Source: Bacteroidota bacterium (lineage in GTDB: Bacteria; Bacteroidota; Bacteroidia; Chitinophagales; Saprospiraceae). From it: a DNA stretch of 64,000 nucleotides. Below are positions 1 to 64,000 of the stretch, in pieces. The position numbers and the translations under genes are program-made. Location: contig JAKQJD010000337.1 in the NCBI GenBank assembly GCA_029561355.1, positions 1-64,000 of the forward strand. The letters run 5' to 3'. The stretch's first letter is position 1. Each line of letters opens with the position of its first letter. Under the pieces are notes generated by a model. The model was not told where the DNA came from. It was given only the letters and a program-made list of their open reading frames with translations, and ran no database searches.

Positions 1-31
1 TCCCTATTTTCACGGCGCAAAATTCACTTTC

Positions 32-3019
32 ATGAAACAATTGACCCGTGTCCTCCTGGGTTTTACGCTGTTGATCAGCCGGGCTGCCCTCTTCGCCCAA
101 ATCACTTTCCCCATCTCCGCACCTTCCGACGAGCGAAGCGGATTGCATGCTTTCACGCATGCGACCATTTATACGGACTACAAAACGAGCGTCGACAACG
201 CGACTCTGCTAATAAAAGACGGCAAGGTGGTGGCCGCCGGCACGAACGTAAGCATCCCGAAAGATGCCGCCGTGCACGATTGTACCGGCAAAACCATTTA
301 CCCGGCTTTCATCGATCTCTACGCCGGCGCATACGGACTTCCCGTGGTCGCTACTCCGCAACCCGGCAGTTTCCGCCAGCAGCCTTCGCCTGCTAAAAAA
401 GGCGCTTTCGCATGGAACGACGCCCTGCACCCGGAATACAACGCCGTCGAAACGTTTACCAACGACGCCAAAGCCGCCGAAGAAATGCGCAAACTGGGCT
501 TCGGCGCCGTACTCACCCACCAGGCCGACGGTATTTCGCGCGGAACCGGCGCGCTGGTGACGCTCAACGACGAGCGCGAACACGAACAGATCCTGCTCGG
601 GAAAGCCGCTCATTTCCTGTCGTTCCGAAAAGGCAGCAGCACGCAGGGCTACCCGAGTTCGCTCATGGGCTGCATTGCGCTCATTCGTCAGACTTACCTC
701 GACGGTCAGTGGTACAAACTGGAAGGTTTTAAAAAGGAAAAAAATCTGTCGCTCGAAGCCTGGAACGCACTGCTCGACCTGCCGCAGATTTTCGAATCCA
801 CAGAAAAACTGGACCAGTTGCGTATCGCCCGCATCGGGCAGGAATTCGGGGTGAAATACATCGTCAAATCGGCCGGCGACGATTACCAGCGCCTTCCGGA
901 AATTGTGGCCACAGGCCAGGCGCTGATTGTGCCGCTGAATTTTCCCGAAGGTTTCGACCTGCGCGACCCTTATTCGGCCCTCAATACGTCTTTGAGAGAT
1001 TTGAAACACTGGGAAATGGCGCCTTCCAACCCGGCCAGAGTTCAGGGTGCGGGCATTCCATTTGCCCTCACCACCAACGGATTGCGCGATAAAAACAAAT
1101 TCTGGGAAAACCTGCGCAAAGCCGTCGAATACGGTCTTACCGAAGAAACAGCCCTGAAAGCGCTGACTTATAACCCGGCGACTTTCATACGCGCATACGA
1201 TCAGGTGGGCAGTCTGGAACCGGGCAAAGTGGCCAGTTTTATTATTGCCGGCGGCAACCTGTTCAAACCGGAAGGCAAAATTTACCAGAACTGGGTGAAA
1301 GGAAATGTATTCGAGGTGACGCCCGAAAAAGCCTTTCCTGCCGATGGCCTGGGCGTTTACGACCTGAAAGTGGGAACTACTTCCTACACGCTTACGATAA
1401 AAGGCAAACCCGACGCGCCGGAAGCGCAAATCATGCGCGCCGATAGTTCGAAAACCAAGGCTACACTGAGTTACAGCGCCAGCCGCGTAGTGGTACTTTC
1501 TTTTCAGATCGATACGGTGAAAAAAACAACGGTGTCGCTTTCGGGTGTTGCGGGCCTGAAAGAATGGGCCGGACAAGGCACCCTGCCCGACGGAACCTGG
1601 ACGGACTGGAAAGCGACTTTTGTAAAACCTGCCGGTGAAAACAAACCGGGCAAACAGGCGCCCGTTGTAAAACCCGAAACCGGCGACCTGATCTATCCGT
1701 TTACCGCGTTCGGCTGGAAAGAAAAACCGGTGCAAAAAACGGTTTTGATCCAAAATGCTACCGTATGGACCGGCGAAAAGGACGGCGTGTTACAAAATAC
1801 CGACGTGCTGATTTCCGGCGGAAAAATCGGAAAAATCGGAAAAAAACTGCCCGCCCAGGACGACGCCATGGTGGTCGACGGCACCGGCAAGTACCTCACA
1901 GCCGGCATCATCGACGAGCACTCGCACATCGCCGTCAGCCGCAGCGTCAACGAGGGTGCGCAGGAAAGCAGCGCCGAGGTGCGTATCGGCGACGCGATCG
2001 ATTGCGAGGACAATGACATTTACCGCCAACTGGCCGGCGGCGTCACTACCAGCCACATCCTGCACGGCTCGGCCAACCCCATCGGCGGACAAACGCAACT
2101 CATCAAACTGCGCTGGGGCTACGCGCCGGAGGAACTGAAATTTCAGAACTGGCCGGGCTTTATCAAATTTGCCCTCGGCGAAAACGTAAAACAAAGCAGC
2201 AGCAGCAACAGCACCCGTTTCCCGCAAACGCGTATGGGCGTGGAGCAGGTATATGCCGATTATTTCACCCGTGCACAGGAATACAGCCTGTTGAAAAAAT
2301 CGGGCAAACCCTACCGCAAAGACCTGGAAATGGAAGCGTTGCTCGAAATTCTGGAAAGCAAACGTTTCATCACCTGCCACTCTTACGTGCAGTCGGAAAT
2401 TACCATGATGATCCGAATTGCCGAGCGTTTCGGCTTCCGGCTGAATACGTTCACCCACATCCTCGAAGGCTACAAAGTGGCCGATAAAATGGCCAAACAC
2501 GGCTCCGGCGCCTCCACCTTTGCCGACTGGTGGGCCTACAAATACGAAGTGTACGAGGCCATTCCGCAAAACGCCCGCATGATGTCCGACCGCGGCCTCG
2601 TGGTAGCCATCAACTCCGACGACGCCGAAATGGCCCGCCGCCTCAATCAGGAAGCCGCCAAATCCGTGATGTACACCGGCATGAAAGAAGATCAGGCCTG
2701 GAGCATGGTGACACTCAATCCGGCCAAACTGCTGCATATCGACCAGCAAACCGGCAGTATTAAAACCGGTAAAGATGCCGACGTGGTGCTTTGGAACGAT
2801 AACCCTTTGTCCGTGTATGCCCGCGCCGAAAAAACCTGGGTCGACGGTATTCTTTTCTTCGACCGGCAGGAAGACGCCCAAATGCAGGACTGGGTGCGGA
2901 AAGAACGGGCGCGCCTGATCCAGAAAATTCAGGCGGCGAAAAAGGGCGGCGAAGGCGGCGAAAGGCCGAGCGGACAAAAACCGCAGTACCACTGCGACAG
3001 CGAGGAAGACGAAGGCTGA
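32..3019 (+). CDS. Tandem-domain amidohydrolase, secreted; N-terminal domain lacks metal site
   Basis: 995 residues with an N-terminal signal peptide ending near ALFAQ. Two amidohydrolase-type halves follow one another. The C-terminal half (about residues 575-960) has the metal motif IIDEHSHI with His630 and His632, then THILEGY and INSDD, and a closing GKDADVVLWNDNPL strand, so it should be a working metal-dependent hydrolase. The N-terminal half (about 45-440) keeps the flanking beta-sandwich pieces and a typical EPGKVASFIIAGG end, but the position of HxH reads ID95-LYAGA, so the metal ligands are gone. Substrate unknown; imidazolonepropionase-like or dipeptidase-like activity is possible. 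The gene is followed four bases after its stop by a 40-bp-arm inverted repeat shared with the convergent DUF58 gene. Family assignment is firm, substrate is not. Confidence 0.88.
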   Translation: MKQLTRVLLGFTLLISRAALFAQITFPISAPSDERSGLHAFTHATIYTDYKTSVDNATLLIKDGKVVAAGTNVSIPKDAAVHDCTGKTIYPAFIDLYAGAYGLPVVATPQPGSFRQQPSPAKKGAFAWNDALHPEYNAVETFTNDAKAAEEMRKLGFGAVLTHQADGISRGTGALVTLNDEREHEQILLGKAAHFLSFRKGSSTQGYPSSLMGCIALIRQTYLDGQWYKLEGFKKEKNLSLEAWNALLDLPQIFESTEKLDQLRIARIGQEFGVKYIVKSAGDDYQRLPEIVATGQALIVPLNFPEGFDLRDPYSALNTSLRDLKHWEMAPSNPARVQGAGIPFALTTNGLRDKNKFWENLRKAVEYGLTEETALKALTYNPATFIRAYDQVGSLEPGKVASFIIAGGNLFKPEGKIYQNWVKGNVFEVTPEKAFPADGLGVYDLKVGTTSYTLTIKGKPDAPEAQIMRADSSKTKATLSYSASRVVVLSFQIDTVKKTTVSLSGVAGLKEWAGQGTLPDGTWTDWKATFVKPAGENKPGKQAPVVKPETGDLIYPFTAFGWKEKPVQKTVLIQNATVWTGEKDGVLQNTDVLISGGKIGKIGKKLPAQDDAMVVDGTGKYLTAGIIDEHSHIAVSRSVNEGAQESSAEVRIGDAIDCEDNDIYRQLAGGVTTSHILHGSANPIGGQTQLIKLRWGYAPEELKFQNWPGFIKFALGENVKQSSSSNSTRFPQTRMGVEQVYADYFTRAQEYSLLKKSGKPYRKDLEMEALLEILESKRFITCHSYVQSEITMMIRIAERFGFRLNTFTHILEGYKVADKMAKHGSGASTFADWWAYKYEVYEAIPQNARMMSDRGLVVAINSDDAEMARRLNQEAAKSVMYTGMKEDQAWSMVTLNPAKLLHIDQQTGSIKTGKDADVVLWNDNPLSVYARAEKTWVDGILFFDRQEDAQMQDWVRKERARLIQKIQAAKKGGEGGERPSGQKPQYHCDSEEDEG

Positions 3020-3023
3020 GTTG

Positions 3024-3130
3024 GTGTTTGGGGTGTGGTGTTTGGTGTTTGGGGCGCGTTGCCCTTGGCTTGATGAATAGAAATACCGGAGGCAACGCGC
3101 CCCAAACACCAAACACCACACCCCAAACAC
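3024..3130. repeat. Long inverted repeat between convergent genes, GTGTTTGG class, likely bidirectional terminator
   Basis: Arms 3024-3063 and 3091-3130 are a perfect 40-bp inverted repeat around a 27-nt loop. The outer part is made of the words GTGTTTGG/GTGTGGT and the inner 12 bp is GC-rich. The left arm starts four bases after the TGA of the amidohydrolase and the right arm ends at the base before the DUF58 stop codon, so the element fills the whole gap. The same arm words recur at 9540-9643 and 13916-14020. Confidence 0.9.
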
Positions 3131-4444
3131 TCAAATCAGTCCTCTCGATTTCAGTTCCAAATACTTGTTGATCGTATTCAGCGTCAAATCCTCCGGCCGG
3201 GTGAGTACTGCCTGAATGCCGTACTGCCGGAGTTTGATGACCATTTCTTTTTTGTCCTGCAAAAATTGGCGGGCGACGGTCTGGCGATAGATATCGGCCG
3301 TTTTTTGCACGTCTTCGGAAGCCAGTTTTCGTATTTCCGTGTTTTCGAAAAATACCACTACGAGCAGGTGTGAACGGTTGAGCCGGCGCAGAGTCGGCAA
3401 AGCGCGTTCGAGTGCGTAACTGCTTTCAAAATTGGTAAACAGGAGCAGCAAAGAGCGCATACCGATCAATCGTCGCACACCTTCGTAGAGCAATTCGTAA
3501 TTGGCTTCGCCGGGGCGTTCTTTTTCCCGGTACAGCGATTCCAGGATACGTTTCAACTGGCTGCTGTCGCGCTCGGCTTTGAGTGTAGCGCCGATGACAT
3601 CGGAGAACGTGAGCAGCCCGGCCTTGTCCTGTTTTTTCAGAATGATGTTGCTGATCGCCAGCACCGTGTTGATGGCATAATCCATCAGACTAAGGCCTTC
3701 GAACGGCATTTTCATCACCCGGCTTTTGTCGATGATGCAGTACACCTGCTGGCTGCGTTCGTCTTCATACTGGTTCACCATGAGCGTGGCGCGGCGGCTG
3801 GAGGCCTTCCAGTTGACGCTGCGGTAGTCGTCGCCCTCCACGTAGTTTTTGATTTGCTCGAATTCGTAACTGTGGCCGATCCGGCGCATTTTTTTGATGC
3901 CCGTTTCGTGCGCGATGTGCTGCATGGCCCGCAGTTCGTATTGCTTCATCTGGATAATGGACGGGTAAACGGCCACTTCCTGCGGTTGTTTAAAAACCAG
4001 TTTGCGCTCGGCCAACCCCAGGCGGGTAGAAGCGAAAACGTTGATATTTCCAAAATCATAAACGCCGCGCGATAACGGCCGCAGCACGTGTTTCGCCAGA
4101 TAGGGTTGTCCGGGCGGCAACTCGCAATGAATTTCGAAATCACGCTGCTGAAATTGAGGCGGCAGTTCGTCGGTAATCGTCAGATTGAAATATATGTTTC
4201 CCTGATTTTCAACGGCAATGATCACTTCATTCGGGTCGCTCAACGAAAAAACGGTACTCAACCTTCTTTCACAGGCAATTTGTGGTTTCCGAAGATAGAG
4301 CAACAGCACGTCGGCCAGCAAAAGTGCAGCCCCTGCCCCCAGCGCAATCTGCGCCATCGGAAACAGCCAGCCAAACGGATATGCCAGCGCAAAAAGGGCC
4401 ATGATGGCGCCGAGAATCCAGAAAAAGCGGTTGGTCAGGTACAT
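3131..4444 (-). CDS. DUF58 domain protein, membrane anchored
   Basis: 437 residues. Two hydrophobic segments near the N-terminus (about 8-25 and 30-50) anchor it in the membrane. A beta-rich middle follows, then the DUF58 signature around residues 195-230 (YVEGDDYRSVNWKASSRR) and a von Willebrand A-like region starting at CIIDKSR. In the family, DUF58 proteins usually sit beside a MoxR AAA ATPase and transglutaminase or VWA genes. None of these is present here, so this copy is an orphan and its partner must be elsewhere. The ATG at 4444 is directly preceded by a repeat-filled gap, so any promoter lies in or beyond that repeat. Role inferred only as a MoxR-linked chaperone or envelope factor. 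Confidence 0.85.
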   Translation of the reverse strand: MYLTNRFFWILGAIMALFALAYPFGWLFPMAQIALGAGAALLLADVLLLYLRKPQIACERRLSTVFSLSDPNEVIIAVENQGNIYFNLTITDELPPQFQQRDFEIHCELPPGQPYLAKHVLRPLSRGVYDFGNINVFASTRLGLAERKLVFKQPQEVAVYPSIIQMKQYELRAMQHIAHETGIKKMRRIGHSYEFEQIKNYVEGDDYRSVNWKASSRRATLMVNQYEDERSQQVYCIIDKSRVMKMPFEGLSLMDYAINTVLAISNIILKKQDKAGLLTFSDVIGATLKAERDSSQLKRILESLYREKERPGEANYELLYEGVRRLIGMRSLLLLFTNFESSYALERALPTLRRLNRSHLLVVVFFENTEIRKLASEDVQKTADIYRQTVARQFLQDKKEMVIKLRQYGIQAVLTRPEDLTLNTINKYLELKSRGLI

Positions 4445-4653
4445 GGGTGGTGGTTGGTGATTGGTTTTTAAGAGTTTATTGGTTTATGGTTTATGAGTTT
4501 ATGGTTTATTGGTTTATGGTTTATGGTTTATTGGTTTATGGTTTATTGGTTTATAGTTTGGTAAGGGTTAATCTGTTCCATTCCCGAGCGGCCAAATCAT
4601 AAACCTATAAACTCATAAACTCATAAACTCATAAACCCATAAACCTCATAACG
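4445..4653. repeat. Repeat-filled gap, GGTTTAT class inverted arms
   Basis: From 4465 to 4560 the plus strand is a run of variants of GGTTTATG/GGTTTATT. From 4596 to 4647 the complementary words ATAAACC/ATAAACTC recur about six times. The two blocks are inverted relative to one another, and the centre (4560-4595) has lost obvious pairing. The right edge is seven bases after the TAG of the amidohydrolase at 4654. It is related in word to the element at 11406-11525. Confidence 0.75.
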
Positions 4654-5961
4654 CTACCTATTCACAATAATCTTTCCTTCTTTCATCACAAATACAACGC
4701 GGGTCATGGCATCGATTTGCTCAAGCGGGTTACCGTTCACGGCTACGAGGTCGGCCAGTTTACCGGCTTCGATGGAGCCTGTTTTATCCTGCAAATGAAG
4801 CATGGTGGCGGCGTCCAAAGTGGCGGCGCGCAAGATGTCGGCATTTTTCATACCAGCCTGCGCCATGTAAATGAATTCGAGGTTGTTTTTTCCATGCGGA
4901 AAAACGCCGGCGTCGGTACCGAAGGCAATTTTCACCCCTTTTTTGTAAGCACGTGCTGCGGTCGACTGGATTTGAGGCCCGATTTCCAGGGCTTTTACCC
5001 GTACCACTTCCGGAAAAAATCCGGGCGAATTTTTGGCGCTGTCGCTCACCGCAAATCCGGCAGTGAGTGTAGGTACATACCAGGTGCCGTGTTTGATCAT
5101 GGCATCCATCGTGACATCGCTCATGAACGTGCCGTGTTCGATACTCACCACACCCGCTTCCACGGCCCGGCGCATCCCTTCGTCGCCGTGCGCATGTGCG
5201 GCCACGTCGACACCCAGGTCGCGGGCGGTTTTTACGATCGTTTCCAGTTCGTCTGCGGCATAGTGCGGCAAACGGCCGTCGCGGGCGAGCGACAACACAC
5301 CGCCGGTTGCGCAGACTTTAATACAATCGGCGCCGCGTTTGATCTGGGCACGCACGGCCGTCCGGCATTCGTCGGGGCCGTCGGCAATACCCATTTCAGG
5401 TCCGGGAATATCGAACAAATCCCAGCGGGCGCCCGTGGTCGGATCACCGTGGCCGCCGGTAATACTCAGCGCTTTTCCAGCGGCGATGATGCGCGGCCCA
5501 GTGGTCCAGCCTGCGTTGATGGCATTGCGCAAAGAAATGTTCACACCCGAACCGCCGAGGTCGCGTACGGTTGTAAAACCGGATTCGAGCGTACGGCGCG
5601 CATACACGGCGGCATGAAAGGCGATATCCGCGTCGTTCAGAACGAATCGTTCGTTGTAGGAATTCCGGTTCTGTTCGAATTCAAAATGCACGTGGCAGTC
5701 GATCAGGCCCGGCAACAGCGTTTTCGATTTCAGGTCGACAGTCGTCGTGCCCGAAGGTGCAGGCACGTAGCCTTTTTCGATGCGGAGGATTTTTCCGTTT
5801 TCCACCACCACCGTTCCGGCGGTTTGGGGAGCGCCGTTGATGGGAATAATTTGCCCGCAATACAGGTACGTCGTTTGTGCTCCAAGGGATATTTGAAGAA
5901 GAAACAAGCCGCAGAACAGCAGCGGATGTAATCGTTTTTGTGCAGGAGCCATAAGTTTCAT
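4654..5961 (-). CDS. Imidazolonepropionase-like secreted amidohydrolase
   Basis: 435 residues from the ATG at 5961; a TTG 15 bases upstream is less likely. A signal peptide covers roughly the first 25-30 residues, ending LQISLGAQ. Amidohydrolase motifs are intact: LIDCHVHFEF (HxH), KVCATGGVLS, AHAHGDEGMRRAVEAG, SIEHGTF and FGTDAGVFPHG with the catalytic Asp. The C-terminal beta-sandwich closes with GKLADLVAVNGNPL. This pattern matches the group that includes Xaa-Pro dipeptidase-like and imidazolonepropionase-like enzymes; an exported dipeptidase role is an inference. It lies 15 bases downstream of the sterol desaturase gene and is probably co-transcribed with it. Confidence 0.87.
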   Translation of the reverse strand: MKLMAPAQKRLHPLLFCGLFLLQISLGAQTTYLYCGQIIPINGAPQTAGTVVVENGKILRIEKGYVPAPSGTTTVDLKSKTLLPGLIDCHVHFEFEQNRNSYNERFVLNDADIAFHAAVYARRTLESGFTTVRDLGGSGVNISLRNAINAGWTTGPRIIAAGKALSITGGHGDPTTGARWDLFDIPGPEMGIADGPDECRTAVRAQIKRGADCIKVCATGGVLSLARDGRLPHYAADELETIVKTARDLGVDVAAHAHGDEGMRRAVEAGVVSIEHGTFMSDVTMDAMIKHGTWYVPTLTAGFAVSDSAKNSPGFFPEVVRVKALEIGPQIQSTAARAYKKGVKIAFGTDAGVFPHGKNNLEFIYMAQAGMKNADILRAATLDAATMLHLQDKTGSIEAGKLADLVAVNGNPLEQIDAMTRVVFVMKEGKIIVNR

Positions 5962-5976
5962 TTCTGTCTGGAGCAA

Positions 5977-6819
5977 TTATTCTTCGAATTTTGCTCCACC
6001 CGGAGCGCGATACGGTTGAAACGGAATTTTTAAAAGATTGCCGATGCGCGAGTGTTCGGCGTTTTCCATGTGCGTATCGATGCCGAACACGATTTTTTCA
6101 TCGTCGAGCCGCGAGAACGTGCCGAAAAGCCGGTCCCAGATGGAAAAAATATTGCCGTAGTTGCTGTCGGTATACGGCAATGCATAGTGATGGTGCACGC
6201 GGTGCATGTTGGGCGTCACGATCACCCAACTCAGCAAACGGTCCAGTTGTTTGGGAAATCGGATGTAGGCGTGGTTGAATTGCGACAGCGCAACCGACAA
6301 GGACTGGTACATAAAAACAATGTAAATCGGTGCGCCGGCAATAATCACGCCCAGGGTGGTAAATACAAACCGGAACACACTTTCACCGGGGTGGTGGCGA
6401 TTGGCGGTAGTCGTGTCTACATGCGGATCCGTGTGGTGAACGAGGTGAAACAGCCACATCCACCGCACTTTATGCTCGGCCCAGTGCACGAAGTACGCGC
6501 CGATCAAATCCAGCAGCAGCAGCCCCACGATCAGAAACAGCCACATGGGCATAGGCGGCAGCCATTGAAGTATGCCGAAATGATGCGCCGTCACCCATTC
6601 GCTGGAACGGTACAGAATGACGGCCATTAAAAAATTGATCAATACGGTGGTGACCGTAAAAAACAGGTTGATACCCGTATGGGACCATTTGTCGTACGGC
6701 TTCCGGAACAGAGGAATGCCGCTTTCCAGCAGCAAAAAGATTGTCAGCCCGCCGAGCAGGATGGCGCTCCGGTGAGACGAGGGAATGTGTGTGAAATACT
6801 GGACGATGGCATCAATCAT
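5977..6819 (-). CDS. Sterol desaturase/fatty acid hydroxylase family membrane protein
   Basis: 280 residues. It carries the three histidine clusters of the di-iron membrane hydroxylases: HWAEH (about residue 115), HLVHHTDPH with RHH, and MHRVHHH near residue 205-210. Four or more hydrophobic helices lie before and between them. Family members hydroxylate or desaturate lipids or carotenoids using O2; the substrate here cannot be told. The gene is first in a two-gene minus-strand operon with the amidohydrolase. Confidence 0.88.
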   Translation of the reverse strand: MIDAIVQYFTHIPSSHRSAILLGGLTIFLLLESGIPLFRKPYDKWSHTGINLFFTVTTVLINFLMAVILYRSSEWVTAHHFGILQWLPPMPMWLFLIVGLLLLDLIGAYFVHWAEHKVRWMWLFHLVHHTDPHVDTTTANRHHPGESVFRFVFTTLGVIIAGAPIYIVFMYQSLSVALSQFNHAYIRFPKQLDRLLSWVIVTPNMHRVHHHYALPYTDSNYGNIFSIWDRLFGTFSRLDDEKIVFGIDTHMENAEHSRIGNLLKIPFQPYRAPGGAKFEE

Positions 6820-6871
6820 GGCCTGACACTTTTTTGACGCCTAAAAATAATGCAAAGCGCTGAAGGCACAT

Positions 6872-7375
6872 TTATTTTTTCTTGCCGTCCATTTCACCGG
6901 CCACCATCATTTTTCGCGCCTCGGCCCATCCTGCCACACCTTTTTCCAGTGCGATAACCTGGTGGACGCCCATTCTTTCGAAGTGTTTGGCAGCCTCGAT
7001 GCTCACACCTCCATACAAGCAATAAACGGCCACTTCGTTGGATCCCTGCAATTTTTTGATGTCCTCATCAAAAGTGGCGGGATTGTACGGGATGTTCACG
7101 GCGCGGTTAATATGAGCAATTTCGAATTCCCGGGGCGTGCGCAGATCGATGAGTGGCACGTTTGTTCTCAAATTCAGGTACTTCTGAAATTCTTCGGCAC
7201 TAATAATGCTCATCCCTTTCGGCAATTCAACTTCCGGTCTGTCGGGATTCTGTTTTTTCTCCTCCATGTTCACAGGCGTTTCCGCAGCAGTTGGAGTGGA
7301 CGATTCCGGCGTATTTTTACAGGAAATCAGGCTGGATAAAAGAAGCAGGGAAAAGACGGATACAAAAAAACGCAT
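6872..7375 (-). CDS. Rhodanese-like lipoprotein
   Basis: 167 residues from the ATG at 7375. The start is chosen because it gives a clean lipoprotein signal (SSLISC, Cys19) and because a TATCTTTG promoter box sits 22 bases upstream, which would leave a longer upstream reading frame untranscribed. The rhodanese domain includes LIDLRTPREFEIAHI, the substrate-loop Cys in YCLYGGVS, and the closing VIALEKGVAGW. Probably a periplasmic, membrane-attached sulfurtransferase or persulfide carrier. Confidence 0.88.
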   Translation of the reverse strand: MRFFVSVFSLLLLSSLISCKNTPESSTPTAAETPVNMEEKKQNPDRPEVELPKGMSIISAEEFQKYLNLRTNVPLIDLRTPREFEIAHINRAVNIPYNPATFDEDIKKLQGSNEVAVYCLYGGVSIEAAKHFERMGVHQVIALEKGVAGWAEARKMMVAGEMDGKKK

Positions 7376-7396
7376 AATAGAATGTTGTTTAAGACG

Positions 7397-7404
7397 CAAA
7401 GATA
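7397..7404 (-). promoter_or_regulatory. -7 promoter box of the rhodanese gene
   Basis: On the minus strand this reads TATCTTTG, matching the Bacteroidota -7 consensus TAnnTTTG. A transcription start near 7390 would give a leader of about 15 nt before the ATG at 7375. No clear TTTG -33 box is seen. Confidence 0.6.
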
Positions 7405-7457
7405 GGCGGACGCCGCCGATAATATGGATTTGAACGAATGATGAGAAAAACATAAAA

Positions 7458-7504
7458 ATGCCTCCTTCCTGATTTGCGCGTTGGCAGGGTTAGAAAGGAG
7501 GCAT
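7458..7504 (-). terminator. Hairpin terminator downstream of the 7533-8819 gene
   Basis: Arms 7458-7467 and 7495-7504 pair perfectly (ATGCCTCCTT). On the minus strand the stem is followed by TTTTTATG, giving an intrinsic terminator 29 bases after the stop codon of the upstream gene. Confidence 0.75.
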
Positions 7505-7532
7505 CGGAAATGTTTCGTTTACAGGGAAAACT

Positions 7533-8819
7533 CTACGTTTTCTGGTGTTTTTTCTTGGCTGCGGGGAACAGTATGTTGTTGAGAATCAGGCGGTAACCAG
7601 GCGAATTGGGGTGCAGGGCCAGATCGGTCGGCGGATCCTGCACGTAGTGCCGGTAGTCTTCGGGGTCGTGACCGCTGTAATACGTCCAGAAACCGTAGCC
7701 GTGGGTGCCGTGGATGTAGCGTGCTTCGCTGGCGGGTTTGTTTTCTCCCATGGTCAGCACGTTCGGTTTGATGTATTTTTTCTGAAATGCAGTAGCCTGG
7801 CCCATAAAACCTTTGACGGTGCGGGTGTGGCACTGGGTGAGCATGGTAGGAATTGGATCCCATTTTGCCGAAAAATCAAACAACGTGAAATAGTCTTGCT
7901 CTGGTGGAACCCTGCGGCCGGTCACTTCGCTGTGGTCGATGGTGGAGTGTTCGTAAATGCCCGGATCGGTAATCACCTGAAAATTGGTAAAGGCAAACGT
8001 TTTGGAATAATCCAGTTTGCTCTGACAATTCGGGTCGACCGGATCTCCGTCGAACGGTGTGGCACAAATATCGGTGCCTTCGGCAGCCAGCGCAATGTCG
8101 TACGTATCGGTAGCAGAACACATGGCGAACATAAAGCCGCCGCCGTTGACGAACTGCTCGATCTTTTTTGAAACGGCCAGTTTAAGTTGACTTACCTTAT
8201 CAAAACCGTTTTTTGCGGCCAGGCCTTCCATCATCCGCACGTGTTCGCGGTACCAGGGCTGTCCGCCGTAACTCGCATAAAACTTGCCATACATGCCTGC
8301 AAAATCCTCGTGGTGCAGGTGCAGCCAGTCGTACCCCGCGAGTTTTCCTTGCAGCACTTCCGTATCGTAAAGTACCTCGTAGGGAATTTCGGCATAGGTG
8401 AGCACCATGGTCACAGCGTCATCCCAGGGCTGGATCACCTCGCCTTTTTCATTTTTATCAGGCGTATAAACGGCAATTTTCGGCGCTTTTTCCAGTTTGA
8501 TCACGTCCTGATTCACTTCCGGATTGAGAATTTCATTCTGAATGGCGGCAAACTGCGCATCCGAAATCACCTCGTAACTCACGTCACGGGTTTTGCATTC
8601 TTTTTCAAAAGCCGCCGAATAGGGAAACGCAAAACTGCCGCCCCGGTAATTCAGCAGCCAGTACGCCTCGACGCCCTGTGAAATGACCCAATACGTGATG
8701 CCATAGGCTTTCAGGTGGTTGTGCTGGCTGGTTTCGTCCATCGGAAGCAACATGACGGAAGCACGCACCTGGGCAAAGAGGCTCAGGGACATGAACAACA
8801 ATACGATCATTCGACGCAT
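7533..8819 (-). CDS. Conserved secreted Bacteroidota protein (often labelled asparagine synthetase B)
   Basis: 428 residues starting at the ATG at 8819, with a signal peptide ending near QVRAS. The mature protein begins VMLLPMDETSQHNHLKAYGITYW and contains LLNYRGGSFAFPY, WLHLHHEDFAGMYG, GGFMFAMCSATDTYDIALA and GFWTYYSGHDPEDYRHY. From memory, close relatives in Flavobacteriia and Sphingobacteriia carry the automatic name asparagine synthetase B. I see no N-terminal Cys of a glutaminase domain and no ATP pyrophosphatase SGGxDS motif, so that name is not supported. The FAMCSATD stretch in a ThuA/GATase-like context hints at a class I amidotransferase-like fold. Function unknown. A terminator follows it. 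Confidence 0.8.
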   Translation of the reverse strand: MRRMIVLLFMSLSLFAQVRASVMLLPMDETSQHNHLKAYGITYWVISQGVEAYWLLNYRGGSFAFPYSAAFEKECKTRDVSYEVISDAQFAAIQNEILNPEVNQDVIKLEKAPKIAVYTPDKNEKGEVIQPWDDAVTMVLTYAEIPYEVLYDTEVLQGKLAGYDWLHLHHEDFAGMYGKFYASYGGQPWYREHVRMMEGLAAKNGFDKVSQLKLAVSKKIEQFVNGGGFMFAMCSATDTYDIALAAEGTDICATPFDGDPVDPNCQSKLDYSKTFAFTNFQVITDPGIYEHSTIDHSEVTGRRVPPEQDYFTLFDFSAKWDPIPTMLTQCHTRTVKGFMGQATAFQKKYIKPNVLTMGENKPASEARYIHGTHGYGFWTYYSGHDPEDYRHYVQDPPTDLALHPNSPGYRLILNNILFPAAKKKHQKT

Positions 8820-8902
8820 AACCAAAGTGATTTAAAGGGAACTACCCGTTGAAATGGAAACATGCATAAAACGCCGGTTCCTTTAAAAAGATTTTGAAGC
8901 GA

Positions 8903-8954
8903 CTGTCATTGTTCACTGACAGCCCCGGACCTGCAAAATTAAGGGGTTCCGGGG
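8903..8954. terminator. Two short hairpins in the 8820-8961 gap
   Basis: Hairpin one pairs 8903-8908 with 8917-8922 (CTGTCA/TGACAG). Hairpin two pairs 8923-8929 with 8948-8954 (CCCCGGA/TCCGGGG). They lie just after the stop of the 8962-9531 gene on the minus strand. There is no strong T-run, so the terminator role is weak. Confidence 0.35.
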
Positions 8955-8961
8955 AGGTTTT

Positions 8962-9531
8962 TCAATATTCCATCGAAAGGGGAAGATCTGCTTGTTGTGC
9001 GAGCAGCGCGGTTGGTCTAAAATTGTGAATGGCCTGAAGCAATTCGTTCAGGTCGCTTCTGAATTCCATGAAATAATCTTCGTGCAGCAAGGCTGCCTTT
9101 TTCAGCAGCATAGCGGTGCGGCGCACTACATATGGCGCGAAAGTGTCGTTGCGCTTGTCGGAAAATGAGCGCAGCATCACGATGTGCCGCCGGAAGGCTT
9201 CAGACAATAAAAAAGTGGTAAGAATCACTTCGCCAGGCTTGTCTTTGGTGGCCTGCACGTGTTCGGTGATGCGGGCGTTCCAGAAACGCAGTTCGAGGAG
9301 GAGGAGCCCGGGCGTGATGTACTTGTCGCCCGTTTTCGGGAGTTTTTGCACGATTTGTTCCCGCAGTTCCTGGGCGCGTTCTTCACGGGTTTCGCCACCT
9401 TCCAGCAGTTCGAATATCAACCGGCGGATCAGTTTCTGATCCTTGAGCAGCAGGCGCAGCAGGAGTTTGTCTTTCTCCTTCACAGGCATACGAAGCACGG
9501 CCGCTTTTAACTGTTCGTCAAGTTTGCGCAT
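8962..9531 (-). CDS. Unrecognised cytoplasmic helical protein
   Basis: 189 residues from the ATG at 9531. An upstream in-frame extension runs through the inverted repeat at 9540-9643 and is not believable as protein. No signal peptide or membrane segment. The sequence is highly helical and charged: the N-terminus has MPVKEKDKLLLRLLLKDQKL, the middle has EERAQELREQIVQKLPKT, and the rest alternates Leu and charged residues. I do not recognise the family. It is a lone gene between pckA with its downstream repeat and the secreted protein at 7533. A cytoplasmic helical-bundle protein is all that can be said. Confidence 0.65.
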   Translation of the reverse strand: MRKLDEQLKAAVLRMPVKEKDKLLLRLLLKDQKLIRRLIFELLEGGETREERAQELREQIVQKLPKTGDKYITPGLLLLELRFWNARITEHVQATKDKPGEVILTTFLLSEAFRRHIVMLRSFSDKRNDTFAPYVVRRTAMLLKKAALLHEDYFMEFRSDLNELLQAIHNFRPTALLAQQADLPLSMEY

Positions 9532-9539
9532 TTTTTCGA

Positions 9540-9643
9540 GTGTTTGGTGTGTGGTGTTTCGTGTTTGGGGCGCTATGCCCGGACTGTAGTTGCCAATGAC
9601 CAGCCGCAAAATATCCAAAAACGAAACACCACACACCAAACAC
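9540..9643. repeat. Inverted repeat after pckA, GTGTTTGG class
   Basis: Arms 9540-9568 and 9615-9643 pair with one mismatch in 29. Words are GTGTTTGG/TGTGTGGTG, as at 3024-3130. It sits ten bases after the pckA stop and eight bases before the start of the next minus-strand gene. Confidence 0.85.
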
Positions 9644-9652
9644 CGGAAAAAA

Positions 9653-11269
9653 CTATTGTGTTTTCGGTCCGGCCGCTACGATTTCAGGTTTGGCCTGGTC
9701 TTCGTATTTTTTGAAATTATCAGCAAACTCCCTTGCCAGTTGCGCCGCTTTCGCATCGTACTGCTGCTTGTCCTGCCAGGTATCGCGCGGATTCAAAATA
9801 TGGTCCGGCACGTGCGGGCAGGTTTTGGGAATTTGCATACCAAAAACCGGGTGCTCATGGTATTCCACCTGATCCAGCGCGCCGCTGAGCGCGGCCGTGA
9901 TCATGGCGCGGGTGTAAGGAAGTTTCATCCGGTTCCCGGTACCATACGGCCCGCCGCTCCAGCCGGTGTTGATGAGCCAAACGGCCGATTTGCTTTTGCG
10001 CAGTTTTTTACCGAGCATATCCGCGTATTTCGCCGGGTGCAAGGGCAGGAAAGGCGCTCCAAAACAGGCAGAAAACACGGATTTCGGTTCTTTTATGCCC
10101 ACTTCCGTACCCGCTACACGTGCCGTATAGCCGCTGATAAAATAGTACATGGCCTGTTCCGGCGTAAGGCGCGAAATAGGCGGCAGTACGCCGTATGCGT
10201 CGCAGGTCAGGAAAAATATGTTTTTCGGATCGCCGGCTGCCCGGCTCGGGGTCACTGCATTGGCAATATGGTGGATCGGGTAGGAAACGCGCGTGTTTTC
10301 GGTAATACTGCGATCGGCATAATCCACGCGACGGGTGCCCTCTTCGAAAGTTACGTTTTCCAGAATAGCGCCGTGTCGGATAGCGCGGAAAATATCCGGT
10401 TCTTTTTCTTCGGTCAGATCGATGGTTTTGGCGTAGCAGCCGCCTTCGAAATTGAATACTTCATTGCTTGCCCAGGCATGTTCGTCGTCGCCGATGAGCG
10501 GGCGGTTGGGATCGGCACTGAGCGTTGTTTTTCCAGTGCCCGACAAACCGAAGAACAGGGCGATGTCGCCTTCCGGCCCCACATTGGCCGAGCAGTGCAT
10601 CGGCAATGCGTCGTTGGTACGGGTAGGCAATACGAAATTGATAACGGAAAAAATACCTTTTTTAATCTCACCGGTGTAACCCGTGCCGCCGATCAGCAAC
10701 TGGCGTTTTTTGACGTTGACGATGGCAAAATTGTGCTGGCGGGTGCCGTCTGCTTTCGGGTCGGCTTTAAAACCGGGCACACAGAGTACTGTCCAGCGCG
10801 GATCGAAATCCAGCAGTTCCTCCTGATCCGGGCGCAGAAACATATTGTTGGCAAATTGGTTGCTCCAGGGATATTCCGTGATGACGCGGAGACGCAACTG
10901 GTAATCCGGGTTGATGCTGGCATTGGCGCGCAGGTCGCGCACGTACACTTCCTTCTTCTTCAGGTACGCGCAGCATTTCCGCCAGAGTTTGTCAAAATTT
11001 TTGGCTTCGAAAGGGATATTGACTTTACCCCAGTGCACTTTCGAGGCCGTCATGCTGTCTTTCACGATGAAACGGTCGTCGGGAGAGCGGCCGGTAAATT
11101 CGCCGGTTTGAATCACCAGCGCACCGCTATCGGCCAGTTGGCCCATTCCTTTCCGGATCGAATGTTCGGTTAATTCTTCGGGAGTGAGGTTCCAGTACGC
11201 AGTTTTGTAGTTTTTGAGGCCTACGGATTCAAGGCGCGCCAATGGATTTTTCAGTCCAAGTTCCTGCAT
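9653..11269 (-). CDS. pckA: Phosphoenolpyruvate carboxykinase (ATP)
   Basis: 538 residues, the usual length of the ATP-dependent family. It carries the kinase 1a P-loop FGLSGTGKTTLSADP at about residue 240, the preceding MHCSANVGPEG segment, the GDDEHAW metal/adenine region, and the N-terminal QTGEFTGRSPDDRFIV. It converts oxaloacetate and ATP to PEP and CO2 in gluconeogenesis. Together with the pyruvate:ferredoxin oxidoreductase further on, it places a C3/C4 interconversion set in this window. It is transcribed alone, with a TATCTTTG box about 90 bases upstream and a long inverted repeat after the stop. Confidence 0.97.
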   Translation of the reverse strand: MQELGLKNPLARLESVGLKNYKTAYWNLTPEELTEHSIRKGMGQLADSGALVIQTGEFTGRSPDDRFIVKDSMTASKVHWGKVNIPFEAKNFDKLWRKCCAYLKKKEVYVRDLRANASINPDYQLRLRVITEYPWSNQFANNMFLRPDQEELLDFDPRWTVLCVPGFKADPKADGTRQHNFAIVNVKKRQLLIGGTGYTGEIKKGIFSVINFVLPTRTNDALPMHCSANVGPEGDIALFFGLSGTGKTTLSADPNRPLIGDDEHAWASNEVFNFEGGCYAKTIDLTEEKEPDIFRAIRHGAILENVTFEEGTRRVDYADRSITENTRVSYPIHHIANAVTPSRAAGDPKNIFFLTCDAYGVLPPISRLTPEQAMYYFISGYTARVAGTEVGIKEPKSVFSACFGAPFLPLHPAKYADMLGKKLRKSKSAVWLINTGWSGGPYGTGNRMKLPYTRAMITAALSGALDQVEYHEHPVFGMQIPKTCPHVPDHILNPRDTWQDKQQYDAKAAQLAREFADNFKKYEDQAKPEIVAAGPKTQ

Positions 11270-11358
11270 AAATTGAGTTTTAGAATTTGGTTAGGCAAAA
11301 TGAATGAACGGGCGCATCACGCAAGAGGTAAGTGTGGTGGTGGCGTGGAATGCGGCGG

Positions 11359-11366
11359 CAAAGATA
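11359..11366 (-). promoter_or_regulatory. -7 promoter box of pckA
   Basis: Minus-strand TATCTTTG. The predicted transcription start near 11352 gives a leader of about 83 nt. Upstream, at 11367-11405, the plus strand is a run of GTTGAGA-like words that merges into the repeat at 11406; no TTTG box is seen. Confidence 0.5.
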
Positions 11367-11405
11367 GGAGGTTGTTGAGAATGTTGAGGGTTGAGATTGT
11401 TGAGA

Positions 11406-11525
11406 GGTTTATAGGTTTATAGGTTTATTTTCTGCCACTCGAAAAAGAAGAGTTCATTCATTTTTCGAGTGGCAGAAAATAAACCTATAAACCTATAAAC
11501 CTATAAACCTATAAACCTATAAACC
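11406..11525. repeat. Long inverted repeat overlapping the globin 3' end, GGTTTATA class
   Basis: Arms 11406-11446 and 11461-11501 are a perfect 41-bp inverted repeat with a 14-nt loop. The inner 20 bp is a unique stem and the outer part is GGTTTATA units: about three on the left and six on the right, since three further units run on to 11525. The TAG stop of the globin gene (11517-11519) lies inside the right-hand units, so the repeat supplies the last codons of that gene. Confidence 0.9.
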
Positions 11526-11912
11526 TTTTGCAGCAAACGGCCCGTCAAACTTCGGTTTCCAGGTTTCCGAAATAGCGAAAGCCCGGAATTTGGCCTGATC
11601 GGCTGTCGGACCTTCAAAAAGTTCGTCGACGGTCGATTGAAAAAGTTGGAGCCAGCGGTCGAAATCTGCCGCTTTCAGCGGATGCCGGGCGTGCAGGTCG
11701 AAGTGTTTCTGGATCGGGTTGCCTTGATAGCCACCGGAAATATCGAGTAGCAAGAATTCCCAGAACGCATACATCACAGGCAGGTGGTGTGCCCAGTCGA
11801 CCTGTGCGATATCATTAAAAATATATCCAATAACCTCGTCGGCGCGTACTTTCTGGTAAAAAAGGTCGATAAGCGTCCGGATATCGGCAGCATTTGTGAT
11901 GTCGTGTTTCAT
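11517..11912 (-). CDS. Group III truncated haemoglobin
   Basis: 131 residues, typical of the 2-on-2 globins. Features of group III are the N-terminal DIRTLIDLFYQKVRADEVIGYIF helix, the VDWAHHLPVMYAFWEFLL block, the proximal-His region HFDLHARHPL, and FDRWLQLFQSTVDELF. It binds haem and probably O2 or NO; roles in peroxide or NO chemistry are suggested in Campylobacter relatives. The last residues (KGL and the stop) are encoded by GGTTTATA repeat units, so the natural C-terminus appears to have been overwritten. It lies 10 bases downstream of the YgjP-like gene and is probably in one transcript with it. Confidence 0.92.
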   Translation of the reverse strand: MKHDITNAADIRTLIDLFYQKVRADEVIGYIFNDIAQVDWAHHLPVMYAFWEFLLLDISGGYQGNPIQKHFDLHARHPLKAADFDRWLQLFQSTVDELFEGPTADQAKFRAFAISETWKPKFDGPFAAKGL

Positions 11913-11922
11913 ATGGGGCGTT

Positions 11923-12654
11923 TTAAAAATCGCAGAGGTGCCGGTTTTTTTTCAGCCAGCGTTCTTTCAGTTTGTAATCGGGCATGTGTTGCGACACCAG
12001 CGCCCAGAAGCGGTCGGAGTGATTGAGTTCGACCAGGTGCGCGAGCTCGTGCAAAATAACGTAGTCCTGCACATCAGGTGGTGCAAACAGCAGGCGCGTG
12101 GACAGGTTGACGTTGTTTTTTGCCGAACAGCTGCCCCAGTTGCTGTGGTTGTATTTCAGGTTGACGCTTTGTACCGGCTGCCGGAACGTGCGGTCGTTCA
12201 TATCCAGCACCCGGCGGTGAATTTCCGGGTAAAAATCGCCCGCTACCACCCGGCTCATGAGCGACTTGATGGCTTTCATGCGTTGCAGTGCATTGGCCCG
12301 GTCGCTGATTTGAAGGGAAATTATGTTTCCGTTGAGTTTGGCGGTGTGCGTGCCGCGCGTTTCGATGTTTACCTGCAAGGTATAGCGCCGGCCGCCGACT
12401 TCCAGTACGTCGCCGGTACGGTATACTTTTTCTGTGTAGGCATCTTTTAACGCGGGTTTTTCCTCGAAAACCTTGCACACCCACACCTCCAGCGCGCTCA
12501 ATTGCTGGCGAATGGCATCTGCCGTCACGCCGGTGGGCAAACGCAGGGTCACTCGCCTGCCGGTCATGCCGAACCGGGTGTCGCGCCTGCGTTCGAGGGT
12601 TATGTCGACGGGAAGTTCGAGGCCGTGGGGGTGTATGGTAGCGCGATACTTCAT
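11923..12654 (-). CDS. YgjP/DUF45-type metal-dependent hydrolase
   Basis: 243 residues. The metal-binding HELAHL (His202, Glu203, His206) and a third ligand in LNHSDRFW fit the DUF45/YgjP family, as do NWGSCSAKNNVNLSTRLLFAP and the DYVILHELAH lead. The N-terminal RRDTRFGMTGRRVTLRLP is the usual beta-strand region. Members resemble the WLM/SprT zinc proteases, and the E. coli homologue has been reported as a nucleotide pyrophosphatase; the activity here is not settled. It heads a two-gene unit with the globin. Confidence 0.88.
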   Translation of the reverse strand: MKYRATIHPHGLELPVDITLERRRDTRFGMTGRRVTLRLPTGVTADAIRQQLSALEVWVCKVFEEKPALKDAYTEKVYRTGDVLEVGGRRYTLQVNIETRGTHTAKLNGNIISLQISDRANALQRMKAIKSLMSRVVAGDFYPEIHRRVLDMNDRTFRQPVQSVNLKYNHSNWGSCSAKNNVNLSTRLLFAPPDVQDYVILHELAHLVELNHSDRFWALVSQHMPDYKLKERWLKKNRHLCDF

Positions 12655-12663
12655 CTTTAGAAA

Positions 12664-12799
12664 GTGAGAAAAGTGAGAGGGGTGAGAGGGTGAGAGCCGA
12701 CTTCGATTCCGCCGCTTCGCTCTATTCTTCTCAATTCAGGTGCGAAGCGGCGGAATCGAAGTCGGCTCTCACTTCTCTCACCCCTCTCACCCTCTCACC
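12664..12799. repeat. Long inverted repeat after serC, GTGAGAGG class
   Basis: Core arms 12691-12720 and 12742-12771 are a perfect 30-bp GC-rich stem. Outside them lie GTGAGAGG/GTGAGAGGG words (12664-12690) and their complements (12772-12799). The right edge is within eight bases of the serC stop. A single arm of the same word class occurs at 39874-39907. Confidence 0.9.
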
Positions 12800-12806
12800 C
12801 TCTGTT

Positions 12807-13883
12807 TTAGCCTTTGCGTTTTGCAAAATCCTGCATCAGATCCGCAAGCGCCTGAACGCTGGATTTGGGCATGGCATTGTAAATACTGGCGCGGAAACCG
12901 CCGACCGAGCGGTGGCCTTTCAGGCCGACCATACCGTTGGCTTCGGTTTCTTTCAGGAATTCCTTTTCCAGTGCCGCGTATTTTTCTTCCATGACAAAGC
13001 AGACGTTCATCAGCGAGCGGTCTTCCACAGCCGTGGTTCCTTTAAACAGCGGGTTACGGTCGATTTCCTGGTACAATACGGCGCCTTTCGTTTTGTTGCG
13101 GCGCTGCATACCTTTCAGTCCGCCGTTCTTTTTGATCCAGCGCAGGGTGAGCATACTGACGTAGATCGGGAAAACGGGCGGCGTGTTGTACAGGGAGTTT
13201 TCTGCTACAAAAGTCCGGTAGTCGAGCATAGATGGCAGGTAGCGCTGAACGCTGCCCAGCATGTCTTCACGCACGATCACCACCGTGGTGCCGGCAGGGC
13301 CCAGGTTTTTCTGCGCGCCGGCGTAAATCAGGCCGAACTGCGTCGGATCGAACGGGCGGCTGAGAAAATCGGACGACATATCGCAAACCAGCGGCACCGG
13401 CGATTTTGGGAACTTGTGCAGTTGCGTTCCAAAAATGGTGTTGTTGCTCGTCAGGTGAAGGTACTTGGCGGTTTTCGGGATCTTGTATCCTTTCGGGATA
13501 AAGGAGTAGTTCTTTTCTTTGGAAGAAGCGAGTACTTCTACGTTGCCGAAACCCTTGGCTTCCTTGATGGCTTTATTGGCCCAGGTGCCCGTGTCGACAT
13601 AAGCGGCCGTTTCATCGGAATTGAGGAGGTTCATGGGCGCCATAAAGAACTGCGTGCTGGCGCCGCCGGAAAGCCATAAAACCTGGTAACCGTCGGGCAA
13701 ACCGATGATTTCTTTCATCAGCGCATTGGCTTCTTCGATAATGGCCGTGAATTCGGGGCCGCGGTGCGAGAGTTCGAGCAGGCTCAATCCCATTCCTTCA
13801 TAGTTGACGGCGGCTTTGCCTGCTTCTTTCAAAACCGAAGCGGGCAAAATGGCCGGTCCGGCAGAAAAATTGTGTTTTTTCAT
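12807..13883 (-). CDS. serC: Phosphoserine aminotransferase
   Basis: 358 residues, full length for the class V aminotransferase SerC. It has KHNFSAGPAILP at the start, LWLSGGASTQFF for cofactor phosphate binding, the PLP lysine in YAGAQKNLGPAG, NTPPVFPIY and the C-terminal HRSVGGFRASIYNAMP. It makes phosphoserine from 3-phosphohydroxypyruvate for serine, and may also serve pyridoxine synthesis. No serA or serB lies nearby, so the pathway is dispersed. The gene is bounded on both sides by long inverted repeats. Confidence 0.97.
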   Translation of the reverse strand: MKKHNFSAGPAILPASVLKEAGKAAVNYEGMGLSLLELSHRGPEFTAIIEEANALMKEIIGLPDGYQVLWLSGGASTQFFMAPMNLLNSDETAAYVDTGTWANKAIKEAKGFGNVEVLASSKEKNYSFIPKGYKIPKTAKYLHLTSNNTIFGTQLHKFPKSPVPLVCDMSSDFLSRPFDPTQFGLIYAGAQKNLGPAGTTVVIVREDMLGSVQRYLPSMLDYRTFVAENSLYNTPPVFPIYVSMLTLRWIKKNGGLKGMQRRNKTKGAVLYQEIDRNPLFKGTTAVEDRSLMNVCFVMEEKYAALEKEFLKETEANGMVGLKGHRSVGGFRASIYNAMPKSSVQALADLMQDFAKRKG

Positions 13884-13915
13884 TAATGACTATTTATGTG
13901 TAATGCGGGTAGTTA

Positions 13916-14020
13916 GTGTTTGGGGTGTGGTGTTTGGTGTTTGGGGGTGCTTTGCCCTTGGATTAAATTCTGCCCAAGAGCAAAGTACCCCCCAAACACC
14001 AAACACCACACCCGAAACAC
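13916..14020. repeat. Inverted repeat after the polyprenyl synthase, GTGTTTGG class
   Basis: Arms of about 39-40 bp (13916-13954 and 13981-14020) pair with two mismatches and one indel. The words match those at 3024-3130. The right edge is five bases from the stop codon at 14026. Confidence 0.85.
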
Positions 14021-14025
14021 CAACA

Positions 14026-15003
14026 TCAGCTTTCGCGTTCCAATAAGTTTTCGATCATTTTTTTCAGCAGTTCTTTCCGGGTCTGTTTCGCCTGTACGGC
14101 TTCGAGGTGCAGGAAGGCTTCTTCCTGGTATTTTTTCTTTTCGAACGCGATCAGTTCCGGAATGTTGTTGCGGTCGAAAATGGCGCGCACGGCTTCTATT
14201 TTTTGTTCCGGATTTTCGGATCCGGTTTGCATCCATGCCTGCAACGCTTTTGAATCTGCATCGGAAGCAGTTTCCAGCGTTTTCAAAACGAGTAGTGTTT
14301 TTTTGTTTTGTAAAATATCGCCGCCTACTTGTTTGCCGAACTTTTCCGGGTCGCCGTAGGTATCCAGCAGGTCGTCCTGAATCTGAAAAGCGATGCCCGC
14401 CAGCCGGCCGAAATGATACAGGTGTTCGGCGTCGGCATCGGGCGCTTCGGCGCAAATAGCGCCCATTTTCAAAGCGCCGCCCACCAGTACAGCTGTTTTC
14501 AACTCGATCATCCGGATATATTCGGGAATGCCGACGTTGGAGCGGGTTTCAAAATTTACATCCATTTGCTGGCCTTCACACACTTCCGTGGCCACGCGGT
14601 TGAACGTTTCCAGCAGCGGCAGTACAGTGTTCGGCCGGCCTGCCGCGGTTAGCGACTGATAAGCACGGATCAGCATGACGTCGCCGCTGAGAATGGCCGT
14701 CGTCGTATTCCAGCGCGTATGCACGGTCGGTTGTCCACGGCGGAGCGGAGCGGCATCCATGATGTCGTCGTGCATCAGGGTAAAGTTGTGAAACAGTTCC
14801 ACCGCCCAGGCTGCCGTGAGTGCCTGTTCGACATCGTCGCGAAAAACTTCATAACCCATCAGCAACAGTGCCGGACGCAGGCGTTTGCCGCCCAGCGTAA
14901 GCATATAGTCGCACGGTTCGTATAATTCGGAGGGCGTTTGGGGGAATGGATGACTTTCAGCGTATCCCTGAATAAGCTCCAGAAGACTGGGTAAAGTGTG
15001 CAT
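14026..15003 (-). CDS. Polyprenyl diphosphate synthase (GGPP/FPP synthase-like)
   Basis: 325 residues from the ATG at 15003. A longer frame to 15087 is rejected because a TACCTTTG promoter box sits at 15021-15028. Both aspartate-rich motifs are present: the first in MHDDIMDAAPLRRGQPT and the second in IQDDLLDTYGD. The GGKRLRPAL start and the lysine-rich QVGGDILQNKKT also fit. It condenses IPP onto allylic diphosphates; chain length cannot be read with confidence. It is divergent from the type IX secreted protein at 15086. Confidence 0.93.
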   Translation of the reverse strand: MHTLPSLLELIQGYAESHPFPQTPSELYEPCDYMLTLGGKRLRPALLLMGYEVFRDDVEQALTAAWAVELFHNFTLMHDDIMDAAPLRRGQPTVHTRWNTTTAILSGDVMLIRAYQSLTAAGRPNTVLPLLETFNRVATEVCEGQQMDVNFETRSNVGIPEYIRMIELKTAVLVGGALKMGAICAEAPDADAEHLYHFGRLAGIAFQIQDDLLDTYGDPEKFGKQVGGDILQNKKTLLVLKTLETASDADSKALQAWMQTGSENPEQKIEAVRAIFDRNNIPELIAFEKKKYQEEAFLHLEAVQAKQTRKELLKKMIENLLERES

Positions 15004-15020
15004 TTTTTTACAATTGGCAA

Positions 15021-15028
15021 CAAAGGTA
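15021..15028 (-). promoter_or_regulatory. -7 promoter box deciding the polyprenyl synthase start
   Basis: Minus-strand TACCTTTG matches TAnnTTTG. A start of transcription near 15014 leaves about ten leader bases before the ATG at 15003, which rules out the longer open frame. Confidence 0.6.
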
Positions 15029-15085
15029 AAACGATCACGCCCAGAAACCCTCGAAAAAGAATACTTTAGAGGCCTCAAATGAATC

Positions 15086-17419
15086 ATGACCAGATCCCAT
15101 CTTTCTATTTTCCTTGGTATTTTTTCCGGGTGCAGCCCGGAATGGCGCTTATCGTACCGCCTGTTGGTTCTGATTTTCCCAGCCTTTTTATCGCATTCCC
15201 ATATAATCGCGCAGGCTTTTCAGAAACTGTACACCAATCCTGCGGGCACGTTTTTTATTGCGCATGACCTGTGTTCGGACGGTGCAACGGGTAATTTCAT
15301 TACCGGCACAGTACAGGGCGAAGATCCGCAGGTGTTCGTACTGCAAACCAATCCGGCCGGCGAACTGCTCTGGAGTAAAACGTTTACCGCCCAGGATCCG
15401 AATTTTTACCTTTCCACCGGAAATTGTATTCGAAAAACATCCGACAATGGCCTCATCATGAGTGCCGTTAAAGAGCAGAACACCAACGAAACCGCCGGCG
15501 TTCTGCTGAAAACTACGCTCGACGGTACGTTGATCTGGGCAAAATACGCTTCCTGCCTCTGGCGCAACAGCGAAGTATGCGCCGACGCCGGAAACGTCTA
15601 TTACTCCGCCCAGGGCAAAGGAATCCGGAAGGTCTTTCTCGGAAAAATAAGCAATACCGGGCAGGTGCTTTGGGAACAATGGCTGGAAGCGGGAGACATG
15701 GATTTTTACAACGTAGAATCGCTCGTGACCTGCGCGAACGGCGATGTCGTACTGGCGATGAACGTATCCAAAATTCTGGGCGGCACTTTGATAGGTCCTG
15801 TGCAAACCATCCTGATCCGCGTGGATGCCGGCGGAGCGGTGGTAAAAACCGCCCTTTTCCCGATCGTTCACATGACTGCTCTCGTTCCGCTTTCCGATGG
15901 CCGGATTGCTTTCCGATGCAGCGCCAGCGACATCACCTGGACGGGCATGGGCATCATGGATGCGCAATTCAACTGGCAATGGTTTAAAACGGCCTGGTTC
16001 GGAAGCAAACCACTTTTACCGTACATTATCGGACAGGAACTGGCCGTTTCCGGCGACGAAACGCGTCTATCCGGCATTTTTTATACGGTCGGCGGAGAAA
16101 AAATTGTACTGTCGCTGGATCTGAACGGGCAGTTAGTTCAGGAGGCGGCGTATTTTTCAGGGCCTTTCGCCCAACTGGCTACCGGTATGGCTGAAACAGG
16201 ATATCTACGTGTTTCAGGAATCACTTCCAGCGCGTTCGCCCTTACCGCTTCCCAGGCCGACGGCTCGGCTTACGACGACTGTTATTTTCCACCTTCCTGC
16301 GGAATACAACTGCGCGACACGATTTGGAATGCGCAACCCGTCACCTGGCAAAGCGCTCCTGCCAACTGCCTCCAGACGGAACAAGCCATCAGCACAGATT
16401 TGAATGTGCAGTTGTCGGATTTTTGTATGGACCAGGGCGATACAGGTGCGGGGTTTCTGATGAGCGATACGGTGATTTGTGCCGGCGAAACCATTGATTT
16501 TCAACGAAATGCCGGCATTTCTTTACCTGCCTTCGGCACCTCGGAATGGACTTTTCAGGGAGCGGTCCCGCTCCGCGCCAGCGAGGGCACGGTTGAAAAC
16601 GTTCATTTTAATCAACCCGGTTCTTTTGCGGTGCAGCATATTTTCACCGTAGCGGGTTGCCGCGATACGGCTTTTGCCACTGTTACGGTATTTACGCCGC
16701 CTGTGGTGTCACTGGGCGCCGATACAACAGTTTGTCCGGGGGAGCCCTTACTGCTTTCCGTCGATTCGCTTCCCGGCGCCAACTACGTTTGGAGCAACGG
16801 CGATACCGGCCCGGCAACGGTCGTTTCGAGTCAGGGTTCGTATGCTGTCACTGTAACGCCAAGCGGAGGTTGCGCAGCCACAGATGTTATCCAGGTTACA
16901 TTTTTGAGTGCTGCCGATATTTCGCTCGGACCCGATACGCTGATTTGCCCCGATGTTTCCATCCATCTTTCCGTTCCGGCAAATATGGCCGCTTATTCAC
17001 TCCGATGGAGTACGGGCGACACCGGTCCGGAAATAGACATTAACGCGCCGGGGCTTTACATCCTGCAAATGGACGCCGGAAACTGTGATTTTTCCGACTC
17101 CATCATCGTATACGCCGCCGATTGCAGCGAATGCCGGGTATATGCGGCCAATGTATTTGCACCCGAAAACGCTTCAGTCGGCAACCTTTTCCGGCTGTCA
17201 CCCGGATGCCCGGTGCTGACAGGTTTCTGGCGCATTTATGACCGCTGGGGAGCACTTTTATTTGAAAGTCACGACTTCAGCCAGGGCTGGGACGGCCGCC
17301 TGAACGGAAAAGCGCTTCCACCTGGGGTATATTTGTACGACGCGCAAATGCAACTTGCCCCGCTGCAACGGCCGGTGGAATGGCGGCGCGTGAGCGGGGC
17401 TGTTACTTTGGTCAAATAA
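15086..17419 (+). CDS. Type IX secreted protein with type B (gliding) C-terminal domain, paralogue 1
   Basis: 777 residues. A hydrophobic N-terminal segment (about 25-43, ending HIIAQ) acts as signal peptide. The first 400 residues are a repetitive beta-propeller-like region with DLCSDGATGNFITGTVQ and repeats of the form GNxxLxWxK. From about 470 come PKD/SprB-like modules marked by SLGADTTVCPGEPL and SLGPDTLICPDVSI, each ending in a WSxGDTGP motif. The C-terminal 95 residues (VYAANVFAPENAS, WRIYDRWGALLFES, WDGRLNGKALPPGVYLY) form the type B sorting domain, so SprA and its partners should export it and tether it to the surface. It is a clear paralogue of the protein at 22926. Its stop overlaps the nifJ stop by eight bases. 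Confidence 0.9.
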   Translation: MTRSHLSIFLGIFSGCSPEWRLSYRLLVLIFPAFLSHSHIIAQAFQKLYTNPAGTFFIAHDLCSDGATGNFITGTVQGEDPQVFVLQTNPAGELLWSKTFTAQDPNFYLSTGNCIRKTSDNGLIMSAVKEQNTNETAGVLLKTTLDGTLIWAKYASCLWRNSEVCADAGNVYYSAQGKGIRKVFLGKISNTGQVLWEQWLEAGDMDFYNVESLVTCANGDVVLAMNVSKILGGTLIGPVQTILIRVDAGGAVVKTALFPIVHMTALVPLSDGRIAFRCSASDITWTGMGIMDAQFNWQWFKTAWFGSKPLLPYIIGQELAVSGDETRLSGIFYTVGGEKIVLSLDLNGQLVQEAAYFSGPFAQLATGMAETGYLRVSGITSSAFALTASQADGSAYDDCYFPPSCGIQLRDTIWNAQPVTWQSAPANCLQTEQAISTDLNVQLSDFCMDQGDTGAGFLMSDTVICAGETIDFQRNAGISLPAFGTSEWTFQGAVPLRASEGTVENVHFNQPGSFAVQHIFTVAGCRDTAFATVTVFTPPVVSLGADTTVCPGEPLLLSVDSLPGANYVWSNGDTGPATVVSSQGSYAVTVTPSGGCAATDVIQVTFLSAADISLGPDTLICPDVSIHLSVPANMAAYSLRWSTGDTGPEIDINAPGLYILQMDAGNCDFSDSIIVYAADCSECRVYAANVFAPENASVGNLFRLSPGCPVLTGFWRIYDRWGALLFESHDFSQGWDGRLNGKALPPGVYLYDAQMQLAPLQRPVEWRRVSGAVTLVK

Positions 17420-20400
17420 TTTCTGCCATCGGCTGGAAATCTTCCGCTTTCCACTTCGCCATATTTTCATAGTTCTGCCACCGCAAATCCACAATTTCCT
17501 GGGCCAGCCGCATCAGATAACCCGCTTCTTCCGGGTTGGCGCGCAGCAAATCTTTGTAGCGCAATTCCCGGTAGGCGTATTCCGTGAGCGGAATCGTCGG
17601 GCGCGGGGAATCCAGTACAAACGGGTTTTTCTTGATCTGGCGCAGCATCGGGTTGTAGCGGATAAGCGGCCAATAGCCTGAAGAAACGGCCAAACTTTGT
17701 TGTTCGAGTCCTTTTTCCATATCGATGCCGTGTGCAATGCAGTGGCTGTATGCGAGGATGAGCGACGGGCCGGGATAAGCTTCCGCTTCGCGCAGGGCCA
17801 GCAGGGTCTGTTGCGGATTAGCGCCCATGGAGATTTGCGCCACGTACACGTTTCCGTAGGAAATAGCCTGCATCGCAAGGTCCTTTTTGCCTACACGCTT
17901 GCCGGCAGCGGCAAATTTGGCCGTCGCGGCCGTCGGCGTCGCTTTTGACATTTGCCCCCCGGTATTCGAGTACACTTCCGTATCCAGCACGAGCACATTG
18001 ATGTCTTTGCCGCTGGCCATGGCGTGGTCGAGTCCTGAAGAACCGATGTCGTATGCCCAGCCGTCGCCGCCTACCAGCCAGACGCTGCGACGCACGAAAT
18101 ATTCGGCCAGAGAACGCAGGTGAGCGGCATCCGGATGTTTCGATTGATCCAGCAGCGCATGCAGTTTATCTACGCGGGCACGCTGGAGCGCCAGGTCTGA
18201 TTCCGTTTTTTGAGTTGCCTGCAGAATGTCGTCGATAAGTTGCGGATCGATGGTATCTTTCATGCGCACCATCAGTTCGCGGGCCATTTCGGTGTGTTTA
18301 TCTACTGAAATACGCATACCCAGACCGAATTCGGCATTGTCTTCAAACAGGGAATTGGACCAGGCCGGTCCGCGCCCCTGCGCGTTTTTCGTCCACGGTG
18401 TCGTAGGCAGGTTGCCGCCGAAAATAGAGGAGCAGCCCGTCGCATTGGCCACGATCATGCGGTCGCCGAATAACTGCGATAGGGTGCGCAGATAGGGTGT
18501 TTCACCGCAGCCGGCGCAGGCGCCGGAAAATTCGAACAGCGGTTCGAGGAATTGGGCGCCGCGTACCAGGGAAAAATCGATTTCGGCGCGGTTGTTCACC
18601 GGCAAGGTTTCGAAGAACTGGATATTCGTTTTTTCCTGTTCGATCACAGGCATTTTCGGGGCCATATTGATGGCTTTCCGGGTATTGTCGGTTAGGTCGA
18701 CTACCGGGCAAGTTTCTACACAAAGGTTACAACCGGTGCAGTCTTCGAGGTATACCTGTAACGTGTACCGCGTTTCGGGAAAACCACGGGCGTTGATCGG
18801 TGCGGAATGGAAGCCTTGCGGCGCCTGTTCGAGGTAATTTTCGTGGTAAAACTTGGAGCGGATGACGCTGTGCGGGCACACGAAACTGCAATTGCCGCAC
18901 TGAATACAGGTATCGGGTTCCCAAATGGGTACCAGATCGGAAATGTTGCGTTTTTCCCACTTCGTGGTGCCGCTGGGATAGGTGCCGTCGTTGGGCATAG
19001 CACTCACCGGCAATTCGTCGCCGCGGCCGTCCATCATCATGGCGGTCACTTCGCGTACAAAATCGGGCGCGCCTTCCGGAACAACCGACGGGAAATCCGT
19101 CAGGCTTCCGGTAACAGGCTTATCGGTCACTTCATAAAGATGCAGCAGGGTAGCATCGACCGCCTGGAAGTTTTGTTCTACAATCTTGTCGCCTTTTTTG
19201 CTATACGTTTTTTTAATGGCTTTTTTGATTTCCGCAATGGCCTCGTCTTTCGGCAAAACACCCGAAAGCGCGAAGAAACATACCTGCATGATCGTATTGA
19301 TCCTGCTGCCCATGCCCACTTCCGCGGCTACTTTCGACGCGTCGATGACATAGAAACGGATGTTTTTTTGCAAAATGGCCGTCTGAACGGGCGCCGGCAA
19401 TTGTTCCCAGATTTCATCTTTGTCGTACGGGCTGTTCAGCAAAAAAGTAGCGCCGGGTTTGGCCAGTTTGAGCATGTCCGTTTTCTGGACAAAATTGAAT
19501 TTATGGCAGGCTACGAAATCGGCTTCACGGATCAGGTAAGGCGCCTCGATGGGGCTTTTACCAAAACGCAGGTGCGATACCGTTTGGGAACCCGATTTTT
19601 TGGAGTCGTACACGAAATATCCCTGCGCGTGCAGGTCGGTATTTTCGCCGATAATCTTGATACTGTTTTTATTGGCCCCCACAGTGCCGTCGGCGCCCAG
19701 GGCAAAAAACAGCGCCTGGGTCATGCCCGGATTTTCCAGTTCAAATTCCGTATAAGGCAGACTTGTATTCGATACGTCGTCGTAAATGCCGATGGTAAAG
19801 TGGTTTTTGGGGCGGTCTTTTTTAAGTTCGTCAAAAATTCCTTTTACCATACCGGGCGTAAATTCCTTGCTCGACAGGCCGTAACGGCCGCCCACTACCA
19901 GCGGCATGGTTTGTAGCCATCCGTTGCCCATACTTTCCGACAATGCCGTCACGACATCCTGATAAAGCGGTTCGCCGGCAGCGCCGGGTTCCTTGCAGCG
20001 ATCCAGCACGGCGATTTTCCGAACGGTCGGCGGGAGCGCTTTCGCCAGGTGCTCGATGGAGAACGGCCGGAACAAGCGCACCTGCAAGACTCCAATTTTC
20101 TCGTGTTGCCCCATCAGGTAGCGGCAGGTTTCGGCGGCAGTTTGTACGCCCGAACCCATCAGAATAATAACCCGCTCGGCATCCGGGGCGCCGAAATATT
20201 CAAACAACTGGTATTTTCTTCCTGTGAGCCATGTAAAACGATCCATCGCCTCCTGCACGATTTCCGGCGTTTTGGCGTAAAACGGATTTACCGTCTCGCG
20301 GCCCTGGAAATACACGTCGGGGTTCTGGGCTGTGCCACGCACGAACGGCCGGTCGGGACTGAGCGCACGTCGGCGGTGGGCAATCACGTCGGCTTCGTTG

Positions 20401-20990
20401 ATCATACCCAGGATGACGGAATCGGGAATCAGGGTAATTTTATTGACTTCGTGCGAGGTCCTGAAACCGTCGAAAAAGTGGATAAAAGGTAGTCGCGCCT
20501 GCAAGGTAGCCGCCTGAGCGATCAGCGCCATATCGTGCGCTTCCTGAACGGAGGCCGAACTCAGCATGGAAAAACCCGTGGTACGGGCCGCCATTACGTC
20601 GCTGTGGTCGCCGAAAATAGACAGTCCCTGCGCGGCAAGCGACCGGGCGGCTACGTGGAAAACGGTGCTCGTCAGTTCGCCGGCAATTTTATACATATTG
20701 GGCAGCATAAGCATAAGCCCCTGCGATGCCGTGAAAGTGGTAGTGAGCGAACCGGTTTGCAGGGCGCCGTGTACAGCACCTGCGGCGCCGCCTTCGCTTT
20801 GCATTTCGATCACTTCCGGTACGTGCCCCCAGATATTTTTGGTCTTTTTGGCCGACCATTCGTCGGCCAGTTCGGCCATTGCCGAAGAAGGCGTGATGGG
20901 ATAGATGGCGCACACTTCATTGACGCGATACGCGATGTATGCGGTGGCTTCGTTGCCGTCTATGGTCACTTGTATATTGGATTTCGACAT
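17412..20990 (-). CDS. nifJ: Pyruvate:ferredoxin (flavodoxin) oxidoreductase
   Basis: 1192 residues, the single-chain form. Domains in order: pyruvate-binding domain with IYPITPSSAMAELADEW near the N-terminus; domain II; the EKR-like domain; two 4Fe-4S motifs, CIQCGNCSFVCP (about residue 697) and CTGCNLCVETCP (about 750); and the TPP domain with CAGCGETPYLR (about 822), NATGCSSIFGGNLP and DTEVYSNTGGQMS. It splits pyruvate to acetyl-CoA and CO2 and reduces ferredoxin; it can also run towards pyruvate. It lies 37 bases downstream of a GltD-like Fe-S flavoprotein on the same strand, a likely electron partner. Presence suggests low-oxygen metabolism or a ferredoxin-dependent pathway. Confidence 0.97.
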   Translation of the reverse strand: MSKSNIQVTIDGNEATAYIAYRVNEVCAIYPITPSSAMAELADEWSAKKTKNIWGHVPEVIEMQSEGGAAGAVHGALQTGSLTTTFTASQGLMLMLPNMYKIAGELTSTVFHVAARSLAAQGLSIFGDHSDVMAARTTGFSMLSSASVQEAHDMALIAQAATLQARLPFIHFFDGFRTSHEVNKITLIPDSVILGMINEADVIAHRRRALSPDRPFVRGTAQNPDVYFQGRETVNPFYAKTPEIVQEAMDRFTWLTGRKYQLFEYFGAPDAERVIILMGSGVQTAAETCRYLMGQHEKIGVLQVRLFRPFSIEHLAKALPPTVRKIAVLDRCKEPGAAGEPLYQDVVTALSESMGNGWLQTMPLVVGGRYGLSSKEFTPGMVKGIFDELKKDRPKNHFTIGIYDDVSNTSLPYTEFELENPGMTQALFFALGADGTVGANKNSIKIIGENTDLHAQGYFVYDSKKSGSQTVSHLRFGKSPIEAPYLIREADFVACHKFNFVQKTDMLKLAKPGATFLLNSPYDKDEIWEQLPAPVQTAILQKNIRFYVIDASKVAAEVGMGSRINTIMQVCFFALSGVLPKDEAIAEIKKAIKKTYSKKGDKIVEQNFQAVDATLLHLYEVTDKPVTGSLTDFPSVVPEGAPDFVREVTAMMMDGRGDELPVSAMPNDGTYPSGTTKWEKRNISDLVPIWEPDTCIQCGNCSFVCPHSVIRSKFYHENYLEQAPQGFHSAPINARGFPETRYTLQVYLEDCTGCNLCVETCPVVDLTDNTRKAINMAPKMPVIEQEKTNIQFFETLPVNNRAEIDFSLVRGAQFLEPLFEFSGACAGCGETPYLRTLSQLFGDRMIVANATGCSSIFGGNLPTTPWTKNAQGRGPAWSNSLFEDNAEFGLGMRISVDKHTEMARELMVRMKDTIDPQLIDDILQATQKTESDLALQRARVDKLHALLDQSKHPDAAHLRSLAEYFVRRSVWLVGGDGWAYDIGSSGLDHAMASGKDINVLVLDTEVYSNTGGQMSKATPTAATAKFAAAGKRVGKKDLAMQAISYGNVYVAQISMGANPQQTLLALREAEAYPGPSLILAYSHCIAHGIDMEKGLEQQSLAVSSGYWPLIRYNPMLRQIKKNPFVLDSPRPTIPLTEYAYRELRYKDLLRANPEEAGYLMRLAQEIVDLRWQNYENMAKWKAEDFQPMAEII

Positions 20991-21027
20991 GATTGCTGAA
21001 AATTTAAGCGGGTTACCCGGAATTTTA

Positions 21028-22656
21028 CTATTGCTCGGCTACCATTTCAATGGCGTGGCAGGGACACTGTTCGTAGCAAACGGCACAACCCGTGCAACGA
21101 TCGTAATCAAATTTGTAGCGGTTGCCTTTGCCGAGTTTGATCACGGCATCTTCCGGACAGGCGCCGAAGCAGCCGTCGCATTCGAAGCAATTGCCGCAGG
21201 AAAGGCAGCGCTGCGCTTCGTAACGTGCAGCGGTTTCGGACAAGCCGGACAACACTTCCCGGAAATCCTGTACCCGTACGATCTCTGACGCCTGCGGTTG
21301 TGCCTGTTGCGGCGCAAAAGTCTGGTACCAGATGTGCATCCTCTCAAATCCTACAACGGGGTGTTTTTCCGCTTTCACGACCGATTGATTTTTTAAATAA
21401 CCGTCGATAAAACGGGCGGCTTTTTTGCCGTGTCCGACGGCTACCGTCACTGTGCGTTCGCTGGGCACCATATCGCCGCCGGCGAAAACACCCGGCGCTC
21501 CGGTCATCATATCGGGGCCGACTTTCACGCGGCCTTCGGTGTCGAAGGAAATGCCCGGCACATTTTGCAGGAAACCCGTATCCGTTTCCTGCCCGAGAGC
21601 GAGAATGAGCGCATCGGCTTCGAGTGTTTCGAACTCGCCGGTGCCTTCGGGTTTTCCGGCCTCATTCACCCGCATGATCTCTACGGTAATGAAGTTTTCA
21701 TTGATCTCCTTGATGCTGCGCAGCCAGTTGATTTTTACACCTTCCGCCAGCGCTTCATCGGCTTCAAAAGTGTGCGCAGGCATGTGATCGCGGTCGCGCC
21801 GGTAAATGATGAGTGGTTCGTAGCCCAGCCTTTTGGCCACCCGTGCGGCATCCATGGCAGTATTGCCGCCCCCATAAACCGCTACTTTCCGGCCCAGTTT
21901 CGGCGCCTGGCCGCTTTCCGTATCTTTCAGGAAAGTGAGCGCATCGAGAATCTGGCCGGCATCGCGTGAAGGGATGTTTATTTTTTTGGAAATATGGGCG
22001 CCGATAGCGATGAAAACGGCATCGAAACCGCCGGACGCTTTTTCTTCTGCCAGGTCCGAAACCTTGTGGTTCAGGCGGACCGTAATGCCCATATCGGTGA
22101 TGCGCTGGATTTCTGCATCGAGCACGGCGCGTGGCAGGCGATAAGGCGGAATACCGAAGTGCATCATGCCGCCCAGGATCGGGCCGGCTTCGCGGATTTC
22201 CACGGTATGACCGGCGCGATGCAAATGATAGGCAGCAGAAATGCCGCTCGGGCCACCACCCACGATCAGGATTTTTTTACCGGTAGGCGCTGCGTCGAAA
22301 CGTATTTTCCAGCCTTCTTCCAGGGCTTTATCGCCCAGGAAGCGTTCGATGGCGTGTATGCTCACGGGCGTATCCATTTGTGCGCGGTTGCAATGGTCCT
22401 CGCAGGGATGATAGCATACCCGGCCGTGTACGCCGGGCAGGGGATTTTCCTCTACCAGTTTTTGCCAGGCCGCTTCGTAGCGACCCTCCTGGGCCAGCGA
22501 GAGCCAGGCCTGTATGTTTTCACCTGCCGGGCAGGCGTTGTTGCAAGGCGGCAGCATATCCAGGTAAACAGGTTTTTGCGTGCGCAGAGCGCCGGTTCCT
22601 TCTGCGTGTGCCTGAAGGTCGGAAGGGCGGGTGATATCATTGTTTTGCGTCGGCAT
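21028..22656 (-). CDS. GltD-like NAD(P)H oxidoreductase with C-terminal 4Fe-4S clusters
   Basis: 542 residues. The N-terminus has the GltD-type Fe-S Cys set (PPCNNACPAGENIQ, then VCYHPCEDHCNR). Two dinucleotide folds follow: the FAD GGGPSGISAAYHLHRAG at about 130-150 and the NAD(P) VYGGGNTAMDAARVAKR at about 265. The C-terminal 70 residues carry CLSCGNCFECDGCFGACP and CTGCAVCYEQCP, two 4Fe-4S clusters. No glutamate synthase large subunit is next to it. Placed 37 bases before nifJ, it more likely moves electrons between NAD(P)H and ferredoxin for the pyruvate enzyme than makes glutamate; that role is inferred from context. Confidence 0.85.
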   Translation of the reverse strand: MPTQNNDITRPSDLQAHAEGTGALRTQKPVYLDMLPPCNNACPAGENIQAWLSLAQEGRYEAAWQKLVEENPLPGVHGRVCYHPCEDHCNRAQMDTPVSIHAIERFLGDKALEEGWKIRFDAAPTGKKILIVGGGPSGISAAYHLHRAGHTVEIREAGPILGGMMHFGIPPYRLPRAVLDAEIQRITDMGITVRLNHKVSDLAEEKASGGFDAVFIAIGAHISKKINIPSRDAGQILDALTFLKDTESGQAPKLGRKVAVYGGGNTAMDAARVAKRLGYEPLIIYRRDRDHMPAHTFEADEALAEGVKINWLRSIKEINENFITVEIMRVNEAGKPEGTGEFETLEADALILALGQETDTGFLQNVPGISFDTEGRVKVGPDMMTGAPGVFAGGDMVPSERTVTVAVGHGKKAARFIDGYLKNQSVVKAEKHPVVGFERMHIWYQTFAPQQAQPQASEIVRVQDFREVLSGLSETAARYEAQRCLSCGNCFECDGCFGACPEDAVIKLGKGNRYKFDYDRCTGCAVCYEQCPCHAIEMVAEQ

Positions 22657-22925
22657 GGCTCACATATAGGACTTTCAAGATGAAATGACCGTTGATTTCC
22701 TCAATTTATACAGGTGGAAATCGAGGTTAAAAGTCCCGGAGTTTGAAGCGCCGGATAATGACCTGGCACACTGTACAGGTTGATCTTGCTCATTTTACAT
22801 GGAAAAATGGACCGCCGAATAAAATTTGAAAAGGAGCGTTTTTTGGACAACCGGCGGCAACCATTAAACTAAAGGCCCTGAAAACATAGGGAAAGGATAA
22901 CTTTCGGGCTTTGAAAAGCAAAAAC

Positions 22926-25256
22926 ATGAATACCTATCATTTTTCAAACCCTCCCCGGACGCGGCTGTTTTTCCGGGCGAGCTGCGGCCGGTCCGGTCGT
23001 ATCATTTTACTGGCATCCATTTGCTGGATGTCGGCTTTTGCAGCCTCTTCGCAGGCTTTTCAGAAACTATATACCAACCCGGACAGCGCATTTTTCCTCG
23101 CCTATGATCTTTGTTCGGACGTTACGCAGGGGTTTTTCATTACAGGTGCCGTTCAGGTGACCCGCCCGCAAACGTTCGTTATGAAAACCAGCCTCACAGG
23201 CACTCCCGTATGGGGGAAGATACTTACAGCCTCAGAGCCTTTTTTTTACTACACCACGGGAGAGTCCATCAGCCGGACTTCCGACAACGGGCTGATCCTT
23301 ACCTGTGCAAAAATCGGTGGCGCCCAGGAATCGGGAGGTGTACTGATCAAGATGACTTCCGCAGGCAACATTCAATGGTCCAAATTTGCAGCCTGCCTGT
23401 GGCACAGCAACCAGGTGTGTGCAGACGGAAACAGCGTTTACTATGCTTCCGAAGGTAAAAACGTGGCAAAAGTGTACCTGACAAAAATCTCCAATTCCGG
23501 GCTCCCGACCTGGGAGCAGTGGCTCGAAGCGGGCGATATGGATTCGTACACCGTTGAATCGCTGGTGCCCTGCGCCAACGGCGACCTGGCAATGGCATTG
23601 CTGGTTACCAAAGATGACGGGCCGCAGGCCGGACAAAACCAGACCATTTTACTGCGGATCGATCCGGCGGGGGTGGTGCAACAGGCTGCACTGTTTCCGG
23701 TCGCGCATCTGGCAGCACTGGTGCCCCTTTCCGATGGGCGCATTGCGTTCCGTTGCAGCGCAAGCAACGGCTCCTGGACCGGCATGGGCATGATGGATAG
23801 CCAGTTCAACTGGCTTTGGTTCAAAAAAATTCGCTTCGGCCTCACCCCGTTTCTGTCCAATATCGTCGGGCAGGAACTGGCCGTTTCAGGTGACGAAACG
23901 TTGATTACGGGTATTTTTTACACACCCGGCGGTGAAAAAACCGCACTTTCCTTCGACATCAACGGCAATCTCTTGCAGGAAGAACTGTATGCAACCAACA
24001 CACTCGCACAGGCAGCCGCAGCCGCACCTGCGAAAGGGTACGTTCGGGTAGCAGGCGCGCGGACGACTTCCTTTTCTCTCACCCGTTCGTACGACGACGG
24101 GACGGCTTTCGTCAGTTGTTTTTTTCCAAAGCCCTGCGGCCTGCAGGTGGAAGATACCGTTCTGACCGCCCAACCTGTCGGCTGGCAAACTTCGGCAGCA
24201 AACTGTATTCAGAATGAATCGGCAGTAAGTGAGAACCTGCCGGTGGCGACAACAGATTACTGTATCGACATAGGTACTACCGTAAACGCCGATTTTCGGA
24301 TGAACGACACCGTTATCTGCACCGGCGGCACGATCGATTTCACCCGAAACTCCGGCGCGTTCGAGCCCGTTTTCGGCACTTCCCTATGGTCTTTTGAAGG
24401 TGGCAATCCATCTTCCTCTACCAACGCTATCGTACAGGACGTGCGTTACAACCAGCCGGGCATGTACCAGGTCCGCCATATTTATACCATTGCTGGATGC
24501 CGCGACACGTCTTATCTGACGGTTACCGTTCTGGCATCCGTTTCGGTAAATCTTGGGCCCGACACCACGCTGTGTTCGGGCGGAAACGTGCAAATTTCCG
24601 CAGGGAATCAAACGGGCGCTTCCTACCAATGGAATACCGGTGAATCCGGATCGGGGATTTCCGTCACACAAAGTGGCACCTATACCGTGACTGTGACTTT
24701 GGGCGGATGTACGGCCACTGATGCCAGGCAAGTGCAGATTTTATCGAAAGACTATGTTGCCCTCGGCCCCGATACTGCTGTGTGCAACGGCGGCTCTATT
24801 ATTTTGAAAGCACCGGATGCAGCCGCCGGATATCCGCTGCTGTGGAGTACCGGCGAAACGGGTCCGTACATCTCCGTGGCCTCACCGGGATTGTACAGCC
24901 TGGAACTGAGCAGTGGAATTTGTTTTTTTGCTGATACAATCCTGATAGATCCCAAAAACTGTAACGGCTGCCAGGTATACGCCCCCAATGTCTTCGCGCC
25001 CGACGGCGGCATTGCCGGAAACGTTTTCCGCCTGATGCCAGGCTGCACGCTGGTGTCGGGCAAATGGCAGATATATGACCGCTGGGGGAGCCTGCTGTTT
25101 GAAAGTTCCGATCTGACGCAGGGATGGGATGGGCGCATGAACGGAAAAATCTTGCCGGCAGGCGTGTATATATTCACTGCCGAACTGGATCTGGCAGAAC
25201 CGCAAAAGCCGGTGGAACGAAGAAAAATAACCGGAAGTGTGACGCTGGTGAGATAA
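22926..25256 (+). CDS. Type IX secreted protein with type B C-terminal domain, paralogue 2
   Basis: 776 residues from the ATG at 22926; a TTG five codons upstream is less likely. A signal peptide ends near AAFSSQA-like residues (SAFAASSQ). It aligns along its whole length with the protein at 15086: QAFQKLYTNP then DLCSD, AANCIQNESAVSENL, and the modules SLGPDTTLC/ALGPDTAVC. The type B C-terminal domain is QVYAPNVFAPDGGIAG, WQIYDRWGSLLFES, WDGRMNGKILPAGVYIF. The pair flanks the nifJ-oxidoreductase operon, which points to duplication around it or insertion of the operon between tandem copies. A strong hairpin terminator follows. Confidence 0.9.
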   Translation: MNTYHFSNPPRTRLFFRASCGRSGRIILLASICWMSAFAASSQAFQKLYTNPDSAFFLAYDLCSDVTQGFFITGAVQVTRPQTFVMKTSLTGTPVWGKILTASEPFFYYTTGESISRTSDNGLILTCAKIGGAQESGGVLIKMTSAGNIQWSKFAACLWHSNQVCADGNSVYYASEGKNVAKVYLTKISNSGLPTWEQWLEAGDMDSYTVESLVPCANGDLAMALLVTKDDGPQAGQNQTILLRIDPAGVVQQAALFPVAHLAALVPLSDGRIAFRCSASNGSWTGMGMMDSQFNWLWFKKIRFGLTPFLSNIVGQELAVSGDETLITGIFYTPGGEKTALSFDINGNLLQEELYATNTLAQAAAAAPAKGYVRVAGARTTSFSLTRSYDDGTAFVSCFFPKPCGLQVEDTVLTAQPVGWQTSAANCIQNESAVSENLPVATTDYCIDIGTTVNADFRMNDTVICTGGTIDFTRNSGAFEPVFGTSLWSFEGGNPSSSTNAIVQDVRYNQPGMYQVRHIYTIAGCRDTSYLTVTVLASVSVNLGPDTTLCSGGNVQISAGNQTGASYQWNTGESGSGISVTQSGTYTVTVTLGGCTATDARQVQILSKDYVALGPDTAVCNGGSIILKAPDAAAGYPLLWSTGETGPYISVASPGLYSLELSSGICFFADTILIDPKNCNGCQVYAPNVFAPDGGIAGNVFRLMPGCTLVSGKWQIYDRWGSLLFESSDLTQGWDGRMNGKILPAGVYIFTAELDLAEPQKPVERRKITGSVTLVR

Positions 25257-25302
25257 CAGATTTGCTGGCAGTTGAGATGAACGGGCACCGCTACTAGTGA
25301 TT

Positions 25303-25344
25303 TTTAAGCGGTTCGTATTTCTTCCGAAATACGAACCGCTTAAA
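25303..25344. terminator. Hairpin terminator between paralogue 2 and sprA
   Basis: Perfect 19-bp arms 25303-25321 and 25326-25344 with a 4-nt loop and A/T-rich ends on both sides, so it can serve both convergent genes. Confidence 0.85.
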
Positions 25345-25380
25345 TTTATCAATCCATGCCACCACAGGTACCCAATAAAA

Positions 25381-25413
25381 ATCCCGAATCTCTCTTGCAA
25401 AGAAATTCGGGAT
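25381..25413 (-). terminator. Terminator of sprA
   Basis: Arms 25381-25389 and 25405-25413 (ATCCCGAAT/ATTCGGGAT). On the minus strand the stem runs straight into TTTTTATT. It lies 25 bases past the sprA stop codon. Confidence 0.75.
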
Positions 25414-25437
25414 TGTGATCCACACTTGTACGTTTTA

Positions 25438-28400
25438 TCAGTTCAACTGAAACTGCACCGTAATGCCCGAGCTCAGCGTCGTGATCGGGAACGACTGAGA
25501 GGTTTTAGGTACCGTTTTGCGGTAGTCGGTGAAGAAACGCAGTTTCAAACGGCGGTTCAACGCATACTCCACAGAAGGGTTGATACTGATCGTGCGGGCG
25601 CCGCGGGTCGGGATGGCTTCCACCAGCTGGTCGAGCTGGTGATTGATCGTGATATCGTCGCGCACCTCGAAGTCGAATTTGATATTCACGTCGTTCGGTT
25701 GCGAGCCGCCGGCTGCCGGAGCGGGACGGGTCGGAGAAGCATCGGGCTTGGGCGCCGGTTTTTTCTTCGATTTGCTGCTGCCTTTTTTAGCCTTTTTGCC
25801 GGTCAGGAACGGGATATTCACATCCTTGATGCGGTAGCCGAAGCCGACGGTATAACTTTCCGACTGCGTTTCTGCCAGGCGATAGTCGATGAACGACATG
25901 GCCAGCGTACGGCTTTTTTTCAGGTCCGTTTTGAAGGTCATCTCGTTTTTCAACTTGATATCGATGCCCAGCAGCGGTTGCAGTTGTTCGGTGATGACGA
26001 TCTGCGGTATTTCGTAGCGGGCGATATAGTTGGAGTTCAACGGGTCCACCTGGTACGTATTGCTCGGGTCGTAAAAAATGTCCGTGTTGTACGAATTGAC
26101 CGTCAGGGTACTTTTATACCCGTGCGAGATCTGCACACTGGCGAACACCTTACTCAGATTGCCCACTTTCGACAAACCGTTGTAGTTCACTTTCCAGTTG
26201 ACTGCCGGACGGGTTTTGAAGATATTCAGTCCAACCGTTTGCGGGTCGGCGTCCGAATATGCTGCAATAAATGCCGGAATCAGTACCTGTTGCTGGATTT
26301 TGCCGTAACCTCTTACGTAGCCTTCGTCGGTTTCGTGTGGATCTACGACGCCGATATCGGTACCCAGTCGCTGCGACACTACCTTGCGGTATTGTTCGTA
26401 GCGGTCGAAAATGCCGTTCAGGTCTTTGCTGAACAAGGTGTTCATGGCAAAGTAGGAAACGGTATAACTACCCAGGTCGCGTTGTGCGCGGTGTTCGAAC
26501 TGCACCTCGTTCGGGTCGAGCAGGAAGTTCTGGTCTTTGAACAACTCGGTAGAGTTGCGGGAATACTGTTTATTAGCCGTGAGTTCGACGCGGAAATCCT
26601 GGAACGGTTCGACGGTCAGGCCCGCATCGAAGTTCTGGGTGTAATTACGCGTCACCTGCTGGTTCAGTTCGGGACGTTGGGTGATCCATCCTTTTTGTCC
26701 AGCTTCATCCAGCCATTCAACACTGGGTTGAATACCTGCCACGAATGCCCAGCCCGGCGCCTTGAAACCTTCGCTGAGACCCATGAGTTTGGTATCGGGT
26801 GTGAAACCGGGCACCACCGTATTGAAATTCTCGCTGTACGTGAACCGGCCTTTCCGGACAAGCATCAGCGGGCGCAAAGCGATGCGTTCTGCGAGGGAAG
26901 GCTGGCGGTCTTTGCTTTTCGTTTTGGCGCTTTTATCGGACGAGTTTTTATCGTTCGAATTTTTGGCGCCTTTTTTATCCTCCGCACCGGCAGTTTTACC
27001 ATCTGCGCCGGCGGCAGGAGTCACGCCGTCCGTCGATTTGTCGGAAATATCCTTGGAATCGGAAGGTGCTTCCCGGCCTTTGCCGTCTTCCTTGCCACCC
27101 GGTTTTTTATTATTTCGCTTGCCCGCGGCTTTTCCGCCACCGTCGTCGTCGGGCGAAAGGCCGCCGGTAGATTTGCTGTCGTCGGCAGCGCCGGGCGTAG
27201 TTTTTCCTTTGGCGCCTTTTTTAGCGGGTTTGTTGATCTTTTGCAGGTACTTGCTCTTGTTGTACAAGCCTTCGAAGTTCAGGTCGCCGTTGATCTGCCG
27301 TGTGTTGTTATTTTGAATCACGTTACCCAGGCTGCGCGAATTCACGATGCCTGCATATTCTCCTGCATCCAGGTATTGCAATTTCAGCGACTGCGCCGTC
27401 CAGTTGTAACCGGCCGTGTAGGTTGCTTTCATCGAAATCCAGTCCATCATCGGGATCACCTTGAACGGCAGGGTCCAGTTGAGGCTGGCCGTGTGGTTGT
27501 AATTTTTCGGGCGGCCCAGTTTACCGATATTGGTCAGGATGGAATCGCGTCTTTCCGCCTTGGATACCGGCGTTCCGTCATTATTATACTCCAGCGGTTC
27601 GTCGATCAGGCTGCGCGCGGTGGCATCGAAGTTGAAACGTAGCGATTTGGAAATATCCCAGCCCAGATCGTAGTTGCGGTCCCAGGTGAATCGCCGGTTA
27701 TAATACGTGTTCAGCGAAGGATCTTCTCCGGCAAAACGGTACGTCGTCACACCTGCGAGGCGCTCCATATTCGTATTGATGCCATAGGTATTCGGGATCG
27801 GATTGAAATTGAAATCCGAAATGAATTTCAGGTACTTATCGTTTTTGATCAGTTTTTTGAACGGCGTGATCGGTTTCAAACCCGTTGCATACTGCCAGTC
27901 GAGCGCGCCTTTGTAACGGTTTTGCTCGTCGTTCACGAGGAATGGCGTACGGCGTTTTTGCTGGTTGTAAGCGTAGGTGACGCTAAAGTTTTCGATGTTC
28001 CAGGGCAGCGGGATTTTGCGGCTGCCGCCTTTGCGTTCTTTCCGGACGTTGGTGAAGTTGAAACCCTTGATGGTGGTCACATCCTGCGCCAGGGTACGGA
28101 TTTCTTCTTTTTTAGCCGGATCCGTTTCGTCGCGGATTTTGTCTTTCAGTTTGATGTCCAGGTCGTACGGGTCGTATTCCGGGTTGCGGGTAATGTTGGA
28201 ATACTGCGCGTAGAACGGAATTTTCACACCCGATTTTTCCGGCAGGAATTTGCCCAGTTCCAGGTTGGTGGAAGCGTCCATCTGGATCACTTCCTCGCGC
28301 TGGCGCTGAATGAGTTTTTGCTCGATGCTTCCCCAGCCGATACTCGTGTAATTGCCGGCCAGCGAGATATTGCCGAAATCGGCGAGTTTCATATCGACGC

Positions 28401-31400
28401 GGGCCAAACCTGCGTAGCCGCCGCGTTCGTTGAAACCCGAAAGGCGTAATTCGTTGAGCCATACCTCTACACATTGCAGTTGCTGGTCGGGATCGACGTT
28501 GCGTACGCCCACCATCACGCCCTTGACGTAGCCGAGGTTCGGATTGCCCACCACTTTTACCTTGTTTCTCGGATTGTTCGGATCCTGGATAACGAAGATA
28601 GCCTCGGTGTTACCGCTGGCATTGCGTTGTTTTTTTACTTCCGTCAGGAGTTCCAGGGGAAAGTCGAAACTGTTCTGGAATTTCCATACCTCTTCTTTAT
28701 ATTGTTTACTGTCTGGACCCTGAGTGCCCAGATTTTCGATTTTGGATGGATGCAACGGTATTTCGTATTCGTAGTAGTTGTTCACGTAGTCGGAACCCAG
28801 TCGCATAAAAACGGTCAGGTCGCTGCTATCGAACGGGAACGTCGTTAAATCCTGCTCTTCGGCGTGTACGAACATTTTCAGGTTTTCATACTGCCGCAAA
28901 TCGAGGTTCAGGCTTTTGAAAACCGCCCGCGCATCGCAATACCCAAGACTGCACACGCTCATGGAAAGCGACTGCTCATTCTGCAAAATGTCGGGGAAAG
29001 CGCCTACGGACTGTTCCCGCTGAATACCGAACGGAATCGTGTAGTTGAACGGCGTTCGGGCCGAGTTTTCCTCGATACTGACTGCGTTTATATCGAATGG
29101 AATCTGTGAAAAACCCACGTCGCAGACAGATCCGCTCGGCACGTCGATCTGCGGGAGCGCCTGTTTGAAACGGCGCCACTGGTTGCGGCCGAGTTCCAGG
29201 GTAGCAAAACGGAAAGTTGTTTGTTCGGTAAATCCTTTCCACAACATCCGCACAAAACGCACGGAGCGGAAATCCTGAATACCGCCGATCTGCTGGCGCT
29301 GCTGGTAGTCGAGCGGCAGTTTGAAACGATACCATACGTAGTATTGTCCGTTGCGCTGGAAAATGACGGTATCCGTCACCAGGTCCTGTAGTTCCGGAGA
29401 ATTCAGGTCGAGGCCTCTGATCTGAGCGCCCGGAACGTTCGGAACGTTTTGATCGGAACTTTTCAGGTTGATTTTGTACCGGTAATACGCTTCGTTTTCA
29501 TTCAGCGAGTTGTTCCGGTCCAGGTCTTCCATATCAGGCAGGTTCGTCGCCGACGGATTGAGGTTATCCGTATTGTTCACCGGCGAGTTGCCTTGCTGGT
29601 TGTTAAAATGGCGGTAGCGTGCCAGCAGGCCCGGATTGACGCCGTCGAAACGGCTGTCGCGGAAGTATACGAAGTTGTCGTTCGCAACGTCGGCCAGGAT
29701 TTCGTCTTTTGCATTCGGGCTAATGGAGGAAGCCATAATGGCATTGACGTAATCGCTAAAAAATGTTCTTTCTCCATCGTCATTCAGGCCGTCGAGGCCC
29801 AAATCCTGCAGGATCCGTTTTTCCGGATCATTGTCGAATGCATTCACCACCGGCGTCTGCACCGGTACGCGGCCCCAGGGGGTTTCAGCAGTAGCGCCGG
29901 TTCCGGGACCCGTCGGCAGGGTATTTTCGAAAAACTGACGCGAGTCGCGCATGATGTCTTCTGAAATGGTACCCAGATCGATGAACATATTGCCGTCATC
30001 CGATACGTTGGTGTTGTCGTTTTTCTCCATGTACGGGTTCAACACCCAAAACTCCACAAACTCGATATTGGCTGCCTCGAAGTCATTCGTATTCAGGCCG
30101 CGCATGAAACCTGCCCAACGCGTAGCGGGCTGGTCGAGTTCGCCACTGGTGGTCAGACCGGCAGAAATGCCCGGATAGCCGCCCGGAACGTCGAAGTTGT
30201 ATGGGCCGCGGGAACGTGGGTACACGGTTACGTCGAGCGGGCGCAGGGCCGATTGCTCGAGCGGCGTGAGTTGCCGGTTCGGGAAAATGTCCTGGTACTG
30301 AATCTGGGTGGTGTACGGATTTTCACCGTCCACCCCATCGCGGGCGCTCGGGTCTGCAATGTACCACGACAGTCCGGCGCGGTTGGCGCCGAGTGCCAGC
30401 GAAGTATCATTACCTTCCGGGAATTCCGTCAGGTCGCCTTGCGGTACAGAGGCGATCACCCAGGAGTTCGCCGGGTTCGACAGTGGAAGGTTGGCCGTGC
30501 TGCCCTCGAAGTCGTCGAGGTACACGGTACCACCTTTGTCGCCGCCCTGGTTGATGGCTTTGTTGTGTCCGGGTTGCAGGGCCGCAACTTCGGCCTGTGC
30601 AGAAATACTGGAAGGCTCTTTGGTGTCGATAAAGGGAATTTTATCGACGATTTTGGTCAGCCAGGGCGCGTCTTTTGAAATGCTGAAATCGAGCCCGTAC
30701 ATTTTGTTATTGATCGGGTCGTCGCCGAAGTTCACTTTTTGAGTGAGCGGGCGCTCGAACAGGTTCATGTAGGTGGCGCCGATGTTGATGTCCTTGCTGA
30801 GTTCGTAGTCGAAACGCGCACCAAGCATGGTGCGGCTCTGAAAACCGAACAGGGTATTGTCCTCGAAACTCACGTTCACATTCTGGCCCGACTGCAAAAT
30901 AGCGTCGTTCAGAATGCGCACCTTACCGATGTTGTAATCGATCTGGTAATCGACGCCCTCCCGAAGCAGCTGTCCGCCGGCCGTTACGCGCACCGATCCT
31001 TGCGGCAGGTTGAAGGTTCCGAGTGATATTTCCGAGGAAGTGCTGGACTTGTAAGAGCCTTTCAGCACAAAGCGGTTGAACTGCTGGAACTCACGCGCCA
31101 GGAAAGGCGTGAGGTCGTACAGTTGTTTATAAATATACTTGTTGGCGACTGTTTGGGGAGCGCCGGCATCCAGTAATTTATTTTCCAGGTAACTGCCGAA
31201 TGGTTCCAGTACAGGGAACATGATCCGGCCGGAGCGCAGATTAATGGTCAGACCAGGAACGAAGTCGAAGATACCGTCGGGCCCGGGGTCGCCCTGCAAA
31301 TTCAGAGTGTCCAGCCGGAACAATTGCAACAACGGTTTGGAGCGGATGGAAGCGGGAATGTCGGCACTGTTTTCACCGCCGAGGAAACGCTTTTGTCCTT

Positions 31401-33168
31401 TACCCGGATCTTCATAATAGATGTCGAAACGGAATTCATTCGGGTCCACGTTGGCAGTACCGATCGCGTAGATGTTTTTCATCATCAGATCCCAGATAGG
31501 ATACTGGATGTTCGCGGTGGTGCTTTTCAGCATTTTTACGAACAGTACGTTGGTATTCAACGTGTCCTGGCTGCTGGTACGCGGGATATCACTCGAAAAT
31601 TCACCGATTTTATGGGGAATACCGTTGTAGGTATACTCGATGGCTACGCCGATCACCTGGTCGGGTTGTACGTTCAGGTTGACGCTCAGGAAGCCGAGTT
31701 GTTCGTTGTACGTATATTCGGAAGGCGACAGCAGGCGGCCGCTCATTTTTTCGAAATCCCTGATCTGCTGCATGCCGAGTTCGTTGGTCAGGCGGCGTAC
31801 GACCTTGTCGTTGTAACGACCCGTGGGATCGTCATTGAGTCCGTCCGTCAGTTCAGCATACAAACTATTGTTGTTGTTATCGGGGAGCGGCTTGTTTTTT
31901 ATATCCCGTTCAGGTGGTGAACCCAGTGCCCACTGGTCGTCGATGTTTGCGGTATCGGGTTCTGCCAGGTCGGTTACTGCCACAATATCACGGAACTGTT
32001 CGGTGGAGAGTTTGTCGTTGGTGATCCACACCTCCATCCGGGTGATGTTGAACAGCGACATCGGCACGGGCAGGCATTTCATAGCCGGCTCGAACTCATC
32101 ACGGTTGTAGTGGCTGATGAAGAAGTGGCGGTTTTCGTCGTATTCGTCGATGGGTTTTTCAAAGGACTGCACCTGCGAGCCGCCCTGAACAGTGAGGCTT
32201 TGCTGTTTGGAGCGCTGCTGGCTGGCGATAAGCGTTGTGCGCAAATGGCCGAATTTCAGTTCCGTTTTAAAACCGAACAGGTTCTGTGCGCCTTTGATGA
32301 GCTGCGAACGCAGGGGCATAGACACGTTGCCCGCCTCGATGTTCTGCACGATTTCATCTTCCGAAAAACCCTTCGTATCGTAGTTCAACTTCATCTGGTT
32401 GTCGAAGTCGAAGGTCGCCTGCGTGTTGTAGTTGAAGTTCAGGTTCAGTTTTTCACCGATTTTGCCGGACGCATTCATATTGATGTCCATGTCAAAATCG
32501 AAGTTGCCATTGCGCTGCTGACGGAGGGTCAGGATAGGATTCTGAATTTTCTGGTAGTCGAATCCAAACGTCAGGTTGATGTTACCCTGGGGTTTGATGT
32601 TCACTTCCGTGCCACCGAAAAGCCGGTCGATCAGGGAGTTCTTGATATCGAATTTGGCAATCGGGTCTACTACGCCGCTGCTGCTTTTTTTATCGGAAGA
32701 GACTACTCCCTGCAAGCGGTCGAAATATTCGTTTTGCTGCTTCTGATCCCGCCAGCGCACATATTCATCGAAGGTCATGTAGGTGGGAGCGCGGTAAAAA
32801 TCATCGCCGATCTTTTCCGTAATGATATACATACCCGTTTCGGGGTCGTAATCCACTTGTTGCTCGATGGCCTTGGGATCTTTCAGGTCCACAGGATTGG
32901 TACCTCCCGACTGTAAAAAGTCGTCGTACCGCTCCCGTATCGGAGGCAGGGTATCGGGCGGTGCAGCCACAGACCGGTCATGAGCCGCCGGTTCGGCCAC
33001 TGTTACAGCCGGCATATCTTCCGAATGGTCCGTTGCTACAGGCAAGGTTTTTTCCGGGAAAAAAATCGTCAACAGGTTGTCGCGTACACTTTCCGGGTAG
33101 GAAAATGCATAGAGCGCGCAAACCGATAGCAGGCAGATTGCCGCAGGAAGGAATTTCCTCTTCGTCAT
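25438..33168 (-). CDS. sprA: SprA, outer-membrane translocon of type IX secretion/gliding
   Basis: 2576 residues from the ATG at 33168 (a TTG two codons earlier is ignored). A signal peptide spans about residues 1-25. SprA signatures include INLTFGFDYQKIQNP, MDINMNASGKIGEKLNLNFNYNTQ, the repeated beta-strand pattern of a giant barrel, GTVYLDDFEGSTANLPL and the C-terminal STGITVQFQLN. SprA forms the 36-strand pore through which T9SS cargo leaves. Two Lys/Ser/Gly/Asp-rich low-complexity inserts stand out: about residues 1975-2095 (26880-27240) and about 2455-2495 (25690-25810). Cargo candidates with type B sorting domains are encoded on both sides. Followed by a terminator. Confidence 0.96.
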   Translation of the reverse strand: MTKRKFLPAAICLLSVCALYAFSYPESVRDNLLTIFFPEKTLPVATDHSEDMPAVTVAEPAAHDRSVAAPPDTLPPIRERYDDFLQSGGTNPVDLKDPKAIEQQVDYDPETGMYIITEKIGDDFYRAPTYMTFDEYVRWRDQKQQNEYFDRLQGVVSSDKKSSSGVVDPIAKFDIKNSLIDRLFGGTEVNIKPQGNINLTFGFDYQKIQNPILTLRQQRNGNFDFDMDINMNASGKIGEKLNLNFNYNTQATFDFDNQMKLNYDTKGFSEDEIVQNIEAGNVSMPLRSQLIKGAQNLFGFKTELKFGHLRTTLIASQQRSKQQSLTVQGGSQVQSFEKPIDEYDENRHFFISHYNRDEFEPAMKCLPVPMSLFNITRMEVWITNDKLSTEQFRDIVAVTDLAEPDTANIDDQWALGSPPERDIKNKPLPDNNNNSLYAELTDGLNDDPTGRYNDKVVRRLTNELGMQQIRDFEKMSGRLLSPSEYTYNEQLGFLSVNLNVQPDQVIGVAIEYTYNGIPHKIGEFSSDIPRTSSQDTLNTNVLFVKMLKSTTANIQYPIWDLMMKNIYAIGTANVDPNEFRFDIYYEDPGKGQKRFLGGENSADIPASIRSKPLLQLFRLDTLNLQGDPGPDGIFDFVPGLTINLRSGRIMFPVLEPFGSYLENKLLDAGAPQTVANKYIYKQLYDLTPFLAREFQQFNRFVLKGSYKSSTSSEISLGTFNLPQGSVRVTAGGQLLREGVDYQIDYNIGKVRILNDAILQSGQNVNVSFEDNTLFGFQSRTMLGARFDYELSKDINIGATYMNLFERPLTQKVNFGDDPINNKMYGLDFSISKDAPWLTKIVDKIPFIDTKEPSSISAQAEVAALQPGHNKAINQGGDKGGTVYLDDFEGSTANLPLSNPANSWVIASVPQGDLTEFPEGNDTSLALGANRAGLSWYIADPSARDGVDGENPYTTQIQYQDIFPNRQLTPLEQSALRPLDVTVYPRSRGPYNFDVPGGYPGISAGLTTSGELDQPATRWAGFMRGLNTNDFEAANIEFVEFWVLNPYMEKNDNTNVSDDGNMFIDLGTISEDIMRDSRQFFENTLPTGPGTGATAETPWGRVPVQTPVVNAFDNDPEKRILQDLGLDGLNDDGERTFFSDYVNAIMASSISPNAKDEILADVANDNFVYFRDSRFDGVNPGLLARYRHFNNQQGNSPVNNTDNLNPSATNLPDMEDLDRNNSLNENEAYYRYKINLKSSDQNVPNVPGAQIRGLDLNSPELQDLVTDTVIFQRNGQYYVWYRFKLPLDYQQRQQIGGIQDFRSVRFVRMLWKGFTEQTTFRFATLELGRNQWRRFKQALPQIDVPSGSVCDVGFSQIPFDINAVSIEENSARTPFNYTIPFGIQREQSVGAFPDILQNEQSLSMSVCSLGYCDARAVFKSLNLDLRQYENLKMFVHAEEQDLTTFPFDSSDLTVFMRLGSDYVNNYYEYEIPLHPSKIENLGTQGPDSKQYKEEVWKFQNSFDFPLELLTEVKKQRNASGNTEAIFVIQDPNNPRNKVKVVGNPNLGYVKGVMVGVRNVDPDQQLQCVEVWLNELRLSGFNERGGYAGLARVDMKLADFGNISLAGNYTSIGWGSIEQKLIQRQREEVIQMDASTNLELGKFLPEKSGVKIPFYAQYSNITRNPEYDPYDLDIKLKDKIRDETDPAKKEEIRTLAQDVTTIKGFNFTNVRKERKGGSRKIPLPWNIENFSVTYAYNQQKRRTPFLVNDEQNRYKGALDWQYATGLKPITPFKKLIKNDKYLKFISDFNFNPIPNTYGINTNMERLAGVTTYRFAGEDPSLNTYYNRRFTWDRNYDLGWDISKSLRFNFDATARSLIDEPLEYNNDGTPVSKAERRDSILTNIGKLGRPKNYNHTASLNWTLPFKVIPMMDWISMKATYTAGYNWTAQSLKLQYLDAGEYAGIVNSRSLGNVIQNNNTRQINGDLNFEGLYNKSKYLQKINKPAKKGAKGKTTPGAADDSKSTGGLSPDDDGGGKAAGKRNNKKPGGKEDGKGREAPSDSKDISDKSTDGVTPAAGADGKTAGAEDKKGAKNSNDKNSSDKSAKTKSKDRQPSLAERIALRPLMLVRKGRFTYSENFNTVVPGFTPDTKLMGLSEGFKAPGWAFVAGIQPSVEWLDEAGQKGWITQRPELNQQVTRNYTQNFDAGLTVEPFQDFRVELTANKQYSRNSTELFKDQNFLLDPNEVQFEHRAQRDLGSYTVSYFAMNTLFSKDLNGIFDRYEQYRKVVSQRLGTDIGVVDPHETDEGYVRGYGKIQQQVLIPAFIAAYSDADPQTVGLNIFKTRPAVNWKVNYNGLSKVGNLSKVFASVQISHGYKSTLTVNSYNTDIFYDPSNTYQVDPLNSNYIARYEIPQIVITEQLQPLLGIDIKLKNEMTFKTDLKKSRTLAMSFIDYRLAETQSESYTVGFGYRIKDVNIPFLTGKKAKKGSSKSKKKPAPKPDASPTRPAPAAGGSQPNDVNIKFDFEVRDDITINHQLDQLVEAIPTRGARTISINPSVEYALNRRLKLRFFTDYRKTVPKTSQSFPITTLSSGITVQFQLN

Positions 33169-33250
33169 TTTCAAAAAAGCAGGTGGATTTGTCTATTACT
33201 TACGCAAACGGATGAAATGACGCACGCTTGCAGGAATTGGTTGCCTGAAA

Positions 33251-33422
33251 GCAGTGCGAAGTCTGAAAGCAGTGCGAAGTCTGAAAACAGTGCGAAGTCT
33301 TCAGTGCGAAGTGCGAAGTCGTTGAAAGGTGAAGACTGTTGTAAAATTGTTGGAGAAATGAAGGAAGTGTCCATCGGTGCTGATGCCAAACGACTTCGTA
33401 CTGAAGACTTCGTACTTCGCAC
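33251..33422. repeat. AGTGCGAAGTC tandem and inverted repeat after the TolC gene
   Basis: From 33247 there are three tandem 18-bp units of the form GAAAGCAGTGCGAAGTCT, then a diverged TCAGTGCGAAGTGCGAAGTC. The complementary words lie at 33390-33424 next to the TolC stop codon, making an imperfect inverted repeat. The 17 bases around 33413-33429 are repeated at 49995-50011 beside another stop codon. Confidence 0.85.
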
Positions 33423-34769
33423 TTATTTGAGTTCATGAAGTTTGCCGGTCGTTTTCAGCAGTTTCAGAACGGCGAGTTTATAACTGAAAACCTGTTGCCA
33501 GTAATTGGTTTCGGCTTCGGAAAGCGCCGTTTGTGCATTCAGCAGGTCGGTGAGCGACACGACACCTTCCTTATATTGCAGCATCAGTTTGTCGCTAATT
33601 TCGCGTGCAAGGCCGACGTTGTCCGTTTGAGTACGCAGGCCACGCAGGGCATTTTGGAGTTGGTCGTGTGCCTGCCGGAACTCCAATTCCTTGGCGCTGC
33701 CGAGTTGTCGCCGGTCTTCGGCCAGTTTCTGTCCTTCGATGGCCAGAAAATCGGATTTATGCAAACGCCGGAACCCATCGAAAATAGGTACATTCATTTT
33801 AAGGCCGAGCGCGACGGCGCCATACCAGCGGCGTTCACTGTCGAAAAAATTCGCGTCGGGCCGGAAGGTTTGTGTAAAAGCGCTGGCATATGCGCTGAAG
33901 TTGGGCAGTCTTTCCGCGCGCAAACTGCTGAGTTGAATGCGATTCAGTTCGACCTGATGCAACAGCAGCCGAAATTCGGTAGTGGCTTCCGCAGCCAGCG
34001 TCAGTCCCTGCCAGCGCGCCGAATCGGCTGCCGGCGCCGCCATTTCTTCTATCGGATCGAATGCATCATCGTAAGAAACGCCGCACAAAAACTGTAACGT
34101 CTGACGCAAACCGCTGATGGCTGTGTACAGGTTCTGGCGTTGTGTTTCCAGGTTGGTATGCGCCACCTGAATACGTTTTACATCGGTGGGTATGGCATAT
34201 CCGTTGGCCAGTTGCAGCTTCGCCATGCGTTGCAGGGCATCCAGTTTGTCGAGGTTGGCATTCAGCGCCCGCAAAAGTTGCTCCGTTTGCAGGGTCTGGT
34301 AAAACACCGTGGCCGTCGTAAAAATGACGTCTTCTTCCGACCGTGTGATGAGCAGGTCGTAAATACTTCTGGAAACATTGGCAGCAGGTATCATGCGGCG
34401 GGCAGACTCGTTAAAAAGTTGCTGCTGCACGCTGAGAGAGCCTGTGAGTTGCCATGGCCGGCCGAACTGAACGGGCAGATAGGTATTATCTGCCATGCCG
34501 AACGGTTCTCCCGGAATAAGTTGAGTAGGTAAAACAGGCAGGTAATCTATACCTACGCCAAAGTTCACTTGCGGGAAAGCGCCGCTTCGCCCTTCCTGCA
34601 GGCGTTTTTCAATGCCTTGCCGGTCGAGTTGCGCTTTATGCAATTGCGCACTGTTGTCGAGCGCAAGGTGCAGGCTTTCGCCAAGCGTGATCGGGCGGAG
34701 CGTGGCGGGCTGAGCGTTGGTCGTTCCGATGAAAACGCTCCACAGCAGGATAGGAAACATACTTTTCAT
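33423..34769 (-). CDS. TolC-family outer-membrane efflux protein
   Basis: 448 residues from the ATG at 34769, with a signal peptide ending TNAQ. Two long helical repeats with TolC spacing are visible: LGESLHLALDNSAQLHKAQLDRQGIEKRLQEGRSGAFPQVN early, and the second copy EVELNRIQLSSLRAERLPNFSAYA later, each ending in the Pro-rich PxxN/PNFS turn. The C-terminus has YKEGVVSLTDLLNAQTALSEAETNYW. It should form the trimeric exit duct of an RND or ABC exporter or type I system. No membrane-fusion or pump gene is adjacent, so its partners are elsewhere. The start is uncertain: a promoter box only five bases upstream would favour the in-frame ATG at 34760. Confidence 0.9.
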   Translation of the reverse strand: MKSMFPILLWSVFIGTTNAQPATLRPITLGESLHLALDNSAQLHKAQLDRQGIEKRLQEGRSGAFPQVNFGVGIDYLPVLPTQLIPGEPFGMADNTYLPVQFGRPWQLTGSLSVQQQLFNESARRMIPAANVSRSIYDLLITRSEEDVIFTTATVFYQTLQTEQLLRALNANLDKLDALQRMAKLQLANGYAIPTDVKRIQVAHTNLETQRQNLYTAISGLRQTLQFLCGVSYDDAFDPIEEMAAPAADSARWQGLTLAAEATTEFRLLLHQVELNRIQLSSLRAERLPNFSAYASAFTQTFRPDANFFDSERRWYGAVALGLKMNVPIFDGFRRLHKSDFLAIEGQKLAEDRRQLGSAKELEFRQAHDQLQNALRGLRTQTDNVGLAREISDKLMLQYKEGVVSLTDLLNAQTALSEAETNYWQQVFSYKLAVLKLLKTTGKLHELK

Positions 34770-34773
34770 CCTG

Positions 34774-34802
34774 CAAAGATACATATATGACACAGCGTGA
34801 AA
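34774..34802 (-). promoter_or_regulatory. Candidate TolC-gene promoter
   Basis: Minus strand TTTC (34799-34802), 17-bp spacer, TATCTTTG (34774-34781). If used, transcription starts near 34767 and translation would begin at the ATG at 34760 with almost no leader. Confidence 0.5.
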
Positions 34803-34850
34803 ATAAAGAAATTTAGAGGCCGTTTTCGGGGAAGCACGTGAAAACGCCGT

Positions 34851-36221
34851 TTACCGGATCAATGTTACATCGCCCTGGTAAATTTCTTTCCGTTCATCGG
34901 AAAAAAGCACCACTGCCTGCCAGAAATACACGCCCGGCCCGGCTTTCTCTCCGTCGGCGTCGCCATGCCACCCGGCCGACGGTGCATTTGCCGGAATCCC
35001 ATGCTGATCGAACCATAAGCGGCCCCAACGATCGAAAATACGAAGAGTAAGGACTGAACGGACACCGGCATCCGCATACATGCTAAAAAACTGATTTTCA
35101 ATATTATTCCCGTCCGGCGCAAATACGTTGGGGAAATACACACCGCGGTTTTTATGCACTTCCAGCCGGAGTGTGTCGATGGACTGGCAGCCGTTTTCAT
35201 CCCGCACCAACACCTGGTATTCCGTGCTGGAAAATGGAAAAAATAACGTATTTCCCGTAGTGGTATCTTCAAAAATACCGGCATACGGGCTCCAGGAAAC
35301 ACTGGTCAGCACCCGGTCGCTACTGATTTGTAAGGAAAGTGTATCGCCTGAAAACATGCCGGTATCCGGCCCTGCGCTGAACTCAAATTCGGGCCCGTTC
35401 GCTATTTCTACTTCCCTTTCAATCGCACATCCGTTCGCATCGGTTATTTCCACGGTATAAAAACCGGGCGCCAGACTGTCCCAGGCGGCCGTATTTCCCG
35501 TAATGGTTGTTTCTTCCAAAGTCATGTCGTATGGCCCTACCCCTCCAGCGACCGATAACACGTTCACGATTCCGGAATGTTGGCCCAGGCAGAATTCCGC
35601 TTTGGCAGCCACGTCTGCGGAAACCGGCGTCGGGGCGTCAAGCGCAAAAGTTAACAGCATCGTACACCCATTCACATCCGTAACCAGTACCTCATGCTGA
35701 CCCGGCGGCAGATTTACAGCCACCGGACCTGTAGCGCCCGTAGACCACAGGTATGAATATTGCTGATTGCCGCCGCTCACCAGCGCCCTCACTTTTCCGG
35801 TACCCGCTCCTTCTATACATGCCACCGCGTATCCGGAATAATCGGACAACACGTCGATAGCGCCGCTTAGTGGGGGCGGTTCCAGGATAGACGCACCGAA
35901 AATGGTATCGTTCCCGTTGAGGTTTATCACCCTGAACAGATAGTCCCCCGGCGGCAAACTGTCGAGCAAATCCGAAGGGCTGTTTCCGCTCAGCGTGCCC
36001 ATCCCGCTCAGGGTATCGGGCGAGAGACTGGACCATTCGTAAATCACGAAACCGCCATTGGACACCAGCGAAATTTGAAAAGAGCCGTCGTTCATACCCG
36101 AACACGATACATTACCCGGTTGAACCAGTATTCCCATGGCTTCCACAGGCTCAGGAGTAGGGCCGGCCCAGGCAAGCATCGGCACAAGGAGGCCGAAAAA
36201 AAGGCATAATGTCCTCATCAT
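34851..36221 (-). CDS. Type IX secreted protein with type B C-terminal domain
   Basis: 456 residues; two ATGs at 36221 and 36218 are equally good. The signal peptide ends near LAWAGPT. Repeated SprB-like modules of 80-90 residues follow, marked by VACIEGAGTGKVRALVSGG, the motif YLWSTGATGPVAVNLPPG and TVEITDANGC. The C-terminus is the gliding-type sorting domain: VYFPNVFAPDGNNIEN, LRIFDRWGRLWFDQ, GWHGDADGEKAGPGVYFW and QGDVTLIR. Such SprB-repeat proteins are usually surface-exposed adhesins. It is independent in sequence from the 15086/22926 pair apart from the C-terminal domain. Confidence 0.88.
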   Translation of the reverse strand: MMRTLCLFFGLLVPMLAWAGPTPEPVEAMGILVQPGNVSCSGMNDGSFQISLVSNGGFVIYEWSSLSPDTLSGMGTLSGNSPSDLLDSLPPGDYLFRVINLNGNDTIFGASILEPPPLSGAIDVLSDYSGYAVACIEGAGTGKVRALVSGGNQQYSYLWSTGATGPVAVNLPPGQHEVLVTDVNGCTMLLTFALDAPTPVSADVAAKAEFCLGQHSGIVNVLSVAGGVGPYDMTLEETTITGNTAAWDSLAPGFYTVEITDANGCAIEREVEIANGPEFEFSAGPDTGMFSGDTLSLQISSDRVLTSVSWSPYAGIFEDTTTGNTLFFPFSSTEYQVLVRDENGCQSIDTLRLEVHKNRGVYFPNVFAPDGNNIENQFFSMYADAGVRSVLTLRIFDRWGRLWFDQHGIPANAPSAGWHGDADGEKAGPGVYFWQAVVLFSDERKEIYQGDVTLIR

Positions 36222-36235
36222 CAAGTAGTAGTAGA

Positions 36236-36277
36236 GGTGTTTGGTTTTTTATGTTTAGTATTTAGAAACCAAACACC
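36236..36277. repeat. Short inverted repeat, GTGTTTGG class
   Basis: Arms 36236-36247 and 36266-36277 (GGTGTTTGGTTT and complement) with an 18-nt loop. It lies about 95 bases after the stop of the NTF2-like gene and just upstream of the secreted-protein start. Confidence 0.6.
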
Positions 36278-36370
36278 CTTCATATTCATGTTTTTTGCCT
36301 GGGAAAATGGGGCTCGGGCACGCAAAATTACGTCAATCCTGACATGGATGATGAGGTGTCATTGTTAAAA

Positions 36371-36835
36371 CTATTTACACGCTTTCCGCCTGGTATCCAG
36401 AATGTACTGAATTTTCCAGCCTTCGTCGGTTTTTACCAATTGAAAGGAATTGGTGCCGCAATGCGAAATTTTGCCGTTGAGATAAAATTTATAGGGCGTC
36501 CAGACGCTGGCAAGCGATTGCTCGCTCATTACGGCTTCGAATTCGATTTTTTCGTCGTATTTGTCTTTCGAAGGTGTGCCGACAAACGTTACGAACTCAC
36601 CAAAATCTTCAGTGAATACCTGCCATTTACCATCGCGGTCGGCCATATACGTTTGAAAAACGGGCTGGCCGGTACAGGTTTTTTTGAGCAAAGCCGTGTC
36701 GCCTTTTTCCATGCCTTCAAAAAACTGGTTGATGACGGCTTTGATCGCTTTTTCATTTTTTTCATCTTTTTGTGCGGTGAGCGAAAATCCGGCAAAAAGG
36801 CACAGAACAAGTAAGGCAAATGGAACGTTTTTCAT
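36371..36835 (-). CDS. NTF2/SnoaL-like secreted protein
   Basis: 154 residues from the ATG at 36835, where a signal peptide (MKNVPFALLVLCLFAGFSLTAQ) begins; the longer frame upstream has no signal and no supporting motif. The mature part, KAVINQFFEGMEKGDTALLKKTC then YMADRDGKWQVFTE and WTPYKFYLNGKISHCGTNSFQLVKTDEGWKIQYILDTRRK, is the cone-like fold of the NTF2/SnoaL superfamily, a common exported single-domain protein in Bacteroidota. No catalytic residues can be assigned. It is divergent from trxA. Confidence 0.8.
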   Translation of the reverse strand: MKNVPFALLVLCLFAGFSLTAQKDEKNEKAIKAVINQFFEGMEKGDTALLKKTCTGQPVFQTYMADRDGKWQVFTEDFGEFVTFVGTPSKDKYDEKIEFEAVMSEQSLASVWTPYKFYLNGKISHCGTNSFQLVKTDEGWKIQYILDTRRKACK

Positions 36836-37102
36836 AAAAATTAAGCAGACAGAAAGGTGATGGTAAAAGTGAATTTCAAAATTGGAGCGCGCCGTTGTCG
36901 TTTTGCTTAAAAATAGCCGGAAAGCCGCTTCAGATGGGTATTTAACCGCTTTAAGGCCGGTAATGGAATTCAAGGATGTTTCGTTTGTGTTTTGTATTGG
37001 GTAGCCGATCTTCTGCTGAACATTCCACACAAAAAACCAAACACGCCCGGCATACCCTATCTTAGCGCCCGTTTTCGCCCTTATTTTAAACTATTACAGG
37101 AT

Positions 37103-37408
37103 ATGAAATCCTCTTTTGATGAACTCATTCAATCAGACGTACCGGTGCTGATCGATTTTTGGGCCACCTGGTGCGGACCTTGCCGCGCGATGGCGCCCGT
37201 TCTGGAAGAACTGAAAGCCGAAATGGGCGACAAACTGCGTATTGTAAAAATCGACGTGGATAAAAACCTCGATTTGTCCGTTCAAATGAAAGTGATGGGC
37301 GTTCCTACGCTCATGCTTTACAAAAACGGCCAGTTGCTGTGGAGCGAAGCGGGCACTCAAACAAAAGCCGCGTTGAAAAAAATTATCGAACGTGCTGAAA
37401 ATCAATAG
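37103..37408 (+). CDS. trxA: Thioredoxin
   Basis: 101 residues from the ATG at 37103, preceded by an ACAGGAT ribosome-site-like stretch. The active site WCGPC (Cys24, Cys27), the buried Asp in VLIDFWATW, the KIDVDKNLDLSVQMKVMGVPTL segment with its cis-Pro, and the closing GTQTKAALKKIIE are all standard. Cytoplasmic disulfide reductase. It heads a compact plus-strand series with an M15 lipoprotein (22 bases on) and a redoxin (16 bases after that), which suggests an operon with partly envelope-related redox functions. Confidence 0.96.
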   Translation: MKSSFDELIQSDVPVLIDFWATWCGPCRAMAPVLEELKAEMGDKLRIVKIDVDKNLDLSVQMKVMGVPTLMLYKNGQLLWSEAGTQTKAALKKIIERAENQ

Positions 37409-37430
37409 TTTCAGAAAAAATATTTTGAAT

Positions 37431-38195
37431 ATGAGTGTGCTGCTGTGGATGATCGGATTTTTTATGTCGGGATGCCAGCAGACCGCGCAGGATCAGGTGA
37501 GCCGGAATGCGGGCGTTCCCGCTTCAGTACATGCGCAGGCAGATACTTCCGTTAAATCGCCTGTCGGAGCGGATTACCTGTTGGGGAAATTCAATCCCGC
37601 CACGCACCCCGATTTTGTAAAAGTGGACAAGCCGTACACCGACCGGGCCGGCATGATGCTCCGCAAAGAAACTTTCGAGGCATTCAAAAAAATGTGGGCC
37701 GCCGCCAGGGCGGATAACATTTCGCTCCGGATCATTTCCAGCACCCGGAATTTCGACCAGCAAAAAAATATATGGGAAACCAAGTGGGAGCGCTTCGCCA
37801 AAGATGCCCCTGCGCCTAAAGACCGCGCTTTAAAAATTCTCGAATTTTCTTCCATGCCCGGTTCTTCACGGCACCACTGGGGTACTGACATAGATTTGAA
37901 CGACCTCAACAATCCGTCTTTCGAGGCCGGCGGCAAATATCAAAAGGTCTACGAGTGGCTCAGTGCACATGCCCACGAGTACGGTTTTTGCCAGCCATAC
38001 ACGGCGGGCCGCGCACATGGGTATCAGGAGGAAAAGTGGCACTGGTCTTTCAGCCCGTTGAGCAAACCCTTTTTGGAAGAATACAAAAAGACCATTTCGG
38101 AAAGCGATATAACAGGTTTCAAAGGCGCCGACCTTGCCCCGGAATTGCACACGGTGGAATATTACGTGGGCGGCATTAATCAGGATTGTCAATAA
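37431..38195 (+). CDS. M15 family D-Ala-D-Ala carboxypeptidase-like lipoprotein
   Basis: 254 residues from the ATG at 37431; a GTG inside trxA is less likely. The lipobox MSGC places the lipidated Cys at residue 15. The VanY/M15 metal motifs are present: SSMPGSSRHHWGTDIDL (SxHxxGxxxD) and EKWHWSF (the last His), with the substrate stretch RIISSTRNFDQQKNIW. It should trim peptidoglycan stem peptides in the periplasm. Context: second gene of a probable trxA-M15-redoxin operon. Confidence 0.9.
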   Translation: MSVLLWMIGFFMSGCQQTAQDQVSRNAGVPASVHAQADTSVKSPVGADYLLGKFNPATHPDFVKVDKPYTDRAGMMLRKETFEAFKKMWAAARADNISLRIISSTRNFDQQKNIWETKWERFAKDAPAPKDRALKILEFSSMPGSSRHHWGTDIDLNDLNNPSFEAGGKYQKVYEWLSAHAHEYGFCQPYTAGRAHGYQEEKWHWSFSPLSKPFLEEYKKTISESDITGFKGADLAPELHTVEYYVGGINQDCQ

Positions 38196-38211
38196 TAATC
38201 AACCCGTTCCA

Positions 38212-38775
38212 ATGGCTTATACCGAATCGAATATGCTTCCCCTGGGCACCATTGCCCCTGATTTTGAATTGCCCGATCCCGTTACCGGTAAAAACCTGCG
38301 CCTCCACGATATTCCGCCCGGCCGGGCCATGGTGGTGATGTTTCTTTGCAACCATTGCCCATACGTGCTCTACGTCAATCCCGAAATTGTGCGCGTGGTG
38401 CATGACTACACACCACAGGGTGTTTCCTTCGTAGGTATCAGCAGCAACGACGTGGAAGCGCATCCGGAAGACGCGCCCGATAAAATGGCGGAACATGCCC
38501 ATTCCGCAGGATACAAATTCCCGTACCTTTACGACGAAACCCAGGAGGTTGCACGTGCCTACGATGCCGCCTGCACACCCGATTTTTATGTTTTCGACAG
38601 CGAAAGAAGGCTGGTGTACCGCGGGCAACTCGATGCGAGCCGGCCGAAACGAAATCCGGTTGAGAGTACCGGAGAAGACCTGCGCGCAGCTTTGGATGCG
38701 GTGATTAGCGGACAGCCGGTTTCACTGGTGCAGCGGCCCTCGGGTGGATGTAACATAAAATGGAAAAGTTATTAG
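38212..38775 (+). CDS. Thioredoxin-fold AhpC/TSA family protein
   Basis: 187 residues from the ATG at 38212. The redoxin domain has APDFELPDPVTGKNLRLHD, the reactive CNHCPYV pair (CxxC), VGISSNDVEAHPEDAPDKM and a cis-Pro in ACTPDFYVFD. The N-terminus has no signal peptide, so cytoplasmic. Relatives with CNHCPYV are widespread and poorly characterised. The last codon (TAT, Tyr) and the TAG stop lie within the first GTTATTAGTT unit of the repeat that follows, so the C-terminus has probably been altered by the repeat. Confidence 0.88.
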   Translation: MAYTESNMLPLGTIAPDFELPDPVTGKNLRLHDIPPGRAMVVMFLCNHCPYVLYVNPEIVRVVHDYTPQGVSFVGISSNDVEAHPEDAPDKMAEHAHSAGYKFPYLYDETQEVARAYDAACTPDFYVFDSERRLVYRGQLDASRPKRNPVESTGEDLRAALDAVISGQPVSLVQRPSGGCNIKWKSY

Positions 38776-38940
38776 TTCTTGGTTATTAGTTATCGGTTAT
38801 TAGTTATCAGGGTGGTTGAGGGACCATTTGTACTTATGTTTAGTCCACTCAATCAGATGGTCGGGAAATAAGTACAAATGGTCCCTCAACCACCCTGATA
38901 ACTAACAACCGATAACTGATAACTAATAACCACAAACAAC
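38773..38940. repeat. Long inverted repeat after the redoxin gene, GTTATTAGTT class
   Basis: Core arms 38800-38836 and 38869-38905 are a perfect 37-bp inverted repeat with a 32-nt loop. The flanks are GTTATTAGTTATC-like words on the left (38769-38799) and their complements on the right (38906-38935). It fills the gap between the redoxin stop and nadC. Confidence 0.9.
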
Positions 38941-38956
38941 TCAATACAATTATTAA

Positions 38957-39817
38957 ATGCGACCAGAACAGATCACTGACCAACAGATTCAGGAATTCAT
39001 TACAGCGGGGTTATATGAAGATATCCGCGACGGCGACCATACTTCCCTGGCCACCATTCCGGCCGACAGCCGCAGCCGGGCGGTGCTCAAAGTAAAAGAT
39101 TACGGCGTACTGGCCGGCGTTGAACTGGCGCAACTGATTTTTAAACACATCGATCCCACTTCCAGTATCACCATCCACAAACCCGACGGCACCGATGTTC
39201 TTTATGGTGAAATCGCTTTCGAAGTGGAAGGAAATACCCGGGCGATTCTCCAGGCCGAACGCTTGGTACTCAATACGATGCAGCGCATGAGCGGCATCGC
39301 TACCCTGAGCAGCCGCTTCGCATTCGAAGTGGGCGATTTGCCCGTGAAAGTGCTCGATACACGTAAAACAACGCCCCTGATCCGTTTTCTGGAAAAATGG
39401 GCCGTCAAAATCGGCGGCTGCGAAAACTACCGCTGGGGCTTGTACGACTGGATGATGATCAAGGACAACCACGTCGATGCTGCGGGCGGTATCCGCAAAG
39501 CCATCGATGGCGCACACAAATACCAGCAGGAAAAAGGACTTCAACTCGGCATTACCGTCGAAGTGCGCAATCTGGTGGAAGTGGAAGAAGTGATGAATAT
39601 CGGCGGCATTACGCGTATTATGTTCGACAATTTCGAACTTCCCATCCTGACGGAAGCCGTAGCCATGGTTGGCAACCGCTTCGAAACGGAAGCCAGCGGC
39701 GGCATCACGCTGTTCAATGTGCGCAAATATGCACACACGGGGGTGAATTACATTTCCGCCGGTGCGCTCACGCATTCCGCGCAGCCGCTGGATCTGAGTT
39801 TGAAAATTGCCCGTTAA
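38957..39817 (+). CDS. nadC: Nicotinate-nucleotide pyrophosphorylase (carboxylating)
   Basis: 286 residues, full length. It has LNTMQRMSGIATLSSRF, DTRKTTPLIRFLEKWAVKIGGCENYRWGLYDWMMIKDNH and VEVRNLVEVEEVMNIGG, with the phosphoribosyl-binding Arg and Lys residues of the family. It turns quinolinate and PRPP into nicotinate mononucleotide for NAD synthesis. nadA and nadB are not in the window. Its promoter must lie in or beyond the inverted repeat upstream, as only 16 bases separate them. Confidence 0.97.
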   Translation: MRPEQITDQQIQEFITAGLYEDIRDGDHTSLATIPADSRSRAVLKVKDYGVLAGVELAQLIFKHIDPTSSITIHKPDGTDVLYGEIAFEVEGNTRAILQAERLVLNTMQRMSGIATLSSRFAFEVGDLPVKVLDTRKTTPLIRFLEKWAVKIGGCENYRWGLYDWMMIKDNHVDAAGGIRKAIDGAHKYQQEKGLQLGITVEVRNLVEVEEVMNIGGITRIMFDNFELPILTEAVAMVGNRFETEASGGITLFNVRKYAHTGVNYISAGALTHSAQPLDLSLKIAR

Positions 39818-39873
39818 CCTTTCCAGATCGCCGTTACGAACAAGTTGCACCTCCATGATAGTTGAGATCACAT

Positions 39874-39907
39874 CTCTCACTTCTCACCGTCTCACGCTCT
39901 CACTTCT
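39874..39907. repeat. Single arm of CTCTCAC words
   Basis: Four copies of CTCTCAC/TCTCAC-like words between nadC and the next gene. They match the outer flank words of the element at 12664-12799, but no complementary arm is visible nearby. Confidence 0.6.
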
Positions 39908-39912
39908 GATTC

Positions 39913-40341
39913 ATGTCTGCCGATAATTTTTACTGGTACGCCAGTGTGCTTATTTTTCTTCCCTGGCTGCTGCTCATACTTGCTCCCAACGGACGCTACA
40001 CCGAGCCGATCGCTTTCGGCTCCGCTGTGATTTTGCTGATTGCGGCCGCGGTATTTACTTTTTTGTACCTCACCGGCCCCGATGTGGAAGGCGGATTTTT
40101 TTCGCTGACAGGTTTCGAAAATCTTTTCCGGAGCAAACAGATGTTGCTCACCGGCTGGCTCAATTACCTGTCGTTTTGTTTGCTGGTCGGATTGTGGCAG
40201 TCGCACGACGCGCGGCAGGTGAACATCGGGCATTTGTTCGTCATTCCCTGCCTGCTGCTGACCATGCTCACCGGTCCGGCAGGTTTGTTGCTCTACCTCA
40301 TGATCCGTTTTTTCAAGACCAGAAAGTGGGATATCAGGTAA
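39913..40341 (+). CDS. ABA4-like (DUF4281) membrane protein
   Basis: 142 residues with four predicted membrane segments at about 7-24, 33-54, 78-95 and 108-130. The DUF4281/ABA4 signature is recognisable in LTGWLNYLSFCLLVGLWQSHDARQ and GHLFVIPCLLLTMLTGPAGLLLYLMIR. The plant homologue acts in neoxanthin synthesis; what bacterial members do is not known. It sits 95 bases after nadC, with no other carotenoid gene nearby. Confidence 0.82.
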   Translation: MSADNFYWYASVLIFLPWLLLILAPNGRYTEPIAFGSAVILLIAAAVFTFLYLTGPDVEGGFFSLTGFENLFRSKQMLLTGWLNYLSFCLLVGLWQSHDARQVNIGHLFVIPCLLLTMLTGPAGLLLYLMIRFFKTRKWDIR

Positions 40342-40519
40342 TTTTATAGTGCCAGACAACCTTTGGAATTTACAAGGCATCAAATCGGAATCCATTAGCA
40401 ATGGCAGTTATATCATTTGTTTATTCAATGTTAAATTTCAAAATATTAACCGTTGAAAAGCAATATACTACCGCTACCCGTTGTTTAATTACCGATTTTT
40501 AACCTTATAAAATTTTAAA

Positions 40520-40771
40520 ATGCCTTTAAGGCCTATGAAAGAAACCTACACATATGATGCGCTGGTACAATTCCTCTACCACGAACTCTCCGCTCAGGAA
40601 GTAGTGGAAATGACGAGTTCGCTCGAAGAGGATTTTGAAATGCTGGCTATTTTCCAAAGCCTTGCTTCGGCCAAGGTGCAGTTACCTAAAGTTGAATTCG
40701 CTCCATCCTCCGGAACGCTCAACAGCATTCTTCGGTACAGCGCCAAAAACACGTTCGAAGTACAGTCCTGA
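40520..40771 (+). CDS. Small conserved Bacteroidota protein
   Basis: 83 residues, acidic and helical: YDALVQFLYHELSAQEVVEMTSSLEEDFEML, then a short tail GTLNSILRYSAKN. It resembles small proteins seen in many Bacteroidota that have a KYTTDxLVRFIYxE start and an ILxYA end, reminiscent of truncated anti-sigma factors. The start could also be the ATG at 40535. An A+T-rich leader precedes it and a strong terminator follows. Confidence 0.72.
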   Translation: MPLRPMKETYTYDALVQFLYHELSAQEVVEMTSSLEEDFEMLAIFQSLASAKVQLPKVEFAPSSGTLNSILRYSAKNTFEVQS

Positions 40772-40790
40772 ACTGTCGAAAGGCTCCCGT

Positions 40791-40831
40791 AAGCCCCCGT
40801 TTCATTGTTGTGAAACGGGGGCTTCGTTTTT
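40791..40831 (+). terminator. Intrinsic terminator
   Basis: 14-bp perfect stem (40791-40804 with 40811-40824), 6-nt loop, then CGTTTTTTC. Confidence 0.92.
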
Positions 40832-40909
40832 TCTCCCAACATTGAACCTTTGCACACTTTCTCTGTCCAAGCAGGGTTGTTATATCCATTCTTTCCAAAA
40901 CGATTTAAT

Positions 40910-41779
40910 ATGAAAATCCGCCTTACTCTCTCCCTCTTTTCCCTGCTATTCATTTTCCTTGTCCTGCCCGGAAATAAAAACGGCCGCGCATCCCAGGCCG
41001 GCAAAGGCAATACCGGCGCGCCCGGCGACCAGACGCTGAACGGATCGCCCTACACCTGCATGGATTGCCACGACGACGGAAATTTTAACCCGTTCGTATC
41101 GATCCACGTCGTCGATTCCAGCAATACCGCCGTTTCGCAATACATGCCCGGCCAGCATTACATTGCCCGCGTCACCATCAATACCTCCGGGGCAACGCCG
41201 GCAGGTTACGGTTTTCAGATGATCGCCCTGCGCGACAACGGCAATACCGACCTCGACGGATTTACTGATGTGAATCCCAATAATTACAAACTCGCCACGA
41301 TCAGCAACGGGCGCACCTACGCCGAGCATCCCACGGTTTCTGCCTCCGATACATTTAATGTGCGCTGGACGGCTCCCCCGGCAGGCACGGGAAGCGTCAC
41401 TTTTTACGCAGCCGGCAATGCGGTAAACGGAAACAACAACTCGGATGGCGACGGCGCCAATACCACGTCCCTTCATCTTTTCGAACAGGGCACCTTGTCT
41501 ACTTCACCCGAACAGTCCAATCTCTCCGGATTGCATCTTCAGGTATCTCCCAATCCAGTGCCCGCCGATGCTGCATTGGCCTTCGATGTATCTGTTTCCG
41601 CAGAATACGCGCTCCGCGCATACGATCTTTCGGGAAATCTCGTTTGGCAGGAGAACCGGTTGCTGCCGGCAGGAAGGAGTACCGGACTTTTGGAGACAAA
41701 CGAATGGCCGGCCGGGACTTACTACGTATGCTTGTCAGGCACACATTCCCGCCAGACTGTTAAAATTCTAAAACTTTAA
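40910..41779 (+). CDS. Choice-of-anchor V domain protein with type A C-terminal sorting domain
   Basis: 289 residues from the ATG at 40910. A signal peptide is followed by GKGNTGAPGD, the CMDCH motif (a CxxCH haem-binding pattern) and a Reelin-like beta-sandwich: YMPGQHYIARVTI, AGYGFQMIALRDNG, VRWTAPPAGTGSVTFYAAGNAVNGN. The last 80 residues are a T9SS type A-like domain: LQVSPNPVPADAAL, YDLSGNLVWQEN, WPAGTYYVCLSG and QTVKILKL. It is exported and probably surface-attached. The single CxxCH could bind one c-type haem, but family members share it and haem loading is not established. Confidence 0.85.
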   Translation: MKIRLTLSLFSLLFIFLVLPGNKNGRASQAGKGNTGAPGDQTLNGSPYTCMDCHDDGNFNPFVSIHVVDSSNTAVSQYMPGQHYIARVTINTSGATPAGYGFQMIALRDNGNTDLDGFTDVNPNNYKLATISNGRTYAEHPTVSASDTFNVRWTAPPAGTGSVTFYAAGNAVNGNNNSDGDGANTTSLHLFEQGTLSTSPEQSNLSGLHLQVSPNPVPADAALAFDVSVSAEYALRAYDLSGNLVWQENRLLPAGRSTGLLETNEWPAGTYYVCLSGTHSRQTVKILKL

Positions 41780-41813
41780 CAGTCAGCACCTTACGCAACG
41801 CAGAAACGGGCAT

Positions 41814-41848
41814 TAACTTTGTATTGACACTACAGAGTCAATATTGAC
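41814..41848 (+). promoter_or_regulatory. Promoter and operator-like palindrome of the DUF4783 gene
   Basis: TAACTTTG at 41814-41821 fits TAnnTTTG. Directly after it TATTGAC (41822-41828) and GTCAATA (41837-41843) form a perfect 7-bp inverted repeat with an 8-bp spacer, and TTGAC recurs at 41844-41848. The palindrome would cover the transcription start. Confidence 0.5.
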
Positions 41849-41922
41849 AGTTACATTGTTTAAGACCAACGTATAAATGTCAAACGTTCGGTTCTTCGAA
41901 CATCAAATCAACAACTGACGCA

Positions 41923-42312
41923 ATGAAAAATCTGCTTTTTGTTTTGCTTTTAATGCCTGCTATCGCTTTTGCCAACCAGGGCAATCCAAGTCTGGATGCG
42001 ATTTCTGTGGCATTGGGCGCCGGTGACGCTGAAGGACTCTCGAAATATTTTGCCGACAATGTTGAAATTTCCATTCAGGATAAGGAGCAAACATATAACA
42101 AGTCCAAAGCGTTGGAAGTGATCCGCTCTTTTTTCGGATCCAACCAGCCCAAATCCTTTACCCAGGTGCACAAAGGTACCAGCCGCGAAAACAGCGACCA
42201 GTACTGTATCGGTAATCTGGTCGGAACTGCCGGCAACTACCGCGTTTATCTGTACCTGAAAGTAACCGGTAACTCGGTGAGTATTCAGGAAATTCGTTTC
42301 GATAAAGAATAA
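41923..42312 (+). CDS. DUF4783 secreted protein
   Basis: 129 residues with a signal peptide ending AIAFANQ. The mature part has SLDAISVALGAGDAEGLSKYFADNVEISI, ALEVIRSFFGSNQPKSFTQVHKGTS and YCIGNLVGTAGNYRVYLYLK, matching DUF4783, a cystatin/NTF2-like periplasmic family common in this phylum. Function unknown. It has its own promoter and its own terminator, so it is a single-gene transcript. Confidence 0.88.
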   Translation: MKNLLFVLLLMPAIAFANQGNPSLDAISVALGAGDAEGLSKYFADNVEISIQDKEQTYNKSKALEVIRSFFGSNQPKSFTQVHKGTSRENSDQYCIGNLVGTAGNYRVYLYLKVTGNSVSIQEIRFDKE

Positions 42313-42325
42313 AAAAACCGCTATA

Positions 42326-42363
42326 AAAAATGGCTGTGGCGCTCAGGCGTCATGGCCATTTTT
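42326..42363 (+). terminator. Terminator of the DUF4783 gene
   Basis: Stem 42326-42334 (AAAAATGGC) with 42355-42363 (GCCATTTTT); the A/T ends make it usable in both directions. Confidence 0.75.
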
Positions 42364-42405
42364 CATTTGTAGCAAAACGTGCCCGTTTTCTGATTAAAAT
42401 GTGCA

Positions 42406-42413
42406 TATCTTTG
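42406..42413 (+). promoter_or_regulatory. -7 promoter box of the THX gene
   Basis: TATCTTTG, consensus TAnnTTTG; start near 42420 gives a 40-nt leader to the ATG at 42460. TTTTC at 42386-42390 may serve as -33 region. Confidence 0.6.
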
Positions 42414-42459
42414 CGGCTCGTTTCTATATTTTTCAACGCATTCAAAATTATCCATCCAC

Positions 42460-42582
42460 ATGGGCAGAGGTGACGCAAGAACCAAACGCGGCAAAATCTC
42501 ACGCGGTTCGCACGGCAAAAGCCGTCCGAAACTGGAAAAACTCAAGACTATCATCAAAAAAGAAGCCGCTGCTGCGAACTAA
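42460..42582 (+). CDS. 30S ribosomal protein THX
   Basis: A 40-residue gene that is short enough to be missed by length cut-offs. It begins MGRGDARTKRGKISRGS and continues HGKSRPKLEKLKT with an Ala-rich tail. This is the THX/S31 pattern (G-x-GD-xx-TKRGKI-x-RGS-x-GK-x-R). THX fits in a cavity at the top of the 30S head in Thermus and is found across Bacteroidota. An overlapping longer frame in another phase (42401-42604) has no such motif. It has a promoter box 47 bases upstream and a terminator 21 bases downstream, so it is a single-gene unit. Confidence 0.93.
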   Translation: MGRGDARTKRGKISRGSHGKSRPKLEKLKTIIKKEAAAAN

Positions 42583-42602
42583 TTTTTTGATTGCGTCTTT
42601 TT

Positions 42603-42640
42603 AAAAGCCTTGCCCGATATTTGTATCGGCAAGGCTTTTT
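42603..42640 (+). terminator. Terminator of the THX gene
   Basis: 12-bp perfect stem (42603-42614 with 42628-42639) plus an inner GATA/TATC pair, then a T-run. Confidence 0.9.
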
Positions 42641-42671
42641 CATTGTACGGCCAGACCATATTCACATAAAC

Positions 42672-42756
42672 GACTATCCTGCTTCAGGAACCTTATAAGT
42701 CATCCGATGACTTAGAGTCATCGGATGACTTATAAGGTTCCTGAAGCAGGATAGTC
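42672..42756. repeat. Perfect 41-bp-arm palindrome
   Basis: Arms 42672-42712 and 42716-42756 are perfectly complementary with a 3-nt centre. The inner 17 bases (AAGTCATCCGATGACTT and complement) are themselves almost palindromic, so each arm can fold alone. It lies between the THX terminator and the DUF2147 gene, 37 bases before its start. Confidence 0.9.
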
Positions 42757-42793
42757 TGATCACATTAAAAACCGGATTTAACCATTTCAACTT

Positions 42794-43216
42794 ATGAAAA
42801 AACTACTGCTGTTGTTTTTATTCGCCGCTGCTGCCCTGCAAATGCAGGCGCAATCCTATTTGGGCTCCTGGAAAACGAAAGACGACGAAACCGGCGAAGT
42901 AAAAAGCCACATCCTGATTTATGAAGGCGGTGGCAAGGTGTACGGCAAAATTGAAAAACTGCTGCGCGCCAACGCCCCCACCCATTGCGACAAATGTCCC
43001 GGCGAACGCAAAGACCAGCCGCTGATGGGTATGATCCTGCTCGTCAATATGGTACAAAAAGACGGCATGCTGCAATCGGGCGATATCCTCGACCCCGAAA
43101 AAGGCAAATGGTACAGCTGCAAAATGTGGCTGAAAGAAGGCGACCCGAATACGCTTGTGGTGCGCGGGTACCTGGGGCCATTTTACCGGACGCAGTACTG
43201 GACGCGGGTGCAGTAG
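42794..43216 (+). CDS. DUF2147 secreted protein
   Basis: 140 residues with a signal peptide ending ALQMQAQ. The DUF2147 signature is clear: LGSWKTKDDETGEVKSHILIYE, KVYGKIEKLLR, CDKCPGERKDQPLMGMILLVNM, DILDPEKGKWYSCKMWLKEGDPNTLVVRGYLGPFYRTQYW. The family is a lipocalin-like periplasmic domain of unknown ligand. Upstream is the perfect palindrome, downstream a single AGTGCGAAGT repeat arm. Confidence 0.9.
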   Translation: MKKLLLLFLFAAAALQMQAQSYLGSWKTKDDETGEVKSHILIYEGGGKVYGKIEKLLRANAPTHCDKCPGERKDQPLMGMILLVNMVQKDGMLQSGDILDPEKGKWYSCKMWLKEGDPNTLVVRGYLGPFYRTQYWTRVQ

Positions 43217-43219
43217 GAA

Positions 43220-43252
43220 AGTGCAAAGCCTGTAGTGCGAAGTGCGAAGTCG
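43220..43252. repeat. Single AGTGCGAAGTC-class arm after DUF2147
   Basis: AGTGCAAAGCC then AGTGCGAAGTGCGAAGTC, three bases after the TAG stop and between convergent genes. Same words as 33251-33422 and 49975-50008; no complementary arm here. Confidence 0.65.
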
Positions 43253-43289
43253 GTAGTGCCCCAGCATGGCAGGAATTAAGATGCATACC

Positions 43290-44417
43290 TTACTCCCCTG
43301 TCAGCCACTCGTAATAATTGTCGCGGTGGAGGAACTGTAATTCATGATCCGGATAAGCCTGGGTAAATGTCTTGGAAAAACTTGGTTTCGATTTCGGCGA
43401 CCATTTCATTTCGTAAGCCCACATTTTGCCATCGCGTTCTTCTATATAGTCGATTTCCTGCTGATCCTGGGTGCGCCAGAAGAACGTATTGGCATGCAAA
43501 CCCTGGTAGTGCAATGCTTTTTTGCGCTCGCTGATAAGCCAGTTCTCCCACAAGGCACCCACATCCTGCCGCAACTCCAACGGCTGGAATTGCGCGATGA
43601 TGGCATTCCGCATACCATTGTCGTAAAAATAAATCTTTCGTTTTCGCTTCAGTTCCTTGCGCAGATTGCGGCTCAGCGGCGGCAACCTGAAGATGACAAA
43701 GGTCTGTTCCAGCAAATTGATGTAGTTCTCTACAGTTTGGTTATCCAGATCGACGATTTGTCCCAATTCATGATACGACACCTCGCTTCCCATCTGAAAA
43801 GCCAATGCCTGCAACAATCGGGTTAGTTTTTCGGGTTTCTGGATGCGTTCCCACATTAAAATATCCTTGTAAAGAAAACTGTCCATCAGTTGGCTCAATA
43901 TCTCCTGTTCCTGTCCCGGATGGTCTACTACTTCCGGATAGTATCCGTACACCAACCGCTCGGGAATGCGCTTGTGTTCCTCGACAAAACCGTGATGGGC
44001 TTCCATTTCGGCATACGACAAGGGAAACAAATGGTAGGCCCATTTGCGCCCAGTGAGCGGCTCATTGATACGATTGGCCAGTTCGAAAGCAGACGACCCC
44101 GACGCTACCACCTGAACTTCGGGAATTTGGTCGGTGACGAGTTTTAGTTTTAACCCGATATCGGCGATGCGCTGCGCCTCGTCGAGCACCATCACTTTAC
44201 TATTGCCCAGAATACGTTTCCATTTGAGCGTCGTAACGTCTTCCAGCAAGATACGAGTCTCCGGGTCGTCTCCATTGAGCCACATTACGCCGGGATCATT
44301 TCCAAAAATAGTGTTGAGCAATGTGGTTTTGCCCGTTTGACGAGGCCCCATCAGTATAATGGCCTTGCCACTGTTGATCTTGCTGCGAATTCGTTGTTCG
44401 AGAATACGTTTTATCAT
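43290..44417 (-). CDS. AAA-type ATPase with DUF4143 domain
   Basis: 375 residues. Walker A is MGPRQTGKTTLLN at about 23-35, Walker B is KVMVLDEAQRI at about 75-85, and GSSAFELANRINEPLTGRKW is the sensor region. The DUF4143 C-terminal part follows, with LENYINLLEQTFVIFRLPPLSRNL, KIYFYDNGMRNAII and the nuclease-like D-QQEIDYIEERDGK stretch. Such proteins are common, often horizontally moved, and their physiological role is unknown. The gene is single, preceded by a perfect 54-bp palindrome that contains its promoter, which suggests tight, perhaps self-made, regulation. Confidence 0.88.
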   Translation of the reverse strand: MIKRILEQRIRSKINSGKAIILMGPRQTGKTTLLNTIFGNDPGVMWLNGDDPETRILLEDVTTLKWKRILGNSKVMVLDEAQRIADIGLKLKLVTDQIPEVQVVASGSSAFELANRINEPLTGRKWAYHLFPLSYAEMEAHHGFVEEHKRIPERLVYGYYPEVVDHPGQEQEILSQLMDSFLYKDILMWERIQKPEKLTRLLQALAFQMGSEVSYHELGQIVDLDNQTVENYINLLEQTFVIFRLPPLSRNLRKELKRKRKIYFYDNGMRNAIIAQFQPLELRQDVGALWENWLISERKKALHYQGLHANTFFWRTQDQQEIDYIEERDGKMWAYEMKWSPKSKPSFSKTFTQAYPDHELQFLHRDNYYEWLTGE

Positions 44418-44419
44418 GA

Positions 44420-44473
44420 TTTTGCGATTACATTCGCAAAAATAACGTTATTTTTGCGAATGTAATCGCAAAA
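44420..44473. promoter_or_regulatory. 54-bp perfect palindrome with two facing-out -7 boxes (operator/promoter)
   Basis: Arms 44420-44446 and 44447-44473 are perfectly complementary without a loop. Each arm contains TTTGCGA-N6-TCGCAAA, so there are two 20-bp operator-like sites. The centre reads AATAACGTTATT and gives a TATTTTTG box on each strand (44449-44456 plus, 44437-44444 minus). The minus box would start the ATPase message about 13 bases before its ATG. Confidence 0.75.
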
Positions 44474-44670
44474 GTGATTTACACGTTTCGTAAATATGCC
44501 GAACTGATGCCAAATTCTTTCTTTAAATTAGAAAAAACTCCGGAGCGGGAATGAATGCTGTTCAAAAAAGGAAGATACCCAATGTATGGTAAAAAATGTG
44601 AAGCCTGTGTGCGAAATCAACAGTGTCCAAAGCCTGGAAACAGTTAAATAAAAAAAATTTCCAGTCCTCT
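44474..44670. other. Gap between the palindrome and the tRNA promoter
   Basis: About 200 A+T-rich bases. I see no gene, repeat or hairpin that can be supported here; a short minus-strand frame (44528-44728) lacks codon character and runs into the tRNA. Confidence 0.5.
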
Positions 44671-44702
44671 CTTGCACAAGTCTGTCAATAGGCCTATTTT
44701 TG
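44671..44702 (+). promoter_or_regulatory. tRNA-Gln promoter
   Basis: CTTG (44671-44674), 20-bp spacer, TATTTTTG (44695-44702): close to TTTG-N19/20-TAnnTTTG. Start would be near 44709, 12 bases before the tRNA. Confidence 0.7.
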
Positions 44703-44720
44703 CATCGCTTTTTAAAGCAC

Positions 44721-44791
44721 TGGGTCATGGTGTAATGGTAACACAGAAGTTTTTGGTACTTTTATTCAGGGTTCGAGTCCTTGTGACCCAA
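44721..44791 (+). tRNA. tRNA-Gln (anticodon UUG)
   Basis: Cloverleaf by eye: acceptor TGGGTCA/TGACCCA (44721-44727 with 44784-44790), D stem GTGT/ACAC, anticodon stem 44746-44750 with 44758-44762, loop TTTTGGT giving anticodon TTG, T stem CAGGG/CCTTG with loop TTCGAGT, discriminator A at 44791. CCA is not encoded. Confidence 0.95.
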
Positions 44792-44793
44792 CG

Positions 44794-44822
44794 AAAGGCC
44801 TCCCTCCGGGAGGCCTTTTCTG
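44794..44822 (+). terminator. tRNA terminator
   Basis: Stem AAAGGCCTCCC (44794-44804) with GGGAGGCCTTT (44808-44818), 3-nt loop, then TC and a T-run. Confidence 0.9.
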
Positions 44823-44847
44823 TTTTTGTTAAACACGTATAGACTTT

Positions 44848-44920
44848 ATAAACCACAAAGGCACGAAGGCACAAAGTTTTGATATTCAAAACTTTGTGCC
44901 TTCGTGCCTTTGTGGTTTAT
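44848..44920. repeat. Long inverted repeat, ACCACAAAGGCAC class
   Basis: Arms 44848-44880 and 44888-44920 are a perfect 33-bp inverted repeat with a 7-nt loop. Words AACCACAAAGG and CACGAAGGCACAAAG. It ends 20 bases before the stop of the convergent peroxiredoxin-like gene. The outer words resemble those at 52890-52930. Confidence 0.9.
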
Positions 44921-44940
44921 GTAAATCCTCGTTGTAAAAA

Positions 44941-45561
44941 TCAGTTCGGACAAATCTTTTTGGTCGGGAAATGCGCCGCCTTGGGCTTGTACGTCAAATC
45001 CACCGCATCCGATTGCTCGACAATTTCGATGGAACGCAGCGCCGAGTCGGCTACCTCCTGTTCCTTTCCCTGCAAACGATCCAGTTCGCGTTCGATATCC
45101 GCCAGGGCGCTTTCGATATTCGGCAGCGGCCGGTGAATGATGTACCGGATAATTCCCTGCGGATCGATAATCACCGCCAGCCGGTCGCAGCCGGGCTGAG
45201 GCCGGCGGCCGGAAGCCAGGCCGTACATGCGGGCGATACGAAAATCCAGATCTTCCAGCACAGGTGCCTTCAGGTAGATGCCGATAAAGCGCCGGGCCTT
45301 GTTCGACCAGTCGTTCTGCAGGATGGGTTCGTTCGAAAGTCCCAGCACTTTGGTGTTGCGCTCGTGCAGCCAGCGTTCTTTCATGGCCAGAAAAGCGGAA
45401 AACATGGTCCAGGTGGACGTAAAGTTTGCCGGGTGAGCAAAAAATATACACCAACAGCCGGTGCTGTACGCCGGGAACTGCAACACGCCTTTTTCCGTCG
45501 GAAACTCGAATGCCGGAGCCGGGTCACCTACTTGCGGAAGATTTTGATGGGTATCGGACAT
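44941..45561 (-). CDS. Peroxiredoxin-6-like protein lacking the peroxidatic cysteine
   Basis: 206 residues from the ATG at 45561. The start is fixed by a TACTTTTG box at 45585-45592 and by QNLPQVGDPAPAFEF, the normal Prx N-terminus. The peroxidatic motif, usually HPADFTPVCT, reads AHPANFTSTWT, with Trp51 (codon TGG, 45409-45411) where the Cys should be. Other Prx features persist: KVLGLSNEPILQNDWSNKARR, the Arg-containing CDRLAVIIDPQG and NIESALADIERELDRLQ. Two Cys at 36 and 38 lie one strand earlier and another is near the C-terminus (KKICPN). Either the protein is a non-peroxidase, a nearby Cys took over, or the base call is wrong. Confidence 0.85.
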   Translation of the reverse strand: MSDTHQNLPQVGDPAPAFEFPTEKGVLQFPAYSTGCWCIFFAHPANFTSTWTMFSAFLAMKERWLHERNTKVLGLSNEPILQNDWSNKARRFIGIYLKAPVLEDLDFRIARMYGLASGRRPQPGCDRLAVIIDPQGIIRYIIHRPLPNIESALADIERELDRLQGKEQEVADSALRSIEIVEQSDAVDLTYKPKAAHFPTKKICPN

Positions 45562-45584
45562 CATGTCGGTGAATATTTGGTTGT

Positions 45585-45592
45585 CAAAAGTA
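45585..45592 (-). promoter_or_regulatory. -7 promoter box of the peroxiredoxin-like gene
   Basis: Minus-strand TACTTTTG (TAnnTTTG). Transcription near 45578 leaves a 17-nt leader before the ATG at 45561 and excludes the longer frame. Confidence 0.65.
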
Positions 45593-45699
45593 AGGGCTTT
45601 GTGCAAGAGTTGCGCCAATAATTAAAGGCATGTCCATTTTTAACACGAAATGGCAGGGTTCGTGCAAGGTACCACCTGCAATGCTCCATGAAAATGGAC

Positions 45700-45707
45700 T
45701 ACTTTTG
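45700..45707 (+). promoter_or_regulatory. -7 promoter box deciding the beta-mannosidase start
   Basis: TACTTTTG inside a longer open frame. Start near 45714 and 22 leader bases to the ATG at 45736 make the upstream ATG at 45688 untranscribed. No TTTG -33 box seen. Confidence 0.55.
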
Positions 45708-45735
45708 CGGCTTTTCAATCCGATATTTGCCATTC

Positions 45736-48255
45736 ATGTTCAGAAATATTCTGGTTTTCGCCACTTTATTGCCCATGCTCCTGCAAGCCCAGCCGGCAAC
45801 CTATACGCCGATTCACCAAGCCCTCCCCGTTGCCAACTGGACTTTCCGACAGGCACATACCGCCGACTGGAAACCGACCACTATTCCGGCAAGTGTGCAT
45901 ACCGCGCTGTTGAAAAACGGTATGATCGACGACCCTTTTTACCGTGACAACGAGGAAAAGCAGCAGTGGATCGAAAAGGAAGACTGGGAATTCCAGACCA
46001 CTTTCGATGTGGAACCCGCCGTTTTTCAAAAAAGGCATATCGAACTGGTGCTGAAAGGCATAGATACTTACGCGCATATTTACCTGAATGACAGCCTGTT
46101 GCTGGAAACAGACAACATGTTTCGTACCTGGGAGGTGGACATAAAAAAATGGCTGAAACCTACCGGCAACGTGCTGCACATCTATTTCGAAAGTCCGCTG
46201 AAAAAAGTGGAGGAAGACTGGAAAAACCTGGGCTACGAACTGCCGGGCGGCATCCGCACCGTTTCCCGTAAGGCGCAGTTTCACTACGGCTGGGACTGGG
46301 GGCCGCGTTTCGTGGGTTCCGGCATTTTGCAGGTGCCTGAAATTCGTGCCTGGAACGACCTGCTGATCGAGAATATTTTTATTACCGCGCAAAGTATTAC
46401 CCCCGAAGTGGCCAAAATGGTGGCGCGTTTCCGTTACCGCGCCGACACAACACTGCCGGTGCTCATTTCTACCCGCGATGGCCGGGGCGTTTCTCTGGAA
46501 GACCGCAAATTTTACCCCGGCGTGCACGAAGATTCGGTGACCTGGGATGTAGAAAACCCGCAATTGTGGTGGTGCCAGGGCATGGGTGAGCCGCATTTGT
46601 ACGATTTTTCGCTGGAATTCAAGAAAAACGGGCGGGTACTGGAAAAATCCTTCGTGCGTACCGGCATTCGCACCATCGAACTGGTGAATGAAAAAGACGC
46701 CAAAGGCGAATCCTTTTATTTCAAACTGAACGGCGTTCCCGTTTTTGCCAAAGGCGCCAATTACATTCCGCAGGATATCTTTCAGGATCGCGTGAGCCCG
46801 AATCAATACAAACGCCTGATCGATGACGCCGTAGCCGGCGGCATGAATATGCTCCGCGTGTGGGGCGGCGGCATTTACGAGGAAGACGTTTTTTACGATC
46901 TCTGCGACGCGAAGGGCATTCTCGTGTGGCAGGATTTTATGTATGCCTGCGCCATGTATCCCGGAAACGGCTCTTTTTTGAAATCGGCTGCCAAAGAAGC
47001 CCTGCAACAGATAGAGCGCCTGCGCCAGCACCCCTGCATCGCGCTGTGGTGCGGCAACAACGAAAACAACGAAGCATGGAACAACTGGGGCTGGCAAATG
47101 CAGTTCAACGAAACACAACGTGCCCACCTGTGGCGAGAATACCAGATCCTTTTTGAAGACCTCCTCCCAACTTATGTAGCCAATGATGGCGGAAAGGTTC
47201 CTTACTGGGAGAGTTCGCCCAAATTCGGGCGTTCTAACCCAAAATCCTGTACGGAAGGTGACTCCCACTATTGGGGTATCTGGCACGACGAAGAGCCTTT
47301 CGAAATGTTCAACAAAAAAGTGCCGCGTTTTATGAGCGAATACGGCTTCCAGAGTTTCCCGGAATGGCGCACGATCCAGTCATTTACCACGCCCGATGAC
47401 CGCGAACTGGAAAGCAAAGTCATGCTCCTGCACCAGAAACACCCGCGTGGCAATGCCCTGATCGCCGAATACATGAAACGCGATTACAAAGTGCCCGACG
47501 GTTTTGAAGATTTCGTGTACGTCAGTCAACTGTTGCAGGCCGAAGGTATGCGCACCGGCATCGAGGCGCACCGGCGCAACAAACCCTACTGCATGGGCAC
47601 CCTGTACTGGCAACTCAACGACGTGTGGCCGGTGGCTTCCTGGTCGAGTATCGACTACTACGGCCGCTGGAAAGCCATGCATTACTACGTACGTGAAGCG
47701 TACAGCACCCTGGCAGCCCTGCCGATAGTGGAAAACGATACTTTGAGCATTTATGGCGTGAACGACCAGATAAAAACCGATACGGTGGACCTCCATGTTC
47801 GGGCCCTGTCATTTGAAGGAAAGGTTTTGAGCGAAACAAACCTCACAGGCCAGACGCTGCGCCCCGATGCAAGCGTTGTGCTGTGGAAAAATGAATTAAA
47901 AAATGTCATAGACGGACGGAAACCGGAAAATGTGGTGGTCGAAATTGTGCTGTCCAAAGCGGGAAAAACGGTGTATCGCAGGCTTTTTTACCCGGCATCG
48001 CCACGCAAACAAAAGCTGCCACGCCCTGACATTACAGTGTCCGTTAGTCGCGACGAAAAGGGCTATCTGCTTGATATTCAATCAGATAAACTGGCCCGGA
48101 ACATCCTGATCGGCACCGATGCCGACGGTTTTTTCAGCGACAATTACTTCGATCTGTTGCCGGGAGAACGCAAAACCGTTCACTTCGATTCGAAAGCGGA
48201 ACTCGACGTTAAAAAAGCGTTCCGGATAAAAAGTTTGGTGGACACGATGCATTGA
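45736..48255 (+). CDS. Beta-mannosidase, glycoside hydrolase family 2
   Basis: 839 residues from the ATG at 45736, with a signal peptide ending LLQAQ. The N-terminal sugar-binding beta-sandwich (VANWTFRQAH, IHIELVLKGIDTYAHIYLND, HYGWDWGPRFVGSG) and the TIM barrel match the beta-mannosidase branch. The acid/base is Glu443 in WCGNNENNE and the nucleophile Glu535 in MSEYGFQSFPEW. It cleaves terminal beta-mannose from oligosaccharides, probably in the periplasm. It is 18 bases upstream of a GT39-like gene, but the two need not share a pathway; no mannanase, SusCD pair or sugar transporter is in the window. Confidence 0.94.
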   Translation: MFRNILVFATLLPMLLQAQPATYTPIHQALPVANWTFRQAHTADWKPTTIPASVHTALLKNGMIDDPFYRDNEEKQQWIEKEDWEFQTTFDVEPAVFQKRHIELVLKGIDTYAHIYLNDSLLLETDNMFRTWEVDIKKWLKPTGNVLHIYFESPLKKVEEDWKNLGYELPGGIRTVSRKAQFHYGWDWGPRFVGSGILQVPEIRAWNDLLIENIFITAQSITPEVAKMVARFRYRADTTLPVLISTRDGRGVSLEDRKFYPGVHEDSVTWDVENPQLWWCQGMGEPHLYDFSLEFKKNGRVLEKSFVRTGIRTIELVNEKDAKGESFYFKLNGVPVFAKGANYIPQDIFQDRVSPNQYKRLIDDAVAGGMNMLRVWGGGIYEEDVFYDLCDAKGILVWQDFMYACAMYPGNGSFLKSAAKEALQQIERLRQHPCIALWCGNNENNEAWNNWGWQMQFNETQRAHLWREYQILFEDLLPTYVANDGGKVPYWESSPKFGRSNPKSCTEGDSHYWGIWHDEEPFEMFNKKVPRFMSEYGFQSFPEWRTIQSFTTPDDRELESKVMLLHQKHPRGNALIAEYMKRDYKVPDGFEDFVYVSQLLQAEGMRTGIEAHRRNKPYCMGTLYWQLNDVWPVASWSSIDYYGRWKAMHYYVREAYSTLAALPIVENDTLSIYGVNDQIKTDTVDLHVRALSFEGKVLSETNLTGQTLRPDASVVLWKNELKNVIDGRKPENVVVEIVLSKAGKTVYRRLFYPASPRKQKLPRPDITVSVSRDEKGYLLDIQSDKLARNILIGTDADGFFSDNYFDLLPGERKTVHFDSKAELDVKKAFRIKSLVDTMH

Positions 48256-48272
48256 TTACGATCTTCGCGGCG

Positions 48273-49994
48273 ATGAACGTGTTACGACTTTACCGGAACC
48301 CCTGGATTTGGCTGGGCGCAGCATTGCTGGCTATTCTGCTGCGTGGTTTGTTGCTCGATGTCATGGACGTGGACGCCTCTCAATACGCGTCCATTTCCAT
48401 GGAAATGATGCAAAACGGGTCGTGGCTGGAGGTCAAACACCGTTTTGGAGATTATCTTGACAAGCCGCCGCTGCTGTTCTGGTCGTCGGCAGTTTCTTTT
48501 TTGGTTTTCGGACTGAGCAGCTGGGCATACAAATTACCATCCGTTCTGGGCGCTTTGGGTGGCGTATATGCCGTTTATCGCTTTTCCAGGCTTTTTTACA
48601 GCGAACAAACCGCCCGGCATGCCGCCTTTTTGCTGGCCTCCGCTACGGGTTTCATTGTGCTTTGCAACGATGTCCGCACAGATACACTTCTGCTGGGCAC
48701 GACGGCGCTGGCCGTATGGCAACTGGCGGAATACATGCAGTTTCAACGCTGGAAAAACCTGATCGGCGCTTTTCTATGCATCGGGTTTGCCATGCTGGCC
48801 AAAGGGCCGATTGGCCTGGTAGTGCCTGCGCTGGCTGCCGGGACACATCTTTTGTTGCAGCGCGACTGGCGCAACCTGTTTCGCTGGCAATGGCCGGCCG
48901 GCCTCGTCATCACTGCGGTGGTTCTATTACCGATGTGCTGGGGTCTTTACCAGCAGTTCGATCTGCATCCGGAAAAACCGCTCAACGACCGGATCAGCAC
49001 TTCGGGGCTGTATTTTTACTTCTGGGAACAAAGTTTCGGCCGAATTACAGGTAACAACGTTTGGCGCAACAACGCCGGGCCTTTTTATTTCCTGCACGTG
49101 TACCTGTGGGCGTTTTTGCCCTGGGCGCTGCTGGTGCCCGGCGCATTATGGTTCCACTTTCGAAATGCGTGGAACAAGGCGTTTAATTTTAAAAAATATC
49201 GTTTGGCGGAGGCGTTTTCGCTGGGCGGGTTCGTGCTGACGTTTATCGCCTTGTCTTTATCAAAATACAAATTGCCCCACTACATTTTCGTAACGCTTCC
49301 CTGGGCGGCTGTGATGGTTGCATCTTGGTTGAATGCGGATAAAAAAGCGGAAGTACCGGAATTGAAGCGTACAGTGCCGTTTTTTTGGGTTTTCGTCAGT
49401 TACACCACTTTTTTACTGGCACTCACGGCCGCTTTTTTGCTGATCGGCTTCGTTTTTCCGGGAAATTACTGGGGCTGGCTGGTGTTGAGCGGTGGAACCC
49501 TTTTCCTGCTGGCTGGAATTATTAAAAATCCGGTACAAATTTCTCCCGATACGCTGGTTCAAAGAGGTGTAATCGTTGCTATTCTCGCCGGGGTTACCCT
49601 GAATTTTCACTTTTATCCGCGCTTGTTGCCGTATCAAAGTACTTCCAACATCGGGCATTTTATTCAGCAAACCGGTATTCCGAAAGAAAAAGTGGCTTTT
49701 TTCCGGCGTCATGGCCATGCACTCGATTTTTATAGCCAAACCATCACGCGCCGGATGGAGAGCGCCTGGCAAATACAGGAAACGGCCCGCCGGGAAGGCG
49801 CGATTTGGGTGTATACCAACCAAAAAGGCAAGTCGGAGCTGGATTTGATGCAAGTACCTTACGAAATGGTATATGAAATGGGGCATTTCCAGACTGCACT
49901 GCTCAAGGGCCGCTTTCTGAATCCCGTTACCCGACAGCAGAGCCTGGAACCGGTGTGGCTGTTGAAAATTTCTCCACTTCGCACTTCGAACTGA
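48273..49994 (+). CDS. ArnT/GT39-like membrane glycosyltransferase
   Basis: 573 residues from the ATG at 48273; a TTG 21 bases upstream is disregarded. About eleven hydrophobic segments. The first loop has the acidic VMDVDASQYASISMEM and LDKPPLLFW, the hallmark of polyprenyl-phosphate sugar transferases. Such enzymes attach sugars or aminoarabinose to lipid A or proteins on the periplasmic face using a polyprenyl-phosphate donor; the acceptor here is unknown. The last five residues (LRTSN) and the stop are encoded by AGTGCGAAGTC-class repeat sequence. Confidence 0.88.
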   Translation: MNVLRLYRNPWIWLGAALLAILLRGLLLDVMDVDASQYASISMEMMQNGSWLEVKHRFGDYLDKPPLLFWSSAVSFLVFGLSSWAYKLPSVLGALGGVYAVYRFSRLFYSEQTARHAAFLLASATGFIVLCNDVRTDTLLLGTTALAVWQLAEYMQFQRWKNLIGAFLCIGFAMLAKGPIGLVVPALAAGTHLLLQRDWRNLFRWQWPAGLVITAVVLLPMCWGLYQQFDLHPEKPLNDRISTSGLYFYFWEQSFGRITGNNVWRNNAGPFYFLHVYLWAFLPWALLVPGALWFHFRNAWNKAFNFKKYRLAEAFSLGGFVLTFIALSLSKYKLPHYIFVTLPWAAVMVASWLNADKKAEVPELKRTVPFFWVFVSYTTFLLALTAAFLLIGFVFPGNYWGWLVLSGGTLFLLAGIIKNPVQISPDTLVQRGVIVAILAGVTLNFHFYPRLLPYQSTSNIGHFIQQTGIPKEKVAFFRRHGHALDFYSQTITRRMESAWQIQETARREGAIWVYTNQKGKSELDLMQVPYEMVYEMGHFQTALLKGRFLNPVTRQQSLEPVWLLKISPLRTSN

Positions 49995-50008
49995 AGACTT
50001 CGCACTTA
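49975..50008. repeat. AGTGCGAAGTC-class element between convergent genes
   Basis: Plus strand CACTTCGCACTTCGAACTG then AAGACTTCGCACTTA. It contains the TGA of the glycosyltransferase and the complement of the carbonic anhydrase stop, so both stop codons are within it. Words match 33251-33422. Confidence 0.75.
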
Positions 50009-50518
50009 TTTGAACCAGCTGGAATAAAACACGTAGTTGTTCGCAATTCGCAGGACTTCTCCCTTGAATAACTCCGGTGTCATTTCCTTTACACGACGGG
50101 CAGGAACACCTGCGTACACGCCGCCGCTGTGGCAAACCGTTTTTTCAAGCACCACGGCGCCGGCGGCGATCAGACAGTTTTCTTCCACTACAGCCTCATC
50201 CATGATGATAGCGCCCATGCCGACGAGCACATTGTCGTGAATGGTGCAGCCATGTACCAGGGCGCGGTGGCCAACGCTCACGTTGTTGCCCAGTGTGGTG
50301 CCGCATTTTTGATACGTGCAATGCAAAATGGCGCCATCCTGAATGTTCACCTTGTTACCCATGCGGATAAAATTCACGTCGCCGCGCACCACCGCCTGAA
50401 ACCACACGGAACACTGGTCGCCCATGACGACATCGCCGACAATAGTGGCATTTTCGGCCAAAAAACAATCGTCGCCGAACTGGGGAATAATGCCGTGACA
50501 GGGTAAAATCAGTGCCAT
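50006..50518 (-). CDS. Gamma carbonic anhydrase-family left-handed beta-helix protein
   Basis: 170 residues of hexapeptide repeats ([LIV]-G-x-x-x-x), for example ENATIVGDVVMGDQCSVWFQAVVRGD, ILHCTYQKCGTTLGNNVSVGHRALVHGCTIHDNVLVGMGAIIMDEA. The zinc-binding His residues in ILHC, GHRALVHGC fit the gamma carbonic anhydrase/PaaY group. Enzyme activity in this group varies; some are thioesterase partners or inactive. It lies 10 bases downstream of the VanZ gene and is likely in the same message. Confidence 0.9.
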   Translation of the reverse strand: MALILPCHGIIPQFGDDCFLAENATIVGDVVMGDQCSVWFQAVVRGDVNFIRMGNKVNIQDGAILHCTYQKCGTTLGNNVSVGHRALVHGCTIHDNVLVGMGAIIMDEAVVEENCLIAAGAVVLEKTVCHSGGVYAGVPARRVKEMTPELFKGEVLRIANNYVFYSSWFK

Positions 50519-50528
50519 TTCTACTGGG

Positions 50529-50891
50529 TTATGCTTGTGATATAATGTTTGTTTTTAATGCGATTCTGAAACACAGCCACCCGATGATACATCCGAAGGC
50601 ATTGGCCAGCATATCGTCGATTTCATAAAACCGGCCGGGGATGAACGCATATTGTACGAATTCCATCAGAACGCCATAAGACGTTGATATGCAAAATATT
50701 ACCAATTCATTCCAGCGATTCGTGCGCATATTTGCCCGTAATAACAACCAGGTTAAAACGCCGTAAACGAAAGCATGTGCCAGTTTGTCCATCGCAAACA
50801 ACTGGAAAGAAGGGAGTTGAACGCCCGGCATCACCGAAAGGCCGGTAATAACGAGCAGCCACACAAATGCCGGCCAATAGGCTTTTATCAT
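50529..50891 (-). CDS. VanZ-like membrane protein
   Basis: 120 residues from the ATG at 50891; a TTG further up is disregarded. Four membrane segments. The VanZ signature is at the C-terminal end: YGVLMEFVQYAFIPGRFYEIDDMLANAFGCIIGW, with the conserved E, Q, GR and D-N-G residues, preceded by KLAHAFVYGVLTWLL. In Enterococcus VanZ gives teicoplanin resistance; the wider family is of unknown function. First gene of a two-gene unit with the carbonic anhydrase-like gene. Confidence 0.9.
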   Translation of the reverse strand: MIKAYWPAFVWLLVITGLSVMPGVQLPSFQLFAMDKLAHAFVYGVLTWLLLRANMRTNRWNELVIFCISTSYGVLMEFVQYAFIPGRFYEIDDMLANAFGCIIGWLCFRIALKTNIISQA

Positions 50892-50933
50892 ATCCTTTGA
50901 TTTCTTCAAACACCAATTGCTTTATCAGTCAAT

Positions 50934-51003
50934 TTTGAGGATATGAGTATTTGAGGATGCGAGGAGTCGAATCCCCAAATACTCGCATCCTCGAATCCTC
51001 GAA
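50934..51003. repeat. Imperfect inverted repeat, GAGGATGCGAG class
   Basis: Left words TTGAGGAT-ATGAGTAT-TTGAGGATGCGAG, right CTCGCATCCTCGAATCCTCGAA. The inner 13 bp pairs with one mismatch. It lies 38 bases after the SH3 protein stop. Confidence 0.75.
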
Positions 51004-51040
51004 ATATGCTTGACGCTATTCTAAACGGTAAAAGCGTCCT

Positions 51041-51688
51041 TTACATTACTCCTTTTCTTTTCATTTTGTAATAGTGCACCCCGGCGCCGAAAACCCAGCC
51101 TTCTTTACCGGCTTTGGTCCGGATTTTCACCCAGTGGTCGGTCACTTTTTCCAGGCCCAGGCTGATTTCTTCAGTTTTTTCACTTTTTTTGTTCAAAAAG
51201 TACACTTCTTCATACAATTCCAGGGTAGCCACCACTTCTCCTTTTAAGCCGGGTTGCTTGCGCAGTTTCAATCCGTCTATGGTAACGAACAAACTGGAGT
51301 ATTTCGTAGTAGCAGTAGTAGTACTGGTGGTTGCGGGCGCCGGGGTATTGCTCGGAGACTTGTTGCTTAGCGTTGGGCGGGCAGGACGCGTTCCAGGAAC
51401 GGTACTGGCGGCAGGAGTAGTAGCAGCAGGAGTGGGTAATGCAGGCGTAGTAGCGGTTTGCTGAACCGGGGCCGGGTTACTGGCCGGCGTAGGCACCGAT
51501 TCCGCATTGTTGGCTGGAATTCTGATGGTATCGCGTCGCACAGGTCGTTCATCGGTTTCTTCATCGGTGGCTTCCCGGACGCGTCGCACCAGATCGGAGC
51601 GGCGGGAAGAGCATTTCGAGATGCCCCACAAAACAACACAACCAAAAAAAACGAGAATTATCAGAGATTCAATGCGTGGGAGTTTCAT
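51041..51688 (-). CDS. SH3-domain protein with membrane anchor and Pro/Thr/Ala linker
   Basis: 215 residues. An N-terminal membrane segment (about 7-22, LIILVFFGCVVLWGI) is followed by a charged stretch and a low-complexity linker of Thr, Pro and Ala from about 60 to 125 (PVQQTATTPALPTPAAT, TPAPATTSTTTATT). The C-terminal 85 residues are a bacterial SH3-like domain: SLFVTIDGLKLRKQPGLKGEVVATL, YEEVYFLNKK and VKIRTKAGKEGWVFG. Such domains bind peptidoglycan or proteins in the periplasm. Divergent from dprA. Confidence 0.83.
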   Translation of the reverse strand: MKLPRIESLIILVFFGCVVLWGISKCSSRRSDLVRRVREATDEETDERPVRRDTIRIPANNAESVPTPASNPAPVQQTATTPALPTPAATTPAASTVPGTRPARPTLSNKSPSNTPAPATTSTTTATTKYSSLFVTIDGLKLRKQPGLKGEVVATLELYEEVYFLNKKSEKTEEISLGLEKVTDHWVKIRTKAGKEGWVFGAGVHYYKMKRKGVM

Positions 51689-51775
51689 GGTTAAGCGCTT
51701 GATTTCTTATTTTTACGGGCTAAATTTACGGGAAATAATCTTCCCAAAGTCATCACGCTTCGTAATCCAACATTT

Positions 51776-52882
51776 ATGTCTGATCATCTTTTATACCAGA
51801 TTGCGCTTACGCTTGTCCCGCAGGTAGGCGCCATGACTGCCAAAAATCTGGTAAGTTATTGCGGGAGCGCCGAAGGCGTTTTTAAGGCCTCCCGAAGGGA
51901 GTTACTGAAAATACCTGGCATTGGAACAGTGGTTACAGATTCCGTACTGGCTGCTTCCACCCTTCACATCGCCGAGCGCGAAATGGAATTTCTGGAAAAT
52001 AACCGAGTAAATGCGGTTTTTTACACCGATGAAAAGTACCCTTCCCGGCTGAAACAATGCCCCGATAGCCCGGTAATGTTGTTTTTCAAAGGTTCTTCGG
52101 TGCAATTGCTCAACAGCGAACGCATTGTAGCCATTGTCGGTACCAGGCAACCCAGTGACTATGGGAAAGCCGTATGCGAAGAGATGGTGGAAGCCCTAAA
52201 ACCTTACAATCCGCTGATTATTAGTGGCTTGGCCTATGGAGTCGACATTACGGCACACCGGCAATCCAACATGCTCGATGTTCCAAACATCGGTATTCTG
52301 GGTCATGGTCTCGGAAGCATTTATCCCAGCCAACACCGCAGTATCGCCCTGAAAATGCTGGAAAACGGCGGTTTGCTCACCGAATACATCCACAGTGCCA
52401 AACCCGACCGCGAACACTTCCCGATGCGAAACCGGATTATTGCCGGAATGTGCGATGCGTTGATCGTGATAGAAACAGCAGCCTCGGGGGGATCCATGAT
52501 TTCGGCCCAACTGGCCTCCGATTACGGGCGCGACCTTTTTGCCATACCCGGGCGCACCAACGACCCGAAAAGTACCGGATGCAATTACCTCATTCAAAAT
52601 GGCAGCGCCCGGCTGACCTTGTCGGCAGCGGATATTGCGGATACCATGCGCTGGGAAGAAAATGGCAAATCTGCTCCGCGCCAGACGCAACTTTTACTCG
52701 ATTTGTCCACAGAGGAAGCCGTTTTGCTCGAAAGAATCAAGCAACAACCCGAAATTGCCATCGACCAACTTTCCGTAGCCACTCAAATGCTGCCCGGTGA
52801 ACTGGCTTCTACCCTGCTGGGGCTCGAATTCAAAGGCGCAATTCGCACGTTACCGGGAAAACGGTATATCGTACTGAGTTAA
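51776..52882 (+). CDS. dprA: DNA-processing protein DprA
   Basis: 368 residues. An N-terminal helix-hairpin-helix part (GAMTAKNLVSYCGSAEGVF, LLKIPGIG) precedes the Rossmann core: VAIVGTRQPSDYGKAVCEEM, ISGLAYGVDITAHR, GILGHGLGSIYPSQH, TEYIHSAKPDREHFPMRNRIIAGMCDALIVIETAASGGSM and FAIPGRTNDPKSTGCNYLI. A winged-helix DML1-like C-terminus follows (EEAVLLERIKQQPEIAIDQL). It loads RecA on incoming single-stranded DNA during transformation. The other competence genes are not in the window. Confidence 0.96.
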   Translation: MSDHLLYQIALTLVPQVGAMTAKNLVSYCGSAEGVFKASRRELLKIPGIGTVVTDSVLAASTLHIAEREMEFLENNRVNAVFYTDEKYPSRLKQCPDSPVMLFFKGSSVQLLNSERIVAIVGTRQPSDYGKAVCEEMVEALKPYNPLIISGLAYGVDITAHRQSNMLDVPNIGILGHGLGSIYPSQHRSIALKMLENGGLLTEYIHSAKPDREHFPMRNRIIAGMCDALIVIETAASGGSMISAQLASDYGRDLFAIPGRTNDPKSTGCNYLIQNGSARLTLSAADIADTMRWEENGKSAPRQTQLLLDLSTEEAVLLERIKQQPEIAIDQLSVATQMLPGELASTLLGLEFKGAIRTLPGKRYIVLS

Positions 52883-52889
52883 TTTTTTA

Positions 52890-53178
52890 TTTAACCACAA
52901 GGGACACAAACATGAGACATCCCGAATTTTATTCCCCTGCAAAATCGAAGCACAAGTGCCCCTGCCGCTGTTGTGCGTCCCCACCAACAGCAAGTTATGT
53001 TGAATTTCAGGCAGAATAAAGGATCAATTTGCCTGGCTTGGGTGCTTATTTGTCGTTGGCGGGGACGCACAACGACGGCCCAGGCGGCTCACATTACCCT
53101 TGATGAAGTGAAAACCTTGGCCAATAGCATCAGTACAAAAATTCGGGATGTCTCATGTTTGTGCCCCTTGTGGTTAAA
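52890..53178. repeat. Nested long inverted repeat filling the dprA/DUF1501 gap
   Basis: Outer arms 52890-52930 and 53138-53178 pair in 40 of 41 positions. Inner arms 52971-52988 and 53055-53072 (TTGTGCGTCCCCACCAAC and complement) pair in 17 of 18. Between them lie 40, 66 and 65 unpaired bases. The outer words (TTAACCACAAGGG, ACACAAACATGAGAC) resemble the element at 44848-44920. No gene is seen in the 310-base gap. Confidence 0.85.
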
Positions 53179-53192
53179 CGGAAAAATCGCGT

Positions 53193-54386
53193 TTAAACAA
53201 ACCCCAGCATATCAAATTTTCGTCCCAGAATCTTTTCCGCGTCGGCATCCAGCCACCGCTCCAGCAAGGTCGCATATACCTGTCTGAAATCAATGTTGTA
53301 TTTCAGGTCGCCGGCATCCAGATCGGTAAGGTCGGGCATCGGATTTATAAGGCCTTTTTCGCGTAAAGAACCGCCGAGCAGGATCATGTTGTTGGCCGTT
53401 CCGTGGTCGGTACCGCCGGAGGCATTTTGCGATACCCGCCGGCCGAATTCGGAAAAAGTAGCCAATAACACGTCGTTCCACTTTCCGTTGGCTTTCATTT
53501 CTTTGATAAAAGCCGCCAGGGCTTCGTTCATTTCAGTAAAAAGCCTTTTTTGCTGCGCTTCCTGATTGATATGCGTATCGAAACTGCCCAGGGAAACGTA
53601 ATAAACGGAAGTATCTGTATCGGCGAGTATCAGCGATGCGATCGTTTTCATCTGTTTGCCCAGCCCGGTTGCCGGATAATTTCCTGATGCGGGTTTGCGT
53701 CGGCTCTGTTCGAAAAGATAATCGGCAGAAGAAAGTGTTTCCGCCATAGTTTTATACAAATAAGCCACCGGCGCTTCTTCGTGCTGATCGGTATGTGCCG
53801 CCGAATAATCGACAAAATATTGATTGTGTGCACTTTCGTACAAACGTTTGGGATCCTTCAAGGCAAGTCCCTTGCTTTGCGTGCCTTTCAGAGCCAGGCT
53901 GAGTGTGTCGTCGATTTCCAGAGCGGCGGAAGGCCGGCCGGCGCATTGCGCATCCAGAAAACGCCCGATCCATCCGGTTTGCCAGTATTCCGACGCCGCG
54001 CTGGCCGATTGCCAGATATCCATACTCCTGAAGTGCGAACGATCGGGATTGGGATAACCCACGCTGTTCAAAACGGCCATTTCGCCGTCATCATAAGCGT
54101 TTTTCAGTGCTGAAAGCACCGGATGGAGGCCCGCTTCGGTTCCCAGCGAAAGCGATGTTTCACGTGGAACAGCGATGCGCTTGCGTTCTTTGTAGTAAAT
54201 ATCGTTGCGGACCGGAATAACGGTATTCAAACCATCGTTGCCACCATTCATTTGCAGCATAACCAGCACTTTCCCTTTCGGCGCCAGCATATTTCTGCCT
54301 TCCACGGCTTTTAAAAACTTCGGCATGAACATCGAAGCCGTAGCCAGTGATCCGGTTTTGAGAAAATCTCTTCTTTTAATCAGCAT
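53193..54386 (-). CDS. DUF1501 protein
   Basis: 397 residues. It begins RRDFLKTGSLATASMFMPKFL, a Tat-like twin-Arg signal. DUF1501 features follow: KVLVMLQMNGGNDGLNTVIPV, PDRSHFRSMDIWQSAS, GSFDTHINQEAQQKRLFTEMNEALAAF, LLATFSEFGRRVSQNASGGTDHGTANNMILLGGS. The fold is sulfatase/alkaline phosphatase-like, but function is unknown. It is paired in a 22-base-spaced operon with the DUF1800 gene, an association conserved in many phyla. A parS-like site lies within its coding region. Confidence 0.9.
   Translation of the reverse strand: MLIKRRDFLKTGSLATASMFMPKFLKAVEGRNMLAPKGKVLVMLQMNGGNDGLNTVIPVRNDIYYKERKRIAVPRETSLSLGTEAGLHPVLSALKNAYDDGEMAVLNSVGYPNPDRSHFRSMDIWQSASAASEYWQTGWIGRFLDAQCAGRPSAALEIDDTLSLALKGTQSKGLALKDPKRLYESAHNQYFVDYSAAHTDQHEEAPVAYLYKTMAETLSSADYLFEQSRRKPASGNYPATGLGKQMKTIASLILADTDTSVYYVSLGSFDTHINQEAQQKRLFTEMNEALAAFIKEMKANGKWNDVLLATFSEFGRRVSQNASGGTDHGTANNMILLGGSLREKGLINPMPDLTDLDAGDLKYNIDFRQVYATLLERWLDADAEKILGRKFDMLGFV
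54156..54171 (-). other. parS-like ParB binding site, inside the DUF1501 gene
   Basis: Minus strand reads TGTTCCACGTGAAACA, which fits the ParB consensus TGTTNCACGTGAAACA in all positions. It codes V-P-R-E-T, a conserved protein stretch, so chance cannot be excluded alone. The nearby perfect sites at 60084 and 60435 strengthen it. Confidence 0.7.
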
Positions 54387-54408
54387 ATTGGAAATGTATG
54401 AGCGAGGA

Positions 54409-55839
54409 TTAACATAATTGGTATTCAGGTGTAGCCATCAGCCGAATCATCACACTTTTGATACTACTGTCCTTATCATCGCGGGCTGTGTATTTTTCAA
54501 GCACCTGTACAGGCACACGCGTTTCAGTCTGCCAGAGATAATCAGCCACACGTTGCGCCAGATCGTTGGCTGAAACCCCTGCAAACTGCTTCAAAACGGG
54601 TTTCCAATCGACGTTTGCAGTAAGTACACCTTTCTGATTCTTGTTTTTCATGCCCATTTGCTGGTCGTCGTCATCTTTGGTTTGTACATCCAGGTCGCCA
54701 CGGTCGACGATCAGTTGCGGGATACGGAGCCGTAGCATCAGCGAACTGCTGTCGATCCAGGCTTTTCCACCCGGCCAGCCCGCCACGTTTGGCGGATAAA
54801 ACAGGATCTGATCCAGTGCGCGTTGCAATTTGAGTTGAACTTCAGGTTCTTCCAGTTCCATGGGTAATACGCGACGGATACCGATCCAGTATTCCACCGG
54901 CGATTTAATGCGGCTTCCCATGTTTTCGGTCGCAAAAAACCAATCGCTACGAACGATGTCATCCAGCAAACGCAGGATTTGATACCCGGAGTCATAAAAA
55001 CGGTCGCCCAGCCAGGTTATACGTTCTTCCGGAATGATTGTGTCGTTGACCAGGAATTTGTACATTTTTCGGGCGATGAACCTGGCTGTATTGCGCTTTT
55101 CAAGCAAAATGTCGATAATATCGTCGCCATCGAACTTGCCCGATTTTCCAAGAACCGTTTTTTCGTCTTTGTCATGGTCGAAAGATCTGAAAACAAAATC
55201 GCCGTTGAGTTTGAAACTCCACCCCGTAAATGCCCGGGCGGCTTCCTTGATGTCGTTTTCGGTGTAATGACCACGTCCCATGGTAAAGAGTTCCATGACT
55301 TCCCGGGCGAAGTTTTCGTTGGGATGCTGCTTTTTATTCTGCTGGTTGTTCAAAAACGCGATCATGGCGGCGCTTTTAGATACGCCGCGGAGCAGATCCC
55401 GGAAATTACCCAGGGCATTTTCCCGGATCACGTGCAGCAACTGCTGCTGATACAGGATATTGATGTTGCGGCTGGCGAAGTGGCCATGCCAGAAAAGGGC
55501 GATTTTTTCCCGCAACTGTGCCTGCGTGCGGGTCATTTCCTCCAGCCACAACAAATTGAGATTGCGCAGATCGTCGCGACTTTGCTCCCTGATTTGCTTT
55601 TTCTCCGCCTGATCCAGGTCGCGGCGCTCCATACGACCTATTTCCCCAATACCCATCAGCAGGCCTTTTACGGCGCTGTCGGCAATGTCGAAATATTCCG
55701 GTTTGACAACAGAATCGTCCTTCATTTTCGGCCACCAGGCATTTTCGGGAAGCGCCATCCATTTGTCCCAGCTTTGTGTACGCGGACCGAAGCCCGTGCG
55801 CCAGAGCAAATGTTTGAGTTTTTGCATCTTTTTTTCCAT
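54409..55839 (-). CDS. DUF1800 protein
   Basis: 476 residues. DUF1800 blocks: HLLWRTGFGPRTQ, RTQAQLREKIALFWHGHFASRN, YQQQLLHVIRENALGNFRDLLRGVSKSAAMIAFLNNQQNKKQHPNENFAREVMELFTMGRGHYTENDIKEAARAFTGWSF-like order (shown in parts), and FYPPNVAGWPGGKAWIDSSSLMLRL. No clear signal peptide. It precedes the DUF1501 gene by 22 bases and is expressed with it. The pair is known from planctomycetes, proteobacteria and Bacteroidota; its role is not established. Confidence 0.9.
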   Translation of the reverse strand: MEKKMQKLKHLLWRTGFGPRTQSWDKWMALPENAWWPKMKDDSVVKPEYFDIADSAVKGLLMGIGEIGRMERRDLDQAEKKQIREQSRDDLRNLNLLWLEEMTRTQAQLREKIALFWHGHFASRNINILYQQQLLHVIRENALGNFRDLLRGVSKSAAMIAFLNNQQNKKQHPNENFAREVMELFTMGRGHYTENDIKEAARAFTGWSFKLNGDFVFRSFDHDKDEKTVLGKSGKFDGDDIIDILLEKRNTARFIARKMYKFLVNDTIIPEERITWLGDRFYDSGYQILRLLDDIVRSDWFFATENMGSRIKSPVEYWIGIRRVLPMELEEPEVQLKLQRALDQILFYPPNVAGWPGGKAWIDSSSLMLRLRIPQLIVDRGDLDVQTKDDDDQQMGMKNKNQKGVLTANVDWKPVLKQFAGVSANDLAQRVADYLWQTETRVPVQVLEKYTARDDKDSSIKSVMIRLMATPEYQLC

Positions 55840-56311
55840 TTCATTGTTTTAAGTCACGTATTTGCGGACGCTGGTAATGTCTCAAAGACGGATGAACCAG
55901 GCCCAAGTTTAATCCTTAACGAATGTTTATCATTTGTGTATTCCCGCCTTCCTGTTGCCCGAGCGGACCAATTCGAGTGTTTTAACGCTCTTTGTCCGAA
56001 TGTCTAAATGTTAAACTTGTGACTTTTCGACCCAAAAACGTCCAAAAAGGACCTTTTTCTGAAAAAACAGGAACTTTTTTCACCCTACCTATTGCGTTGA
56101 GTATTAACAAAATCTTAAATTGCAGCTCCATTCATCTTTCAGGTGTTTTTAAACACCCTGTTCAGGTGAGTTTTAATCCAGACTGGTTTCCGAATTTTCG
56201 GTCAACCAAACCCGGCAATTTGATTGTTAATACATCACCATTTTTTTACCCACTACCGATCTTTGATGTATGCAAGCAATAAGCGCCGGATTTGATAACA
56301 AAAATTTGCGA
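55840..56311. other. 472-base gap with no supported gene
   Basis: A+T-rich. A perfect 7-bp hairpin GGTGTTT/AAACACC lies at 56143-56158 and weak GTCC/GGAC pairing near 56040. A 96-residue plus-strand frame (55992-56282) shows no recognisable motif or codon bias and is not called. Promoters of both divergent genes must lie here but no good TAnnTTTG box was found. Confidence 0.5.
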
Positions 56312-56716
56312 ATGAGCGACTTACACACGAATCTTACCCTTACGTCCGATCCCCAGAGTGTATCCAGAGTCGAACCATTTGTCCATGACGTAGCAACGCG
56401 CTACAAACTTTCCTCATGCACACATGGGAATATTCTCGTTAGTCTTACGGAAGCCGTTACAAATGCGATTTTGCATGGAAACGGTGGGGACTGCTCCAAA
56501 ACTGTAAGTATTTCCCTTCGCCACCAAAAAGATGCGTTGTCTATACGCGTATCGGATGAAGGTCCTGGATTTGATCCCCAGGAAGTACCAGATCCTACCA
56601 ATATGGAATACCTCGAAAAATGCGGCGGCCGTGGCATTTTTCTGATGCGCAACCTGAGCGACGAATGTCGTTTTACGCGCGGAGGCAGTACGGTTGAAAT
56701 GCGCTTCAAGTTGTAA
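56312..56716 (+). CDS. RsbW-like histidine-kinase-fold ATPase (anti-sigma/switch kinase)
   Basis: 134 residues from the ATG at 56312; an in-frame ATG 42 bases upstream is possible. It is a free-standing HATPase_c domain: N box LTEAVTNAILHGNGGD, G1 VSDEGPGFDPQEVPDP and G2 CGGRGIFLMRNLSDEC. Such proteins phosphorylate anti-sigma-antagonist STAS proteins or hold sigma factors. No STAS protein, PP2C phosphatase or sigma gene is next to it, so its circuit is dispersed. A terminator hairpin follows. Confidence 0.9.
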   Translation: MSDLHTNLTLTSDPQSVSRVEPFVHDVATRYKLSSCTHGNILVSLTEAVTNAILHGNGGDCSKTVSISLRHQKDALSIRVSDEGPGFDPQEVPDPTNMEYLEKCGGRGIFLMRNLSDECRFTRGGSTVEMRFKL

Positions 56717-56766
56717 ATACGACAAGCGTTCCATTTGTTCCTCTTGCCAATTCGATTTTGAACAAA

Positions 56767-56795
56767 TTTGTACCGAAACGGTACACCTTATTTTG
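56767..56795 (+). promoter_or_regulatory. Promoter-like element with embedded palindrome before the terminator
   Basis: TTTG (56767-56770), 17-bp spacer, TTATTTTG (56788-56795, one mismatch to TAnnTTTG). The spacer contains TGTACCG-AAA-CGGTACA (56769-56785). Transcription from about 56802 would meet the terminator at 56813-56866. Confidence 0.4.
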
Positions 56796-56812
56796 TTATA
56801 ATTTTTTCAACG

Positions 56813-56868
56813 AAACATGAGTTATCACCCCCGCCTGGTCGGGTTCTTGTGATAACTCATGTTTTTTA
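56813..56868 (+). terminator. Terminator after the RsbW-like gene
   Basis: Perfect 16-bp stem 56813-56828 with 56849-56864, a C/G-rich loop, then TTTATTT. Confidence 0.88.
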
Positions 56869-56889
56869 TTTACCGCTCCCGCTGTTGTT

Positions 56890-57360
56890 ATGGAATTTCC
56901 GGATTTCCCCCCCGATGAAACGCCGCCTGAAAACGTCGTTCTTTTTCACTTCGAAGATGTTCAGTTTGAAATACCCGATGAGCCCGCTATCATGGAATGG
57001 TTGTGCTCGGTTGCAGAAAAAGAGGAAACACCTTTTTATGAAGTGAACTACATTTTTTGTTCGGATGAATACCTGCGCAAGATCAATGTGGAATATCTGG
57101 ATCACGATTATTACACAGACATCATCACTTTCCCATATGATTCTGATGCGGTACATGGCGACATGTATATCAGTTCGGAACGGGTAGCCGACAATGCCCA
57201 AAACAATGGGGTGACTTTTCACCAGGAATTATTGAGGGTAATGGTGCACGGCATACTGCACATGATCGGATACGGCGATAAAACACCCGAACAGGAAAAG
57301 ACGATGCGGGAAAAAGAAAACGTTTATTTGAAGTTGCTGACGGGCAAAACTGGTATTTGA
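56890..57360 (+). CDS. ybeY: Endoribonuclease YbeY (16S rRNA maturation)
   Basis: 156 residues. The metal motif is HGILHMIGYGD, where the usual HGxLHxxGYxH has Asp (position 11) for the third His, the form seen in Bacteroidota, followed by the typical KTPEQEKTMREKEN. Earlier parts, FCSDEYLRKINVEYLDHDYYTDIITFPY and GDMYISSERVADNA, are standard. It acts in 16S rRNA 3' end maturation and 70S quality control. Start at the ATG at 56890, 22 bases past a terminator stem. Confidence 0.95.
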   Translation: MEFPDFPPDETPPENVVLFHFEDVQFEIPDEPAIMEWLCSVAEKEETPFYEVNYIFCSDEYLRKINVEYLDHDYYTDIITFPYDSDAVHGDMYISSERVADNAQNNGVTFHQELLRVMVHGILHMIGYGDKTPEQEKTMREKENVYLKLLTGKTGI

Positions 57361-57414
57361 ACACACCGCCACGCTGCCTGTTGTCTTTAATCAAGATGAA
57401 TCATCCTACTTCAA

Positions 57415-59061
57415 ATGACTCGATTTTTTTTATTTCTCATACCCTGTTGTTTTCTGACAACAATCGGCCGGTCGCAGGACTACTTTATTCTGCAAAAGTT
57501 GCCAGACTTTATTAATTCGGAATACGATGAGATTTCGCCCGTGCCGGCAAGGGATGGCAAGTCTTTGTATTTCACGCGTATCGGATACCCGGAGTTTGAC
57601 CGTACGCTGCTGATCGATTCGGTCGATCAGTTCACCAAACTTTCGTCTCCCGCTTTCATACAGTTACTTTCCGAGGTGTATACGGAAATCAATGGCAAGG
57701 CAGTGTTTGATCCGGCACGCTCAGTGTTTAACCAGGATATCTGGGTAGCGGCGGGCGATTCGGTCGGGCAATTCAGCCATGTAACACATCCGGGTTTTCC
57801 ACTCAATAATGCACTGCCCAATAGCCTGGTAGCCATTACGCCCAACCCCGGCACGTTTTACGTAATCAATCAGTTTCCGCGTAGAGGAGGTTTGAGCAAA
57901 GGGTTTTCTGTGGTAGAAAAGAAATCGGATACAGGGAATGATACCATTGATTACTGGACGCATCCGTTACCGATTGAAATCAGGGACTACTACACCATCA
58001 CATCTGACGTAAGCCTTACAATGAGTTTCGATGGTAAAGTTCTAATCTTGTCGGCTACAAGGTTCGATTCCAAGGATATGGACTTGTATGTGTGTTTTCG
58101 GGAAGGCCTCAACAAATGGAGCAGTCCGCAACACCTGGGAAATCTGGTCAATTCCGCGCGCCGGGAAACCACCCCTTTTTTATCGGAAGACAATGTGACT
58201 TTATTCTTCTCTTCCAACCGCGGAGAGAGTTCGGGGGGTAACGATATCTTCATGTGCAAACGCCTGGATGACTCCTGGACGAACTGGACGACACCCGTAC
58301 GGCTGGTGGATCCGATCAACTCCCTCTCCGACGACAGCCAGCCGTATTTTAATATGACTTCCGGCTACCTGTATTTCTCTTCGCGTCGTGGCGGCAACAG
58401 CGATATTTATCGCGTTCAAATTGCCCCGCCCCAGCCTACCGAGATTGAAGTGATCGGTCGTGTACTCAACCGTAAAACCGGCGCACTGATGCGAAACGTG
58501 CGTATCCAGTATTCGACCACGGAAGAAAACGATCCGGTACGATTCATCAACTCCGACAACGGAGCCTTCCACCTGAAGATTCCGAAAGGTGTTGCATTTA
58601 TTCTGACGCCTGCCAAACCTGCCTTTTTGGGTAAAACGGATACGGTGTTTTTTCGCCGCGACCATTACTATTTCCAGGAGCACTACATCGACCTCTACCT
58701 CGATCCGGCAGAAGTGAACGCACGTATACCGCTACAGGCGATCTTTTTCCAGCAATCCAAAGCGACCATTCTGGAAAGTTCCTATCCGGAACTGGAGCGC
58801 TTGTATTCGGTACTGCAAGAAAACCCGACGCTAAATATCCGCATCGAAGGCCACACCGATAACATTGGAAAGCCTGAAGATTTATTTCGACTGTCGGAAG
58901 AACGCGCGGCGGCCATACGTGACTATCTGGTTCAAAAGGGAATTGCAGCGAACCGGCTGGACATCGTTGGCCATGGTCCGAAATACCCATTGACGGACAA
59001 CACCTCGGACGAACTCCGGCAGAAAAATCGCCGGGTAGAAATCGTCATTACCAGAATTTAA
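57415..59061 (+). CDS. OmpA-family lipoprotein/outer-membrane protein with PD40 repeats
   Basis: 548 residues with a signal peptide ending IGRSQ. About residues 25-330 contain TolB/PD40-type beta-propeller repeats (SPVPARDGKSLYFTRIG, TPFLSEDNVTLFFSSNRGESSGGNDIF, SDDSQPYFNMTSGYLYFSSRRGGNSDIYR). A carboxypeptidase-regulatory-like beta-sandwich follows (EVIGRVLNRKTGALMRNVRIQYS). The C-terminal 110 residues are OmpA-like: LNIRIEGHTDNIGKPEDLFRLSEERAAAIRDYLVQKGI and NRRVEIVITRI, which binds peptidoglycan. No lipobox was seen. Resembles gliding/T9SS-associated PorE-like proteins, an inference from architecture only. Confidence 0.9.
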   Translation: MTRFFLFLIPCCFLTTIGRSQDYFILQKLPDFINSEYDEISPVPARDGKSLYFTRIGYPEFDRTLLIDSVDQFTKLSSPAFIQLLSEVYTEINGKAVFDPARSVFNQDIWVAAGDSVGQFSHVTHPGFPLNNALPNSLVAITPNPGTFYVINQFPRRGGLSKGFSVVEKKSDTGNDTIDYWTHPLPIEIRDYYTITSDVSLTMSFDGKVLILSATRFDSKDMDLYVCFREGLNKWSSPQHLGNLVNSARRETTPFLSEDNVTLFFSSNRGESSGGNDIFMCKRLDDSWTNWTTPVRLVDPINSLSDDSQPYFNMTSGYLYFSSRRGGNSDIYRVQIAPPQPTEIEVIGRVLNRKTGALMRNVRIQYSTTEENDPVRFINSDNGAFHLKIPKGVAFILTPAKPAFLGKTDTVFFRRDHYYFQEHYIDLYLDPAEVNARIPLQAIFFQQSKATILESSYPELERLYSVLQENPTLNIRIEGHTDNIGKPEDLFRLSEERAAAIRDYLVQKGIAANRLDIVGHGPKYPLTDNTSDELRQKNRRVEIVITRI

Positions 59062-59132
59062 AAAAACTTGCCCGCACCACGATAACACCATTCCACAGCA
59101 CTTTATTTATTTAGAAACAAACGAATACCGAC

Positions 59133-60434
59133 ATGCAATTTTATAGTACCAACAACCCCACCCTGCGCGCAAGTTTTCAAGAAGCTGTATTTAAAGGATT
59201 GCCGGAAGACAACGGGCTTTTTATGCCCGTGGAAATACCAAGGCTGCCGGAGCAATTCCTGAATAATCTTTCCAACTATTCCTTTAGCGAGATCGCATTT
59301 GAAGTGGCCCGGAATCTGTTGCATGAAGACATTCCTGAAAACGACATCCGCAGAATCGTGGAGACTGCTATAGACTTTCCTGCGCCGGCAGTAAAACTGG
59401 ACGATCAAACGTATGTCCTTGAATTGTTTCACGGTCCTTCTCTGGCTTTCAAGGACTTCGGTGCACGATTCATGGCGCAGACCATGTCGTACTTTAACCG
59501 CAAAGAAGATAAGGAACTCGTCATCCTGGTAGCCACGTCCGGCGACACCGGCGGCGCAGTGGCGGCAGGTTTTTACAAAACGCCCGGCATTCAGGTCGTC
59601 ATTCTGTACCCTTCCGGAAAAGTCAGCCCGCTTCAGGAAAAACAATTGACGGCATTGGGGCATAATATTACCGCACTGGAAATAGACGGAACCTTCGACG
59701 ACTGTCAGGCACTGGTAAAGAAAGCATTTTTGGATCGGGAGATTACGGGTTCTATACGTCTGAGTTCAGCCAACAGTATCAATATCGCGCGTCTCATTCC
59801 ACAGTCCTTCTATTACTTTGAAGCATACAAGCAAGTGGCCGCGCAAGGCAAACCGGTCGTCTTCTCCATCCCTTCCGGCAACTTCGGCAACCTTACTGCC
59901 GGCCTGATGGCGCAAAAGATGGGCTTGCCCGTAGAACATTTTATTGCAGCCACCAACGCAAACGACGTAGTACCTGAATATCTGAACACAGGTTCATACC
60001 AGCCTCGCCCGTCGCAACGCACGCTTTCCAACGCTATGGATGTAGGCGCGCCATCCAACTTTGCCAGAATGCTCGACTTCTATTGTTCCACGTGGAACAA
60101 TATGCGCCACGATATTAGCGGCTATGCATTTTCTGATTCCGACACGCAGGAGGCGATGAAGGAAGTATTCAGCCAGTTCAACTACGTCATCGATCCGCAC
60201 GGCGCAGTAGGTTACCTGGCTTTGAAAGAATACCAGAAAACACACCCGGAACATTTGGGAGTTATTCTGGAGACCGCCCACCCTTCCAAGTTTATAGAAG
60301 ATGTGGAATCCATCCTGGAAAGGAAAGTCGAAATTCCGGAGCGCCTGGCGGCTTTAAGCGATGCAGAAAAAGTATCGGTTGAATTGGGAACAGACTACGA
60401 TGGATTCAAATCCTGGTTACAAGCACGCTTCTAA
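59133..60434 (+). CDS. thrC: Threonine synthase
   Basis: 433 residues. It starts QFYSTNNPTLRASFQEAVFKGLPEDNGLFMP, the typical THR4-type N-terminus. The PLP lysine is Lys107 in SLAFKDFGARFMAQ, followed by LVATSGDTGGAVAAGF. It converts O-phosphohomoserine to threonine. The gene carries one perfect parS palindrome in its coding region and another directly after its stop codon. Confidence 0.96.
   Translation: MQFYSTNNPTLRASFQEAVFKGLPEDNGLFMPVEIPRLPEQFLNNLSNYSFSEIAFEVARNLLHEDIPENDIRRIVETAIDFPAPAVKLDDQTYVLELFHGPSLAFKDFGARFMAQTMSYFNRKEDKELVILVATSGDTGGAVAAGFYKTPGIQVVILYPSGKVSPLQEKQLTALGHNITALEIDGTFDDCQALVKKAFLDREITGSIRLSSANSINIARLIPQSFYYFEAYKQVAAQGKPVVFSIPSGNFGNLTAGLMAQKMGLPVEHFIAATNANDVVPEYLNTGSYQPRPSQRTLSNAMDVGAPSNFARMLDFYCSTWNNMRHDISGYAFSDSDTQEAMKEVFSQFNYVIDPHGAVGYLALKEYQKTHPEHLGVILETAHPSKFIEDVESILERKVEIPERLAALSDAEKVSVELGTDYDGFKSWLQARF
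60084..60099. other. parS site 1 (inside thrC)
   Basis: TGTTCCACGTGGAACA, a perfect 16-bp palindrome matching the ParB parS form. It extends to a 22-bp perfect palindrome at 60081-60102 (TATTGTTCCAC centre GTGGAACAATA). Confidence 0.85.
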
Positions 60435-60450
60435 TGTTCCACGTGGAACA
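60435..60450. other. parS site 2 (just after thrC)
   Basis: TGTTCCACGTGGAACA, starting at the base after the TAA of thrC and 351 bases from site 1. Perfect palindrome. Confidence 0.88.
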
Positions 60451-60473
60451 TAATTAAAAACACAAACATGCTC

Positions 60474-60503
60474 TTTGAAGTAGTGTACTCTCCCCTACTT
60501 TTG
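60474..60503 (+). promoter_or_regulatory. Promoter of lpdA
   Basis: TTTG (60474-60477), 18-bp spacer, TACTTTTG (60496-60503). The transcript would begin near 60510, giving a leader of about 140 nt that contains a short inverted word GTTTAGTTTTT/AAAAACTAAAC. Confidence 0.75.
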
Positions 60504-60650
60504 CAGGGCAACTATTGAGTGTGTTTAGTTTTTTAGAAGGGCGTAGTTATCGATCTTTTACTAAAACGCTTATCACAAAAACTAAACATCATCCAACTAT
60601 CTGCAACTTTCCATTTACGACCTGTAACACCACTTTAATAATTACCACAC

Positions 60651-62051
60651 ATGACATACGACGTTACCGTCATCGGCTCCGGACCGGGAGGATATGTGGC
60701 CGCCATTCGTTGCGCCCAACTGGGTATGAAGACTGCCTTGATAGAACGCTACCCTGTTCTGGGCGGCACCTGCCTCAACGTAGGTTGCATCCCATCCAAA
60801 GCGCTGCTCGATTCGAGTGAGCATTTCCACAATGCCGAAACATCTTTCAAAACGCACGGCATCAACTTGAAAGACCTGAAGGTCGACATGCCGCAAATGA
60901 TCAAGCGCAAAAGAGATGTCGTACTGGAGAACAACAAAGGCATCGACTTTCTGATGAAGAAAAACAAAATTGACGTGTACCATGGCCACGGATCTTTTGT
61001 CAGTAAAAACCGTATCAGAATTTCCGCACAGGATTCTATCGAGATCGATACCGAAAGGGTGATCATCGCCACAGGTTCTAAACCCATTGTGCCTGCTGCT
61101 TTCAATTACGACAAGCAGAGAGTCATTACTTCCACCGAAGCGCTCAACCTGGAGAAAGTGCCCGGCAGTATGGTGATCATTGGAGGTGGTGTGATCGGCC
61201 TGGAACTCGGAAGCGTATACGCGCGGCTGGGCACCGAGGTACACGTAGTGGAATTTATGGACCGCATCATTGCCGGTATGGATTCCGACTGTAGCCGCGA
61301 ACTTCAGAAAAGCCTGAAAAATCTGGGTATGCAGTTTCACCTGCGCCACGCCGTAACGGAAGTAACACCTTCTAAAACCAAGGTAAAGGTGGTGGCAAAA
61401 AGTCGCGACGACGAATCCAAAACCCTGAGCTGGAATGTCGACTATTGCCTGGTGGCTATTGGCCGCAGGCCTTACACCGATAATCTCGGACTCGATCAGA
61501 TCGGTATTACTACGGACGAAAAAGGTCGGATTCCGGTGGATCATAATTTACAAACTTCCGTACCTGGTATTTACGCCATCGGTGATGTGATCCAGGGAGC
61601 CATGCTCGCACACAAGGCGGAAGAAGAAGGTATGTTCGTAGCGGAAACAATGGCCGGACAAAAACCACATATTCATTACAACCTGATTCCCGGCGTCGTG
61701 TATACCTGGCCGGAAGTTGCAAGTGTGGGTTTGACGGAAGAGCAATTAAAAGAATCGGGAACGCCTTACAAGCCCGGTAAATTTCCGTTCCGTGCTTTGG
61801 GTCGTGCGCGCGCTTCCATGGACCTCGACGGCATGGTGAAAGTATTGGCGCACAAAGAAACCGATGAAATTCTGGGTGTACACATCGTGGGTGCCCGAGC
61901 GGCCGATATGATTGCGGAGGCTGTTGCGTTGATGGAATTCCGTGCATCCGCTGAAGATGCGGCCCGTATGAGTCATGCACACCCGACTTACACGGAGGCA
62001 TTTAAGGAAGCATGTATGGCTGCGAGCGCAAACAGGGCAATTCACATATAA
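60651..62051 (+). CDS. lpdA: Dihydrolipoyl dehydrogenase
   Basis: 466 residues. FAD-binding VIGSGPGGYVAAIRCAQLG, redox disulfide Cys41-Cys46 in GGTCLNVGCIPSK, NAD domain VIIGGGVIGLELGSVYARLG, FAD loop IYAIGDVIQGAMLAHKAEEEG, and the catalytic pair His444-Glu449 in HAHPTYTEAF. It is the E3 component for 2-oxo acid dehydrogenases and glycine cleavage. Its E1 and E2 partners are not near, so it likely serves several complexes. Own promoter and terminator. Confidence 0.97.
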   Translation: MTYDVTVIGSGPGGYVAAIRCAQLGMKTALIERYPVLGGTCLNVGCIPSKALLDSSEHFHNAETSFKTHGINLKDLKVDMPQMIKRKRDVVLENNKGIDFLMKKNKIDVYHGHGSFVSKNRIRISAQDSIEIDTERVIIATGSKPIVPAAFNYDKQRVITSTEALNLEKVPGSMVIIGGGVIGLELGSVYARLGTEVHVVEFMDRIIAGMDSDCSRELQKSLKNLGMQFHLRHAVTEVTPSKTKVKVVAKSRDDESKTLSWNVDYCLVAIGRRPYTDNLGLDQIGITTDEKGRIPVDHNLQTSVPGIYAIGDVIQGAMLAHKAEEEGMFVAETMAGQKPHIHYNLIPGVVYTWPEVASVGLTEEQLKESGTPYKPGKFPFRALGRARASMDLDGMVKVLAHKETDEILGVHIVGARAADMIAEAVALMEFRASAEDAARMSHAHPTYTEAFKEACMAASANRAIHI

Positions 62052-62100
62052 AACAGCCTATTTTAAATACAATCAATTGATTTCCAATACTTTAAGCAAA

Positions 62101-62140
62101 AAAAACTCCTGTAGATCGGATCTACAGGAGTTTTTTTTAT
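62101..62140. terminator. Bidirectional terminator between lpdA and the hydrolase
   Basis: Perfect 17-bp arms 62101-62117 and 62119-62135 around a single base, flanked by A-run and T-run, so it can serve both convergent genes. Confidence 0.92.
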
Positions 62141-62165
62141 TATTATGACCTGATCAAGCGATGAA

Positions 62166-62945
62166 TCAGGCTACCGTATTCTTTTCGGATACATCCTTCA
62201 GGAAACCATCCAGGATGGAATTGAATTCTTTCGGTTTTTCCATCATCGGCGCGTGGCCGCATTCATCAATAAAAAACAGTTTGGAGTCGGAAATCAATTC
62301 ATGGAATTTTTCTCCCACGAAAGGTGGCGTCACGGAATCCTGTTTTCCCCAGATGAGCAGCGTAGGTGCCTTGATGTTGTGCAACTTGTCGCCGAGGTTG
62401 TGGCGCACGGCCGACTTCGCAGTAGCCACCACACGGATGGCTTTGTTGCGGTCGTTCACGATATCGAATACCTCGTCTACCAGTTCCTTACTGGCTACGG
62501 CCGGATTGTAAAAAGTTTCGGCCGTTTTTGATTTGATGTATTCGTAGTCGCCGCGTTTGGGGAAAGCTGTTCCGAAAGCGCTTTCAAACAAACCCGAACT
62601 ACCTGTCAGGGTAATGGATGCGATGCGTTCCGGATGAGCGAGCGCATACAGCAAGGCAACGTGACCTCCCAGCGAATTGCCCAGCAGGTGCACTTTGTCG
62701 TAGCCTTTTTGTTCTACAAATTTTGTGGTGAAATCCACCAGCCCCATGACGGAGACCTGAAAGATCGGCAACTCATAAATAGGCAGCAAAGGCACCACCA
62801 CATTGTACCGGTCGGCAAAATGATCGATGATTCCCTGAAAGTTACTCAATGCACCAAACAGTCCGTGCAGCAGGAGCAACGTTTCACCCGGCGTTCCAGA
62901 CTCGATATAACGGAGGCCGTTTTCTTCTTTTACTGATAATGTCAT
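62166..62945 (-). CDS. Alpha/beta hydrolase
   Basis: 259 residues, no signal peptide. Motifs: LLLHGLFGALSNF (oxyanion HG), the nucleophile elbow LLGNSLGGHVALL, the acid Asp in LLIWGKQDSVTPP and the catalytic His in ECGHAPMMEKP. Esterase or C-C bond hydrolase activity is possible; the substrate is unknown. Its start is supported by a TATTTTTG box at 62971-62978. Confidence 0.9.
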   Translation of the reverse strand: MTLSVKEENGLRYIESGTPGETLLLLHGLFGALSNFQGIIDHFADRYNVVVPLLPIYELPIFQVSVMGLVDFTTKFVEQKGYDKVHLLGNSLGGHVALLYALAHPERIASITLTGSSGLFESAFGTAFPKRGDYEYIKSKTAETFYNPAVASKELVDEVFDIVNDRNKAIRVVATAKSAVRHNLGDKLHNIKAPTLLIWGKQDSVTPPFVGEKFHELISDSKLFFIDECGHAPMMEKPKEFNSILDGFLKDVSEKNTVA

Positions 62946-62970
62946 TCGATGTGGTTCAAGATAAGATTTG

Positions 62971-62978
62971 CAAAAATA
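62971..62978 (-). promoter_or_regulatory. -7 promoter box of the alpha/beta hydrolase
   Basis: Minus-strand TATTTTTG (TAnnTTTG); start near 62964, leader about 19 nt to the ATG at 62945. Confidence 0.6.
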
Positions 62979-63055
62979 GCAAAAAGCGCTAAACTAAATC
63001 ATGTGCAGAAAAAGCACCCGGAAATGCGTGCAATATATTGCGCCGGCGCCGGCTT

Positions 63056-64000
63056 TCATTTTTTTGTATTGGGAATCAAACTTAACTGGTAGGTCACAAA
63101 TAACAAGATGCCCAGCAATACGATAGCACCTGCCTGATGCAACACACCCAGTGTTACCGGGATACTGCCGTTGCAATTTATCAGGGTAAATATACCCAGT
63201 AAAATCTGAACGGATAACATGACGAGAAGCGCTGTATTTCCCAAACGAAGAGAAGATGTTTTCGGTTCACCTTTTCCGGTTTTCCAGACAAAATAAATAA
63301 TCAGGATGGAAAGCAGGTAAGCGGTATTCCTATGCAAAAACTGAATCAGCGTGGGCATAAAAATATCGCTGTCGTAGTTGGTAAAATTTTCCGATATCCA
63401 GTTGGCAGGATCCAGCAAAACACCCGGCAGGTAAGCGCCATGCATGTCGGGCCAGGTCGGGTAAGACAATCCGGCTTTGGAGCCCGACATCAGGGCGCCC
63501 AATGCAATTTGTACGAAAGCCACACCAATCATCGTCCAGGAAAAACCTGCCCCCCATTTTCCGGAACCCGACCGACGAACGTCATTCGGCTGGTAGGCAA
63601 TAAATGTGGTCCACAGCAGGTAGGAGAAAATTAAGATCGCCATCGTGAGGTGCAGCGTCAGATTATAAGCATTTACCCAGGGGCGTTTGATCAGCCCGCT
63701 GGCAACCATGATCCAGCCGAAAAATCCTTCCAGGCCTGCCAGCCCGACAACGATCAGCAGCCGAGGCAGCAGACGCCGTGAAAACATACCGCGATACAGG
63801 AACCAGCAAAAGGGAATGACAAAAACAAAAAACATCAGTCGCGCCCACAGCCGGTGGAAATACTCCCAAAAGAAAATAAACTTGAACGCATCGAGCGTCA
63901 TGCCCTGATTGATCTTGTGATACTGAGGCGTTTGCCGGTACAGGTCGAAGGCTTCCTGCCAGGCCGCTTCTGATAGCGGCGGCAAGGTGCCTGTAACGAT
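63056..64000 (-). CDS. ctaA: Haem A synthase CtaA/COX15 (N-terminus beyond window)
   Basis: 315 residues to the window edge; the reading frame is open at 64000 and the first visible residues IVTGTLPPLSEAAW belong to the conserved N-terminal region, so the start lies outside. Eight hydrophobic segments. Haem and cofactor motifs: HLTMAILIFSYLLW, SKAGLSYPTWPDMHGAYLP, FLHRNTAYLL and LHQAGAIVLL. It oxidises haem O to haem A for cytochrome oxidase. A cytochrome oxidase assembly cluster may continue beyond the window. Confidence 0.93.
   Translation of the reverse strand: MVTGTLPPLSEAAWQEAFDLYRQTPQYHKINQGMTLDAFKFIFFWEYFHRLWARLMFFVFVIPFCWFLYRGMFSRRLLPRLLIVVGLAGLEGFFGWIMVASGLIKRPWVNAYNLTLHLTMAILIFSYLLWTTFIAYQPNDVRRSGSGKWGAGFSWTMIGVAFVQIALGALMSGSKAGLSYPTWPDMHGAYLPGVLLDPANWISENFTNYDSDIFMPTLIQFLHRNTAYLLSILIIYFVWKTGKGEPKTSSLRLGNTALLVMLSVQILLGIFTLINCNGSIPVTLGVLHQAGAIVLLGILLFVTYQLSLIPNTKK

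Follow-up and report, generated by a model that had tools for sequence, protein, structure and literature searches.

Related repeat systems

The closest known kind of element to the one described here is represented by the GGGAATC heptamers of Xanthomonas, together with REP and MITE elements. BIME palindromes are grouped with REP. The GGGAATC and GGGGA(C/T)T heptamers of Xanthomonas and Nostoc are intergenic 7-nt words of the G strand that are scarcer between divergent genes; they lie at most 50 bp from a stop codon on the coding strand, or upstream of start codons on the other strand, and are nearest to the 5' neighbouring gene whatever the orientation, with 70-75 inverted pairs in Xanthomonas (PMC4692102). 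TAACTGA direct repeats are known from Beggiatoaceae, Cyanobacteria and some Bacteroidetes; in the Beggiatoaceae genome described, most copies stand in direct orientation a short way upstream of start codons, and one inverted case is reported (PMC4679880). The REPs of RAYT transposases are palindromes of 20-40 bp that carry GTAG or CGTC as an end tag and have a few main loop formats (PMC3733652). BrickBuilt, from Porphyromonas gingivalis, is a MITE with a 23-nt minisatellite (PMC4596501). Template switching can make perfect stems in one event (PMC8794818).

The elements of the window (the whole 64,000-nucleotide stretch of DNA analysed) and of the genome around it resemble the Xanthomonas and Nostoc heptamers in consisting of intergenic tandem units, which are 7 nt long in part of the families (units of 8-10 nt also occur), and in that the G strand is nearest to the 5' neighbouring gene, as it is in 210/237 blocks (PMC4692102). 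The heptamer report, as far as its account extends, deals with one word type per genome and describes neither a recurring core stem nor covariation nor loops that are private, whereas at least ten word families are found here, most of them without GGG, and all three of those features are present. The GTTATCAG and GTTATTAG words, judged by their letters, would correspond to the TAACTGA heptamer and a variant of it on the other strand (PMC4679880); unlike those of Beggiatoaceae, the TAACTGA-type words here form inverted pairs around a core, mostly after stop codons. As with REPs, the elements are intergenic palindromes of many families that occur mainly in tandem and convergent gaps; unlike REPs as characterized in that report, they combine cores with long arms made of words and with loops that are mostly private, and depart from the REP format (end tags being judged by eye), and the RAYT-like gene examined here adjoins other palindromes (PMC3733652). 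BrickBuilt is likewise an intergenic element of Bacteroidota with tandem units inside a small inverted-repeat element, but it is described as one family with a 23-nt unit and short terminal repeats, not as two word arms around a loop (PMC4596501). Template-switch hairpins likewise involve copying by which perfect arms are created or repaired, but the cases set out in those reports come from RNA genes and yeast coding genes and not from a dispersed repeat family (PMC8794818, PMC8604942). A literature search on the literal word ACCACAAAGGCAC returned no paper, and this architecture is not described among the matches listed from the open literature on such repeats.

Elements in the window

The preliminary description had listed 15 sites, most of them taken to be inverted repeats just downstream of stop codons. 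An inverted repeat with an arm of 12 or more is present at 12 of these (3024, 4445, 9540, 11406, 12664, 13916, 33251, 36236, 38773, 44848, 50934 and 52890), and the sites at 39874, 43220 and 49975 hold a word block only, and no inverted repeat there reaches a score of 10. Ten of the 12 inverted repeats overlap a predicted stop or lie 0-34 nt from one, the others being 36236 (93 nt) and 50934 (48 nt). At 44848, 50934 and 52890 the distance was obtained by arithmetic from gene calls and repeat coordinates. Gene positions throughout are those of our own dicodon gene caller rather than of a curated annotation.

Words of the GTGTTTGG family build the hairpin at 3024-3130, which has a GGGCGCGTTGCC core, 40-bp perfect arms and a 27-nt loop and lies between two stops, that at 9531-9652, whose 38-bp arms are 92% complementary and which abuts the stop at 9653, and that at 13912-14024, which has a GGGGTGCTTTGCCCTTGG core and lies 1 nt from the stop at 14026. 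At 4467-4651, GGTTTAT-type words stand on both sides but are weakly paired (4474-4559 on the G strand, 4597-4651 on the C strand); this element occupies a tandem gap, where it adjoins the stop of the gene ending at 4654 and precedes the start of the 4444 gene. The element at 11372-11526 begins with GTTGAG words and continues as a GGTTTATA-word hairpin with a core ending in CCACTCGAAAAA and 42-bp perfect arms, its words overlapping the stop at 11517. A GTGAGAGG-word hairpin with a CCGACTTCGATTCCGCCGCTTCGC core and 31-bp perfect inner arms is found at 12661-12803, an imperfect hairpin of AGTGCGAAGTC words at 33245-33431, 6 nt from the stop at 33423, and a hairpin of GTTATTAG/GTTATCAG words (the TAACTGA-type family) with a AGGGTGGTTGAGGG core at 38768-38937, overlapping the stop at 38775. 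The ACCACAAAGGCAC-word hairpin at 44848-44920 has 35-bp perfect arms and a 3-nt loop and lies ~20 nt from the stop at 44941. At 52883-53185, a ACCACAAGGGACAC-word hairpin with arms of 41-48 nt encloses a 207-nt loop that contains a second hairpin (52964-52993/53050-53079), whose family also occurs in L059.

The weakest elements are the short 12-bp hairpin at 36236-36277 (GGTGTTTGGTTT), the GAGGATGCGAG-word hairpin at 50934-50995, which is 83% complementary with a perfect run of 9, and that at 4445, with a perfect run of 8. The lone blocks, for which no second arm was found, comprise GTGAGAG-type words at 39875-39907, with the G strand on the minus strand, just before a start codon and closer to a start than to a stop; AGTGCGAAG words at 43219-43259 on the plus strand, 2-3 nt past a stop; and AGTGCGAAG-type words at 49975-50007, with the G strand on the minus strand, between or overlapping two stops.

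The perfect long stems noticed earlier were confirmed, the longest perfect runs being 42 (11405-11446/11461-11502), 41 (42672), 40 (3024), 38 (38773), 35 (44848) and 31 (12690). The hairpin with the 41-bp perfect run, at 42672-42756, was missing from the preliminary list; it belongs to another family (GTCATCCGATGACT) and follows a terminator-like hairpin (by eye).

Architecture and placement across the genome

The sample comprised 618 kb of the Saprospiraceae-like genome, in which 346 intergenic gaps were scored for inverted repeats, gaps below 40 or above 700 bp being left out (62/408); one dinucleotide shuffle per gap (n=346) and coding windows (n=346) served as null sets. Inverted repeats scored at least 24 in 115/346 gaps and at least 14 in 170/346, and a score of 14 was reached in 0/346 shuffled gaps and 0/346 coding windows. 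As had been proposed, the outer arms are made of short repeated words, here tandem words of 7-10 nt. Intergenic TRF rows numbered 162 for period 7, 112 for period 8, 69 for period 9 and 33 for period 10, with six in total for periods of 6 or less; coding rows numbered 26, 14, 40 and 11 for periods 7 to 10 (overlaps unmerged in both). The arms of the listed elements span 24 to 103 nt, with words at their outer ends. The inner stems had been called unique, but they fall into core families that recur genome-wide in company with particular words; it is the loops that are mostly private. In the window and 8/60 sampled loci, only two tRNAs, one RNase P and one DUF805b RNA exceeded the Rfam gathering score, the last of these in a gap that holds an element but outside that element.

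A preference for gene 3' ends, on which the preliminary description had staked its reading, is borne out by the sample: of the convergent gaps 23/35 contain an inverted repeat, of the tandem gaps 40/131 and of the divergent gaps 6/42, counts that exclude the window and the first ten stretches, which had been picked for GGTTTATA words. Within tandem gaps, the inverted repeat is closer to the stop than to the next start in 60/70, and 110 of the 146 gene ends with an element have it within 40 nt (a convergent element being counted at both ends). The G-rich strand points away from the gene closest to it in 210/237 blocks, and in 74/88 unpaired blocks, word blocks of low skew being left out; among blocks without any GGG, 128/146 obey the same rule. 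Neighbouring pairs of word blocks (n=110), likewise counted without the low-skew blocks, are arranged G-then-C in 87 cases, C-then-G in four and on the same strand in 19.

Arms, cores and loops

Both arms come from one word family in 82/87 pairs, of which 1/82 was unassigned on both sides, where 15% would be expected of independent arms; family labels were taken from hand-made patterns. In three core families, 293/298, 168/174 and 179/187 cells are paired, and at least two Watson-Crick types occur at 20/20, 11/12 and 16/17 variable positions respectively. An element's own partner was strictly the closest in 80/95 element-family entries, with eight ties, among elements selected by complementarity; this test used the hand-made patterns, left 24/131 elements unassigned and omitted families with fewer than five members. 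When partners were ranked by local score without any selection for complementarity, the element's own came first in only 38/87.

The loop comparison covered loops of at least 12 nt (n=109), 22 shorter loops being left out, and gave 53 similar pairs over 42 loops, against one pair when shuffled. Many of these similar pairs consist of words or nested hairpins inside long loops. Loops of 12-60 nt (n=71) gave four similar pairs, and 16/71 match some loop of any length at E<0.01, several being of 12-13 nt or made of words. L047/L060, both AGTGCGAAG-word hairpins, share a short loop, L003/L009 (GCGGATT) share 197 nt and L017/L051 share a long loop; because L047/L060 have a loop in common and L003/L009 the 197 nt, some copies appear to move as units. 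At 16-17 loci with one core in four MAGs (by eye), L198, L206 and L207 have no second arm within the displayed 110 nt, L203 and L213 are mixed hairpins whose second arm comes from another family, and L210 carries the same core on other words. The arms are thus common to many sites and most loops are private, a pattern suggestive of frequent local back-copying of one arm and not of a whole hairpin hopping.

Turnover between relatives

The same-genus survey covered 20 relatives, the sequence of each in part. No hairpin was present in the sampled parts of 10/20, and orthologous gaps in relatives are often without any element. Comparison of window gaps with G006, done by eye, revealed GTGTTTGG-type words in the gap matching 4467-4651, a GAGGATGCGAG-word hairpin in that matching 9531-9652, GTGAGTA words and a different core in that matching 12661-12803 and GGTTTGATGG words in that matching 33245-33431; the 38768-38937 hairpin is absent from G006.

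G007 and G009, which are 95% identical and assembled in nine and seven contigs, differ by whole hairpins, and in one place the same flanks enclose unrelated word hairpins in the two genomes. A 200-kb stretch of G007 holds 17 intergenic hairpins, 11 of them alignable in G009 and most of these not word hairpins. Among the 11, changes were one-sided in 30 cases and two-sided in three, the swapped locus supplying 8 of the 30 and 2 of the 3. Whether arms change together in sister genomes had been named as a check; with 30 one-sided changes to 3 two-sided, correction of the arms does not look continuous, and continuous concerted evolution of arms is unsupported. The shared hairpin at G007 144252 has five changes, all in one arm, a pattern that looks like templated correction. 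Two perfect hairpins of 58-60 bp have been gained or lost whole between the two genomes and have the look of ordinary small insertions. No conversion of a half-element to a hairpin was caught in the act.

Origin of the hairpins

In the explanation that we prefer, and to which we give about an even chance, dispersed one-armed repeats are folded back locally by template switching, and the resulting hairpins are born near-perfect and then decay and turn over. The half-element consists of several G-strand words of 7-10 nt with a core of 10-25 nt behind them; non-coding and dispersed, it is located at gene edges with its G-rich strand pointing away from the gene. At most sites a polymerase would have switched template locally and copied this half back onto itself (fold-back synthesis), the product being a hairpin with arms of a genome-wide family and a loop private to the site. 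Hairpins would start nearly perfect and lose pairing through ordinary mutation, and whole elements are lost or replaced within ~5% divergence. The clustering after stops would then probably come mainly from tolerance (or insertion) there, not from terminator function. Arm-to-arm copying, already proposed for the perfect stems, is consistent with the same-family pairing (82/87), the mostly private loops and the covariation; against it, the changes between G007 and G009 are mostly one-sided. That a genome-wide process builds hairpins in place, with any of ten or more unrelated word-plus-core seeds, once at a gene edge, folded back so often that most become near-perfect hairpins with private loops, is a broader claim, and is advanced tentatively.

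It is doubtful that the hairpins are mobile elements of the MITE or REP type, in which a transposase moves the full palindrome and loops diverge very fast. Whole units have been gained or lost in G007/G009, with TA-like targets for GACTTG hairpins, elements are nested at window 52890, and the shared loops of L003/L009, L017/L051 and, among short loops, L047/L060 all fit such movement, although only two clean hairpin events, both TA-like, inform the target sites and word ends are fuzzy. Y1 transposase genes also occur in most of the genus and are absent from G001, G002, G011, G013 and G018, samples of which hold one hairpin in all; these five genomes are, however, also small. Elsewhere Y1 copies and hairpin density do not match, G000 being rich with two copies whereas the samples of G019 (nine copies), G012 and G023 (six each) are hairpin-free, so RAYT copy number is unsupported as a driver. 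The Y1 gene at L043:15434-15775 is adjoined by its own, different palindrome family, an observation on RAYT flanks that covers this gene, the second G000 copy (C106) lying outside it. Movement of whole hairpins also sits poorly with short loops that are mostly dissimilar although the arms of the same copies are highly alike, and with the existence of half-elements and mixed hairpins. The shared interior of a MITE is lacking in most word hairpins and found in L003/L009, L017/L051 and L047/L060, and no responsible mobile enzyme was identified.

Other candidate factors were considered. A reverse-transcriptase origin is unsupported, a PF00078 search having found RVT_1 absent from G000, G006, G010 and G015 and in two copies in G016. 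Only 4/31 genomes passed the SbcD cut-off, but the window's genome encodes a 375-aa protein (best NCBIfam match Mre11) beside an 801-aa protein (best match Rad50), both under curated cut-offs; because a divergent complex is likely there, loss of SbcCD, the palindrome nuclease, was dropped as a permissive factor.

The preliminary description took the elements for transcription terminators, and as terminators or mRNA 3'-end stabilisers kept by selection they now appear improbable. The preference for stop codons (110/146 gene ends within 40 nt) and the richness of convergent gaps would agree with such a role, but a T run directly follows the element at only 4/146 gene ends, and sense-strand mismatches comprise 57 G.U and 72 A.C, so that selection for RNA pairing has left no sign. 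Canonical terminators beyond the element count in favour of the role: they were found at 13/146 ends with an element (shuffled, three) versus 43/193 ends without an element (shuffled, 11), a gap due in part to less free sequence (89 versus 140 bases per end); canonical terminators are thus fewer beside elements, but per free base not clearly so. With the element left unmasked, the counts are 32/146 and 43/193 (shuffled, 15/146 and 7/193), and 18 of the 32 terminator-like sites at element-bearing ends fall inside the element. Against this, 13 elements are located after a terminator-like site, two lie between same-strand tRNA genes, and the empty orthologous gaps and hairpin-free samples of relatives noted above also speak against a selected function.

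G-quadruplexes or other G-strand structures, proposed for the Xanthomonas and Nostoc heptamers, are very unlikely to account for the elements: the strand rule and location match those reported there (PMC4692102), but the blocks without GGG obey the rule as well, and four G3 runs occur in only 14/237 blocks, 13 of these being GTTTAT words, so this explanation is not general. That the hairpins are inverted chimeras, an artefact of assembly or library in short-read MAGs, is scarcely credible. The assembly of the window's genome does consist of 664 contigs, L199 and L204 have a loop and the right flank in common but not the left, as a chimeric join could produce, and mixed hairpins could be assembly joins; but hairpins are also found in G007 and G009 with their few contigs, one core recurs in several assemblies and none of the 346 coding windows holds such a repeat.

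Biological meaning

Several phyla are known to have tandem heptamers or palindromic repeats, each as a separate phenomenon, and the published accounts drawn on here leave their origin and role open. This genome unites both, with many unrelated words under one strand rule and in one architecture. Because words without GGG obey that rule, the quadruplex explanation is weakened as a general one, and genome-wide fold-back in place, if it occurs, could account for the strand rule of the Xanthomonas and cyanobacterial heptamers with no need of quadruplexes. From arms that are shared and loops that are mostly private comes a concrete and testable prediction on how hairpins are born, and since a swap is seen between genomes that are 95% identical, a few close strains could settle hairpin origin. 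If such a genome-wide process exists, the palindromes would be a by-product of this lineage's replication or repair habit, and not mobile units.

Density and anatomy of the repeats

The repeat system of this genome (6.83 Mb in 664 contigs) is real, dense and unusual. Genes were called with our own dicodon model in the window (contig C294, 51% GC) and 60 other stretches of the genome, 618 kb in all, and the 346 intergenic gaps of 40-700 bp were scored. An inverted-repeat score of at least 14 was found in 170 of these gaps and one of at least 24 in 115; none of 346 dinucleotide-shuffled gaps (a single shuffle per gap) and none of 346 coding windows reached 14. Arms are perfect in 28 of the 115 elements scoring at least 24, and 24 of those 28 measure at least 30 bp, with a maximum of 64. 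The commonest words each occur in about 20 of 408 gaps, seldom within coding sequence, and GGTTTATAGGTTTATAG, with one mismatch allowed, occurs 258 times genome-wide (reversed control, 0). Inverted arms of length at least 12 were recovered at 12 of the 15 sites named in the preliminary description; at 39874, 43220 and 49975 only word blocks are present.

Each element opens with words on the G-rich strand (G strand); a core comes next, then a loop, and the second copy of the core is followed by words on the C-rich strand. Intergenic tandem-array rows number 162, 112, 69 and 33 for periods 7, 8, 9 and 10, and six altogether for periods up to 6, against 26, 14, 40 and 11 for periods 7-10 in coding sequence (overlapping rows unmerged throughout). 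Among 110 adjacent word-block pairs at most 250 bp apart, 87 run G-then-C, 4 C-then-G and 19 lie on the same strand. The inner stem had been called unique, but cores recur across elements and are tied to particular words, for instance GTGAGAGG to CCGTAGATTACACCGCTTCGCT or CCGACTTCGATTACACCGCTTCGC, GTGTTTGG to GGGCGCGTTGCCCTTGGC, and GTTATTAG to AGTGTGGTAACCCTTGGC. Paired cells in three core families number 293/298, 168/174 and 179/187. At least two Watson-Crick pair types occur at 20/20, 11/12 and 16/17 variable positions, indicating that variants alter both arms; these elements were picked for complementarity, and extra variable positions arise because two core types are combined in the first family and the alignment of the third is loose. 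In L005, L043 and L045, stretches of the same genome, a ACCACAAAGG-word hairpin is nested inside the loop of a GCGGATT-word hairpin, with a GCGTAGATTACACC-like core in L005 and L043.

Position and strand

The preference for gene 3' ends held in this sample. Elements scoring at least 24 occupy 38/60 convergent, 70/219 tandem and 7/67 divergent gaps, or 23/35, 40/131 and 6/42 when the window and the ten stretches chosen for their words are excluded. They start a median of 13 nt past the stop codon, and within 40 nt at 110 of 146 gene ends, a convergent element being counted at both ends. The element is closer to the stop than to the next start in 60 of the 70 tandem gaps (medians 10.5 and 52 nt). 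In 210 of 237 blocks, including 128 of 146 that lack GGG, the G strand points away from whichever gene is nearest. Since geometry imposes this rule on paired blocks, the real test lies in the unpaired blocks, 74 of 88 of which obey it, some unpaired blocks perhaps being decayed hairpins. In Xanthomonas and Nostoc, GGG heptamers are reported to follow this strand rule too (PMC4692102).

Proposed terminator or stabiliser function

The elements had been proposed to act as transcription terminators. Of 146 gene ends that carry an element, 4 have a T run directly after it. Masking the element leaves terminator-like sites at 13 of these 146 ends (3 after shuffling), where 89 free bases per end are available. 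Ends lacking an element have such sites in 43 of 193 cases (11 after shuffling), with 140 free bases per end. The resulting deficit per free base is modest and not significant (about 0.1 by our rough binomial estimate). Unmasked counts were 32/146 (shuffled, 15/146) and 43/193 (shuffled, 7/193), and the 32 sites fall 13 before, 18 inside and 1 after the element. Sense-strand mismatches in tandem gaps comprise 57 G.U versus 72 A.C (two-sided p 0.22) and thus give no sign of selection keeping RNA pairing. Word hairpins also lie in the roughly 140 nt that separate two tRNA genes on the same strand (L205:2431-2571 and L209:7613-7751, in core-bearing metagenome-assembled genomes, MAGs), and the L200 element follows a tRNA gene. 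The terminator reading is not supported, though the elements may serve as terminators or stabilisers at some sites. The DUF805b RNA motif of Rfam is matched at L003:3529-3565 (-), in a gap that also holds an element (3687-3765).

Origin of the second arm

Independent insertion of the two arms would give mixed arms, unit transposition would give shared loops, and fold-back copying of one half (a single arm) would give private loops between arms of a single family. In 82 of 87 G-C pairs the two arms share a word family (one of the 82 unassigned on both sides), against 15% expected for independent arms. Among elements picked for complementarity, no other arm came as close as the own partner in 80 of 95 entries, and 8 entries were ties; without that selection the own partner took first rank for 38 of 87 and a top-three rank for 58, so that arms are related beyond family, though not uniquely.

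Putative mixed hairpins were seen by eye after one core pattern was scanned across 84,980 species genomes. Four MAGs named Saprospiraceae or Bacteroidetes hold 16 of its 17 loci; the remaining one, in a Dyadobacter, looks like a chance match. Given these carriers, the window's genome most likely belongs to an uncultured member of the Saprospiraceae. The second arm is of GGTTTATA type at L203 and of GTGTTTGG type at L213, and L210 carries the same core on AGTGCGAAGTC words. At L198, L206 and L207 no second arm is visible by eye in the 110 nt inspected. Assembly joins are possible at these loci. Within the genus, 5 of 42 genomes carry the core, among them the window's own with 39 matches; of 296 genomes sampled from the phylum, 2 contain the GGTTTATR triple word, again including the window's own. 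L199 and L204 belong to a single MAG and agree in loop, right arm and right flank but not in left flank, which may reflect either copying or a chimeric assembly join at the words.

Among 131 elements scoring at least 20, loops reach 12 nt or more in 109, and these were compared. Restricting the comparison to 12-60 nt (71 loops) gave four similar pairs at E<0.01: the shared loop of word hairpin AGTGCGAAG (L047 and L060), a non-word palindrome family (L045 and L049), words remaining inside the loop (L007 and L047) and a 12-nt match. When loops of every length are admitted as partners, 16 of the 71 find a match. All 109 loops gave 53 similar pairs involving 42 loops (shuffled control, 1 pair), many being words or nested hairpins within long loops. 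Short loops are mostly private to their site. Interiors are common to L003 and L009 (197 nt, opposite orientation) and to L017 and L051 (120 nt), so whole-unit copies do arise in some families.

Turnover among relatives

Against G006, a congener 73-84% identical (approximately) in longer DNA matches, 27 gap pairs compared by eye, some empty on one side, contained no element that was the same on both sides; at gaps 4445, 9619, 12655 and 33169 both genomes hold word elements with differing words or cores. Element density is about 2 per 10 kb in G006 and G015, and no elements were found in 10 of 20 sampled relatives (14-63 kb each).

G007 and G009 (9 and 7 contigs) are 95% identical across about 180 kb. 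Whole hairpins differ at G007 171439 and G009 177372, and at G007 175752 the two genomes hold unrelated word hairpins in a single gap, between the same flanks. Of 17 intergenic G007 hairpins, mostly of non-word type, 6 were unalignable in G009. The 11 aligned show 30 one-sided versus 3 two-sided changes (8 and 2 of these from the swapped locus). Hairpins therefore look born perfect and then decaying, not constantly mended. At G007 144252 all five changes lie in a single arm, as templated correction would produce. Several G009 loci (L187-L196) carry 116-176 bp family insertions between TATA-like sites (TATAGTCAACGCAAATCAG..CTCTTTAATCTGGGTATA), absent from the same places in G007; this family looks like an active MITE.

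Mechanism and classification

Copying of one arm to the other is supported in part: same-family pairing and mostly private short loops favour it, but the arms do not look constantly mended. We infer fold-back template switching, in which a polymerase would copy a half back on itself to form the hairpin; the process is known from other work (PMC8794818; PMC8604942; see also PMC7202029). Adjoining genes at L047:6940-10469 in the window's genome encode Rad50-like (801 aa) and Mre11-like (375 aa) proteins, whose matches fall under the curated cut-offs. Reverse transcriptase (RVT_1) is absent from this genome, G006, G010 and G015, and present in G016. Y1 transposase genes are missing from five genomes whose samples total one hairpin; in the other genomes their number shows no correspondence with hairpin density. 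L043:15434-15775 is a Y1 (RAYT-like) transposase gene; the palindromes beside it and in the following gap are of GCCCTGAAGGGGCGCAAGC type, a different family from the word hairpins. The window also holds one open frame of about 2577 codons at 25438-33168 (-).

The repeat system has REP-like habits, and is best filed with the G-strand heptamer repeats, as a variant of them.
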